Shown here piece by piece: positions 1-64,000 of a stretch of 64,000 bases of DNA. The DNA is taken from NCBI RefSeq assembly GCF_963675165.1, contig NC_087377.1, forward strand, positions 8,697,122 to 8,761,121. The letters are read 5' to 3'. Source of the stretch: Halichondria panicea. Its lineage: Eukaryota; Porifera; Demospongiae; Suberitida; Halichondriidae. Position 1 is the stretch's first letter, and every line of letters begins with the position of its first letter. The notes under the pieces are model-generated. The model did not search any database. It had not been told where the DNA came from and was given only the letters and a program-made list of their open reading frames with translations. Made by a program: the position numbers and the translations under genes.

Positions 1-970
1 AGTGTATGCAGCATGGGGTTGGGTGGAGGCAATGTCAGCAAGCCGAGACCCTGTTCCACCCAAGCGGTAACTTTTCCCTCTAAGTATGTGGCAACAAATG
101 CTGGGGACCCAATCGCTGCACCCAGGTGACGCTGTCCTGACTTATTTGCTAAATCTTCTCCATCCTCAGACATCTGGATGCCTGTGCCTTCGAATTCTTT
201 AACTGCTGCTGCTCGGCATTCACGTTTTTGATGGTTTTGGGCAGTACCCATACGCGGGTCCTTGTTGCAGTAGGATGTCCCAGTAGTTGCGTAAAATCTT
301 CAGGTTCCCCCCAGCTGCGGCGTCATCGGCATACCATATTTGAACTGCACTGGGAGAATCATCCGTGGATAGCACACTCCTGCATTTGTCTATTAAAGAT
401 ACAGTGCTTAGTGCATACATCGCCATGGACAGGGGACATCCCCTGGGTGGTACCTTCTTCTGAGGACAGTTCCATTCCTCCTGAGACAAATAGTCTGGAC
501 GGCGACCGGTAGAAATTTAAGAGGACTGTTGCCAGAGGTGGGCATGTGTATCGGATGTTATGGAGGGCCACTGCACGATTCAGACAATTAAATGCATTAT
601 CTGCGTCAACCAACAAAACGGCGTCTGTGCCTGCTGAAGCGAATACCTTTCTCAATGCATGTATATAGCAGCTTCACAACCAGACGGGTGGCCTGCACAT
701 ACTTGCATAGATCCTGCAGCTTTGGTAATAATCTCTCTTGAGCACAGACACCAGGGACTTGCCAATAATACGTCTCAGGTCGTACTCCGGCCAGGGTTCT
801 TCGAAAGGGGGATCAAACGATTGTTTAGAAGTGGGCTAAGCCCGACTGGGTCCACTTCCTGTGATGCTATGTGCCTTGCCACCGTCCGCCACCGCATCAC
901 ATACAAATCTTTTGATGCTGACTTAAAAGATACCATCATACGTCTCCATATATAAGCATCTCCCATGGAG
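1..970 (-). pseudogene. Reverse transcriptase fragment (retrotransposon), frameshifted
   Basis: Minus-strand reading frames spell an RT palm. A block at about 775-966 ends in NRLIPLSKNPG, the stretch that normally precedes the RPIG motif. The next block (359-655) has [11 protein letters not shown] (motif A with the first catalytic Asp) and later EEGTTQG. The third (220-489) has the YADD catalytic box as QIWYADDAAAGG. A further block (1-220) reads GQRHLGAAIGS, continuing past the window edge. The blocks lie in different frames, so at least two frameshifts separate them, and no start is visible. It is a dead retroelement copy truncated by the window. The exact clade is not determined. RT identity is firm from motifs A and YADD. 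Confidence 0.85.
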
Positions 971-1727
971 GGACCCGCGGCACCGTGGGTTGCTAGTGCA
1001 GTCTTCCTTACAACCTCAACAGTTAGACTTTCGAATAAGAATGGGGATAATTCTAATTAAAGAACAATTTTCGTGGACTTAATTTTCGTGTAGGATTGCT
1101 AACCCACGAAATCCGTGAAAATTAAGCCCCTCGAAAATTTCGCGCTATACGATATACTATAATTATGCTATTATTATAGGAGCACATAATTATTTGTGTT
1201 CCTGACTTCATGTGCATACTACAATTATATCATGCATGTATGTTAGTTGTGACACATGCACGAGTGCCACATGGGTTATATTGGCTCAGTAGTGACTTAG
1301 GCTGGAGGGCCCGCAGGCACTACTGAGCCAATATATTCAATGTGCACAGGAGTGAGCTGTGTAACAACTGATTTGTTGCATTCCTTGTGCATTCCTTTCA
1401 GTGTACACATCACTCCTTTTATAGGACAACTAGTTTCAACTACTTGTGGTGGCTGTGGAATGCACCCAGACGCACCACTGAATCTGTTGACAGTGTTATA
1501 CTATAAAAGGGACCGTTTCAGGTTACTGGGTGGACCGTGGGCTTTAGGTAACTTCAGCCACACTATGCCAGTATCTAGATAGTGGCACAGTTCAAGGCTT
1601 GACCTGTGCCATATGGCCGATATTGGCACAGTGTTTCCTTTGATCTGCCCACTCAAAATGCAACAAATATACATATCATAATTATAATAATATGTATATG
1701 CATGTAGCTATATACTAACACACTACC
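971..1727. other. Gene-free stretch with small repeats
   Basis: No credible coding region. At 1040-1150 there is a degraded copy of the family whose ends read like cgcgaaattttcgaggggc (see 8962-9192). At 1277-1294 and 1318-1335 an 18-bp perfect inverted repeat (tatattggctcagtagtg) encloses a 23-bp loop, probably a short MITE or hairpin. Confidence 0.5.
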
Positions 1728-3321
1728 AAGGGCGTATGAAGAGAAGAGGGCATGCAACTCGCAATGTAACTGTAGTCGTCAAAATACTGATGAGTCAGCA
1801 GGATATACTCCAACCGCCCACACGTAAATAGGCATGATAGTGGTGTGTTTTCAGGTAGGTTGAGGGAATGCTTCAGAGTGTAAAGTACTCATGCATAAGT
1901 TGTAATTAAATTATTGTGCACTGTGCTGTATGTACATCCAACAGTAATTTAACTAGTGTTCAAGCTGGCGCTGTGCTAATGCCTCTCGCCATGTTTTTGC
2001 TTTCGCTCAAAAGTATTAGAGTGTTATAGAAAGGTTAATAATTTGCAATAATTATGATTTCAAATAGGTGTTAGCAATTGAATGAACATTAAACACAGTA
2101 AAGCAAATTGTGTAGAAAAGGTTGGTTTGTGGCTTACCTGGACCTCAAAAGAAGAAAATTGCTGATTCTGCAAAATGGATTCTCTTACACGTGGTATTGA
2201 GCGCGCATGCGCATTAGATCTACATCCTAGCTTCTTTAGCAGCTCTTTCTAACTCTTGTAGCCAACAAAAAGCTAGCGCTTAAGTGCAAGGCTAACTCAT
2301 AAGTTGAATAGAAAGTTTGTGGGAACAGATGATGCTATGAAAGATTCTGAAGAAACTGCAACAGCCTTCAATGTGAGTCAAACTAGCCATAACTCGAGAA
2401 AGAAGCTTTAGTTTGCTAATCCACGAATCAAAATCCAAGAGAACGTGGCTAGAAGCCTATAGAAGCTGTTAGTTTTCGTTGCATTGTAACCGTTGAGCAG
2501 TTATAGCTGGAATACACACACAGACAGACAGACACGTACACAGTCAGCTTTACCGTATCCCTCGTGCGGCTACGCCTCGAGGCATAATTAAACTATGCAT
2601 GAGTAACTTTACACTCTGAAGCATTCTCTCAACCTACCTGAAAACCTCTGTATACTAGAAATTTACCGCAAAATTAATTTAGAAGAGCTTAGAATTGATC
2701 AATGGCTGCTTCTAGTCTAGCATTGGTCCTTCTCTTCCGCTTGTTGACCTTTGTGGCTAACTCTACCCAACAGTATACAGTGCCAGAGGAGGTCGGACAT
2801 CACTTGAACTTTCACTAATTATGACCTTGTAATGACATTCCAGGCCAAATTGCTTTTCGTTTTTTGCTGAGCAATAGCGTCTACTGTACTTCTGCTAGTC
2901 TTTATTTTAGCCACCCTCTAAAAGTTGGGCGACCTAATCACGAGTCTATGTTATAGAGGGCGACTGATTTATGAGAGAATATTTCTGCACGGTTTCTGTC
3001 GCTGAAACTGTTGACAGCTAGTTGTGTTTGGTGTCTCTATGATGGTTTGGACCTAACCTATCAGCACATAATACCCATACTAGCTAGATCCGCCTAGATC
3101 CAGTCATGTTTTACTGCTGAGTCAGCAAAAACGAAAAGCAATTTGGCCTGGAATGTCATTAAAAGGTCATATAATTAGTGAAAGTTCAAGTGATGTCTGA
3201 CCTCCTCTGATACAGTGCTAGCTAGCTAGCTGTCTTGGTGACTATTATGAAGTAAGTGCATGTGCAAGTGCACACGCCCCTCCCATTTGTAATTGTATAG
3301 TTGCATGCCCTCTTCTCCCTT
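1728..3321. mobile_element. Composite MITE with two nested elements
   Basis: The outer ends are inverted copies of aagggcgtatgaagagaag, followed by agggcatgcaact. The same ends bound a 240-bp element at 16873-17113. Inside lie two further elements. One, 1848-2644, has ends starting ttttcaggtaggttgag. The other, 2784-3209, has roughly 85-bp terminal inverted repeats starting cagaggaggt and is flanked by a perfect 9-bp duplication atacagtgc. The nesting order (outer oldest) follows from the interruptions. No transposase is visible. Confidence 0.75.
2784..3209. mobile_element. Foldback element with 9-bp target-site duplication
   Basis: Long inverted termini begin cagaggaggtcggacatcac. The left flank 2775-2783 and right flank 3210-3218 are both atacagtgc. 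A 9-bp duplication with long inverted repeats is typical of Mutator-type (MULE) elements. Its size (426 bp) leaves no room for a transposase. A related element with the same cagaggaggt terminus is at 27926-28151. Confidence 0.8.
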
Positions 3322-4794
3322 GACGCTACATAACTGTTATGTATTTAGGTTACAATAACATGCTATATATAGTATAATTATATAAAAGGAGCTAGATCTA
3401 TACAGGGCCATAAGAAAATGTTTTAGGTAGGGGGGGGGGGGCAGGAAAAAATGCAACGCATGCAGGGGGTGGGTTCGGGAGGGGAAGAAATGTTTGATGT
3501 TCTCAGAGATCAAACTTTAGAAATGAAAGAATCTGCATGTGAGAGCTATTAAAATGTCCAAAATAGTTTATTCGACGTGTGTTAGTGGAAGCAAAGTCAC
3601 GAGCAACTTTTTCAAGGTCAAGCGAATCAGTTACAGCTATACTAAAGTAAGAATAGATGCTGGGAGGTCGTTGAGCTTCAAACCTTTTTCATCATGGGCA
3701 GGCTGAGGTATTGAGGAGAAATTCAATACTCCTTGTGCTATTATAGTGTTTCAGCTGCATGTGGATCAAAAAATAGTAACTGTTACTGTGTACAGTGTTG
3801 TTGCAACAAACCACATTGTATATTCACCAATGTGGTTAGATTACCAATGTGGTTAGATTAAAGGCACTAGTAAAAGCCTTAGGGCGTGCAGTGTGGTTTA
3901 CTAATTGCATGTAAACCACAATGTAAACCCACAATGTAAAAACATGGACTATTAGGACTATATTTGAGTGGTTTCTTTACTAGCAGTATCAAACCAAAAT
4001 TGGCCATGCGTGCAGTGCATGTTGCACACCAACTATAGATCTAGCTATACACAAGGTTGCAGTTAGTAAGGCCTATATACTCCACAGACATGAAGTGGAG
4101 AATGGTGTACCAGAAGTGTGTACTTGGTCTATCACACAGACTAATATAGCTAGCAATTTAAAATATGCATGAACATGTTGATAGCAGTGGCGTAGGAAGA
4201 GAGTTATCACTTAGATAGCATGGATATAGCTTATAAAAGGGGAGCTGCATGATACGCATGTACACATATTAAAGTGCGCCTGCAAGGGGATCTTGGGGTT
4301 GTTGTCCCCTAAAAAAATGTGCCTGCTCTGGTGTATTTGCTAAAAGCATTCCATTGAGCTTGCATGCATGGGCACAAAGCAAGCATGCAGTGTTGATTAA
4401 ATGGGGGGCCTGCATGCATGGTTCCTACCTGAAACGAGCCCTTTTATATATAGTATCACAATCAAGGCATAAGAATTTCATGTGCATGCACAGTCAACCA
4501 CAAGTAGTTGCAAACTATAAGTGTCCTATAGTGATGTGTACACGGAAAGGCATGCAACAAATCAGTGAGTCTAATCACCTGTGGATGCGATATAGCACTG
4601 TGTTTGTACCGTGGATAACCTCAACACAACAAGGTGTAGTATAGTTTTAAACTTCAGCGCTTCAAAAACAAGGCTAGATGAACAACTCATTGCTAGGTAC
4701 TAGTATCATAAATGGGAAGAGTAGCAGTTACTGTATTCTTGAGATACACAAAATAGCCTACCTCTAAGGTAGTCTCATGAATCAGTCGCACCTT
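3322..4794. other. Gene-free stretch, low-complexity
   Basis: A G-homopolymer tract lies near 3430. Short repeats of accacaatgtaaa and ccaatgtggttagatta lie at about 3800-3945. The reading frames here are short and show no family I recognise. Confidence 0.4.
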
Positions 4795-5056
4795 TGGTGT
4801 CCGTCTGAGCACTCTTTACGTGAAGTCATTTCACAATGGAATGTATTACGTCACTGTACAAGCTAACAAAACCATAAAAATGCAACCACATCCGTTATCT
4901 CTGCGCAGCCACATCACTGCTTGCTGCTCAACCGCATGTAAAGTTTCACTATTTGCTGCCTCCTATTCAAGGTACCTGATGCTTGAGCAATCTCATTGGT
5001 CACGTTGGACCACCGTGGCCCATGAGTTCAAGTAAAGAGTGCTCAGACGGACACCA
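4795..5056. mobile_element. MITE, 262 bp, 24-bp perfect inverted ends
   Basis: Ends tggtgtccgtctgagcactc...; the right terminus at 5033-5056 is the exact reverse complement. No coding capacity. A minus-strand frame just beyond (5200-5502) is open for 100 codons but shows no motif I recognise, and I do not call it a gene. Confidence 0.7.
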
Positions 5057-6514
5057 TTGTCGCCACATCGGGATTAGGTGGTGGGTCGTCCCAGGGAAAC
5101 TTGGCAAACCATTTGGGTGCTTCGTCTATCGTAGTTTTGTACATATCCAAGGTGTGAAACATTGTTGTCAGGCCAACAGTACGAGAGGAGCTGCCTTTTT
5201 TAGAACCACCACCCCCAGGCATTTTCTCCGAGTTGATATATCACCGGAGTCCCCCCAACGCAGGGTAGAGCACTGTGGATTCGTTGTGTGATAACCAGTT
5301 TAGCTCTTGAATAACGTTCAATTAAATTGAAGGCTATACAATAAATAGGTCTCGACTGATTATACGGCCCACCAATGTATGCTTCACACGGATTCCCCTG
5401 TCTCTGATTTTTTTTCGGAAGCATTTGAAAATACTCTTTCTTCACATCAACAATAAAAATCTCATTAGTTTTCTCAGATTTCACTTGAAGCATTAAAGTC
5501 ATACAACCTGAGAAACATGAAGGTAGATGTGGCTATAATAATGAATGACCATGTCTTATTCGTATATAGGTTTCTGTAGCGACGGTGAATTCAACTCCAT
5601 GAGGAATAGGGGGTATACCAGACCTATCTCTGTGTTTCTCATTCGTTCTCAAGTTCATGCAAAGTATGCCCGACTGTCTGAAAGCACAATGCTGGCTATG
5701 CTAACTCCAAATGGTAACAATAAAATTTATAAATAATGATTACATGATGAACCACTTATTCTTCAGTGTCTTCCAATCAGCTAATTACTGCTGAAAAAAA
5801 CCAAACCCTGCTGTGACTCCTACATTACTATGTGAAATTTGGATAGTGCAATGCCTTTCATGGGATGATGTGATTTCTGTGCTCTGTCTACGAACAGTTC
5901 CAGCTGGTTACTCCTGCCATGCCTGGAAATCTGGTATTAAAGTTCGATTATAGTTAATGTATAATTATACAGACCTCATTATAGGACAGAAACTAGAGCT
6001 GGAAAAGCGTGTTGACTGTACATTAACAGCTTATATGTGATATCAATATTCCTTTACCACTTTTTTGCAAGTAACAAGTGCATGCAATGACGACATGGTA
6101 CCTTATTGTTACTATTATAACTAATTTTAGCAAATTTTAGTGAATTTGTAATTAACACTAAATTAAGTACACGCAATTACTGAATCTCATAAAAAAAAAT
6201 TTTTTTCAATGTACTTTTGTATAATGCATGCTAGCCCTTTTCATCTGTATCTGACTCCAAAATTTTCATTCAACCTTAAAACTCCTACTTCTACATCTTT
6301 TGACTAAAAAATATTATTGTGGTGATGAATTTGCTACAAATCCGCCAAAATTAGTACCCTAAAAACAGAGAAAAATCTGAAAACGCTAAAATTACTGCCT
6401 GCCTATAATAGTAACATTAAGGTATGTGCAGTCTCGTTCAGGCTTGATTCTGTTTTTCAACACACCCGAAGAAACGTGGATGATTATAAAACCTACCTGC
6501 TGCAATTATAATAT
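5057..6514. other. Gene-free stretch
   Basis: AT-rich DNA with short homopolymers (for example around 6190). One 100-codon minus frame at 5200-5502 is unidentified; without splice partners or a recognisable domain I cannot support it as a gene. Confidence 0.35.
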
Positions 6515-7340
6515 TATGGTGAGCCTTGTTTCAAAATGGCGATACAAAATACCATGTGTTGGTGTCCCAAACTGGAAGGATAAATCGACTCGATGTGTTT
6601 TATCAACTCGATTTTATCGACTTCATCTGGTAGGGATCGACTCGATGTGTTTTATCAACTCGATTTTATCGACTTCATCTGGTAAGGATCGCCTCGATGT
6701 GTTTATCAACTCGATTTATCGACTGCTTCTGGTAAGGATCGACTCGATTCCAGGTCGCTGGAGGAAAAGGCGAGTTTCGAGGGCGGCCTGATATGGCTGT
6801 AGATCTACTCTACCAAAAGGCGCTAGAATTAAGAAGGCACTGAGACTCTTGAGGCCACAGGCACGCCTACAGCAGCTCAGAGTAGGGACCTTCTGAGCCT
6901 GAGATTACACAGCAGCTACTTGCTATGTTTCATGAACTCAAGTAGACAAGCATTTAGTGATTTAATTACTGTGACCCAGTACAAGTAAGCTGCTGTGACC
7001 TTCTGCATGCAGGCGTGCCTGGAAGGTCAGCTACTCTGACCTGCTGTAGGCGTGCCTGTGGCCTCAAGAGTCTCAGTGCCTTGTCTGAGCCTAGCGCAAT
7101 TGTTGCAAGAGTACAGCCATAGATAGCCTTGATATCAAGCCGCCCTCGAAACTTGCCTTTTCCCCCAGCGGCCGAATCGAGTCGATCCTTACCAGAAGCA
7201 GTCGATAAATCGAGTTGATAAAACACATCGAGTCGATCCTTAATTACCAGATGAAGTCGATAAAATTAACACAGAGTTGATTTTTGGGACACCAACACAT
7301 GGTATTTTGTATCGCCATTTTGAAACAAAAGGCTCACCAT
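6515..7340. mobile_element. Foldback element with long inverted arms
   Basis: About 260-300 bp at each end are inverted copies of each other, with boundaries approximate. Landmarks are ggtgagccttgtttcaaaat on the left and its inverse at about 7315-7340. Further in are arrays of atcgactcgatgtgtttt-like units, and nearer the centre gaggccacaggcacgcctac with its inverse. No transposase is seen. Confidence 0.7.
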
Positions 7341-7512
7341 AGCAATTGATCATATATTTATAGTTCAACCGACTGTATAGCCTCGAATCCATAATCGGCC
7401 TGGAATCGAGGCTAGATGAGCCTCGAATCCAGGCCGATTAAAATACGGCCTGGTATCTATTGGATGTCTAATTAATCATCGTCCACGCCCATGTACTATA
7501 TCTACTACCATA

Positions 7513-7705
7513 TATATAGCGGGTGATTTTCGTGGGGTAAAATATTCGTTATTTTTGTGGGCAAGTTCCATGAAATTTTAACGTAGGCGTGGCTTACCAG
7601 AACGTAGGAATGCAGTGCAGCCACGAAACGAAATTTTTACTCACGAATACCACCGTTTTTCGAGTTGAACGAATTTTTTACCCCACGAAAATTACCCGCT
7701 ATATA
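7513..7705. mobile_element. MITE, 193 bp (tatatagcgggt family)
   Basis: Termini tatatagcgggtgattttcg and an inverse carrying one mismatch enclose about 140 bp. A degraded relative is at 11820-11975 and others are suggested near 30340-30450 and 32535-32685. This terminus family is one of the most abundant repeats in the window. Confidence 0.7.
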
Positions 7706-8285
7706 CAGTATGTATATATGAAGCTTTTTTTATAGCCTAGCCTAGCTAGCTAGCTATGGCCCTCTCTATGGTGTTGTCGATAAGGCTTGCACCGAAGCCA
7801 GAAGAGGCTCTGAGTCTCATCTACCTCTATGATGGTTGGATGGTCGTGATGTTTTGAACTGGGTTTCTGACAGACTCTGGCAAGTCTTTGACTTTGTGCT
7901 TCCAACTGTAACCATAGGGTCATCGTAGAGGTAGCATCTGGCCTTCTAGACAACGACAACGCAATAGAGAACATAAGCCACAGCTTCACAGGAGACATAG
8001 ATAGAAGAGTTTAAAGACTATGGCAAGTCTTTGACTTTGTGCTTCCAACTGCAACCATAGGACTATCGTAGAGAGCCTCTTCTGGCTTCAGACAAGTGTG
8101 TAACCCTTCTTGAGAACACAATAGAGGGCATAAAGCCACAGGAGACAAGTTAAAAATAATACGGAAAGAAACTAGTAAACAAACTAGTTTACGGTATAAT
8201 TTTACAAAGGTTTACTAACGTGAACGAATTCCCCAGATTCTGAGGAACTCAGTTTGCGCATGTGCACTATCACCCATGCAATAGA
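7706..8285. repeat. Local duplication, no gene
   Basis: The block containing ggcaagtctttgactttgtg occurs twice (about 7878 and 8021) in direct orientation. An inverted pair cagaagaggctct / agagcctcttctg lies at about 7800 and 8074. Open frames here follow the repeat and show no family. Confidence 0.5.
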
Positions 8286-8558
8286 TACCGTATAGCGGGT
8301 ATATTTCGAGGGTATAAATTTTTGCGGATGGACCATTACAAAGGATTTCGCGGATTTTATTTTCGTGGTCTGAGTTCCAGCCTTTTGGCGCATGCGCACA
8401 TCAACATGCAGCTGTACCTCCACACCGTTAGCCTCGAATCCATAATACTGAACACGCCTACTATTATAAATTTTCGTGGGTATAAATTTTTGCGGTACAG
8501 GCTCAATCCGCGAAAACCGCGAACATTTATACCCTCGAAATATACCCGCTATACGGTA
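8286..8558. mobile_element. MITE with 33-bp perfect inverted ends
   Basis: The left end begins taccgtatagcgggtatatt and the right end is its exact inverse through gggtataaa. A degraded relative lies in receptor gene D at 58699-58881. The open frames across this element on both strands are products of the palindrome, not genes. Confidence 0.8.
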
Positions 8559-8961
8559 CATCTCGAGGCTAAAGCTAGACTGACTAATATAAGGCTTCAA
8601 TACATCATAGTAATCAGTAAATTCTTTTATATACCTGATTCTTGTATGGAGCAGTTGCTCACAAACTCTGTAGATCTACAACACTCAGACTGACAGCTCT
8701 CCAGATAGATAGAAACTAAATGTGATTGGGTTCAAATCAACAAACGGGTTAGTTTAACCTAAATTGGTAAATGTATATAACCATTGGGTTAAAAAAACCA
8801 GCTTATAGTAAAGTAACATTTGGGAGTTTTTTTAATCGTTATACTACTGCGATTATCAAAGTACCTTTTCTCAAGCAGTAAAAACTTCCATTGCCTGTGT
8901 AAACAACCATTTGTGATAGGTAATAAAATGTAATGGGTTAATAAAACCACCGCTATAATTA

Positions 8962-9192
8962 TACCGTATAGCGCGAAATTTTTGAGGGGCTTAATTTTCG
9001 CGGATTTTGTGGGTTAGAATTCTACACTAAAATTAAGTCCACGAAAATTGTTAAATTACCTGCTATAACGTGCAAAGATTTAAAGACGTGGCTTCCGGTA
9101 AGCAGTCATTCCGCGAACATTGTGCAACGAAATGGCTTTTAGAGGCCAATCCACGAAATATAAGTGCCTCGAAAATTTCGCGCTATACGGTA
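8962..9192. mobile_element. MITE (taccgtatagcgcgaaattt family)
   Basis: Inverted termini taccgtatagcgcgaaattt, with one mismatch further in, enclose smaller inverted segments around 9000-9060. The same terminus recurs at about 1120-1150. Confidence 0.7.
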
Positions 9193-12100
9193 GTCAAAGT
9201 GCCTCTCCTCATACAGTAAATACCTCCAGGTTCAGTCGAAACAACCTGTGATACGTATATAACTACTCCAATCGTCAATTCCTTTACTCAAACAGTACCT
9301 TGTCATAACAACCATATTTTGTGCTATAGCTAATCAAATAATGTAGCGAGTTAACTGAACTGCAAACACGTAAAGTTAGAAGGCATAGCAGAACAATAAT
9401 GTATTGTGATTCGAATGAACACAAAGGACAGGGTTTCTGCCTCAAACTTGACGTTGCAAATCATGTGCTAATCATCCAGAGTAATTTTAGGGTTATTATA
9501 ACCTAGGGTAAGGGTTAGGATAACCTACAGCTGGGTTAAATCCATGCCGTGTGACTCTGCTCATGTGACCCAGAGTCATGTGATCTAAGTTCTTCAAAAA
9601 CATGTGCAAGTCCAATAGTGGCGTTAAATACATAAGGTTAGTGAGGTCAAACTTCACGAATTGACTCAATATTCTCATGAATTAGCCGCCCTTCCAAGAT
9701 AGTGACTGTAGTAGCCTCGATTCCAGGCCGTATTTTAATAGGCCAGTGTAATTCGAGGCTAAGGCTAGTGGGATGATGTATAAACAATGCATGATGATAT
9801 AATACATGTACAATCAGGAGTGCTGCTCCTGGTACAATACATAATGAGCCACTTAACCTGAGCCAAAGAAGGAGAAATCCCTTGTTGTAATTGTCCCTTC
9901 AGGACTCTGCAAATAACTGCTATGCTATGTGTACGTGTATCAGTGCTGAATCATTTCTTGACGTACAAGTAGCTGCAACGATGTAATGCGGAACACAATA
10001 CAGAATTGTTCTCATGAAGGCAAATTTGTAATTGCACTGTTATAATTAACAACAATTACATGCAGGGTGTGTGGTGACTGGTGATAGAAACAGTAAAGTA
10101 AAACTGTCAGATGAGGGGGTATAACATAATGTCCGACAGGATCCACTGACTCCACCATCATTGTAGAGTCCCTGCAATAAAGAGTTACAACTAACATAAC
10201 ATAACAAAGATGCACAGAGTTCTACCGCTATATCTCATCAACTATATAAAACCAAGAGTGCGTACGTACTTTAATACGGTAGTACAACATTAACAAAGAT
10301 GAATAAGCCCTCACCTCAATAGAGCCAAAGGTATGTGTGCTGTGCTGCACGTCTGATTTGAAAGAAGATAATTCTGTCAACACAATTATAATTGAGTGAA
10401 TACTATACCACGTGACCGCAGCACTATAAAAGTAAACGTTCTAAGTATAGGATATACCACACCTAAGAGATCCTCCTCTTAGGTGTGGTATATCCTATAC
10501 TTAGAACGCTTACGGTAGACTAGACTCGACACGGAACAGACTCAGAAAAATGGGAAGGCAATGCCCATCTTGAATGAAATTTGTAAACTTTGACCTCGGC
10601 TAACCTTCTGTCTTTAATGGCTAGTAAGTCCAAGTGTTATTGCTCAAGTTTTCTTCAAGTTATAGTCATGCATTGCCTTTGACAAAGCTTATTGCCTCTG
10701 ATCAAAGCTTTGTTATGGAAATGGAAAAGAGCGGCCTGGGATCGAGGCTATATAGGTGTGTACAAAAAGGCTTGAAAGAATCTCTTTTAGCATTAAAACG
10801 GCCAGCTGTGGTTAAATGACAAACGATCAACTATGTAAGTACGTTATTAGTTTTTTGTTTTGTGTAATTATAATTAACACACTTATATGTCACGATACTG
10901 AGTTTTTCTACTATATAATAATTATGGGTATGACATTTGAGTCAAAAGAACCTATAGCATGGTTGTTCTCACCGATTAGCTACTACTCAAAACAACCTAT
11001 TGGAGGTTGCTACAACCTATACGGTAATTCTACGTATGGCTGCATGGTTGCTACAACCCATTACCAAATAATTATGCTTAAAAGAACCTATAATTATGGC
11101 TGGTTACAACAACCTGTAGCTGGGTACTTCTACCTGTTTTGAATGTGTTAAAATAACCCATCGAGTTGTAGGTAGATCCAACCTATATATACTTTATCTA
11201 TTGTTGTAACCCAGCATGTGGGTTACTTGAATTGCACATGTGTTAACCCATTTTTCTGGGTTATTATAAACCATTTGTTTTATCAGTGAATACACACGAA
11301 AGGTTGATGCCGAACCACTCAAGCAACAATGCACATAGTGATACCTATATACAACCCAAAACCATGCAGTTCACATTATATATTCACGTGGGAATGTATA
11401 TAGGGCGCCGTTTGTGCCAAAAGTGCTATTTTTTCCTGTAATAATAGTTTACCATAACCTTAAAACTGCTGTGTATACTGCATGTTTGTTTATAACTAGT
11501 AACTATAATCATATATCATATACATATTATTATTCGTGGCAGCACCATGAAACGTTTATCCGAAGTCCAGAAAGTTTGTGTACCTCTCCTGCTCTGACTG
11601 ACACAGCTTATAGGTATTAGAAAGTGTGGAACACAAGTATCTTTATCCGGCTGTCTTGTGTGATTGATGAGATGGCATTTGAAGGACTTGGGAACAGACC
11701 TCTTGTAGTTTGTAGAGAGTACTGACACCCCTTTGGAGCTCACTTCCTCATCACTTTGCATAAGTAGATAGCGCTAAAAGATTAATAGCCTATGTCCATT
11801 CGTTCATAGATACAAGTTTCGTTCATCGAAAACGGGAATTTTCGTCAGTAAAAATTTCGTTGCATTTCGGTAATTAAGACACGCCTACGTTTTCGTGGGA
11901 AATATTCATGGAGGTCAGCTTGCCCACGAATATTTTACCCCACAAACATTTATACACGCTATATAATATGGTAGTATTATATATAATTATACTGTACGTA
12001 CGTTTTGTGGAACATCTGTATTATCTGCATGTCTGATTGCTGCATGTTGTTCTGAGCAGACTGAGGTGATTTAAATAAAATGCATGCACTAAATTTGCTT

Positions 12101-12320
12101 GCTTACCAAATTAGGTATCTTCACATGCATAATAATAATTTTATAGTGATCATAGGAATACATTAATTTTGAGAGTGATTCAAACATAACTGTTAACAGT
12201 CACAGCAATCACACAATAAATTATGTGTGTGAGTACAGTCACATGTACTAGTGTGATTTAGATATAGATTATAGTCAGAACACAAAAACTTAATGGTATC
12301 TGATTGCATGGTCACACAGA
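9193..12320. other. Gene-poor region upstream of P4HA 3' end
   Basis: No gene supported. Contents: a 50-bp solo fragment of the Mutator-like terminus (tagcctcgattccaggccg) at about 9714-9763; a similar right end at about 10730-10750; a very strong hairpin at 10437-10508; diverged repeats of tacaacctat-type words at 10950-11280; a degraded MITE at 11820-11975. The last few hundred bases should include the 3' UTR of the P4HA gene that ends at 12321. Confidence 0.5.
10437..10508. repeat. Perfect 33-bp hairpin with 6-nt loop
   Basis: Arms 10437-10469 and 10476-10508 are exact reverse complements, starting cgttctaagtataggatata. The loop is atcctc. Weak pairing continues outward (gtaa/ttac). There is no coding capacity. 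It could be a very young miniature foldback element or a transcribed hairpin; sequence alone cannot decide. Confidence 0.85.
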
Positions 12321-15300
12321 CTAAAGGTTTTTGTTGAGATCACATTGCCGTCTGAACTCTTGACCTCTCTCGTGAATCCACTTATTGCACACTGCAAAAA
12401 AAGATGTGAAGTTTATCATAATTTGCACTCGATCCACGATAAAGAAGCCAAAAGAAATGTATAGTCATGGCAATAATCATGAAGTTACTCACCCCATTTT
12501 GAGCCCACTAGCACAGGACACCCAGCATGCCGGGTTCGAAGGTCACCCTCTCCCGATTTTTTCAAGTTCCACCAGAATGTAGCATCGCCCTGGAAATAGC
12601 AGCAAACAGTTAATAAATACTCACACATTTACATGTACATACATGTACAGGGCCCAAAAATTAATGAGAGCAAAACATACCTTCGAGGGTGCTATTCTGA
12701 GGCCCAGTTCAGTGAACACTGTTGCTCCACCTCTCTCTACAGCACTGATCTGTATGCATGAGTTGTGTGTATGTGAGTGTGTGTCACATGCAGTGTGAGT
12801 GCTGCATGTGTACATCATGACACTGCATGACACTGAACAAGTAGTCAAAATTACATCAACATTACATCAACACTCGTCACTATAATAATGGCTCACTTAC
12901 ATAAAACAGTACTGTGGCCATCCTGTTACCAGTTCCGAGACTAGTGAAAGCATCCTCATCATTCTGTGAGTATTATAGGGTGTGCATAAACAGTAATGTG
13001 AGCTTATTTATACTAATGTGCATTAAGCACTATACATACACACATGTATGTACTGTAGCTCACCCTGGCAAAGTCATAGTGTGGCTCATAATGTCCTCCT
13101 ATCCCATAGTTGCACACCTGTATATACAAAATACACCCGAGTATTTAAACCTTAATTGATGTCGATTATTTACAAAAGAAAGGCACACTGTAAACTGACG
13201 TACATGTACTGTATGCTATGGTAATCATTTCGATACCATAAACATGCAGGTGGCCATAAAGTGTGCTGTTTAGTGTATACTAGAGGTCTTCACCTGCAAC
13301 TGCTCTGCTGTTTCCATGGTGAGCCCAGTGAAGTCCTCTATCCTCTGATCAATCTTGACCAAATAGCCCTGGTCATCATCGGCAGGGCTCAGCCAACCAC
13401 TAAGTGAGTGGAGTCGATAATAATCTTCAAAATGCAGTTCAAAGTTCAAAATTAATTATGTACAATGTACAAACATTATAAGCTCTGTTTATGTGACTTT
13501 TTTCGTTGACAAAGAGAGAGAGAAAGGTCTGACTTTGCCATACGATGTCACACGTGCCCACACATGCATACGTATAAAATACATTATCTTGGTTTTATGG
13601 CCAACCAACACTACAATTTTCTATCCATTCGTAACTCAGTAATTCAAAATACCTTTGACTAGTTCTGTAGTCAGTATAAATCAAGTTGCCATCCGTGTCA
13701 CGAATGGTAGCACGTCGAAGCTAGGGATTAAAAAGCAGTAAATGCTAAATCGACATGCCTTAACTATAGGGGATGGATGGCCACCAAGCAGGTACATGTA
13801 TATACAAGCACGTCTATGATTTGAGAGTTTCGTCCTGGATTAGAAGCAAGTTGTTTTGAGCTAAAGATCGCGGTGAGCTTAGACAGTGAAGTGAGAATAA
13901 AATGACGATACCAGATAAATCGTTAAAATCTTTGTTTTCTTGTTTCATTTACATGATTGTAAGAATTGATTTTCTCAATTACCTCTTGCTAATTCTGTAG
14001 GTAACAGGAACGTCTACACCAGCATCATTGGTTGCCGTGGCTCTGTTTAGCTGTGGAGATGGGTCAACATTAGTGTACAGTACGTGTATGTATAGTAGGC
14101 ACACAGAGTCTGGTATAGCCACATGCACTTCCATTGCAAGGAATAGCTCAGCAAAAATTAAATTGAACGCGCGCACTGAATTTTGATGGTATAATGTAAC
14201 TATAATTATTTCCCGCTATTCCAATGTTTAGTACATTCGTTATTTTGCTCAAGTTTTATATGATTGTGCTGAATTTTCACCATGTTTTTGGATTGTGTTG
14301 GTTGGCCATGTTTATATGATTTATGATTTTGCTGTTAAGAATTTTACCTCTTGCTGATTCTGTATTTGACTGGCTCAAATTGTTGGCTTTTCCAGTTCCT
14401 AGCCGTAGCACGCTTCAGCTATGTGTGGGGGTGGGGTAATCTTCTTTGAATTCTACGTATAGTTACACTAAGCATGTGTACAATGATCGGTGGTCACCCA
14501 TCCTAGTTGGCCGAGCTATTCCAAGCCTTGGCATAATTATACACAAAAACAGTAATAATTATTATGTACACGAACAGCTAGGAACATTGTACAAATACAT
14601 CATTATATGTACGAGTACATTTTGGAAGTCTATAGCACGAATTTAATAATTATGATATAAACAGAGGGTTTTAAATGTACATGCACGGACAATTACGGAG
14701 TGCCTTGATAAATAATAATAGTTCAGTGAGTCGACATTACTTTTTAATTAGTGCATGGGTCCATTGTATGCCTATATGCACCTACAATGTATCTAACGCT
14801 ACACATCCTTAACCTTGCAACCACTCACCACGGGGCCTCCGAGTTCTTTCAGTCGCTCTATTTCTCTGTCACTGACAATCCCCCTTAATATATATATCCG
14901 TGGATCTAGATAGACAACCTCCACCTTGACGGGCTGGATGATCAGCCGAGGGTTGTTACCACCATTGTAATAGAAACAGGTCAGCTTGCGTTCGATCTCA
15001 GTGGGCTGCAGAGAATACGCATGCACACATCAATTAATGGAGTACAGTCTTGTTCATCATAAGCTATACAAGCGACACTACAGGCTAAAAGAAATAGTCC
15101 TTGCAATTGCACCCTACAGCATTGCTCTCTCTCTCTCTACTTTCCTCTCTGCAGGTGGTCTCGGCCTGAGAGACAACGTTCACACTTCAGCATACTTAAA
15201 GATATCAGTGATGGTACATATAGGCGGCTTGGCTTATCAACACCCATACATTCATTATTGAGGAACATGGGTCAGGTGCATGGTCCCCCACACACACTCA

Positions 15301-18300
15301 ACACCCACACACTTACGTAGGGACGTCCCTCCCGACAGGTGGCCTCGTATATCTCCCTCTCACTCATCTCCAGACGGTCGTCCTCGTTCATGGGAATCTC
15401 CTGGTCGATGAAATCGTCTGGCTTCTCATCCTTGAGGGTGTTGAAGTACGCCATATTGGACAGGGCTCGCTCGTGATTCGGCTCTGGGGGAAAGAGATGA
15501 AACTGAACACACTTACACCACAACAATAATTATGTACTTATAAATATAGACAGTAGACGTGAAAAACTGTTGGGCGAAATGAGCCAAATCAAGCAGAAAA
15601 TTTGACAATTTGTGATCTAACCTTTGGGTTGGCAAGGATCATGACGGCATATAAATACCGGTACCGTACTCTACCGAGATTACGCCCACGTCCGAAAATA
15701 CGCCCACCCCACTTTTGAGTGAAAGTTCCTGCACAGGCTAATTTGCCTCGAGAATACGCCCACCAGGAAGTGATGCATTTGTCAGTGAGCAAGTTCGTCA
15801 AGAAAAGTTTATTGTGCATGTAGTACGCTGGTATAGCTCTGAATATAGCTAGATATATATAGCTAGATCCTATTTGCAAGTATAAGAGACAAGGACAATC
15901 TTCTCTGAATCTCTGTTGAAGACTCTGACAGTGACAAGGAACAACCTTCTGATGCAGAATCTTGACTCTTTATACCTAGCTACTTTATCCATGCATTATA
16001 CCATTGTTGTATGTTGATGTATTCATTGTATTTCAAGAGCTGGTAGGCCTCAGACGCAGACAGAAAAGTCTTAATGAGTGGGCTTAATTTCGAGGCAAAC
16101 ACCTGGGTGGGCTTAATTTCGAGACAAAACTACTGTTTTCGAAATTAAGCCCATCCCACCTGTAGCTGCTTTGTAGCATGCAATTAGGGTGGGCGTAATC
16201 TCGGTAGAGTACAGTATAACTTTTTGCTAAGCGATCAACATTTGCAAAATTCGCTTATGTTTGATGCTCGCAAAACATTCTAGAAATATGGCATTCAGTG
16301 ATCTAGCTAGTCCAGACAAATACACACTCTATTGTGACCCTGGAACAGGCTGTTGCTCCTACTGTACATACAGCCGCTAGTACCAACAAAATATTTAATA
16401 CCAGTACTTTGTACTATGTAACAATAGCCTCATTATTATATGTAGGTGATTGCAATGACATGTACTTGCAAAACTCACCATTTTGTAGCAGATCTTTGTT
16501 GTACCCGGCAGCTCTCTTCAGATTTCCAATTGAGTACTCGGAAAAAGAAAGGTGATCGTAGATGGACACCAGATCAACGTCACCACCTGCAAGTGTGAGG
16601 ATGTACAAGGACACAGTGTTAGCAACGACTCTCTTAGCTATCAAGTATTATACCAGTTGTACTGTACGTGGATATTTTGAATAGTTGGAGAATCTTTGAT
16701 AGTAAGGTTTAGGAACCTAGCACACACAATTCCTTAGGTCATTTATTTGCACTATTGCCTTGTCTGTGAGTGCTGTTGTTTTCTTTCATTTAACTCAATA
16801 CAATTGATGACGCCAATAGAGAAATGCAAGCTACATGTAGGCGTAAAGCTTTACACATTTCAGCAGTAGAAACCAAGGGCGTATAACGAGAAGAGGGCAT
16901 GCAACTCACAATGTATACTGTGTACGCGTCATATTACTGATGAGTAAGCAGGACATGCTATATTTAGCCAACCGCCCACTAAGTTATGAGGCTAGTCTAG
17001 AGTACAAAGTGCAAGTGCAATAAATTCTTGTCAATTTTAGACACACGCCCCCGTCGATTTGTAATACCATAGATTGTATAGTTACATGCCCTCTTCTCTT
17101 TATACGCCCTTGTTACAACCTACTAAAAATGACTTACCATCTTCGAATTTGTGGAGAGCCTCTTTCATCCAGTCACGAGCTTTCTTCCAGTTCTTTTCTT
17201 CATAAGCAAGTCTACCCACACGGTAACAGTCCAATGCTGAATGTGTGTGTGTGTGGGAAGGGGATGGTGAAAAACGATGAAATCTCTCGCTGATTGACCA
17301 TAAAGCCATTTCAGTTCTTCCGCTCCCAAAATTTAACAACCTATCTGAAAAAAGGAATTTCAATACCCCAGAAAGGAACGTCTATACAGTTACATAGACT
17401 ATAGGAGCGGTTGCCAGTGGCTATACACAGCTAACAGCAGGGTGTTGTTGTTGAACACTCAGTATAGGTGTGTGATATACACATTGACCCACTCATAGAC
17501 ACAGGCGACACCAGAAACCCTACCACACCAGACTAAACGAACTTGGCTTCACCACATATTGACCCAGATACACAATACCAATCCAATAATATTGCTATTC
17601 GGTAGCTCACTCAAGTCACAACAATGAGACAACAGTGAACATTTCTCTCATACTTGCTACACTCACATGACAATGACAATGGTAGTGGTTTCGTTTAGGT
17701 TTTCAAGTGCATAACTGTGGTACAGAAGTTATAGTCTTAGACTAATCACAAGGTTGTATGATCCAAGCCCTCGGGCATCATGCACTGTATATTCCAGCAT
17801 AAAAAAAACACAGATTACACTACTACGTTGGCTGTTCGCAACTTCTTCGACAGGGTAAAACAGCGTAATTTGTGTTTTCTAACTGCTCCAGTATACCTGA
17901 AGCGCTCCTAACATTTAGCACTGCCGAACAATTGGACCGTTGGTTATCTTTTTACGTCCTGAAAACACGATAAAACCTTATCCTCCAAAGACCCTTTACC
18001 AGCTACTGTATAGGCTGCTTCGGCATATGCGTGGAACAAACTCCAACACCCTCAACTTTCTTCAAAAGACCAAAAATATAGTAATAGTCTTTTATTTTTT
18101 ATTTTTGTTTATTCTCTTTTCATAACACAATCATGTCGAATATGTAACCTATTACGTATGTAAACACGTGAAAAACATGCATTGTACATCTTAACTAATC
18201 ACAAGGATCTGTATAATCACTGTATACCTTAGCAACCACATAGCAACGACAATAAGTTATGATACGAAATTAGTAAACTTCCACTGTTAGTCAGAAATCT

Positions 18301-19580
18301 TGCATTAAAATGTGCTAGGGAATATAGTTATCACTTAACATGCAAGCTTCTTTATCACCATTACAATTACTGCCATGCAATTAACACTGAGCCCAGTTCA
18401 CTTCTAATTACATTAACACTCTCTCACCATCCATGGACAAGCTCTTTTCTTTGCCGAGGTTCCCTGAGGCTAGTTCATGGGGTTGTAGGTCGTAAGTGTC
18501 CTGTAGTCTCATGACAGCTGTCATGGCTCCGTTGAAATCCTCTTGTGTGGGAAGACGGTAGTTGTTTACAGAAAGGTTGGCCATCAGGTCTAAAGTGAGA
18601 AGTGTTACAGTAAGTTGAAGAAAATCACTTCCATAAAATATAATGATTCTTAGGATAAAAGATAGCACACATCAAATTTTGCTCTAGTAAGATATCAAAA
18701 TACACAAGAGCAGACATCTTGATCACACAGCACGATTACGAGTACACACTACGCAGAAGCTTTGTGCTTATATTATAAGTAGCTAGAATTTCACTGGAAC
18801 TTAATGTATTGACTAAATTCTAACCTACCATGAGAGTTATCCTGATAGACGAGGTCAGCGAGGTTCCCCCAATTGTTAGTGAATCTGCCCACCAGATGAA
18901 GTGAGTTGACTGGGTTATGGAGATGACTAGTTGGATCAACCTCATCCATTAGATTGTGGATGCCACTCACTTGGTCAGCAAATGATTCCAATTGCTGTAT
19001 TCTACAAGAGAGGTTTGAAACACGCATGGTCAATATTCTCTTAACAGCAAAAATTAGGCACAATAATGTATAGTTACACAACGTCCTTATAGCCCTCGTT
19101 CTACCAATTGGAAGAAAAATGCAAACACACACATTGGCAAATAATTATAAGGCCACTCCAAGTGAAAGTCTGGTAACCAAAGCAAGCGGACCATTGTGCG
19201 GATGCGTAGTACAAATAGTGACAGAATTGTAGATACTTGAGGATAGAATCAAGAATTAAGAATAAGCGGCGGGTAGACCAGAAACCACTTAGAGTGGTCT
19301 AAATACAATTGAATATGCTACACTTTTTATTTTATCATGCAACCAGAGTGAATAGTTGGTATCCAAGTGATACATGTACGTCTTGAGACAAAATTGAAAG
19401 TTTGGCACTATTGTGTCACCCTCACCTGTCCTTCTCTCTAGTGATGTACGAGTTGAGAGAGGTCAATAGTTCACTCTCCAGTCCCAAGAGTCCCTCCATG
19501 TGAGCAATGGCCGTAAACAACTCACACTGAGCAACGCCTAACAACAGCGCACCCATGAGCAGGGTTAGTAACCTTGCCAT
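12321..19580 (-). CDS. P4HA: Collagen prolyl 4-hydroxylase alpha subunit (copy 1)
   Basis: Hydroxylates X-Pro-Gly prolines of procollagen in the ER lumen, using Fe(II), 2-oxoglutarate, O2 and ascorbate; the family works as an alpha2beta2 tetramer with PDI. Coding exons, all GT-AG and in phase: 19426-19580, 18829-19001, 18428-18589, 17138-17236, 16479-16586, 15317-15483, 14829-15005, one of three alternatives (14348-14418, 13983-14050, 13653-13720), 13294-13399, 13064-13117, 12901-12963, 12681-12749, 12493-12589, 12321-12391. This gives about 523 residues, near the usual 530. The start MARLLTLLMGALLLGVAQC is a signal peptide. Exons 2-3 are the N-terminal dimerisation domain, and 4-5 the TPR-like peptide-substrate domain (DCYRVGRLAYEEKNW). 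Catalytic residues are visible: His and Asp of EPHYDFAR (exon 10), distal His of TRHAGCPV, and the 2-oxoglutarate Lys of VGSKW (exon 13). It ends WIHERGQEFRRQCDLNKNL. Exon 11 start is chosen to give NDEDAF. Confidence 0.95.
13653..13720 (-). CDS. P4HA: P4HA copy 1 alternative exon 8c (68 bp)
   Basis: Encodes LRRATIRDTDGNL... ending YRTSQ plus two bases. Acceptor ccctag and donor gtattt are intact. Joined behind 8a or 8b it runs out of frame into TGA. The most diverged of the three at its C-terminal end (RTSQ instead of RISK). Confidence 0.88.
13983..14050 (-). CDS. P4HA: P4HA copy 1 alternative exon 8b (68 bp)
   Basis: Encodes LNRATATNDAGVD... ending YRISK plus two bases. Acceptor ccacag and donor gtaatt are intact. 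Joined behind 8a it would create an immediate TAA stop (AG+CTAA), which blocks double inclusion. Confidence 0.88.
14348..14418 (-). CDS. P4HA: P4HA copy 1 alternative exon 8a (71 bp)
   Basis: Encodes LKRATARNWKSQ... ending YRISK plus two bases. Acceptor catag and donor gtaaaa are intact. It is homologous to 8b and 8c and to the single exon at 22228-22301 in copy 2. It sits immediately before the exon starting GWLSPADDD. At 71 bp it leaves 2 nt over, so exactly one of the three alternatives must be used to keep frame. Confidence 0.9.
15664..16214. mobile_element. Tc1/mariner-type MITE in P4HA copy 1 intron 5
   Basis: Inverted termini gtactctaccgagattacgc (24 bp with cccac; outermost base pair also matches) are flanked by TA on both sides (15662-15663, 16215-16216). 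The interior has repeated gtgggcttaatttcgag words. 551 bp, no transposase. Confidence 0.75.
16873..17113. mobile_element. MITE in P4HA copy 1 intron 4
   Basis: About 240 bp with inverted ends aagggcgtataacgagaag then agggcatg, the same family as the outer element at 1728-3321. It lies just downstream of exon 4 in the transcript. Confidence 0.75.
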
Positions 19581-20316
19581 CCTTGAATATAATGCTGCAA
19601 GAACAAGTTGGGTTAAATTAACAGTCTCTATACTCCAACTCTATGGCAACAAATTGTGACCTATATTATACAGTTTTACTGGATAGCTGCTAGGTCTACA
19701 ATTTATTAGTAGGCCTATACTAATACTAATCAGTGACTTCTATAATCATATAGCAGGAGACTTACCTTGTTCTTGTCTTTCTGAGCAAGACAACAATGTG
19801 TTTTGCTGACTGGACTCTTTATGACACATGGGCAAACACACAAAGGCCTTTTGTTTGTCGGCCATATTGACCATTTGTAGTTAATGATCTTTACCAGACA
19901 TGGTTTTGTCTGCTTTGTATGTTAACGATCTTTACCACAAACGATAGTAGAAGTCTTTACTAGCTTGGGTTTGATTAACTCTTCAATCTATGATTGCACC
20001 TAATAAAATATAACTGGCGAATTTTGACATTTTTAATTATTGGCATCTCAGGCGTGGGTAACTACAGCAATGACATTGTGTGTCTGGAAAACTTGACAGT
20101 TAAATTTGGGGATCTTCGGTAAAATATTCCATTAAAACACCCACTAAATTAGAATTTGATGGCAGTTAACTAATAATTTATGACCGGGGAATTCAATGCA
20201 TTGTTGTTTGGCACAAGAACTTCAAGTCTTTTGCAAATGTAAAATACAAGTATAAATCATGAAAAATGTGGATTCGGTATTAATTGGTTTGACTTGATTC
20301 TCTACCCAACAATTCA
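19581..20316 (-). promoter_or_regulatory. 5' region of P4HA copy 1 with a non-coding first exon
   Basis: Upstream of the ATG at 19580 the minus strand reads ttgttcttgcag followed by a 14-base leader, a good splice acceptor at about 19594. A matching donor (AACAAG|gtaagtc) is at about 19768, so the 5' UTR is probably spliced. The rest, up to the stop of copy 2 at 20317, must hold the promoter of copy 1. I see no certain TATA box. Confidence 0.5.
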
Positions 20317-23300
20317 TCACAAGTCTTTATTGAGATCACATTTCCGTCTGAACTCTTGACCTCTCTCGTGAATCCACTTATTGCACACTGCAAAAAAGAA
20401 ACATTATAATTCTGCATAATTTTACAACCTGTGAAAAAGAAGCCAATCATGTAAGTTACTCACCCCATTTTGAGCCCACTAGCACAGGGCACCCAGCATG
20501 CCGGGTTCGAACATCACCCTCTCCAGATTTCTTCAAGTTCCACCAGAACGCAGCGTCACCCTGGAAACAGATTACATATATTAGATAATGACTAGCACAT
20601 TCTAAGTAGAAGTGGCCTATCCAGATGATTACGTACAATATACCTTAGATGGAGGTATTCTGAGGCCCAATTCAGTGAAGACAGTGGCTCCACCTTTTTC
20701 TACATCACTGATCTGTGGAGACAAACATTTAATTTATCTAATTTGTACATTCAGACTCATTTTTGATGACATTTGGCAATTAATTGACAGCAACTACTAC
20801 ACCTATTAGGCTAACAGATTAATTAGCTACACTATACTAATAGTGACCGTACCTCAAAGTTGAACTAAGAGGTCGACTATCGTAAGTACTGAGGAATTGT
20901 ACATGACTTAAATTATCGTTTATAAGTGGTGAGCTTAATCGACCATACGGCTGAACATTGTACTCACATAGAACAAAACTGTGGCTATCCTGTTTCCAGA
21001 GCCCCCTAGTGTGACAGCATCCAGGATGTGTCGATGGACTCCTTCCTGCAATAACAAACTTAGTGTTACAAACAGCTAGTGTATCGTTTCAATTTCATTC
21101 ACTGTTGCGTTGTGCATGACTACATGTATATGCATGGACTTCATTTTATAGTCATGCGACCTAATTAATCAACATGCTGTTTAGCACCAAACATTATTGG
21201 CCGACTTGTTTTGTTAAATTGTTTCACTCGACCAAGTGTTTCTCAGAAACTTAATAAGCTCACCATAGCAAAGTCATAGTGTGGCTCATAATGACCTCCA
21301 ATCCCATAGTTGCAAACCTGCAGGAGCATTAATTTACTATTACTATGAGTAAATGTGTACACATGGAAGAATAGTAAATTTAAATGACAAACTGAAAATG
21401 GACGGTTAAGACACTAGCTATGGCCACTCAAAGATATACACAAGCAGTAACCGAGCCACATGATCATTACTTGAAACCATCTGTTTTCCATAATTACCAT
21501 AATTACTAAGGTGCACCAAGTAACTGTGTACCATAACGAGTCTCAATACGAACTATTGATAAGTACTTGATAATCCGACTGTCAGTCAGTTTGGCCCACA
21601 AATAGAACAGATTAATTATCAAGTACTCTGTTATCAAGCCAGTAAGAAGCGCAGGGAGACATAAAGCTTGCAAGGGAGAAATCGTAAACCTTATCGATCT
21701 CGAGTCATCTATGTTTGGTGTCTGATTACGAGTGGCGTGTATAGTAGTTGCTCCTATGGAAGGACTGTCATGTTAGCGTTATTCATTTAGAGCGGCGACC
21801 ACATTCAAATTTCAGGGATGATTAGCTTATGGCACACACTTAGAGCCAAGAAAAATCAGTTCTAGCGCTTTGCACTTTTATTAGGCTAATCAGCATTAAA
21901 GTTAACCCACCTGTAGTGGCTCTGCAGTTTCTAAAGTGAGCCCGGTGACATCCTCTATCCTCTGATCAATCTCGGCCAGGTAGCCTTGTTCATCATCTTC
22001 AGGGTTGAACCAAGCACTGTACGTACGAGATTGACAAAGGTAGTGCATGCATTGTGTTGCTTAGCTTTAAGGGAGCTATGTACATTGGCGAGATGCAAGA
22101 TATTGAAGACGTGCAAACGTTTTGCGAACTGTAATTGTCATCCCTAAATAATTGAAACCTCAGTGCCAACATTAATTATTCGCCAAGTGATACTGCTTAA
22201 TTATTGTTACCATCCGTTTCGACTCACCTCTTACTGATTCTGTATTTGGCATATTTGTAAAATCCATTTGAATCTGTATTGGTAACTGTTGCTCGCTTCA
22301 TCTACAGCAGAAATATAATCCATAAAATAACTAATCAAATGCCATTCCCAACATCAGTAGTCCTCACCGCAGGCCCTCCAAGCTCCTTCAATCGCTCCAT
22401 TTCTTTTTCACTGAGTATGTCTCTGAGGATGTAAATGTTTGGACTCAGATAGACGACCTCCACCTTGACTGGCTGGATGATCAGCCGAGGGTTGTTAGCA
22501 CCATTGTAATAGAAGCAGGTCAGCTTGCATTCCATTTCTGGAGGCTATACAGAACAAGAGAAAGTGATCACTAAATAAACACGCTCCTTGTACCACAGTG
22601 GCATACAGTGAAGCCTGTCTATCGTGGGCAGACCAACAATAATTAATGATCGAAGGAAAAGTATAGCTAGACAGATGTATTAATAACAACAGTGAAAATA
22701 CGCTAAGCAAACTGAAGGTACACTGTATATGTAAACATCATTTGTAAATGTAAACATCAATTTGTGAAACACATACTTCGTGTCTACAAAAAAACACATA
22801 CAACACTAGAAAAAAATCAACCCCCAACCGCACACTTACGTAGGGACGTCCCTCTCGACAAGTGGCCTCGTACACCTCCCTCTCCCCCATGTTCATAGTG
22901 TCATACTCGTAGTAAGGCAGCTGCTCATCTATGAACTGTTCCGGACTCTGTTCTTTGAGCCCATTCAGTACGGCCATGTTTGAGAGGGCCCGCTCGTGAC
23001 TCGGATCTGTGCAGTGATAAGTAATTACAGCTGCACCGACAGTTATAGTGTCAGCACTACAAAAGGCTTTGAAATTGAAGGTAACACATATAGTCACGTA
23101 GTTGTGTCAATTAACATGCACTAAAGATGATACATAGAAATGTCTATCGACATACGTACTATGTTGTAGCATTTATCGACATACGTTGTAGTATTTATCG
23201 ACATACGTTGTAGTGTGTATCGACATACGTACAGTGTTGTAGTAGTTGCTCGGTGTACATTGCAGCACTCTTTGTGTTTCCGAGGTAGAACTCAGCAAAG

Positions 23301-25062
23301 GAGAGAAGATCATAGATGGACACAACATCAACGTCACTACCTGCAGGAGCAGTCTCTGTGAGTGTATATCCTATAATGCCAGGACAACTATAATATAATA
23401 AATGTACATGCATACGTTCTGTTGTCTTAGAGGTTTAGCACCCAGCAGTATAGAAAGATCCCTGCTAATAATTAGATTCCAAGATGCCCAAGTCAACCAC
23501 ATCAGTTCTTACCATCATCAGATCTGTTCAGTGCTTCTTTCATCCAGTCTCTAACTTTCTTCCAGCTCTTCTCCTCATACGCGAGTTTCCAACACGGTAG
23601 CAATCCAGTGCTGTGAGCATGGGGACGTGTGTTGGGTAAATGTGACAATATGAGTACAAGTACCATGGCTACAACCAATTAAATTGTCAAGGATTTTCAC
23701 AAGCAAGGAATATGCAAGGGTGTTCATAAAGGTGACGTTGCCAGTCTCGGCAAAATTTTCTTCCACAAGTTAGTCAACTTGCGAAATATTTGGACAAATT
23801 CCACAACATCATTATTCTCCATCTTACCGTTCATGGACAAGCTCTTTTCTTTGCCGAGGTTCCCTGAGGCTAGTTCATGGGGCTGTAGGTCGTAAGTGTC
23901 CTGTAGTCTCATGACAGCTGTCATGGCTCCGTTGAAGTCTTCTTGTGTGGGAAGACGATAATCATTCACAGAGAGGTTGGCCATCAAGTCTGAGTGGGTT
24001 GAAGAAACAAGAACAAGAATACGTTTATATTCTAGACATAATTTATCATGAATGGTGAGGACATACACCTGTACACGTATAACTATTATTAATAGTGATT
24101 TGATGACAAAGTAACCTACTAAAGAACTAAGAGAAGCATGAACTATTTCATCACAGAACCAATTAATGTACCAACTGGTATGGGAGAGAGTACAGTTATA
24201 AATGAATGCAACACGAACTTAAATGCAGAATTGGCATGTTCTTTGCAGGGTACATACATACAGGTTGTCTCAAGGGTACAAGAGCCGCGACGTACACCTA
24301 CCATGAGAGTTATCCTGATAGACGAGGTCAGCGAGCTTCCTCCATTCGTTAGTGAACCTGCCCACCAGTTGTAGTGAGTTGACCGGGTTGTGGAGGTGAC
24401 TAGTGAGCTCCCTCTCATCCACTACACTGTGGATACTACTGACACGGTCAGCAAACACCTCCAGCTGATGGAGTCTGCATGCATGGGAAATAAAGACCAT
24501 GGACTCACAGAATCCCCTGACAAGTCTTATAATCAGGGCACCCAACCAATTAAGTCCCAACTCAATAAAAACTACTCGGTACATCACAAAAACAGGGACA
24601 CTTTCTAATAATGGGTCTCAAAACTAAGCTCACAGCAATAGAAAAACTAGTTTAGGCCTAGGGTAGTTTACGTCCCTACAACAACAGTCCACAGCTCTAT
24701 AATAATTATAGTGAATCTATTTCAACGATAATTATTATATCTACAATTAATTACCGTGTATAGTGCAATTCTAAGGCTGACAATCTTTACCATAACCATA
24801 GGCACTGTATTGTCACAGGACTGTTTGGGACTCATATACACTAGTTCGTATTTGGTGCACAATTGATTATCATCAGCTATATTATAATTAATGGTCCTCA
24901 CCTGCCCTTCTCTCTAGTGATGTACGAGTTGAGAGAGGTCAATAGTTCACTCTCCAGTCCCAAGAGTCCCTCCATGTGAGCAATGGCCGTAAACAACTCA
25001 CACTGAGCAACGCCTAACAACAGCGCACCCACGAGCAGGGTTAGGAGATTACAGCAAGACAT
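20317..25062 (-). CDS. P4HA: Collagen prolyl 4-hydroxylase alpha subunit (copy 2), frameshifted
   Basis: Tandem paralogue of copy 1. Exons: 24902-25062, 24302-24474, 23828-23989, 23513-23610, 23233-23340, 22840-23006, 22368-22544, 22228-22301, 21911-22016, 21264-21317, 20968-21045, 20644-20712, 20464-20560, 20317-20387; about 531 residues if frame is restored. Catalytic His/Asp (EPHYDFAM), distal His and Lys (TRHAGCPV, VGSKW) are present. Exon 4 is 98 bp instead of 99: one base is missing near 23585-23589 in the substrate-binding TPR helix, putting the rest out of frame. All other exons are open, so this is either a very recent null mutation or a sequence error. There is only one version of exon 8 (ATVTNTDSN...YRISK). 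Exon 11 has a 24-nt longer 5' end than the DAF start point (EGVHRHILDAV). The ATG directly follows a splice acceptor (cttgtag); a 5' UTR exon donor lies at about 25363. Confidence 0.88.
23140..23240. repeat. Short tandem repeat at the exon 5 donor of P4HA copy 2
   Basis: Four imperfect units of atcgacatacgttgtag-like sequence run through the intron and overlap the splice donor of exon 5 (agtgttgtag|...). Each unit carries a gtacgtatg or equivalent word, so several donor-like sites sit in a row. Confidence 0.6.
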
Positions 25063-25784
25063 CTACAAGAAGACATCATTATTACACTCACAAGCAATTA
25101 AAGTTGCTTGTACAGATTCGTGCAAACAACCTCTTTTAAAAGAAGCGGATGCGATTTCTGGGAAGACGACTATATATCTACGATGTATGAATTCACAATG
25201 CTCCTCGATTTCCCTTTGCAGTCTCGATCTACTCATCAGTACAATACAACAATCATCGCATTCAGTACTCGGTATTAATATACATCGATCAAGAGATTAT
25301 ATTCCGCATGTAATTAGTCACAGTATACTATATATATATATACTGCATGCTCAATAAGTTACCTGATCATGAGCTTAAGGAGTATGTTCACATTCAATTA
25401 TTGCTATAGCCCTGGCTGTGAGTTTGAGATGCCAACCAACCGGTAGTAGGTACCTTCATTAGCATGGTGGTTTCAGCCCGGCCACATGGCAGCCCTGCTT
25501 TTCTGCAAGATAGGGGGAGGGGCTCCCTACATTGCACATGCAGGTTATCCTTATTTTGTTCAACCCACAATCAAATTAAAGGTAACCATTGTATAATATT
25601 AAAAAATGGAAGTGAAAATGTGTACAAAGCACAAATCATATAATTACAAAGAAGCTTACGATTCACAAATCGTATGTAGGCTAGCTATATCGATAATAAT
25701 TGCTACTGTAACAGTGTCATAATAATTATCTTCTCACAATATTTTTTGTTTGTTCCTAACTACAAGTGTATAATGTCCGTGGAC
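25063..25784. other. Intergenic, P4HA copy 2 promoter and receptor B 3' flank
   Basis: No coding region. Includes the non-coding first exon donor of P4HA copy 2 (ATCAG|gtaact at about 25362) and a self-complementary AT run near 25325-25345. Confidence 0.45.
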
Positions 25785-25955
25785 CTAATTGTCCTCATCG
25801 CCCTCACTCTTATCACTCTTCTTAAAATGCTCTATGGAAGCGTACTCCACAGCTTCATGTCCCTCTGCCCCACCAGTAGGAGTGACTGTGGCATCAACTT
25901 TCGCCTTATTCTTGTCCTTGGTGGCCATCTCCAAGTCAGCATAGATCAGAGCATT
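25785..25955 (-). CDS. Receptor B terminal exon, tail form 2
   Basis: Acceptor ttctcag, then NALIYADLEMATKDKNK..., then HEAVEYASIEHFKKSD, and stop TAG at 25785. Two strict ITIM-type motifs, tyrosines 33 residues apart; the tail end is highly charged. It is in phase with the exon ending at 30144 but not behind the exon at 26765-26923, so it is an alternative last exon. Confidence 0.7.
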   Translation of the reverse strand, partial: NALIYADLEMATKDKNKAKVDATVTPTGGAEGHEAVEYASIEHFKKSDKSEGDEDN

Positions 25956-28900
25956 CTGAGAAAACGAAGAAAAGGGATTAACGTGACGTCACAGTCATAC
26001 AATTTAATGTCACAGTCACAAAATGTATCGATATAACGTCATAGTACAATGTATCGACAAGACTGACATGGGTTTAACGTTATAGCTATAAGTGTATCAT
26101 CAATAAGGTAATGTCAATAAACCCATAAAGTGCTAAGACAAAACAAAGTTGGTACTCGTGATTACTATTCACAATGCGGCTACTTTGTTGTGACTTGGTA
26201 ATAAAAGAAGGGGCACAATTGTACGTCATTATACGGTCTGAGTGAGTGAAACCCCTCTTAGAGCAACCACTTCTAAAGAAAGGCCAACCATGATAAAGGA
26301 CCCACGTCTACGTACCCAGGCCTCCAATGAACCAGTTTTGGTACAAACCACTACAGCAAAGTCCACAAATAGTTCTGAGTCCGCTCTATGAAGGGCTACT
26401 GGAGTCAGTGCATAATAGGTAACTCAATGAAAATCCTAGATTTATATTTAGGTAAAGGATAACACACAGCTACAGCTAGGAATGTCTGGTATAAATCTAT
26501 ACAAAGTCATGTGGGACGAGTTATATAGGGATTGGTAAAGATCACAATAATAAGACACTAATTTTGCAGCAGATAGACCATGCACATGTCAAGTCACTAC
26601 ATATAAAACCCAGTTATATACATGATAGACTCGTACATACACTATACTAGTATAAAAAATTGTTAATCTGGTAAGGTTAAACTAATGAGTTTCAGTTAAT
26701 TAATGCTAATAATCTGCACGACCTTGTTTTTGCCTGAGCCAACACTAATAAGTTTCGGTTAATGTTAATCTGCACGACCTGCTTTTCCCTGAGACAACAA
26801 ATCCTCGTACTCCCCCTCTGTTGTTGCTGAGGCCTGTGAGTCATCGATTCTCTGTCCCCATGGTTTCTTTATTTGCTCATAGGCAATATTCTTCTTAAGT
26901 ACTGGAGCGAAAGCTTCGTTGGGCTGCTCAATTGCCTAGTAACATACCACGACCTAGGTTACACATGTACCTACTAACGAGGTGCACATTGCCTAGCAAT
27001 ATACCACATCTGTTAATAATTGGTGTAAGAGAAATATATGGCAGGAATGCCGAGTCGACAGCCTACAACAACATTCCACACTGTTACTGTAACATGAGTA
27101 ATTAATCGATCTTGAAAGCAAAATCAAAATAATTCTAAGAGGACCTATATTATCTATCAAAAGTGTTTCTCACACTCGTGACTTATCAGACTTATCATTG
27201 AAACCTTAGCTATAAATAAGCAAACATGTTTATATAACGAATAATGGAAAAGGGATAATCAACGGAACACACCTTAAACAAACGCACTCAGACTAAGATA
27301 TGCTCTTCTTTCACAACAAACAATAAAGAGAAGCTAGCTTATTCATTGTTACTAGATAGGAGCCCATGGGAAATCATCTTGTATGGGCTTCTGGTGTATG
27401 TTGGGTAATACTCTAATTATGTGGTGGCTTGGCTATATATAGGAGAACAACTGTTCTGGGAAAGACTATTGTACATGCATGCACTATCAGTGAGATCATA
27501 TAAGCTTCAAAATTTTACCTTTTTGCGAAGTTAAGAAGCCATATATATTCTGAAAGTTGTCATTTCACACAAATAAGCCTACACGTATATTTGGGGCATA
27601 CAAACCAGTGTACACTTCCTGACCACAGGGGAAGTTAAGACAGCACCTTGGCTCAGTGAGGCCACACACACTAGGGCAGTATCTTATAAGGTCTCAATTA
27701 CATGTACTATTATGTTCTCCATATGTATCTGCTGAAATGAAAGCTCAAATTATTTAGCCTGCCCAGAGACTAGAAGTCTTTGAGATGAGCCCACTCAAAC
27801 TGTGGACTAGCAATAACTAATTACTATGCCACACACGCACAAATGAACTAGCTCATAGCATATCCTGTTACATACGACTGGAAAAGCAACAAGAGGAGGC
27901 AATGCCTCTCCACAATGTATGCGCCCAGAGGAGGTTCGACAACCGTGCGCCTAGTATTATTTTTGTTGAATCAGCATTTTCATAAACTTGCCTTTAATGT
28001 GTTGCACTCCTCTCAGACTTATATGTAGTCCTATCTTGTATTGTTAGGTCTAGTTTAGTAATAGGAGCTCTAACTCTCAATAACATCTGTAAAGGCAAAT
28101 TTTATGAAATGCTGATTCAATGCTAGGTGCATGGTTGTCGGACCTCCTCTGGTACATGGGTGTGCCATACCACCCCTATACATGTACTAGAGACAAGCAC
28201 ACACACTGCAGTACCAGTGTATATAAGCTATTGTACATATCAGTGAAACTGTATATGTCACATCGGAACTCATGTTATAAATACTCAACCACTGCAATTA
28301 TACAAACTGTAGGAGCGATCAGTTTCAGAAACTATTCAAACAGGTAGAGTTTCTGTTGCCTAATGGTAGCATACTAATGGGAGCAACTCACAGTACAGTA
28401 CAGTACAGTACATGCAGGCTTTAATTCAGTGTGTATGTAGAGTGTGCATGTAGGTTCCTAACTAAACTTTGTTGCTATTTCAATGTCTCGTAACAACAAT
28501 CTGATATTTAGGGTCACATGTGTGCATACAGTACAGAGTTCTAAAATTAGATTAGAGGTATTTTTAGCCACAATGCTATGTATACTGAATGCCCACACAT
28601 ACACCTGTATAATAGTACACTAAACCAGTTGGCCAAGTCAATCATCTATAATCAATGAATGCAAATACAGAGGAACCTCTCACTTAATGTTGGATACACA
28701 TGTTTATAAGGAGTCCTGATAAAGTGTTCTTCTATTGAACTTGATTCATCGTCTTGAATAGTACATAATTATGATGATAAAAATATGTACTTAATTAGGG
28801 CTCCACTGTACCGTAAACATGTGACAAATGTGGTTCAATTAAGACGCAAATTCTCACCCCCGTGGGTAAATATTGACAGTGATACTGAATACACCCCAGC

Positions 28901-31900
28901 CCACACACTAAGGGAACACGGCTGACAGCATCCTCTGGGGAATTTTGCAACACCCATGAATCCATTTAGTGCCTGGCAGTGATTCTAGTTATAGACCCAA
29001 ATACTACGACAGATGTTTCTTACTAAAGCTGAGACTGCTTTATCAATCTATGTACTTGTACATGTACACAATGCTACACAATGGGGATGGGAATGTTCTT
29101 GTACTGATAAGACACTACAAAACAACCACCTTAGCAGAACAGTTTCAAGCAGTGAACTGACTTTATATTGTGGCCACACTGTAAGCTGGTCATGCACCCT
29201 TGAACAAGCCTGAGGGCGCATACATATTGCATAAAACTATAACATGAGGATTCAACCTAATGCAACCTATAAGCCATTCTATTGTAATGTTATGCCCAAG
29301 GGTGACTGTGACAAACAGATTTCATTGCATTGCACTAGTTAGGGGAATGCAGTGTTACAGGAAAGTTGGCATGTGAGGGAGGTGGGAATCACCATTGATA
29401 AGAAACACTCCAAAACAGACAAACATTTCCAAAGAATACATAGGTAGAGATATGAATGATAATGAAGTAGACAACATTGCCTTTGGGAACATTTCTATTC
29501 TCTGAAACACTTATCAACAGGCAGGCACACAAACAAGGAGACAACATATATCCAACAAGCTAGAATGATCACCCTATCAGGTTATACCCGGTCTCTCAAC
29601 CATTGCCTCCCACAAACCACATAAGTGGTCACACAGTACTCCCTACATACCTCAAAGCACAGCTCAGGTGCACTGGGTTGTTGGTGCATGTGTACAACAT
29701 GTGCAAAGCTCACTAGACCACGACAAATAGAATGTTGGTACAATGCAACTCCTAATAGGGAACTTATCACAGTAAAAAACTAACTGTTGTGCAATACCAG
29801 GGCAAGTTTTGGTGTGTGGATAGCAACTACAGGAAAGCATAGGGAAACATTGACACACAGAGCCAAAAGCACAAGGAATACAACTGACACGTACACACAT
29901 AATTATTAGGGCAGCTACTAAGACTAGCTCATAATGTGAGCTGGTGTGCAAAGAAATCCTTGCACTATATTAGCACAAATTCCTCAAACATTTACTATTT
30001 AGTGTAACACACAGCTTTTAGCCTACCTAAGCAAACACTACAGACCACACACACACAACAAGCCACTAAACAGCAACAGTTCATACAAGTGTTTAACCAG
30101 AGCTAGACTAAGCAATAACACCTAATTTGTGGTCGTAACTCACTGAGTCTGGGCCAGCATCCACATCTTCATTCCCTGGAATCACGTCAGGTGACTTGTC
30201 AGCAGCAGCGGCTTCAGGGTTCTGAGTGGAGAGGTGGCTTATGAAACATTGGAACAAGAAGTGCTCACCATGCATGCTTAAGCGCACATACACGATTATA
30301 GTCGTATGAACTGCCCAATTATTGATTCGTACAGCTCAGGATACATGTAGTTACTTACGTTGAACGTATTGCGGTACAATAATTTTCGTACTGTCACAAT
30401 ACGAAAATATCCACCATATGAAAATAACTCGCTATTATAATACGGTATTAGTTCTCAAAAACACACATACATGTATATTGTGCACAGACATGTATTTGCA
30501 GATAGTTAACAGACTGCCCTTAACATGCGGCACTGATCAAGTCCCGTACTCCACTCACTACTAGAGGGAGCTATATTTGACCTTCCCCTAACGGACTGAC
30601 CTTGAAGGTCTCAGTGGGGGGAGAATCAGATATAGGGTCCACCTGATCTCCATGGCTGGGACTGTGGGGGCAGTATATACTTAGTAGTAAAACTTGTTAA
30701 GACAAGATGTGTATGTACACGCATGTACCCACAAGTACTCTGTTCACAAAACAAACTGCTCAGTGCATACTACATGTAGCTCACGTCAGTTTGTCACTCT
30801 GTTCCTCCATTTCGTGTGATACCTTCATTCCTCCGGACTCTGAATAAATTTGGATTCGAAAGTGAAAAAGCAATACAGAGAAAAATCACTTACTTCTTGT
30901 CTTGCTCCAGTAACACAGTACAATGACAATGATGACCACAACTAGTACTAGAACAAACAGAAAACCAACAATGATTCCAGCAATACAACCTTCAGTACAT
31001 CCTCCCTGTGGTGAAGTTGTCCCTGGTGATGAGGTTGTTAGGTCACTGCCGGTAGGAGACGTTGTTGGAGGTGGAGGGACCGTTGTTGCTGTAAGAATAA
31101 TAAGTGGAACCAAAGAGCATGCAGAGGTGGTTGTAATATTCATTTACCAACACGTTTTACCTGCCCAGGCGTATAAAGTAGCCTTGAGAACTAACTTAGG
31201 AATTCTATACTCATTATAGAAGATTGGCCACTCTTCAACTTACGGAGAGCTGCAATTAAAAAATCTGCCACAAAAGCGTCCACATTTACTTCCGTCATGT
31301 CATTGCGACGCACAATGCGAACTGTGTAGGTGTAACTAGTACCAGGCATAAGACCTGAGAACATCACAGTGTACTCGTAGCTAGCAGAGAAGTTGGCTAC
31401 AACTGGTGCAGTGTCGTTGGGGGTTAGAGAGGTGATGACTAGTAGCTGGTCTAGTCGATACTCAGTGATTGGTAGGTTCAGAGTAACAGTGAAGTTAGTA
31501 CCAGATACTGTCCCTACATTCTGTGAAGTAATGTTTTGACCAGGAACTGCATGGGTGGACACAACATGCGCATCAAGCTAAAACGTGAATCAGAATGACA
31601 GGCTCACTTGTGAAATCACTCGATGCCATTTCCCTACAGTTTCCAGAGGTCAGTTGCACACACATCGTAAAAGTTTCTCCAAAGTCAGCATCATCAGGAA
31701 GAGTGACTTCAAATGACTCACCAGTAAACACTATGTTAGGTGTACAAGCCATGCCGACCCGATTGTACCCAATCATACGACTGGTGTTAACAATCTGAGA
31801 TATTTCCTAATAAACAATTTATGGGTAAAATATTCATTCCACTTTTGTGAAAATACGTACTTGAACCATTCCAAAAAATACTTTCATCATGATGTTCATG

Positions 31901-34900
31901 GTTATGTTTGTCCCATTATTTTCCATGACCGTGCTGCTCAACCGATATACACCAGAAATAGTAGGGGTCACAAAATCTGTGAAAGAATGTAATACAGAAT
32001 GTTAGGCATTTGGTTATTATTACCTGGTGCGATTAAACTGACATCTGCAGTAGAGTCTCTCCCAGCTAACAGTCCCATTGGTGTCATTGGTGTCACGGTG
32101 ACGGATGTATTCATACAAAAAGGAAAACCTGAGTCATTCAATAGTTCTCTAGTCAAACAGGTAACGATATCAGTTGTGTTATAAGTCACTCCATTCCAAC
32201 CAATAGAGTAACTTGTGATGCAATCAGGATAGTCGGTGTTAAGAGTTTGCTTCCATTGCAAAACTGTACTCTCCAATTTAGTACTCACATTGGAAACACC
32301 ATTCACTCCTGAACAGAGAAATGAAACTGCCATTATACCATACAGCGGATTACTTTCATATGGCGTACATTTCGTATTATACATGTAGAGCATCATACGA
32401 ATTAAACTACGAAATTATTCTATCGCATTCTATGAAGGTGACATAATTATTTTGCAAGATTAAATTTCTGCGTATGAGAAACATTTGTATCCACAATTAA
32501 ATGGAAATGCAATGAATCCCATTTGTGAATACAGTATAAGCGGGTAGTTTTTGTTGGTGCAAATTTTCGTACGAACAACCATTTATGTATTTTTAATTTT
32601 CGTACAGCTCAGGATAGTTACTTTTTGTATGCTGCTCTTCAATACGAAATAATTATAGGAAAATTTCCACTATATACGGTAATTACAAACGCTATTAATC
32701 TCTCAACTTAATACCATTATAGCGGGAAATTTTCGATGTTTAGCTCGAGAGCCCTCAGAAGAAATGTTTACAGTTCTGTTGTAATACCCACATTTCAATG
32801 CCAGGAAACCACACCCACAAAGAGCTTTACATGTGAAATACTGGTGCGCGAGAGTTTCTCCCAGGTTTTAATTTTCGCGTTAACTGCTCTCGCGAGATCT
32901 CTCAAAAATTTCCCTCTATACGTTACCATTAAAATAATAGTGAAATAGTACCAGTGAAAATATGTCCGCTTAAGGTACATGGACTATGAGGCCAGGTTAC
33001 ATACCTGAGAGGTCAGCAGTGAAGCTGTAAGGTGCACTCGTATCTCCCGACACTCCACTAGGCGTGATTACGAACCCCACAAAGCTGTAACTATAGCCAC
33101 ACACATCCAAACCATCGACTGTCACAGGTGATGTAGAGCTTGACCCACCACTCACTGACCCATCGCCACCATCTTGAGTGGCATTGACCACATAGGTGGC
33201 AGCACACAGAGTATTATTGTCCACTGACAAGCTCACATTTGCCATGGACTGAGATATCTGCTCCACCATGGTGATGTTGGGAGTTGGAATGGCTGCACAA
33301 GAAATATTAAAAAGTAAAACATTAAGAAGCCATCTCACCTGCAACACTGATGTTTATACTGGCAAGTACAGACACTAATGCAGCATTTTGGCCAGACAAG
33401 CACTCCACTTCACCACTCAGTCCTTCAGTGGCAGTTATCTCGACAGTTGAGCTCAGTGTTGAACCACCACTGACCATGGTGACCGTGAAGGGAGCACAAA
33501 TAGGAAGATTTGGTGATCCATGAACGACAAGACATTGAGCTGATACACCAGGAAGCCTCCACTCAGTAATAGCACCAATAGTGATGTTATGAGTACAAGT
33601 GATGGAGATGGGATCTCCTGGACAAGCTGTGACTACTCCATTGGTGGACTCAGGAGTTGACATCAAGCTACCAAATGCATCTGCAAGATGAGTAATAAGT
33701 ACCAATTGATTAAGTACTGTGCCATAAAAATGTCTTTTAAAACCCTCAAAATTGCGTTCAGCCCAGCTGGGACCTAAATTATGCGCGTATGTTCTACAGC
33801 TGAGAATAGACATTTAGGTGTGGTCTAGCTTAGTTTCACTTGCTAGCTAGCTGTTCAAAAGTGTGAAGGAAGTCAAAGATGCAGGATGATTGTTGCAAGC
33901 ACCAGAACAAATTATAGCAACGGTGTAGGCGCGGCCTCACAAATTATGCTAATGCTCACGTAACGTGGTGCTTAAATTATATTGTGCTGTAATTACATCA
34001 ATTACGGTACCGTACTTATTCAATATAAGGTGACACTTAAAAAGTCAGAGTCGTTTCTTTTGGAAGTTGAACAATTATGTTGAAGTTCTGGTGTCGCATA
34101 TTAGAGGGTCGGATCTAATTGGAGGTAAGTCGAGGCTACTCTATCATCCCCTCGATTATAGCCTGCAGGGTTTCATTAAAGATTAATTTTGGGGGAAGGT
34201 TTTTACGCAGGCCGCAAAATGTTTGGCCACTCCCACATTTGTTTCCCACACTCCCTATTACATGCTAGTGCATCACAGTATCTAGTAACATAATAACATC
34301 ATAGTCAGTACTATAATGCTCATTAGTCCACACACATTTTGGGGGGAAGGTTTACCCCCACCCCACTAAGATGAAACCCTGACAGGCTGCTTAAATTATC
34401 GGTTATTTTCGAGGCACTAAATTTTTGCGGATTGCTCGAAGGTTCAAATGACCACCCCTACAGTACTAGAGAGGTTTCCGGAAATAAATGAGGTTCGAGG
34501 TCAATCCTCGAAAGCTGTGAAAATATACAGCTATATGCCTTGGTACATTGTTTCTAGCTGCCTGGAATTGAAGCTATGGTATTTAGGACACAAAATTAAA
34601 CCAATTTGTCAACGCAGCAATCGCGAGGTCAGGCTAAGGTCGAGGGTGAGGGGTCCGACACCGTAATTTTTAGCGTACAAGATTTCAAAATCTCGAGATT
34701 TCAGAGATTTCAAAGATTTCACAGAGCATCACTCGGGTTGAAGATTTAAAGTTCTACCGTCATTCAACACTTGCACTAGTCATGCACCTCGGTCATGGAT
34801 GCACTAGCACTTGGCACTTGCACTGTGAGCAGATGCAATCAAGGCATAGATGGGCGTGCCCGTCCCCTTTTTGTAGGTAGGCCACGCCCATCTAGTCAAG

Positions 34901-35436
34901 GCATGACACTGAGATTACAATAAGATTACGGAAAATGAGGTCAAAGGTGGGATTTTAGAGATTTCAAGATTTCGGGATTTCATGAGATTTCAAAAGTAGG
35001 TGTACAAGATTTCACGGAGTGTCAGACCCCTCGAGGTCGAGGGTGCGTAATTTGGAGGGTCACCTTAAATCGGTAACACGTTTTCACTATGTATAAATAA
35101 GGCTGTATGTCATGTAGAATTTAGAGAGACCTCTAGCTCTACAGCTAGCTGGACTCTCCAGATCCACTTTAATACCTGGGACATTTTTATCCACTACAGC
35201 TAAATCTACTCTATACTGCACTAGCCTTTTAGTAAAAAAATGACACAAGGCATATACATGTAGCTGGCTAGAGAAAACGCTTCTAGTTTTATACATAGGC
35301 TTACCTGATCCACTTGGGCAGCAGAGGTAGATTGACACAACCACCAGAAAAATCTAATGAAAAACAGAATAGGCCATCTTTAATATAATAACGCTGTATT
35401 TCCTATTCTAGTATTCAATCAAGTCTTTACCTTCAT
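25785..35436 (-). CDS. Receptor B: Ig + FN3-like + TM with tyrosine-motif tail, alternative ends
   Basis: Likely a cell-surface recognition receptor. Coding exons: 35431-35436, 35305-35353, 33339-33680, 33005-33292, 32024-32308, 31861-31976, 31608-31806, 31244-31546, 30894-31088, 30785-30839, 30601-30661, 30144-30221, then 26765-26923 or 25785-25955. All phases fit. Signal peptide MKIFLVVVSIYLCC. The Ig-like exon has CPGDPISITC...VECLSG. Two FN3-like exons follow, then a Cys-containing segment split over two exons, another FN3-like exon (SGLMPGTSYTYTVRI), a Pro/Thr stalk and TM CIAGIIVGFLFVLVLVVVI. The two terminal exons both fit phase 0 after GPDS. One ends with NIAYEQI and GEYEDLL (711 aa total), the other with LIYADL and VEYASI (715 aa). 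IxYxxI, LxYxxL and VxYxxI match the ITIM consensus (S/I/V/L)xYxx(I/V/L). Many N-glycosylation sequons are present. Family name unknown; the ligand cannot be inferred. Confidence 0.85.
26765..26923 (-). CDS. Receptor B terminal exon, tail form 1
   Basis: Acceptor ttgagcag, then PNEAFAPVLKKNIAYEQIKK..., then GEYEDLLSQGKAGRAD and TAA. There is no in-phase donor before the stop, so it is terminal. It has one strict ITIM-type motif (IAYEQI) and one YEDL site. A roughly 60-bp local duplication downstream (about 26690-26770) repeats the stop-codon region. Confidence 0.7.
   Translation of the reverse strand, partial: PNEAFAPVLKKNIAYEQIKKPWGQRIDDSQASATTEGEYEDLLSQGKAGRAD
26924..30143. other. Large intron of receptor B
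   Basis: About 3.2 kb with no exon I can support. It holds a cagaggaggt-type foldback at 27926-28151 and otherwise simple AT-rich sequence. Open frames near 29580-29950 have no splice context. Confidence 0.5.
27926..28151. mobile_element. Foldback MITE (cagaggaggt terminus) in receptor B intron
   Basis: About 60-bp inverted ends starting cagaggaggt and gacaaccrtgc; the central part is unique. Terminus shared with 2784-3209. The flanks (gtatgcgcc / gtacatggg) do not show a convincing duplication. Confidence 0.7.
32535..32925. repeat. Degraded MITE copies in receptor B intron
   Basis: Two adjacent remnants, about 32535-32685 and 32717-32925, have termini resembling tatagcggg...ttttcg and inverses. 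They lie between the first two FN3-like exons. Confidence 0.5.
34648..35032. mobile_element. Foldback element in receptor B intron 2
   Basis: Imperfect inverted ends gaggggtccgacaccg / inverse of tgtcagacccctc, with arrays of agatttcaaaga-like words inward from both ends. A central hairpin tagatgggcgtgcc...ggccacgcccatcta lies at about 34848-34898. Confidence 0.6.
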
Positions 35437-35499
35437 TCTTATCATCTCTAGCTAGCAAGGCTTACTGGCTTTTTTTAGCTACAAGCATAGACACTACTA

Positions 35500-37785
35500 C
35501 ACAGCCAAAAATTTCATTCTGTATCGGAACTGGCACAGTGTGTATCGGAAGTGGTTACAGTTGCATACAGATCATGTGATCATTTGTGAATCTGAACATT
35601 AGGGGAACAGGTCAGATTCAAAATGTGTGTACACTTATGTATCGTTTTGTAATCTGAGCTGAATCAGACTTGAAATTCTATCATTCTGAAACTGACTGTA
35701 AAGCTCTTTTAATAATAGTTTCAGAATTGTCATTATTTTAAAGGCAAAGTGATAGTACAGACAACAAATTAGCAATAGAATTGAAAGCACAAAAGTGATA
35801 GTAACAACATGAAAGCTACTGCGTCATGCAGTATACATTGAAACAATACAATTTATTCGTCCAGTCGTGCATGTATACAAATCTGTTTGTTGGAATTGTC
35901 TCTCGTTCGACTTGTAGGACATTGAGCGGTCCGTTACTGACAAATTCACAAGTGTCTGTACATTCATGTACTATTGACGTTTCAAGTAAAATGTCAACAG
36001 GGTAGACTCCAGTAATCGTATCCGTTAGGGTCAACAGTGGGCAGTCATACTCGTTGACAATTGGTTGTCCATTCAAGACGATGCCCTCAAATTTCTGGAC
36101 CAGGCACATAGATGAATGGGATGCTAGTCTGAGTACATTTGCCACCAGTATACCATACTGCAGTGTTGTGTGTGTGGTAGAAGTGTGAGGTTGTGTCAAG
36201 TTGAATGTTAATTTGTAAAGTACGTACCTGTGACATGTTGTCTGTGGTGGCCAATTTAACAGATTGCCCACAGTGAACAAGTTGGCCAGCTTGTGACACA
36301 ACACCTCCATATCTTTGGACATCATCCCGCAGGTTGAAGGTCTCAAGAAGATCCACAGACAGGTCAGTGGGAAGGCTTCCCAGGGTCATCACCTCTCCAC
36401 CCACCTTAAGCTCAACACTCGAGAGAGATGCAGGCTGTACTTGTTTCTGTAATTTGTGTCATTTTGTATGCTTTCGTCGACTCAACATAAAAATGTGATA
36501 ATTACCATTCTGAGTGCTCCTGGCTGGTATATCGCCTTGTGTTTGGGTGGTGTTGCTCCATTCAGAAACTTTTGGACCGCATTTGAATGGTACATGTGTA
36601 CCAGTCCTAACCCAACGCTCCTGGATGGTAATATGCATACTGGTTACGCGGGAAAGGGGGGGGGGGGGTACGATCACTGTATATACAAGTACATGGCATA
36701 AATGGTACAAAATGGTTGAATAAAAAGTAATAACTGTAGCAAGCCAACAGCTACCTGCCAAAACTGAGTGTCGTTCCCCGTCACACACAAGCCTGATGTC
36801 TTCCAACACGGCAAAGCTGAGAGCAATGTCTCTACTTGACGCAGCTTTATTAGAGTATACATTGTAGTTTCTCATCTTTGAGTTGAAAGCCTCACACCTG
36901 CATGAATAATATTGATGTACAGTGGACAGTAATTTGTTATACCTTTCTGTGTTAAAAGATGATGGGGGACCAAACTCTTTCATACTTTCCGGAAGATGGA
37001 GTAGCAGGTGAACTTATTGTTTTTTCAGCATTTCAGGCATGTTTTCTTTTACGGTGGCCACAAAGTGCTGACATATCTGGTCATAGTCGTGTACTTTATC
37101 CTCGGTGAATGGTACACAGTAGGCAATTCTGAATACCTACATGTATACATGTACACGTACAAGTACAAATTTGCATTATAAGGTTATAAGGTCAGTCTGT
37201 ACCATGTGCTCAAAGCTATATACTTGTAATGCGTACATGTGCATGTACCTTTGAAAGAGCAAGCCAAACTTTTCTCTCTCCTTCAGATATTGATATATGA
37301 TTGCTGGACAATGGTGCATTGTATAAAGTAGATCTATAAGGTACTGAACAGCTATATTATTATACAAGTCATGTCAATGAGGAAAAAGTCTATAAAAAAA
37401 GTCTATATAATTATGTATAATCATGCTGTAACTTATACACTCACTTTTTAACTCATCTAATATCGACTGTAGGAGCTGGCTATCTGGGGAAGACATTTTG
37501 CTTTGTTTTATTATACTACATGTGCTCTCTCATGTGCTCTATTTTAAGCTTCTGGTCTGATACATAATCTCTTAACACATCAGATACTGTTCTCCGTTGT
37601 ACACTTGTGTATCAATAAAAAACTAACAGTACAGTAATTGGCTGAAATCTGCTTCAGATACAATTTGAAAATACAGAATAGTTACTGATCCGCATGCATA
37701 CAGTTCAGATACAAAACCGACTACATAACAGTATCAGATGCGGAACAATTCACTTCAGATACGGAAATGATTATTTTTGGCTGTG
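35500..37785. mobile_element. DNA transposon with CACAG ends (CACTA/EnSpm-like), carries a broken gene
   Basis: Inverted termini cacagccaaaaat, followed by a patchier repeat with words like gtatcggaa / gtatctgaa, are flanked by TA at 35498-35499 and 37786-37787. The subterminal regions (35500-35720, 37560-37785) are rich in repeated cagatac/gtatctg words, as in CACTA elements. A multi-exon minus-strand gene fills the interior. The class call rests on the CACAG ends and subterminal repeats and is an inference. Confidence 0.65.
35816..37496 (-). pseudogene. Transposon gene remnant, multi-exon, unknown function
   Basis: It begins MSSPDSQLLQSILDELK (37445-37496), then an exon with QYLIDLLYTMHHCP and one with IAYCVPFTEDKVHDYDQ. 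Next come LLLHLPESMKEFGP, a roughly 57-nt intron, and ERCEAFNSKMRNYNVYSN with SSRDIALSF. It finishes with exons carrying QPASLSSVELK...GQLVHCGQSVKL and GQPIVNEYDCPLL...VHEC, stop at 35816. The FGP...TE+..EAFN..R...SN..A.SRDIA pattern resembles, from memory, an uncharacterised protein family tied to CACTA-like elements in fungi and sponges. It is broken: an in-frame TAA precedes VHLLLHLPE, and frame changes occur near 36780 and 36170. Catalytic residues not identifiable. Confidence 0.6.
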
Positions 37786-39304
37786 TACAAGGCTATTAAA
37801 CAGCTTAAATTTTGGTTTACCAGTACCAGAGCATGTTGGTGACTCCCCGGTGGGAGTGACCCCCCCCCCGCCCCCCCGGTCATTCCAATGTGTGGGCATT
37901 GCTTGTTTGTTCCTCCCCACACATCCTATGTAGCATTAGCCTCTTTTATCTATGGCGCTATATTAGTGCCATAAATTCAAGGGGGGTATACTTTTTCATT
38001 AGGGGGTATACTTTTTTTATTAGGGGGTATACTTTTTCATTTGGGGGTATACTTTTTTTTATTAGGGGGTATACTTTTTCATTAGGGGATATACTTTTTT
38101 ATTAGGGGGTATATTTTTTCATTAGGGTATACTCTTTTCATTAGGGGGTACACTTTTTCATTAGGGTGTACACTTTTCATTAGGGGGTACACTTTTTCAT
38201 TAGGGTGTACTCTCTTTTCATTAGGTACACTTTTTTCTAGGGTATAAATTTTTTTCATGAGAGCAGTATAGGAGAACATTATTCAGTATACTTTTCAAAA
38301 TTCACTGGAGCCCTGGGCTCCTGATAAATCGATGACCATTTCCAGAAGACATTTGACTTATTGACGACCTTTGACCTGAACACAAGAAATTCAGAGGAGG
38401 CTGGAACTACTTGACCTTAGTCAGTTAATTAATTAAGGTCACTAAATAGGATTTCTTCAAACTTCTCTTTCAGACTACTTCAAGTCTAGTTTTAGTGTCT
38501 ATAAGTTTTAAAACGTTATTCTACAGGGGGGGATCAATTTTATTTCGCCAATTTTGTTCAAAAGCAGAGATAGGATAAAAGTTAGCTCTTGTACTAGCCT
38601 TGATATCGTGAGCGGCTTGTTCTCGAGGGAAACGCACAACTGGCTTTGACCATAGGATAGGCAACGCCCAGCACTTCCATTGGATGAGGCGAGCTGCTAA
38701 AAAGGGGCGTGTAATGAGCAAAAGGGGTGTGTGCACCAGTAAAGTTACTTAGCCTCGACTCCAGCCCCTTGAATAGTGGGCCTGGTATTTACTGTTGGCG
38801 CATGGGTGGACAATTAATTTATTATTTACCGTATTTTATCTCATTGAACGTTAAAACAGTATTTTATCTTATTGTGATAAAGAACAGAAAAAGGAGAGGC
38901 TACCTCTCTGTATATACTGTAGACAGAGACAGCTAAGTAAAACATCAGCTCTGTAGATTTATTCATTAACTTGAGGCTCGGATCGGATACACACTCAGCC
39001 GACAAGTTAATCTCATAAGAAATTAGTTAAACCTGTGGGTAAAAAATAAATGTGGATAAGTACAGTGGCTGTGACATAACATAATGTGAGGACTACTTAT
39101 TGATTTACACAATAGATTTACCATTGAAAGCACTATCCATTAAATCACACTCAAGCAACAAGTCCGGATACACACTCAAGCAACAAGTCCCTCGGATCGG
39201 ATACACACAAGTCCCTCGGATTGTAAACACATTCAGGCCACACAGTTCTCGGATCAGATACCACGTACTTACTCTGTGACCAATTTTCGGCAAAATATTT
39301 AATG

Positions 39305-39653
39305 TCACAACAATACTTCCTTCCAGAGAGAATGGCACTGAACGTCGAACAGACACACCAACACTTTGAAGATGGCTTCACTCAGAGAAACAAGAGGAGA
39401 AATCACCATCACAACACTTCTTTCAGAGAGAGGTGCACTGGTCCTGTCAAGCTTCACATCAATCAAGAAAGGGAGTGTCTGGAAAGCAGATGGACTTGCT
39501 CTGGGACTTGCCATAGCCGGTCGGTACGGTACCCACATAAACACCAGCGTACAGACACTTCAACGCCTCCAGCTGCTTGTCTTTCAAGACTAGACCTGGT
39601 TTTCCAACACAGGATAACGCGTACGCGAGAGCAGAAGAGAAGGTAGCAGCCAT
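39305..39653 (-). pseudogene. RecQ-like helicase N-terminal fragment
   Basis: It starts MAATFSSALAYALSCVGKPG and contains the Q-type LKDKQLEALKCLYAG stretch and Walker A TVPTGYGKS. After a frameshift it continues AFQTLPFLIDVK and VVMVISPLVSLSEAI (motif Ia). It stops before motif II (DExH), so it cannot be an active helicase. RecQ-like ATPase fragments of this type are commonly spread by transposons in invertebrates. It lies inside a Mutator-like element, which suggests capture. Confidence 0.75.
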
Positions 39654-39916
39654 TACACAACTTGGACTAGATTTCTAAATGAAACGGATATCAATGTTTT
39701 ACAAACTAATGCGGAATAAGAATACTGATAATTAGATCATGTTTGTCATAAATACTGCAATCTGATTGGTTAGAGGAAATGTTCTATCCAATTTAGAAAA
39801 TCATGTACTTCAATAGAAAATCATGTACTTCACTTAGAAAATCATGTAGCAAAGATTAGATAAGAACATTCAAATCTGATTGGCTAAATACTCATGGTTG
39901 CTATGATCTAAAATGC

Positions 39917-40049
39917 TTAGACACTGTTTAGGAAGTTTCCACATGATTTAGAAGTCCTCAGGGCTAGTAGAACCCTCACTGCGTTCGGGATACTACAACC
40001 AGCCCTTTGGGCTTCTAAATCATGTAGAAACTTCCTAAACAGTGTCTAA
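39917..40049. mobile_element. MITE (ttagayactgtttagga terminus)
   Basis: Termini ttagacactgtttaggaag and inverse, extended stem. A second family member with a different stem is at 53611-53726. Confidence 0.7.
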
Positions 40050-41032
40050 CTATTATATATACTGCAATTTACGATTACCCAGATTCTGGGTAATTCTGGC
40101 GCATGCGTAAACAGTGTATACCAGGCCGTCTTTCTCAGCGGCTTGGAATCGAGGCTAGTAGTTACTGTGCTCTTGATGTCACCAGATACACTTTAATAGA
40201 TCATGTACAGTAAGAGCAGGAGAGGTACGCAAACTTTCTGGACTTCGGACAAACGTTTCATGATGCTGCTACTACTTCACTGCATTGAGAGCTGAAAAAT
40301 ATGCTTTGTTCCATGCAGTTATAAACACACTTTAATTTTGTGAACAAGCCGCTCACGATATCGAGGCTAGTACAAGAGCTGACTTTTGATCGTACCTCTG
40401 CTTTTGAACAAAATTGGCGAAATAAAAATTGACCCCCCCCCCTGTAGAATAACGTTTTAAAACTTACAGACACTAAAACTAGATTGAAGTAGTCTGAAAG
40501 AGAAGTTTGAAGAAAATCCTATTTAGTGACCCTAACTAAGGTCAAGTGGTTCCAGCCTCCTCTGAATTTCTTCTGTGTTCAGGTCAAAGATCGATCAATA
40601 AGTCAAACGTCTTCTGGAAATGGTCATCGATTTATCAGGAGCCCATAAATAAAGGGCTCCAGTGAAAAGTATACTGAATAATGTTCTCCTATACTGCTCT
40701 CATGAAAAAAATTGTACCCCCTAATGAAAAGAGTACACCCTAATGAAAAAGTGTACCCCCTAATGAAAAAGAGTATACCCTAATGAAGAAGTGTACCCCC
40801 TAATGAAAAGAGTATACCCTAATGAAAAAGTATACCCCCTATAATGAAAAGAGTATGCCCTAATGAAAAAGTATACCCCCTAATGCAAAAAAGTATACCC
40901 CCCTTGAATTATGGCACTAATATGGCGCCATATTTATCACATCGTTCAATAAGATAAAATACTGTATTAATCGTTCAGAAAGAAATAGACGTACAGGGAT
41001 TTGCTGAGTTCTTGATATGGCAGTAAATCAAC

Positions 41033-42184
41033 TAGCCTCGATTCCAGGCCGCTCTTCGCTCGAAGAGAGGGCCTGGTATCGACTGCTTGCGCATGCGCCA
41101 CCTATTACCCGGAAAGTGGGTAATTCTGATACAGGGATTTGAGGAGTTCTTGCAACTGTAATGTCGAGAGCGGAAGTACCTGTCACGTGAACCTTGGTAA
41201 CAAGATTGAATTTTGGCTCATTCTAAACCAATTTTTCTCCAATAGAGCCTATTCATTTTTGTTAAACTGGGAAAACAACGACTTACATCAGAAAGCTCTA
41301 AGAGCCTTTGGTAAAGGCTTTGCACCACAGTAGGTTGTCAGCTGAAGCTATCCTTGAGATTCTAATCGTTTTGTGAGCTACTACTTGCCCCAGCCTGCCC
41401 GTAAGCTGTTGAAAGTGTATCACTAGTCTCAGTAAAATCTCTCTTAGGCTAGCTCCAGCTGGATACACAGTTTGTGTGACAGACTAATAGTACACGATTG
41501 GGCTCAAGGATAGCTTTAGCTGTGGTGCAAAGGCTTGCAGATAATTATAATTATGCAGAGCAAAGCCTCCTGTATAGGCCGATTTTTTCCCAAAATAAAC
41601 AGGCCTAAAGGCTTTATTGGAGAAAAATTGGTTTGAAATGAGCCATAATTACGTAACTGTTCACGTGACAGGTACTTCCGCTCTTGAATTACAGTTGCAA
41701 GAACTCCTCAAATCCCTGTACCATTGTATATGCTCAGTAAAACAATGACGTCACAACGAACGGAAGTGGATTGAAGAAAGTGGATAGAAGGTTTCTAGCC
41801 CGTGTGATAGCATTCTAATAGCTACCCTTAGCCTACTATGTTAACAAAAGACTCACAGCCTGCAACAGTGTGGATAACAATCCTCTGAACGGAGGGGAAG
41901 GCTGACAATAGCCTATATGGATAGGCCACGCCCATCTGACAGAAAGTCGACTCTATCAGAAAGAAATTGCTGCTGTAACCAATACAGCTCTGTCTCTAGC
42001 TAGCTAGCTATATAGCTCTGTGTCTGACTTTTAATATGAAGAGTATTCTTGTCTATATAGTGATTATGTTGTTCAGGATATAATTCGGGTAAAAATTCAG
42101 TTTAATGGAAAACATTACGGGAATATTATCCAATAATTTTGCGCATGCGCAAGCAGTCAGTAGCAGGCCTTGTGAAGGAGGCTA
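41033..42184. mobile_element. Mutator-like element with perfect 9-bp TSD and nested MITE
   Basis: Ends tagcctcgattccaggccg ... ggaggcta. Both flanks (41024-41032, 42185-42193) are taaatcaac. The interior outside the nested Tc1-type MITE (41132-41718) is an inverted-orientation relative of the element at 50037-50567; shared landmarks are aacaaaagactcacagcct and ggccacgcccatct. An apparent ATG at 42139 belongs to the element end, not to the gene. Confidence 0.85.
41132..41718. mobile_element. Tc1-type foldback MITE, TA duplication
   Basis: Inverted ends cagggatttgaggagttctt, TA on both sides (41130-41131, 41719-41720), arms over 200 bp. The first 60 bp (with agagcggaagt and tgtcacg) match the end of the Tc1-like transposase relic near 48650-48735, so that element type probably mobilised it. 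Confidence 0.75.
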
Positions 42185-42960
42185 TAAATCAACAAGCCCT
42201 GTTGCTTCAGCAACTTATACAGCTGTCTGGACAAGGTCAAAGGCAACCATTTATCCAGGTTAACACAAACAGCTCTAACAGCAGTAGCAGAACCACCCAA
42301 CAAGCTGAAAAAGTGAGTTGGGTTTGTCAAATTGTATAGGGCCTAGGGAGCCTAGGTTTTATTATGTAGTAAATGCCTTTAATAATTCTCTCTCTCTTTG
42401 TTTTTCAGGCTCAAATTTACTCGTACAAAGTTAAAATAATAAATCCTCTCAAAAAGAGTGATGTTATCACCTGTGAGTTACATCATTTTAACAGCAAGTT
42501 TGAATCGGTTCTCTCTCTAAGAATGAAGTTAATTGAACATTTAAAAGAACACGTTCCTAGTACTGTTGATTTTAATATTATGAAGGTCAACAACATACCA
42601 AAGTATTGGTTGTCACTCCTGATGACCTCACGTTGATGTACACCAAGTTTTCAGGAGGACACCTCACTCTATGGTGTGATGGAAAGTTAGATGAAGCAGG
42701 AAAGAAGCGAAAAAGGGATGATGTGGATCCAAAAACAAAGCGGCAAGAGAAAGAGGAAGATGTTGACTCTATTTTCAAAGATCTCAAACGTAGGCATGAC
42801 AGCAAATTTGACACACCCAAACTTCGCCTATGGGCAAGGATGATATGCTCCAAACTGCATGATGATTATGATAAGCCTCCAGATATCCCTGCTTTTTCTG
42901 GTGTTGTGCCAAAAAGGCCTAGGAGAGAGAGCCTCGGTGATGCTCTTTCAGATGTAGCTG

Positions 42961-44045
42961 TAGCCTCGATCCCAGGCCGAGTTTTCGCTTTTATAACGGT
43001 TAGGCGAACAACTGGGCCTGGTACTAGTTGTCTGCGCATGCGTCAGTCGTTCGTCAGATTCTGACGAATGGATATTCTCGTTCACTTTCGTGACATTTAT
43101 ATTTGTGTACTATCGTGTACTAGAAGTCAGTTCCCGTTTTATCATTATTGGAATCGATTGGAATCGATTGGAATGGCTCTTAGCTGAAGCTTCTCTCTTC
43201 TCTGAAGCTTATTCTGAAGACTGAACAACAAGGGAAGAGGTATAAAGCTTTGTCAAGCTTGTTAAGGTCAGATATTTTTGTGTGGGCCCTATGGCCGGCT
43301 ATGCTATCAAGTCTTGTTCATGTTTGGCAAGAATGTAGGTAGACTATAGTTTCATCATTAATATGGTGGATCAAGTGAAGAGTGTGAGCTAGAGAACTTG
43401 GTGCTGCCATCATCAGCTCGTCGACAATGACACTATAATCGAGAAATTTCTACACATATTTAAAATGTCTACTTCTCTGTACAGGAGCAATGGCTAATAT
43501 CCAGCTGTCCCAACAGTGCTCCTCTTGGCTATACTAACGGACGAGACTGGACAGTTTGAGGTAAGGGTTTAACCGTCTTTGGTTTCTTTTAATATTGTCC
43601 TATACTCACAGACACAGGACTGGAGTATGACCTGCTCATTCGAGCGTTGCTGGGTAGCTCAGAGACATCAAGAGAATCTACGTTTTCTCAAGCAATGAGT
43701 TACGAGTTGGGGCCTAGAATCAGAGAAGTCCAGCAGCCTGCTAAATCTTTTTGAAACGTAATTTGAAGGCATTCAATCATCCTGAAGTTGCCCTGGGTCA
43801 CTGTAATTGTGCTGCAGCACAACTGGCAACTCCCCAGGCCTTTGTGAAGCAGCTCCCTATGTGCATCTTTTGTGTACTCACTCTGTGCATTTTCTGTGTA
43901 CAAATTTCTATTATTGATTTATTAAATATTTTTGCCGACCACAAATATACAATGAAAATTTGACGCATGCGCAGACAACTAGTACCAGGCCCAGTTGTTC
44001 GCCTAACCGTTATAAAAGCGAAAACTCGGCCTGGGATCGAGGCTA
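42961..44045. mobile_element. Mutator-like element with perfect 9-bp TSD
   Basis: About 80-bp inverted termini (tagcctcgatcccaggccga, then gttttcgcttttataacgg, through to gcgcatgcgtc). Both flanks are atgtagctg (42952-42960, 44046-44054). The interior has no transposase. It does contain spliced-looking blocks (a good donor after cagtttgag at about 43560 and an acceptor ctcacag at about 43611), possibly captured host exons. Confidence 0.85.
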
Positions 44046-44134
44046 ATGTAGCTGTTGCTATCACTAAAGCTTTTACTAGCTCTAATGATAAAGTCGTCGG
44101 AGAGCAAGTTGCTGCTGCACCCTCAGTCACAAAT

Positions 44135-47100
44135 ACAGTAGACTCTCGTTAATCTGGTCACCCTTGGGACCATGCAGCTTGGCCGGAATAGCGAGGTGGC
44201 TGCGAAATAGCCGCAGCTTAAAAACGACCTTACCTCGAATCTAATGACTACTTTTGCGGTTCTTGTCTCGAGGATAATGTAAGATAATAAATCATTTTGT
44301 TCTCTATTTAAGTGTAATTCAATTTTATTTGCTAAACCACACCCAAAACGTCATATCCGGCCGTAATACACGTATAAAATTACATTGCAACGGATGACAC
44401 GGACGGAGTATCCGGAATTCCTTATAGTATACGGAATGTATTGCAATAATAACAGTAACTATGTGTGAGTCATCAGATAACTGAAGCTTCCAGTCCAAGT
44501 TCTTCCAGTGCTAACTGATTCTCTGCGCAGGGAGAGCCAAGAGTAGAGATGTCAGACCGGAAGTAGTGCGTGGGCGTATTTTCGTACAGTAATTCAATGG
44601 TAAAAAACGGGACTAGAAAGTGAGTGAACAAGAAGGGCTTTCCGCAAGCCCTGGAAGAGTCTAGCAAACAACAGCTGTTCCCAGGGGTAAAAAATAGCGT
44701 AGAATTTGATTTTTATAACAGTTTTTTATGATTTTAGCATTTGATGCTTGTTTTGTGTGTGATTTTTTCTCAAAGGTGATCATCATTTTGGCAACCAAAC
44801 ATGAAAATGAACAAAAACACAAGTGAGCATGTCTTTCATCTCTAACTCTCTCCAGATTATGCAAAAAGTTGCTACAATAAGCTTTTATTTCTTGCGGAAT
44901 CACATATTGCATGGATAGATGGGTGGAGCTGAGAATAGAAATGCAGTAAAATCAAGCCAAGTGTACCAATAGCTGTATTTATTTCTTAGAAGTTCTTAGA
45001 AGTTACTGAAAGTAATTATTGAAGCAATCTGAAAGCCTCTGTTGAAAAGAAACAAGAAAGATTGGAGAGAATTCCAGGGACAACAATGTAATCTACCAAA
45101 ACTATTAAATTGCAAGAACTGATTCAATTTGCACACAAAAAAGACAAGAGTAATCTACTGTATTAATTAGAAGCTGTCAACAGAGTTGTATCATAGATTT
45201 ATAGTTGTATAGCCTTAAATCTACATCACACTAAAAACGAATTATTTAGACCAAATGAAATTGACAGAAAAGTTGCTTATAAAGATCAAGAAACAGATAC
45301 AAGCGTAAGGTGGACATTGATGAGAGTTCTGAAACATGATACAATATACTGAAAAGATAGCATGGTTACTTTAATCCAAAAGAACTCTCTGAAGCAGGAG
45401 ACATCATACTATTATAGGGACATCATAAAGATATACATTACAGAAACATTATAAACTTCATAAAATAGATATCAAATGGTTATAATGTTAACTCCTGAGT
45501 CCTGAGTGTCCATTTCATACTTTTTTAAAAGAGAATAGACTAAGCGGTTCAGCAGATATGCTAACTTTAAGATCATTTCCGGTATTAACAACAAATTTCA
45601 TAAGTCCCGCCCAAGTACATTAAAATGCGGTAAATTTTTGTACGAATTTTTCCCTGACTAGTGTTCTTCAAAACGCTGTATCTCTGCATTTGCTTGACCA
45701 AATCCAGTGCAGTAAAGTTTTTCTGGTTTGCCTAGAGTGTTCAAAAGAGATAGTAATACATAGGAGTTAGAAATAGCAAAAATGAAAATCGGTCTGACAT
45801 CGCTACCAAGAGAGATGTTCATGAATGAAAGTGGAGATTCAGAAATAATATTAGAACCTGACAAATCTAGATCTAGCTACATGTACGTACACTGCTGACT
45901 TAATTTTGTGATTGTATATAGCCGCACAGCATGTATGCACACAGAATATTATATAGGCAGGCATCCGAGATAGACTTAGTAATAGACAACTAAATGGACA
46001 ACTAAAACTGATTTAAAGTTGAAGGAGGATTCTTCTTCGTCTTATCGCTACTTGTGCTCGTACACTTGTTTGTTAGTCTTGCATCAGGGAATAATTATGC
46101 TCCTTTCCGCTTCCTCTGGTGATAGAGCATTACCCAAATTAAAAATATGTATGTTAGAATGCACATAATAATTTACTTCGGCCGCTGTACGATCATGTAT
46201 GCATTATCATCATACAGTACCGTAAGACCTCGATTTAAGGTGACCCTCCAAATATGCGACACCCAGGAGCTTCAGTAATTTTCTGACCTCTAAAAGTAGC
46301 GACAGCTGCGTTGACAATTATTTTTTAATGTCGCGTTCTAAATAGAGGTAAATGTAGCCACTCCCTAGCCTCGATTGTAGCCCACTGGAAAATCAGTGTT
46401 TTTAACTCTTTCCTTGGCAATCTGTTGTAGAAATTACAACATTGGGTAAGGAATCGTTATGATGAATTAGATGAAGTTGTATGTGAGCTCCTCCCTGACA
46501 AACAAACTGTAGTCTAGGTAACCGCCTTATCAGTCAAGTAGGCTAAAAATCTGTGTCCTTTGATGTAAGCTTTGATGTCTCTTTGTGCATATGAAAAAAA
46601 AAAAGAAACCTTTGACTAGCTAGGAAGAGTAGCAGCAGTAGGCAGCAGTAGTAGTAGCAGTGCAAGCAGGACTAGACTAGATTAAAAAGTTGGTGGAAAG
46701 AATAACTTACCGTTTGGACGTCACCTGGCTGCCAGACTTTCATCTGGACTCTTCCCCCTGAGTAGCTGGCCTTTCTCTAAGCCACAAAACTGAGCAAGAA
46801 GCTGAAGAAGCAGCTAGACAGAGACATGTACCTAGCCTTGAGAATTGGGAGGCGTGGCTCAACTAGTTAGCCCAGCCCAGAGGAATTGTTACCGTGGGTA
46901 CTGAACAACCGTAGAAGTAGGGCTACCCCTGGCTTTACTGAATTAACTAGCTGTGTCTGCTGTCTAGTTGGACCAGATTTAGCTAGATAATGGGGTAGAG
47001 AATAGTTGAGCGGTGCTGTGTGTAGCTTGAACTGTACAGAATCTAGTAAGCACCCTATGCACTGATAACTCGTCAGAATGGAGGGTATGTTCTAGGGATC

Positions 47101-48099
47101 TGGACAGCTGTACATCCAAAGGAGCCAGGGAGTGCCAATCATCTTCTCCCAGTCTCTGACACGCTAAACAAAAGGAGCTAGAACTGGGAGTCCCAGCTAG
47201 AATTGCTAGCCGGATCTAGACTAATAGAATGACTTGGAGGCGTGGTGAGGCCGGATCCACACTAATTGATCGACCTAAAGACGCTCCTGTTCCAGATTTC
47301 ACGAATGGCAAGGAAAGGGTTATGCGGCCTGAAATCGAGGCAAGTAGACTCTGTAAAGTTACCTCTAATTAGATGCGACCCTCTAAATATGCGACACCTG
47401 GACTTCAATATAATTTTTCAACCTCCAAAAGATGGACCTCTGGCTTCGTAATTATTAAAAAGTGTCGCTTTAAATCGAGATCTTATGGTACATTTGTATG
47501 AGTAAACATTTTCACCACAAAAGACACACTTTCCTGAAATAACAAAACATTTACTGAGAGTCAAAATAGATTCTCCCAGTATAAAGACATCTATATTATT
47601 GAATGACCACATCATTTAAGTGATGGAGCTTTTTGTTGGCAAGATCGCCTAACCACAAGATGAGTACCGTTAAACACCTAAATTTGACCTATCATTTAGT
47701 TTGCTGCTAGCCTTATACATTTCCTTAAGTGCTGAACACATTCTCCTGGTACTTCACTTCATAGACTAACAGGAAAGCAAAGCGAAATGTTCCAACCATA
47801 AACCCAACCAAAGATCGCCTAACCACAAACTTGTCACCTAGTAAGTTACAGACAAAAATGAGCTCCAAAAGGCTATCCACTAATAATGCAGGCTCAATAT
47901 ACATGCTCTATGATAGACTTACCTCCCACCTACGAGTACAGCAGACCTTCTCCTCAACTGAAGCCACAAGTGCGCAGCTGTGCAAGAAAAACAACACTAA
48001 AAGTGTCCATTTCTGCAGCTGGTTGCCGTTGCAGTGAGTGAACACGAATATTCCGTAATCTACCCGTATACTACCTACGTTTCACATCCACGGAGTGTA
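44135..48099. other. Repeat-rich stretch without an identifiable gene
   Basis: It starts with a pogo/Tigger-type terminus cagtagactctcgttaatc at 44136. Short MITEs with cctccaaatatgcgacac-type ends lie at about 46216-46357 and 47354-47492 (a relative near 34075-34125). A tagcctcga-like end lies near 46369. Open frames at 44473-44667, 44661-44912 and 45658-45864 show nothing I recognise. Confidence 0.45.
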
Positions 48100-48600
48100 C
48101 AGTATCTATGGTACCAGTTTCATCAACAAAAATGAGCATTTCAGGACTGTATACAGACATATCTGTAATATACTGTTGCCTTAAGCACTCATTTCGTTGT
48201 AAGGCACATGTTTGTAGTCTTTGGTGTGTAAATCCATTGGCATGTAAGAATCTACATATATACCTGAAATACTCATATCTAAATACAACTGTGAATCTAG
48301 CTCACTTTGAATTTCACGTAAAAGAATGCCTGGTCTGTCCAATACAAGCTGAAAAATTAGTTGTTCAATAGGTGCAGTGATTTTTTGATGAGCCTTCTCT
48401 TTAGGATAGGGTTTCTTGCTAACTTCTCCAGTTGCATGAAACAGATCTAGCGTTCTGGACACTGTAGACTTATCCACACAGAGATTCTTAGCAATTTGAG
48501 ATATAGAAATCTGAAGTGCCTCCTTTTGCCATACCATCCTCCAACGAATGTCCTCAGAATAGGCGCTGCTTCTCTTCTTTTCCGAGGAAGTCATGTTCAA
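48100..48600 (-). pseudogene. Tc1/mariner (IS630-type) transposase relic
   Basis: It begins MNMTSSEKKRSSAYSED. A helix-turn-helix region follows (ISQIAKNLCVDKSTVSRTLD), then the linker GEVSKKPYPKEKAHQKIT and RPGILLREIQSEL. The frame breaks after DMSISGIYV. It resumes with DMSVYSPEMLIFVDETGT, which carries the first Asp of the DDE/D catalytic triad. The remaining catalytic part is not recognisable downstream. The element end cagggatttgaagtgttctt lies at about 48711-48730 (reverse strand). This is inactive, but its termini match the MITE at 41132-41718. Confidence 0.75.
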
Positions 48601-48852
48601 TGCTCAATAAAGTCTGAGATCAACGTATAAATTTGAAACTTGGCGCTGAAACAGTTAAGAAGAGACTCCGCCTACATCGTGACATCAACTTCCGCTCTGG
48701 CTTCTTGTTTGCAAGAACACTTCAAATCCCTGACTACGGATGACGCGTTCCAGCCTCCTACCATGTAGATGGGCGTGCCCATCTGTTACACGTTCATAAA
48801 AATTCTTGTGGATCCATGTGATTTTCCAAACCAGGCCTAAAATGAGATCAAG

Positions 48853-51800
48853 ATGAACTTCTTGCTGCATATGCTCTGTGCAGTTGTATCTTTTAAACAA
48901 CGTGAGTGCTGCTCTTTTTGCTGTATGGTAGATTTACATGAATAGTTATGCACCTATCAATGCAAAGCCCCACTACCATAGATAGTATGCCACTACCCCC
49001 CTCCGGTGAAGAGGGGACTTTGTGGGAGCTTTGTTAGTAAAACCTAGTACCTAGCCCTGGGGGTGGGAACTTTGTAAAGTCAGTATATCATAGCTGTTTG
49101 TCTGTATTGCAATTATTATTGTGTTCAACTGTCATGCCCCGGGTATTTTCCAGGGGTTTGTCAAATAAAATTGCCCAGGGGGAGAGTCCTTTGCACCTCA
49201 TAATTGACAAAGCTCCCCCTTGTCCCGGGAGGGGGGTAGTGGGGCTTTGCATTGATAGGTGCATTATAGATCTACGTAGTCTACTAAGTCTTAGACTAAG
49301 AACTGATTTCCACTCCGCTGGTCATTCAGATGCTGTTGCAATTGGTAGCTTGACGTCAACTCCTGAGTCCACCAATGGAATAGTCACAGCTTGTCTAGGA
49401 GATCCCATCTCCATCACTTGTACTCATAACATCACTATTGGTGGTATTACTGAGTGGAGGCTTCCTGGTGTATCAGCTCAATGTCTTGTCGTTCATGGAT
49501 CACCAACTCTTCCCATTTGTGCTCCCTTCACGGTCACCATGGTCAGTGGTGGTTCAACACTGAGCTCAACTGTCGAGATAACTGCCACTGAAGGACTGAG
49601 TGGTGAAGTGGAGTGCTTGTCTGGCCAAAATGCTGCATTAGTGTCTGTACTTGCCAGTATAAACATCAGTGTTGCAGGTTAGATGGCTTCTTAATGTTTT
49701 ATTTTTTAATATTTTTCTTTATATACAGCCATTCCCACTCCCAGCATCACCATGGTGGAGCAAACATCTCAGTCCATGGCAAGTGTGAGCCTGTCAGTGG
49801 ACAACACTCAGTGTGCTGCTATCTATGTGGTCAATGCCACTCAAGATGGTGGCGGTGGGTCAGTGAGTGGTGGGTCAAGCTCTACATCACCTGTGACAGT
49901 CGATGGTTTGGATGTGTGTGGCTATAGTTACAGCTTTGTGGGGTTCGTAATCACGCCTAGTGGAGTGTCGGGAGATACGAGTGCACCTTACAGCTTCACT
50001 GCTGACCTCTCAGGTATGTAACCTCATAGCCCACACTAGCCTCCTTCGCTGGCCTCCCCTGAAGAGAAGGCCTGCTACTGACAAATTTATTGGCTATTTT
50101 TTTCCTATAAAAAGTCATACACACAGCTATATACTATAGCTAGCTAGCTAGAGAGAGACAGAGCTGTATGTTTGTTGTACAGCTATTTTCTTCTGATAGA
50201 GTCAGTAGCAGTAGTATAATTATATATATAGTAGTAGTAGTATAGATGGGCGTGGCCTGTCCATACGGCTAGTGTCAGCGTTCAGACAATTAATTGTTAT
50301 CCACACTGTTGTATAGGCTGTGAGTCTTTTGTTAGCATACGCTACGGGTATAGCTATCAGAATGCGATCAGGCTATAAACCTTCAATCGAACTTTCTATC
50401 TACTTCCTTCAATTTATTTCCGTTCGTTGTGCATGTTGTGGCCATCATTGTTTTATAAGCATACAGGTTGTTATCCTGTGTTAGCCGGTATCTGGGTAAT
50501 GATAGCGTACGCGCAAGCAGTTGATACCTGGCCCACTCTCCGAGGAAGCGGCCTGGAAACGAAGCTAATCCCACACACACCTTCTTCATTCTATTTTCTG
50601 CAGGAGTCAATGATATTATTTCTAATGTGCATACCAACTCGGAGAGGACAGTTTTGCAATGGGATCAACTGACTAACATTGACTATCCTGATTGCATCAC
50701 AAGCTACTCCATTGGTTGGAATGGAATAACTTATAACACCATTGATACTGCCACCTTCGTGACTAGAGAACTACTGAGAGCCTCAGGGTTTCCTTTCTGT
50801 ACCACTACATCCGTCACCGTGACACCAGTAACTTCAATGGAACTGTTAGCTGGGAGAAACTCTACTGCAGATGTCAGCTTAATCTCACCAGGTATAAAAC
50901 TATATCTAGTAAGATTGTGTACATAAACTTTAGTACACCACAGATTTCATCACCCCAACTATCTCTGGTGTGTACAATGTGAAGGTGACCAACAGAACAG
51001 TATTCACTGGAATGGTGCAAGTACGTTTAATTTATGTTTCATTTTTTATAGCCTTTCCTTTTGTACCTCAGGGAATATCTCAGATTGTTAACCCCAGTCG
51101 TATGATTGGGTACAATCGGGTCGGCATAGCTTGTACACCTAACATAGTGTTTACTGGTGAGTCATTTGAAGTCACTCTTCCTGATGATGCTGACTCTGAA
51201 GAAACTTTTACGATGTGTGTGCAACTAATCTTTGGGAACTGTATGGAACTGAAATCTATCGATTTCACTAGTAAGTCAAACATTTTTAATGTCATCTTGT
51301 ATCTCCCACCTATGCAGTACCTGGTCGAACCATCACTGCACAGAATGGAAGAATGGTGTTGGGTACTACTAACTTCACTGTTACTGTGAATCTACCAATC
51401 ACTGAGTATCAACCGGACCAGCTACAAATTGTCATCTCTCTAACCCCCAATGACACTGCACCAGTTGTAACTGACTTCCCAACTAGCTACCAGTACACTG
51501 TGATGTTCTCAGGTCTCATGACTGGCAGAAGTTACATTTACACAGTTCGGGTTGTGCGTCGCAGTGACATGACTACAGATGTAGTGGAACCTTTTGAGGG
51601 ATCGTTCACAATTGTAGTTCTCTGTAAGTTAATTGCTGTGTACAGAATTTGTCATAGCAAACAAGGGAGCTCCCAATGAGTATATAATTTATGCAATTGA
51701 ACATTAATTTTGTCTGTAGCTACAGTACAACTTAGCGTATAGCAAGTCCTTGTACCATTTAGTAACCCTATAATTATGTTCTTTGAAGGAATGATATTTT

Positions 51801-52645
51801 TTTTCTTGTAGTCCCACCTGTAACAATCGCTAGCAGTACTGGACAGCCAACATCAGCTTACACGATCACTCTAACCCTACCCGAGATCAATTATCCTCAC
51901 AGTGAACTCATCATAATCTCTACCCTCACTCCAACTGATTCTGTACCAATTACCGATGACTTCCCGTTTTCCTCACAATACTCCGTCACCTTCAATAGAC
52001 TAAGTGATGGTGTGGTATACTCCTATTCCATCAGGGTTGTGCTGCGGACTAACACCAGCCTGGATGTGTCCATTCCAGTGACAGGCTCATTCACATTGAG
52101 TAAGCATCGAGTTACTGGGTTTGATTATGAATGCATTTGTACATATGGCATATTTGTTTGTTTTTTCTTCTTTCAACAACTTTGAGCAGATGTTTACATG
52201 TCAAATAATAGTTCAATTTGAACTTTAATATTCGTTAGGGGGCACTTCCAAACCACTTTTGCATTTTTGGAAGTGCCGCCTTACTGATGCAAAATTCACT
52301 ACAGTCCTGACGAAATACGTGTACACTTAACGCATGACCGATTTTCAGCAGGCATCAATGTCATATTGTATACTCGTTTATAACTTCTTTACAGTGACAT
52401 CTTTCTCAACTGGAGCTGCTGTTGCCCTCACATTTGTCCTGACGTTCCTGTTGACCCTGGTTATTGGAATCTCCATTGGTGTCTTCATTGTACTGACAGT
52501 GAACAAGTATAGGAGGTCTGAGAAGGTAACTCTACAAACTGACACTGAAATGATACCACCACCTGTGATATATGAAGAGCCTGAGGCCATTAAACCAGAT
52601 CCCCTCACTCAGGGGAATGCTGCGTATGGAGAAATAGTTTACTGA
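48853..52645 (+). CDS. Receptor C: Ig + FN3-like + TM, inverted paralogue of B
   Basis: Exons 48853-48901, 49330-49677, 49729-50013, 50604-50891, 50944-51020, 51072-51270, 51318-51623, 51812-52099, 52395-52645; phases all fit, 696 residues. Signal peptide MNFLLHMLCAVVSF in a 49-bp exon, the same size and phase as in B. The Ig exon differs from B at only about four residues over its last 107; the first FN3 exon is also near-identical and similarity falls downstream. It has one FN3-like exon that B lacks (SSQYSVTFNRLSDG). The TM (ALTFVLTFLLTLVIGISIGV) is unrelated to that of B and D. The tail ends VIYEEPEAIKPDPLTQGN followed by AAYGEIVY. YEEP resembles phosphotyrosine SH2 sites; AAYGEI is a near-ITIM. 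Start is inferred from the exon match. A possible attaaa polyadenylation word is at 52710. Confidence 0.85.
50037..50567. mobile_element. Mutator-like element in receptor C intron
   Basis: Ends tagcctccttcgctggcct and ggcctggaaacgaagcta. Flanks agcccacac and atcccacac match at 8 of 9 positions. 531 bp, non-coding. The same internal sequence occurs in opposite orientation in 41719-42184. Confidence 0.75.
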
Positions 52646-53610
52646 ACTTCACTTTTCACAAATTACATGATGCACAATAATTTAAGTACATGTATAGATT
52701 TACCTTCATATTAAACACTATACATAATTATTAGCAAATGAATTCATGTATAGATCTATAGTATACACCCACAATCATGTAAAAGCGATGTAATGTCATT
52801 TTGTGCGTACAATCAAATGCAGTCAAGTTCATAGTTAGTGTAATTGACAGAAAAGAAGTACCTATATGCACATAATTATAGGGATGAATATAGGCACAAT
52901 CAACATTGAAGGTCCATTAAAAGGTTTGTTCATGTATAGGGCCGTTAGGCATTGCAATAAGATTCTAGACGATAGTCAATAGAGTGCGGCATGGCGATAT
53001 ACATGATTGCATGACACAATAAAAATAGCCCTCCAGACCGAACCAAAGAGGGTATTAAGAGCTGAGCTGACATAAACTTTTCAATAAGACACACAAAGTA
53101 GAGCGCTTGTATACTTATTGATTAATAATGATATGATTAATTATGATAGTGATATAGTGTCAGATTACAAAAAGTACCCCCTGTGAACGCAAATATCATT
53201 ATCATGTTACACTGGTTGGAGTTTTCTTAGGACATAACGTACACATGCAGCAGCTAGGTCCGCTCTTCACAGCGTGTATGTTATCATATTATGGCTATTC
53301 CAGCTCGTACGGCCACCTCGATTTTATACCTTGCAGCCATTTGGTTTGGCACGGATTGCTAGCTATATAGCTGTACAAAACTCGCCCTGAAATGCAGCCA
53401 CTCGCTATTCCCTATACTGGCCAGTACTATACTGGCTGCCCAAACTACTTTGAATGAACCTCCCACCAGAGGACAAATTAAAGCTCTGCTCCCAAACTGT
53501 CTTTATTCGGAGGTTCCACTGTATCGAGGTGACTGTTATTAATTCAGAGAGCTGGATTGATCAGTGAGAGTCTACTGCATGTAAGGTATTACAATAATTA
53601 TACATAATAG
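52646..53610. other. Gene-free stretch with pogo-like remnant
   Basis: 3' flank of receptor C, then degraded repeat around 53290-53590 ending ggaggttccactgta, a pogo/Tc1-like terminus. No coding region supported. Confidence 0.4.
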
Positions 53611-53726
53611 TTAGATACTGTTTAGGAGGTATCTATGGGAATTATAAGCCCAAAGGCCAGCGAGGGTACTACGAGTGCCTGCAGGCTAATTATAATTCCC
53701 ATAGATACCGACTAAATAGTATCTAA
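53611..53726. mobile_element. MITE (ttagayactgtttagga terminus), second copy
   Basis: Termini ttagatactgtttaggagg and a diverged inverse, with stem tatctatgggaattata exactly inverted. Shares its terminus with 39917-40049 but not the inner stem. Confidence 0.65.
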
Positions 53727-53810
53727 CAAGTTTAGTTGCTAGGTTCATTTCAAAAACTAACCGAAAGAATGGACGCGGACGAAGACCTAGGCCTAGACAA
53801 GCTCTTTTCT

Positions 53811-54857
53811 ATGGAACGCCGTTTGCGACAAAATTCAGGCAGAATCTGATAGGCGTGTGCATCCAATATAAAATCGATTTTTGAAGATCGATTTTTAATA
53901 ATCGATTTTTTACAGTTGATTTTCGATTTACACGTGAACGATCTTTGACAATCGATCTGATAATCGATTTTTGAAATTCGATTTTTGATAATCAATTATT
54001 GAAATTCGATTTTTGATAATCGATTTTTAATAATCGATTTTTGAAATTCGATTTTTGATAATCGATTTTTAAAAATCGATTACAAAAATCGCAATTGATT
54101 GATATACTAGCCTCGAATCCAGGCCGATTAAAATGGATTCAAGGCTACAGTTAGGCCGCCCTTGAAACTCAGAACATGCACAAACTTTTTCTCCGCGGCC
54201 TGGAATCAAAGCTTGGCTTGGTTAGCTATCTCACATGATAGACTATAACGCAAAAGCGAAACATTATTGTTTTTTGGAACCATTAAAAAGGAGGGCCATA
54301 AGTCACAGTAAAAATCATTAATTTTAGAACTGCTCAGTTGGTGCTATCTTATTTAGTTTCTTCATGCACCCATTTTTGTATGCTTTCTCGCCAGCACTGT
54401 TTTATTTGGCCATCTTGTGTGTGCTTAGAGAAAGAGCTGAGAAAGAGTTTGGTGATTCCAGATAGAATAGAAGTCATGAATAGTGGCTTCTTCAATGGAT
54501 AGTATCACGTGATACAGCTTTAGACAGGGGCCCCCCCAGCCCACCTTCAGAGCAGTTCTAAAATCGATTATCAAAAATCGAATTTCAATAATGATTATCA
54601 AAAATCGATTATCAAAAATCGAATTTCAATAATCGATTATCAAAAATCGATTATCAAAAATCGAATTTCAATAATCGATTATCAAAAATCGAATTTCAAA
54701 AATCGATTATCAGATCGATTCAAAGATTGTTCAGGTGTAAATCGAAAATCAACTGTAAAAAATCGATTATTAAAAATCGATCTTCAAAAATCGATTTTAT
54801 ATTGGATGCACACGCCTATCACATTCTGCCTGAATTTTGTCGCAAACGGCGTTCCAT
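53811..54857. mobile_element. Foldback element with atcgatttttgaaattcg arrays
   Basis: Inverted arms of roughly 275-300 bp start atggaacgccgtttgcgac. Their inner halves are tandem arrays of atcgattttt/aattcgattt units. Flanks tcttttct and acttttct match at 7 of 8. The centre has fragments of the tagcctcgaatccaggccg family. The array is almost self-complementary, so the element can fold in many registers. Confidence 0.75.
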
Positions 54858-55127
54858 ACTTTTCTGAAGAAGTACTCGGCATAATAATGACCGAGCCCAT
54901 AGACCCCGCCCTCTAAATGTGGAGGCGGAGCTGGCTACTCTTTCTACAGAACAAAGAAAGGAGGAGGAGCTGGACAAGCCAACAGAACCTGCACAATCTT
55001 CTCTACCTAACTCAAAGCGAATGAAGCAAAGTGTCTGCAGGCCTCTTATCACGGCAGGTGCAGTGTACAGTTTGGATAGTGATATCTGCATAAGGTGAAT
55101 AATTAGAATGGAAATCCCGGGATTGAC

Positions 55128-55530
55128 CTGTTCAAGGATGCTTGTTTTGCTGACTTTCGAGTGTGCCTAGACTCCGAAATGAAGCGCTTGCAAAGAGCTG
55201 GACTAGGGTCACAAAAGAAGGCTGAACCTCTAATACATACTCCGTGCAACTGCTGCTACTAGACTCTACAACGCTGGAGTGGACGAACAAATGATAATGG
55301 AAACAACTGGACACCGAAGCTTGGAAGGAGTTCGCAGCTACAAGAGAACTTCTGAGTGTCAAAAGAAGTCAGTTTCAGACATCCTCAACGTAAAGCCAAT
55401 TAACATACTGGCACACACTGATCACTCACAGATGGCAGTGCAACAAAACTCACAAACCAACTGCTGTCAATTTATGCCTCCAAACTTTAACTTTAGTGCC
55501 TGCAACGTTATACCATCAATCTCTCTATAA
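55128..55530 (+). pseudogene. Crypton-like tyrosine recombinase, internally deleted
   Basis: The first part reads KDACFADFRVCLDSEMKRLQ then RAGLGSQKKAEP, typical of the start of the Crypton/ZMYM-type tyrosine recombinase domain. It then jumps in another frame to a C-terminal part (55279-55530) with EQMIMETTGHRSLEGVRSYK: the HxxR...Y signature including the nucleophilic Tyr. The middle, with the first catalytic Arg, is missing. It is therefore inactive. It is probably a transposon copy; a domesticated gene is less likely given the deletion. Confidence 0.7.
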
Positions 55531-56606
55531 TATGCCTACATCCAACAACCAACGTATTAACAGCGACTGAACATTATAATTTTTTGTCATTACCAAAACA
55601 AAACAGTTACTTCTCATTGTTTTTTATAACAATAATTATACAAAAAACATGTTTGAAAAACACAAAAATTAATAATGAATGGTTGTTGTGAACATGAAAA
55701 TTACAGGTTTATATGAGAATTTACAGGTTAATATGGGAAATATAAACCCTGTACTGACCAATCAGATTGCTGGATTCTGGGATACTAGTAACTAAAGATA
55801 TGGTATAGCCACAGATATTTATTATGTGGCCAGTATAGCGTCTGTTATTGACGAAAACACATAACTATAAAAGCATGCATGTTTCATGTTATTCATACAT
55901 TTGCTAAGCGAACTTGAATGTTAGCTTTCAGTATATAACATCAGCATGACATACTTAATATACGATCTTAGCTTTCAATGGCAAATATTCAAGGAAAGCC
56001 AGCTATAGTATTGCACAGCCTGTCCTGCTATTTAATGGTAGAATGCATGGGGCTACAATTCAGTTCAATAACACTATGTGTACACCTAAGGAAATTGCTA
56101 TAATTTATAAGCGAAGGCACATGCATCATTGACATAGTATATATAGCTACGCCTGAAACGCCAAATTAAAAAACTATCACCAGATTTATCGATGAGTCAT
56201 CATAACTACAAAATTATCTCACAAACATTAATGTTAACTGGTATCTTGATCAATTACTTGTGTCTACATGCAGTGGAATCCCTCCTATAACGGCCACTCT
56301 GAAAGGCCAACTGTGATATAATGGCCACTCAGGCCACCCAGATCCAAAATGAACAGTTTGTGTATAATATAATTATAAAGCAACCCTTCAACAAAGGTCA
56401 CCTCTGAGTATAGTAATGGCCATCAACATTGTTCCCCAAAAGTGTCCATTATAGAGTTAGGGGTTCCACTGTATCTAGTTGTAATTATATATTATGTGTG
56501 TACCTATAAAAAAATTATGTGTCTAAGTGGCCAGTTCAAAGGCCATGCGCATGGGATGCAAAATTAAATGAATAGCCACTTCGTTCATGATTTATTTGCA
56601 TGCATA
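55531..56606. other. Gene-free stretch with a small pogo-like MITE
   Basis: A 201-bp element at 56271-56471 has ends cagtggaatccctcctataa and an imperfect inverse ggggttccactg. Otherwise no feature is seen. Confidence 0.5.
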
Positions 56607-57990
56607 TGTGACAGGGCCAATGAAAACAGACCTTAACGCGGGCATTTTCGAATCAGTTTTTATTGTTGAATCAGATAGGGCGTCCTTTAAGCTTCAAAAT
56701 GATACCAAGATCGACCTCCTAGCTACTTTCTTTCCGGAGATATGTTCGAGGGAACGCTACAAAGGTATTGCAACGCCCTCTTGAGTAAATGACGCTCAAA
56801 CGTCATGATAATTGAAGTTCAATTATTGGCTTCCGGGCACTTCCGTATACTCATAAAGCTTAGTAAAATATGTTCTGGATAAGACAAGTTAGTTAGATGA
56901 AGGCTAGGCGTTCTAGGACTCTCTAGCTAGCTAGTATAGCTATGTAGCTGGATTGCTTGGCACCTAGGAAGGATCTTCAAAGAAATAAAGAGACAAAGAC
57001 TCCCGTCGCTCAAATGGTAAGCTCTCATGTCTTGTTATAAGCTTGTACTTATTATCTGTGTAATGTATCAGTCTTATAAAAGATCCCTCACTTGTATGGA
57101 GCCTACAGAAAGTGTCTCTGTCCTTCATACAGCTTAAAGGAAGCCTAAGTGATCTATTATAGGTAGTCTTTCACTTAGTATTCATCCGTATCGATCTAAG
57201 GCTTGATCCAACTTATTAGTAGCCTTATAAGAAGCTTTCCTCCTTTAATTTAGTACTGGTATCACTGCCATTGTGCTTAGTAGTAACAGGCTTGATGGGA
57301 TGGGTGATCACATCATGGAGGGCCCAGGAAACTGCGTGGAATTGTCGTATAACATTTATATTGATGGTTCCCTCAGGTGGTGGTAAGTGTCGGAGGCCTG
57401 AGAAACGCTTGTCTATTGGCTAGAATGTAAGTGACATTGATATTGTGTCTATCTTAACTTACTACTTATCTGTAGGTTGTTATGGAATGTTTATGAGGAC
57501 AAGTGGCACGGGATACGTACATCTAAAGAAACAAGAGTGGATCTACGCCAAGCTAGCTAGCTAGATAGCTGCTCTTTCTAATCTATTTCTGTTGCTAAAT
57601 TATGTTTGTTAAGAAGTGGAGCTATAATATACCTGGCTCCTCTTGATGATTGTAAGTACTGGGCTGATGAAATAGTCCTGTACAAGTTGTCATCTTTTAT
57701 TTGTTAAAAATAATTAACAATAATAGGGAAATTCCCAGGGAATTTCCCCTCACGTAGACAGTAAATTTCATTGTAAAAAATGAACGTTCGGTGAGTTTCT
57801 TCAACGTCCGCGCTTGACCTGTTTAAAGCTTTGTAGAGACCCACATTTTTACAGGTAGGTAGAGGAAGGGTTGAAGTTAGCACCTGTGAAAAAAAAATTT
57901 TTTGCCCATGTTTTTCATTTCTACTAAATTGGCCTATAGCTTAATTTAATTATTGCCGCGTTAAGGTCTGTTTTCATTGGCCCTGTCACA
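56607..57990. mobile_element. 1.4-kb DNA element with 35-bp perfect inverted ends
   Basis: Termini tgtgacagggccaatgaaaa then cagaccttaacgcgg, exactly inverted at 57956-57990. TA on both sides (56605-56606, 57991-57992). Interior open frames are short with no transposase recognised, so it is non-autonomous. Perfect ends suggest recent movement. Confidence 0.8.
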
Positions 57991-58260
57991 TATTAATAGT
58001 GTTTTTATAATAATTATTATGCTGAACATTATACAGTATAATTATATAGTTTGACTATAATAATTTATTATGATCGGTATACATAATTATTACTAAATCA
58101 CAGTGGATTAATAGTGACAATTATTACTTGCATGAGCTCTTCATTCCAGCACCAAACTTTAAGTGAGAATGCATGAATTGTACAGACTGCTAAAAACGTG
58201 TGATAAAAATCATCTGAAGTACATAAATGGACAATAATGGACAAGACTGACTGTTTTAAA

Positions 58261-61205
58261 TTAATTGAATTGCACATGTCCATAAGCAAGGTTCCCCTGG
58301 GTGTGGGGGTCTGGTTTAATGTCCTCGTATATCGGTCCCTTCAATTGAGCTGACTGTTGAACATGACCATAGGCAAGATTGTCCTGAGTGTAGGGGTCTA
58401 GTTTAAAGGTATCAGGATCTTCGTACACTGGACCCAACTGATGCATGGAGGTAAAAATAAAATCAATTCTCAAAGGCTGAGCGGCATCACGTACGGTTTT
58501 GGGTGATTCATTTATGAGGCTTGGGACATGGTTGACATGCGCAGGGTCCTATAGCTAGCAACATTACAATAAAAACGACAAAATTGAAACGGTTCTCATA
58601 AGGCATCTGTATTATACTGCACAAGTTAAAGTAGACTGTGCAATTACTATGTGTACAGGATAATAAATGGGACGAGATAAAAAAGCTTGTATATACAGAT
58701 ACCGTATTCATAGTAGGTATAGTTAGAGGGGATAAACTTTCGCTGAAAGACCGTAAGAAAGGATTTCGTGAACTAACAACTTTTTGGTGCATGCATGCAA
58801 TATTAATATTCGTGGTACATGCTAATCAGCGAAATCGCGACAATTTACACCCTCGAAATAACTTATACCCGCTATACGGTAACCTGCTATACGATAACTC
58901 ATTCACCTTGTCGGATTCAGATGTGGGCGGGTATTCAGGTATGTTGGCCATGGAATCCACCTCCTCCCCATCGTTGGTACTGCATAATGTAAGTATATAT
59001 GTATATATATATACTACGCCCATTTTCTCTACGAATTCTATACTAGCTGTAGAACATAAGCGCCACCATAATTTAGCCGCAGCGCAGTTGGGCTGAACGC
59101 AATTTTTTGTGTTCTAAAATGATTCACTCAAAAGCGAATTTTTTTTGGCACTGTAATTATACATCAATTACGGTAATGATTGGCTCATCTACCTAGTTGG
59201 GCGCGTGCCTGCACTAGGTAGATGAGCCAATCATTACCGTATTTGATGTAATTACAGTGCCAGAAAATATAGCTTCTATCTATGCTATATTAGCTACAAA
59301 CGAGAACTAGTCTATTTAAGCCATAAGCTCACGGTTTAGAAACTAAACTGTTTTGCCTGCCTACTAGCTAGCCTCATGCACAGTAACACGTATGTATACC
59401 CTAGCTAAGAAATATATGACTCACGTTATAGTTCTTTGTTGCTCCATTTCTTGTGATGATACCTTCGGTTCTGTTTTGTTATTGCAAAATTCCACACATA
59501 ATTATGAGTGAGAATAATAACTTACTTCTTGTTTTGTTCCAGTAGCACAGAACGATAGCAACGATGACCACCACTAGTACTAGAACAATCAGAAAACCAA
59601 TGATGATTCCAGCAATACAGCCACCACCACAACCTCCACCCTGAGGGGCAGCAGTTGACTGGGTGGGTGCTTGAGTGGAGGTGGTGGTAGGGGCCATGGT
59701 AGTGGGGGGAGGAGTGGTTGCTGTATATGTACAAGAAACAGTGAAGTGAAACTAGTAAAGAGTTGTTCCTCAGTCAATATAATTATGCTTACAAGGATAG
59801 GAAAGACTAGTCAGAGCATACACCAACTTACTTGGAGTTATAAGGGTCATGAAAAATCCCATAGCGGCTGAAACAACATCCACTGTAGTGTTGGCACAGA
59901 GGACAATCCTGACGGTGAAGGTGTAGGTTGTATCAGCCATGAGATTATCAAAGGTCACCGAGTACTGCATTGCAGGGCAGGAAAAATTGGATTGTCATTG
60001 GAAGGCTCAACAGTTGAGATGATGAGCAGCTCCTCGGGTTGGTAGGGAGTGAGGGGTAGAGTGATTGTGATAGTTTGACTGGTGTCTGTAGTTGGACCTT
60101 GCACCACATTAGAGATGTTCCGTTCAGGCACTACAAACAATTAATGTCGTAAGACACGTACACACAGAATATTATATACTCACCAGTGAAAGAGGCTATG
60201 GTTGCTCTTGAGCATGGACCCCTCTCGAACATCACAATGACATTAACAACATGGCCACCATCCACTCCAGGCAATGCAATCTCAAACATGTCTCCAGTGA
60301 AGTTCATCATGGGAGACAATGAACCAGTGAGGTTGGTGTAGCGATAGTTACGAGTGGATATTATAGATTCTGAAACAGCCTGAAAATTACTTACTAGTAA
60401 AACCAAACTGGATAAATGTGATTAGCTGACTTACTTGTACATTGACAAGCAATACGACACCCGTCTCATTTTCAGACTGGTTCACCAGAGCCTGAAAACT
60501 GTAGGTAAGCACCGGGGTGGGGAAATCTGCACGTAAAGAAAGAATATCACTTTTTATTGGAATCAATCACACCTACCTGGATCAATTAGGTTAGTATAGA
60601 AATTGGAGCTGCCCATAATTGAGGTCAGAGGTCGCATTGTAGTCCTTGGTGTGACTGTAGGGTGGATACTGATACAGTAAGGGAAGCCCGCTGCATTGAG
60701 TTGCTGTACAGTGAGTGATCTTGTGGTAGAGTCAACAATGGTTGTGAGGGACTGGTTCCCTTGATCAGTCACCACATAGCCAGTGATGCAGGTTGGGTAG
60801 AGAGGGTTCAAAGCGTGTGTCCATTCAATCAGTGGGTCCATTTGATTGATAGTCACAGTTATGCCCCCATTAACATCTAAAATGTAATTAAAATTAAATC
60901 AAGCTGATAGACAACGTAATTGAATTTACCTGACAGGTTTGCAGCGAAATTGATGGGAGAGCTCAATGCACTTTGAACCCCACCAGCTGTAATGACTGAT
61001 CCTGACAGTGTATAGTTGTTCTCACACACATTTAGACCAGTGACATTGAATGTTGAATCAGTGCTTGAGTTGGTAGACACGAGGCCACTAGTTGGAGTAG
61101 CATCCACTTGATACCGTGCAACACACTCAGTGTCTGTAGCTGACAAACTGGCCCTCACCACTGACTGGGAGACTTGTTCAATGGAGAGGCCAGGAGTGGG
61201 GATAT
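58261..61205 (-). CDS. Receptor D: FN3-like + TM + duplicated ITIM-type tail (5' incomplete)
   Basis: Exons: 60930-61205, 60577-60876, 60435-60526, 60184-60379, 59832-60130, 59526-59720, 59425-59470, 58907-58979, 58261-58437. The FN3-like exons parallel B (first begins IPTPGLSIEQVSQSVV). TM CIAGIIIGFLIVLVLVVVI and CYWNKTR are almost the same as B. The tail carries two copies of a module: GPVYEDPDTFKLDPYTQDN with LAYGHV, then GPIYEDIKPDPHTQGN with LAYGHV. Both LAYGHV fit the strict ITIM consensus and YEDI resembles Src-family SH2 targets. Exon 59832-60130 is 299 bp rather than 300: a 1-nt frameshift near 59971-59978 before QYSVTF. No Ig or signal-peptide exon is visible upstream of 61205; the 5' end is either lost to the repeats at 61.5-63 kb or beyond the window. 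Confidence 0.8.
58699..58881. repeat. Degraded MITE in receptor D last intron
   Basis: Right end cgaaataacttatacccgct then atacggta matches the family at 8286-8558; the left end is diverged. Confidence 0.5.
59147..59271. mobile_element. Long hairpin MITE in receptor D intron
   Basis: About 50-bp arms (ggcactgtaatta... , tgattggctcatctacctag) are nearly perfect inverses around a 15-base loop tgggcgcgtgcctgc. It lies in the intron between the juxtamembrane exon (59425-59470) and the next tail exon (58907-58979). Confidence 0.75.
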
Positions 61206-61502
61206 CTGTGGGAAATTAAGGCAAGTTTAGGCCTAAGGCCACTCATATATGTCTTGATCCTTAAACTATGCGCTGTAGACTACCACCTTAGTCAAGTAGT
61301 GGGTAGTCATCACCAATTGTCCAATCACTAGTTATAAGTTATAATAATTCCAATAATTGAACACCATGGCATTTACTAGATTTACAAAGTGAACATTGAG
61401 CTGTTGTTGTAAATGAGTAAATAAATGAGTAGATCTAGATATCTACTAGGTGAACACAAAACGTAAGTGATAGCTCAGAAACTTAGAACAATCTGTTTAA
61501 CA

Positions 61503-62040
61503 TTATTGAGCATTTCCACTGTCACGGATGTTGTTGTCAATTCTCACGCAATTAATGTGGAACCAACGTGGACAGTAATCACATCCCACCCAATTCTCCT
61601 CGTCTCCTGCCTGCTGGCACTGCTGGCAAATGTTTGTGTCGATCTTTTTGATGATCTTTTTGTTCATGCGTCTGCGTTTCATCCGTTTGCTGCGCTTCAA
61701 CACAGGAGTATTGTCTTCAGTGTAAGAGCATGCTTTAGTTGTTTTGTTACGGCTTCACCACTGCTCGCTGGATCTCTGTTCGTACCACTGTCTGATGGAA
61801 GGGTCTCTACAGCTACCACAGGAGGAGCTGTACTGCTGTTTGATGGAGGGATCTCTACCACGTGAGGAGTTGTACTGCTGTTTGATGGAGGGGTCTCTAC
61901 CACGTGAGGAGTTGTATCTGATGCATGGAGGGATCTCTACCAAAGGAGGAGTTTCTGATGATGGAGGGGTCTCTCTTTCCACACTGGTTTCCTTTGGAGG
62001 AGTCTGACTCTCCCTGCCCCAAAGGCCACTGGAGTCCTTG
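61503..62040 (-). pseudogene. PHD-finger fragment with Pro/Ser/Thr repeats
   Basis: A tract of roughly 15-residue repeats (VVETPPSNSSTTPH, VVEIPPSNSSTAPP) leads, after a frame change, into a basic stretch KRSKRMKRRRMNKK. A PHD-type zinc finger follows: CQQCQQAGDEENWVGCDYC then PRWFHINC, with the Cys4-His-Cys order and W-G-C-D pattern intact up to the last pair, which is missing. Such fingers occur at the C-terminus of many invertebrate transposase-derived proteins. At least two frameshifts are present, so I call it broken. Confidence 0.6.
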
Positions 62041-62311
62041 TCAACTTCCTAAGAGCTGAACACACCTCTTCTCCATGTATAGCTAAAAAGGACACAAAAT
62101 TGTATGATTATAATATATGCATGCTGTTATCTATTAAAGGTATATGCCCTGATAAATTATAATTTTATGCTCGGAATTTTTAGCATGAATATTGATGAGA
62201 ATGTTATAATTAATTAGGTATACCCTTTTCGAGAAAAGACTCGCCTGCGAGCACTTCTTTTGCTTAGCATGGATGCTAAGCAGGTGCTTGCTAGATAGAA
62301 TCGTGGTCCTG

Positions 62312-63415
62312 TCAATTGTTTCGTTTAGAAACCATTGCATGGGGGTTGACAGTGTTCAAAGGGAAGTTGGCGATTCTCTTCTGAAAGTCTTGCACAGTGA
62401 TTGTCAATGAGATCTGTTTGTCACTAAGTGCAGTACAGAGCTCCCGTACAATGAAGCTGATGCATGGCTTTGGAGACACGTCTCCTTTGGCAGTGGCTTT
62501 TCTGTCAACTCGCAAAAACCGCAAAAGCAAAAATGCAACCTTATTACAATAGTTCCATGGCTGTTATAATTATATAACTTTATATAATATAGTTGGCACA
62601 TTATACAGTCTAATATAATTTTTATATCATAGTTATGATAACGATATGACTGAGTAGGTGATATATCACTGACAGCTTTGAGGATAAGATCGCCAAGTTT
62701 TTATCCAGTGAAAGGTGCATGCGGCAGGTGGTGTGGCAACTGATTGAGGTGAAACTGTCTGAGTCTGGAAAACACTTACGGCTTCTGAGATGGCCGTCTG
62801 GAGATAGTTCCAAATAGCATCTTCGTATACTTTTCCCTCAGGTAAAGCTTCTCCATGTAATAGCTGCAATACAAAATAGGACAGATAACATAATTGTTTA
62901 TATTAATTATAGCATGCATGATACCTTCAACACAGCAAATGTGGCAAGAGCATATAGGACCACTGAACTCGATTTACGGTACCCGGAAGAGCTTTTTCAA
63001 TTTTTGGAGTAATATACAAGAAATAAGCTCCTGGCGGTTCTGCACAAGATCATTTCCTAGACTGACGATGAGCCCAGCAGCACCTTGAGCATCCTTCATT
63101 GCTTCGTCAAGCTCAATGTCAAGAGCATCTTGGTACAAACTTCTCTGAAGGGTACGAGAATAGCTCTTGTGATCAAACTGCAAGTATCGCAGCTATTGAT
63201 AATAAATTCTTCAATAAATTAAAATTAATTATACTGAGAAAATTGAGTTATGCATGTACCTTGAGTGTGCAGCAACTTTCTTGCAATGAGCATTCTTTCG
63301 TTCATATAGAGGTTGTTGATGCATTGGATTGCTGAAAATAGTAAGTGAGTTTCTTGCCAACTTGTTTCAAGTCTTCAGGGTCGTCAACTATACCATTCCC
63401 AAAGTCGTTTGGCAT
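62312..63415 (-). CDS. Unidentified coding blocks, possible multi-exon gene
   Basis: Three blocks look coding on the minus strand. One, about 63000-63177, follows a cag acceptor (FDHKSYSRTLQRSLYQDALD, then GAAGLIVSLGNDLVQNRQEL). The second, about 62781-62864, lies between a good acceptor and donor (LLHGEALPEGKVYEDAIWNY). The last, 62312 to about 62510, ends in TGA (CISFIVRELCTALSDKQISL, ITVQDFQKRIANFP). A further block at 63260-63415 contains an in-frame TGA in the phase that would join it. I do not recognise the family. It may belong with the PHD fragment downstream as one transposon-derived gene. Confidence 0.35.
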
Positions 63416-63419
63416 GTGA

Positions 63420-64000
63420 ACTCAAAAGCTCAACTCAACCACTTCACTACTGACTCAACTACTTCACTACCTGACTACCCAACTACTCCACTACCTGCGT
63501 GACTACCTACTACCTGACTACTCAACTACCTGACTACCCAACTACTCGTACACTACCCAACTACCTGAGTACTCAACTACCTGACTACCCACTACTTGAC
63601 TACCCAACTACTTGACTACCCAACTACTTGACTACTCAACTACTTGACTACCCAACTACTCCACTACCCAACTACTTCACTACTCGACTACTTCACTACC
63701 CAACTACTTGACTATACCCAACTACTCGACTACTGGACTACCCAACTACTCGACTACTTCACTACCCAACTACTTCACTACTTCACTACTCAACTACTCG
63801 ATTACCCAACTACTCGACTACTTCACTACCCAACTACTTGACTACTCGACTACTTCACTACCCAACTACTTCACTACTCGACTACTTCACTACCCAACTA
63901 CTTGACTATACCCACTACTTGACTACCCAACTACTTGACTACCCAACTACTCAACCACTTGACTACCTATAGCTACTCCACTACCCAACTATATAGCTAC
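63420..64000. repeat. Minisatellite, about 16-bp unit
   Basis: Tandem units close to actacttgactaccca with variants (actactccactaccca, actacttcactactcg) run to the window edge. The array is open in several frames only because the unit lacks stops in those phases; those frames are not genes. Confidence 0.9.

Follow-up and report, generated by a model that had tools for sequence, protein, structure and literature searches.

The question raised by this locus is whether a sponge, Halichondria panicea, possesses clustered immunoglobulin (Ig)-type receptors with tyrosine-based signalling tails, and how far these can be compared with the allorecognition receptors of other animals. The window (the whole stretch of 64,000 nucleotides analysed here) corresponds to positions 8697122-8761121 of contig NC_087377.1 (C1), which measures 18.1 Mb in a genome of 131 Mb and 39 contigs. 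A preliminary description of it had proposed three related receptors, B, C and D, with Ig/FN3 ectodomains and ITIM-type tails, laid out like the Hydractinia Alr complex. Neither an Rfam nor a tRNA scan gave a hit in the window. Intron-rich genes, SH2 domains and a prolyl-hydroxylase exon are consistent with an animal source.

The three genes match each other exon by exon (Table 1), and their tail module recurs elsewhere in the genome. B and C lie where they had been placed and share mostly phase-1 exons, with the correction that B starts at 35445, the previously given 35436 being the second in-frame ATG. The model of B (minus strand, 35445-25785) comprises 13 exons and 718 aa, that of C (plus strand, 48853-52645) 9 exons and 696 aa; both have an open reading and GT-AG introns in phase (in B, the intron phases are 0,1,1,1,1,0,1,1,1,2,0,0). 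B is composed of a signal peptide (MIRMK/IFLVVVSIYLCC), a V-type Ig exon, F1, F2, a split F3, F4, a Thr/Pro stalk, a transmembrane (TM) segment and a tail, while in C the signal peptide, Ig exon and F1-F4 are followed by an extra FN3-like exon F5 and then by one exon for both TM and tail. Each protein has one strong hydrophobic TM stretch. The last two exons of B were predicted from splice sites and phase, not from homologues, and the last one has no relative elsewhere in the genome at E<=1.

Table 1. Predicted exons of genes B, C and D, with positions in the window
Gene	Feature	Position	Strand	Basis or remark
B	exon 1, start codon + MIRMK, followed by a phase 0 intron	35431..35445	-	same region aligns to paralogue E
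B	exon 2, hydrophobic part of signal peptide	35305..35353	-	85% DNA identity to paralogue E over 116 bp
B	V-type Ig exon, phase 1-1	33339..33680	-	model pLDDT 86; antibody V-domain neighbours
B	FN3 exon F1, phase 1-1	33005..33292	-	model pLDDT 74; FN3 neighbours
B	FN3-like exon F2	32024..32308	-	exon match to paralogues; Pfam gives no identification
B	FN3-like exon F3a, phase 1-0	31861..31976	-	gene model
B	FN3-like exon F3b, phase 0-1	31608..31806	-	gene model; phase-0 intron splits F3
B	FN3 exon F4	31244..31546	-	Pfam fn3 23.7 bits, cut-off 25
B	Thr/Pro stalk + transmembrane exon	30894..31088	-	stalk/TM search, gene model
B	juxtamembrane exon	30785..30839	-	splice sites + phase
B	intracellular exon, resembles D-I GEEVDPM exon	30601..30661	-	sequence likeness, gene model
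B	intracellular exon NPEAAAADKSPDV, predicted	30144..30221	-	splice sites only
	isolated truncated type-2 tail exon with IAYEQI	26768..26935	-	relic or alternative last exon
B	last exon, LIYADL + VEYASI + stop	25785..25955	-	splice sites + phase
C	signal-peptide exon MNFLLHMLCAVVSFKQ	48853..48901	+	gene model
C	V-type Ig exon	49330..49677	+	95% identical to B Ig exon
C	FN3 exon F1	49729..50013	+	exon match to paralogues
C	FN3-like exon F2	50604..50891	+	exon match, gene model
C	FN3-like F3a (50944-51020) + F3b (51072-51270)	50944..51270	+	exon match, gene model
C	FN3 exon F4	51318..51623	+	exon match, gene model
C	extra FN3-like exon F5	51812..52099	+	exon match, gene model
C	TM + tail exon, YEEP + NAAYGEIVY; TM type unlike B, D	52395..52645	+	genome matches, gene model
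D	FN3 exon F1	60930..61205	-	no Ig exon found upstream
D	FN3-like exon F2	60577..60876	-	exon match, gene model
D	FN3-like F3a (60526-60435) + F3b (60379-60184)	60184..60526	-	gene model
D	FN3 exon F4, frameshifting 10-bp deletion relative to paralogue G	59832..60130	-	paralogue alignment
D	stalk + transmembrane exon	59526..59720	-	stalk/TM search
D	intracellular exon GEEVDSMANIPEYPP	58907..58979	-	gene model
D	tail exon: YEDP, NLAYGHV, YEDI, KPDPHTQGNLAYGHV	58261..58437	-	genome matches

Pfam left most exons unnamed, with scores below the cut-off, and reported no Ig match above it (PF00047 appeared in 2 of 18 members, best E 0.0079). The AlphaFold2 model of the Ig exon, built from 18 sequences of the window and its paralogues, reached a pLDDT of 86, and Foldseek found 224 matches to it in the PDB at E<=0.001 (best E 7.4e-5, probability 1.00; TM 0.52-0.58, rmsd about 5-6); among the 50 matches listed, most are antibody variable-domain chains by title. 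The sequence-profile search pointed to antibody light chains and some TCR alpha (best E 0.0015). One of the five F1 models was fair (pLDDT 74; the other four 33-52), with an NCAM FN3 domain as the best Foldseek match (E 6.9e-4, TM 0.73; 2 matches at E<=0.001) and FN3 domains as most of the 50 matches listed, and a sequence-profile query of the PDB started from F1 gave titin only (E about 1). F2, F3 and F5 are called FN3-like from their position and exon phase alone. Of the checks suggested in the preliminary description, domain searches stay below the Pfam cut-off, and structure prediction supports V-type Ig and FN3 folds in the ectodomains of B and C.

Gene D follows the plan of B and C on the minus strand (F1-F4, TM, two tail exons), but not their integrity: neither the Ig-exon search of the genome nor the exon-by-exon comparison detected an Ig exon, and F4 is frameshifted, on which grounds D was rejected as an intact Ig receptor. 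Frameshifting indels are found in 3 of the 8 modelled genes (D, F and I), located in the F1 and F2 exons of F and in F4 of I, whose Ig, F1 and F2 exons were not found in the stretch examined; because of them, a large share of the family may no longer function, or the assembly may contain errors. Such indels, the lone truncated tail exon in the last intron of B, and transposon-like ORFs near C and E would all be expected if the cluster were mostly a relic, i.e. a tandem family in decay, few of whose members still work. We regard this as improbable, since every predicted exon of B and C reads open, the examined exons of E, G and H are free of disruption, and the tail core is constrained (pooled dN/dS 0.23, from non-independent pairs).

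The tail motifs that had been pointed out are present in the sequence: LAYGHV twice, YEDP and YEDI in D, YEEP and KPDPLTQGN in C, and LIYADL and VEYASI in the last exon of B. The exception is IAYEQI, ascribed to the same tail of B but contained in an isolated exon, a truncated copy of the last exon of another tail type (whose copies occur on C1 at 3.4-3.7 and 6.9-7.75 Mb). As this exon ends in a stop of its own and lacks a phase-0 donor that could join it to the LIYADL exon, and as the remaining exons of B splice in phase without it, its placement in B is unsupported, and a single B tail combining IAYEQI, LIYADL and VEYASI was rejected; it could be an alternative last exon of B.

The core of the D/C-type tails was analysed in 29 modules, 23 of them distinct. 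Both tyrosines, Asn at -3, Lys, Pro, Thr and Gly are invariant in all 23 (tail peptides with this Asn: GPIYEDIKPDPHTQGNLAYGHVQF); most of the invariant codons vary synonymously, the second Tyr being always TAT. Position -2 is occupied by L (16), V (5) or A (2), and position +3 by V (20), I (2) or L (1). The ITIM pattern [SIVL]xYxx[ILV] fits 28 of 30 tail loci, and N-x-x-Y all 30 (L083 and L090 among them are one place, and L078 has a stop). The ITIM fits pointed out for B and D exceed composition chance in the last exon of B (P 0.0001) and in D (P 0.007), with 20,000 shuffles each. The tail of C has no strict ITIM, as A replaces S/I/V/L at -2. ITIM is thus a fair label for the form of the D/C-type tail core. 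Two stricter candidates were rejected: the ITAM Yxx[LI]-x6-12-Yxx[LI], which D-type tails fit only with Val allowed at +3, and the canonical NPxY/PTB site, with Pro at -2 in 0 of 23 modules. Because Asn at -3 is invariant, the putative reader of the motif probably looks beyond the ITIM requirements. The same residue, which the ITIM consensus does not demand, agrees with another interpretation, namely that these are adhesion or trafficking receptors whose tyrosines serve as YxxPhi endocytic signals or NxxY PTB-adaptor sites and not as ITIMs; YGHV and YEDI fit YxxPhi too. Repeated acidic YE[DE] sites, however, suit SH2 binding, and the canonical NPxY is absent from all modules, which makes this interpretation possible but somewhat unlikely.

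The window holds only a fraction of a much larger receptor gene set packed on one chromosome. Genome searches with three TM/tail types identified, as their union, at least 259 distinct tail/TM places (not intact genes) on C1 between 3.44 and 13.9 Mb (47, 67 and 145 per type after merging of matches within 600 bases), and only 3 matches off C1 (2 on C2, 1 on C7); matches with E above 0.001 had been dropped before this count (11 of 43 for the D tail, 45 of 71 for the C TM/tail). The clustering and inversion described for the window therefore hold far beyond it. All 43 matches of the D tail (E<=1), all 71 of the C TM/tail (E<=0.1) and all 37 of the B Ig exon (E<=0.001; 8.73-12.98 Mb) are on C1, as are the 32 matches of the exact DNA pattern for N-x-A-Y-G-H-V-Q (8.61-10.25 Mb; 0 for the reversed control). 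The second tail type (NIAYEQTKKPWG...EYESI...EYED), which has an N-x-A-Y setting like the D/C-type core, gave 73 matches, of which 2 are on C2 and the other 71, among them the fragment inside B, on C1. The third (TM ... PSGPVYEEVTL) gave at least 150 (247 candidates), among those listed 149 on C1 and 1 on C7; it bears a weak likeness to the C TM/tail (~30-35% identity, E 0.003-0.09), and at 12.85-12.98 Mb its TM/tails sit 1.5-2.5 kb downstream of Ig exons. The stalk/TM exon search yielded 22 matches, with the 7 strong ones all on C1; the 15 weaker (E 6e-6 to 1e-3; C4 8, C17 4, C1 2, C8 1) were excluded as stalk/TM resemblance. The three tail types may not constitute one receptor family, as Ig heads were found at 37 places against 259 and the single second-type gene looked at (L093, read in part) has no recognised Ig or FN3 exon.

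Comparison of individual genes suggests how the set evolves. B and C share a 697-bp block of 95.3% identity from the start of the Ig exon to just past F1, followed by a block of 75.8%, and the corresponding dS values are 0.01 for Ig, 0.07 for F1, 0.31 for F2 and 0.27 for F4; despite these near-identical heads, their TM/tails are of unrelated types, as in paired receptors. D-I exhibit the reverse, near-identical tails (dS 0 to 0.15, with 0 in 3 of 21 pairs) joined to divergent heads. Between D and E, dS is 0.99 in F1, 2.15 in F2, 2.0 in F4 and 0.94 in TM, against 0.06 in the tail, and the tail blocks that E shares with other paralogues (~260-300 bp) barely exceed the exon. (Means of dS omit undefined or zero-dS pairs and use 10/10 pairs for Ig, 19/21 for F1, 11/21 for F2, 12/15 for F3b, 23/28 for F4, 15/15 for TM and 18/21 for the tail; broken exons were compared by their best stretch only.) In view of these dS contrasts and exon-sized blocks, gene conversion or exon exchange explains the tails of D-I better than constraint alone, and their near-identity is due to recent exchange and to constraint alike. 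Since D-G and F-I are closer overall in parts, exchange does not account for all of the sharing. Taken together, the pattern in B, C and D-I is an apparent paired-receptor-like modular exchange of heads and tails.

The receptors had also been called rapidly diverging. As a claim of fast positive selection among paralogous Ig heads this was rejected: 0 of 56 near pairs (0.02<dS<0.6), which are paralogues and not alleles, have dN>dS, and the ratio of means is 0.51. This result bears on two further interpretations. If the cluster were a histocompatibility complex, allelic Ig heads would decide between fusion and rejection; linked IgSF genes with tyrosine tails, many of the copies broken, are known from Hydractinia Alr and Botryllus FcoR (excerpts of PMC11067881, PMC11876637, PMC12065747), and the head shared by B and C can be added to these arguments, but the lack of positive selection among the paralogous heads and the absence of any mention of immunoglobulin genes from the accessible text on the Amphimedon graft transcriptome (PMC5450542) make this reading rather doubtful. 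Alternatively, birth-and-death innate paired receptors could read the surfaces of pathogens or symbionts. Copy number, pseudogenes, head/tail swapping and the likeness to vertebrate paired receptors (CEACAM, PMC5112662, in part) and to chicken BG hybrid genes (PMC4046983, in part) are in favour of it, the same lack of positive selection is against it, and we consider it a reasonable though tentative possibility.

What the genes most likely represent is a paired-receptor-like, birth-and-death family that would signal via phosphotyrosine docking. B, C and D are probably members of a large clustered set of single-pass receptors that exchange modules and dock partners in this way. Their outer part combines a single V-type Ig domain, which is missing from D, with four or five FN3 modules, and the inner part is a short tail with tyrosines in the fixed settings xYE[DE]x and GN[LVA]AYGHV. 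A ligand, perhaps on another cell, would cluster the receptors, a Src-family kinase would phosphorylate the tails, and the tyrosines would dock SH2 or NxxY-reading PTB proteins, including an SHP-like phosphatase. Genome searches revealed 71 SH2 and at least 176 PTP matches, and at C3:8404573-8406287 (minus strand) partial exon matches occur in the order SH2-SH2-PTP within 1.7 kb, a putative SHP-like gene arrangement. Through sequence exchange among linked copies, a few tails stay uniform while they are paired with different heads, and the head common to B and C has come to sit on two unlike tails, in the manner of paired receptors.

Among known systems, Hydractinia Alr is likewise a linked family of single-pass IgSF proteins with a V-like first domain, many pseudogenes and ITIM/ITAM tails (as described in parts of PMC11067881, PMC11876637, PMC11999971 and PMC12065747). 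The proposed Alr architecture is upheld with regard to linked IgSF genes, broken copies and tyrosine tails, but not with regard to selection among paralogues or domain order: in Alr the V-set domain is followed by I-set Ig, in B and C by an FN3-folding exon. The tail core here is GNxAYGHV, and the likeness is one of plan, by description of Alr. Botryllus FcoR, too, has a signal peptide, a V-type Ig domain and a TM segment, and its tail bears ITIM, hemITAM or Y-x-x-I/L/V motifs, the choice of motif being plastic (PMC12065747, in part); it differs in its sushi and C2 Ig domains and its single locus, where the present set has FN3 modules and extends over several megabases. Vertebrate paired receptors of the CEACAM or KIR type similarly place similar heads on different tails in linked copies, yet they include opposite-signalling members, whereas the tail of C is known from sequence alone. 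The tails of chicken BG proteins are otherwise built. In the BG region, linked V-domain receptor genes have a 5' end with one history and a 3' end with another, which has produced hybrid genes, and 12 genes of the region have one orientation (PMC4046983, in part), whereas copies occur here on both strands. A Geodia cydonium receptor tyrosine kinase contains an Ig-like domain in a membrane receptor (PMC12018476, in part), but Geodia receptors carry a kinase domain and none is seen in B or C. In open-licence PMC full text, with subscription papers and bioRxiv outside the search, we found no paper on a clustered sponge Ig/FN3 family with ITIM-type tails, and a review states that sponges, cnidarians and ascidians have no candidate allorecognition proteins in common (PMC12065747).

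Sponge-grade animals reject foreign tissue, and in the literature, as far as the sources at hand go, the recognition candidate named is the aggregation factor. We speculate that a chromosome-scale complex (at least 259 tail/TM places over ~10 Mb) in an early-branching animal, in which V-type Ig heads and phosphotyrosine tails are swapped as modules, one head signalling in two ways and one tail serving many heads, might be a paired-receptor system that is encoded in the germline, recognises self/non-self or microbes and uses SHP-type inhibition, although we hold this to be unlikely in so complete a form. If expressed, the cluster would supply a concrete set of candidates for receptors that, outside cnidarians and chordates, bear a signalling tail of the immune type, and it would illustrate how early head/tail modular receptor systems came about. 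The genes that join Ig heads to conserved tyrosine tails may thus belong to an early system of immunity or self-recognition.

Reading frames resembling transposons lie close to receptor gene C and paralogue E (see table). The helix-turn-helix ORF by receptor gene C is transposase-like, and the ORF by paralogue E resembles a Tc1/IS630-type transposase. The IAGIFRGYKF-type frames, with their occurrence on both strands, suggest a pattern as of an inverted repeat element, and similar peptides recur near receptor gene D (window 58829-59113). The ORFs in paralogue I have the look of a DEAD/RIG-I-like helicase.

Features in and around the receptor genes (C1, contig bearing the window and the receptor cluster; L, stretches of the genome)
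Feature	Location	Strand	Remarks
IAGIFRGYKF-type frames	window 8202-8693	both	
Prolyl 4-hydroxylase alpha N-terminal exon	window 23724-24218	minus	PF08336, E 1.9e-12; adjoins receptors
Helix-turn-helix ORF	window 48181-48603	minus	PF13384, E 3.2e-8; closely upstream of C
PHD-finger ORF	window 61506-61754	minus	PF00628, E 1.1e-8; immediately upstream of D
325-aa ORF	L062 about 157-1131		closely downstream of E
ORFs	C1 about 9162199-9163492 (L042, L066)		paralogue I, between TM and tail exons
Repeated ectodomain exons, type-2 tail gene	L093 14-875		upstream of TM; no Ig or FN3 exon recognised in part read
SH2-domain match	C1:8613183-8613344		within receptor cluster; genome-wide SH2 search
SH2-domain match	C1:8635968-8636129		as preceding
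PTP match	C1:8933949-8934550		receptor-cluster contig; genome-wide PTP search, among the matches listed

Both SH2-domain matches adjoin two near-identical tail genes. On another contig (C4, 0.04-2.6 Mb) the genome-wide domain search revealed, among the matches listed, a large local expansion of PTP-domain matches, possibly receptor PTPs; the same contig also bears many FN3 matches.
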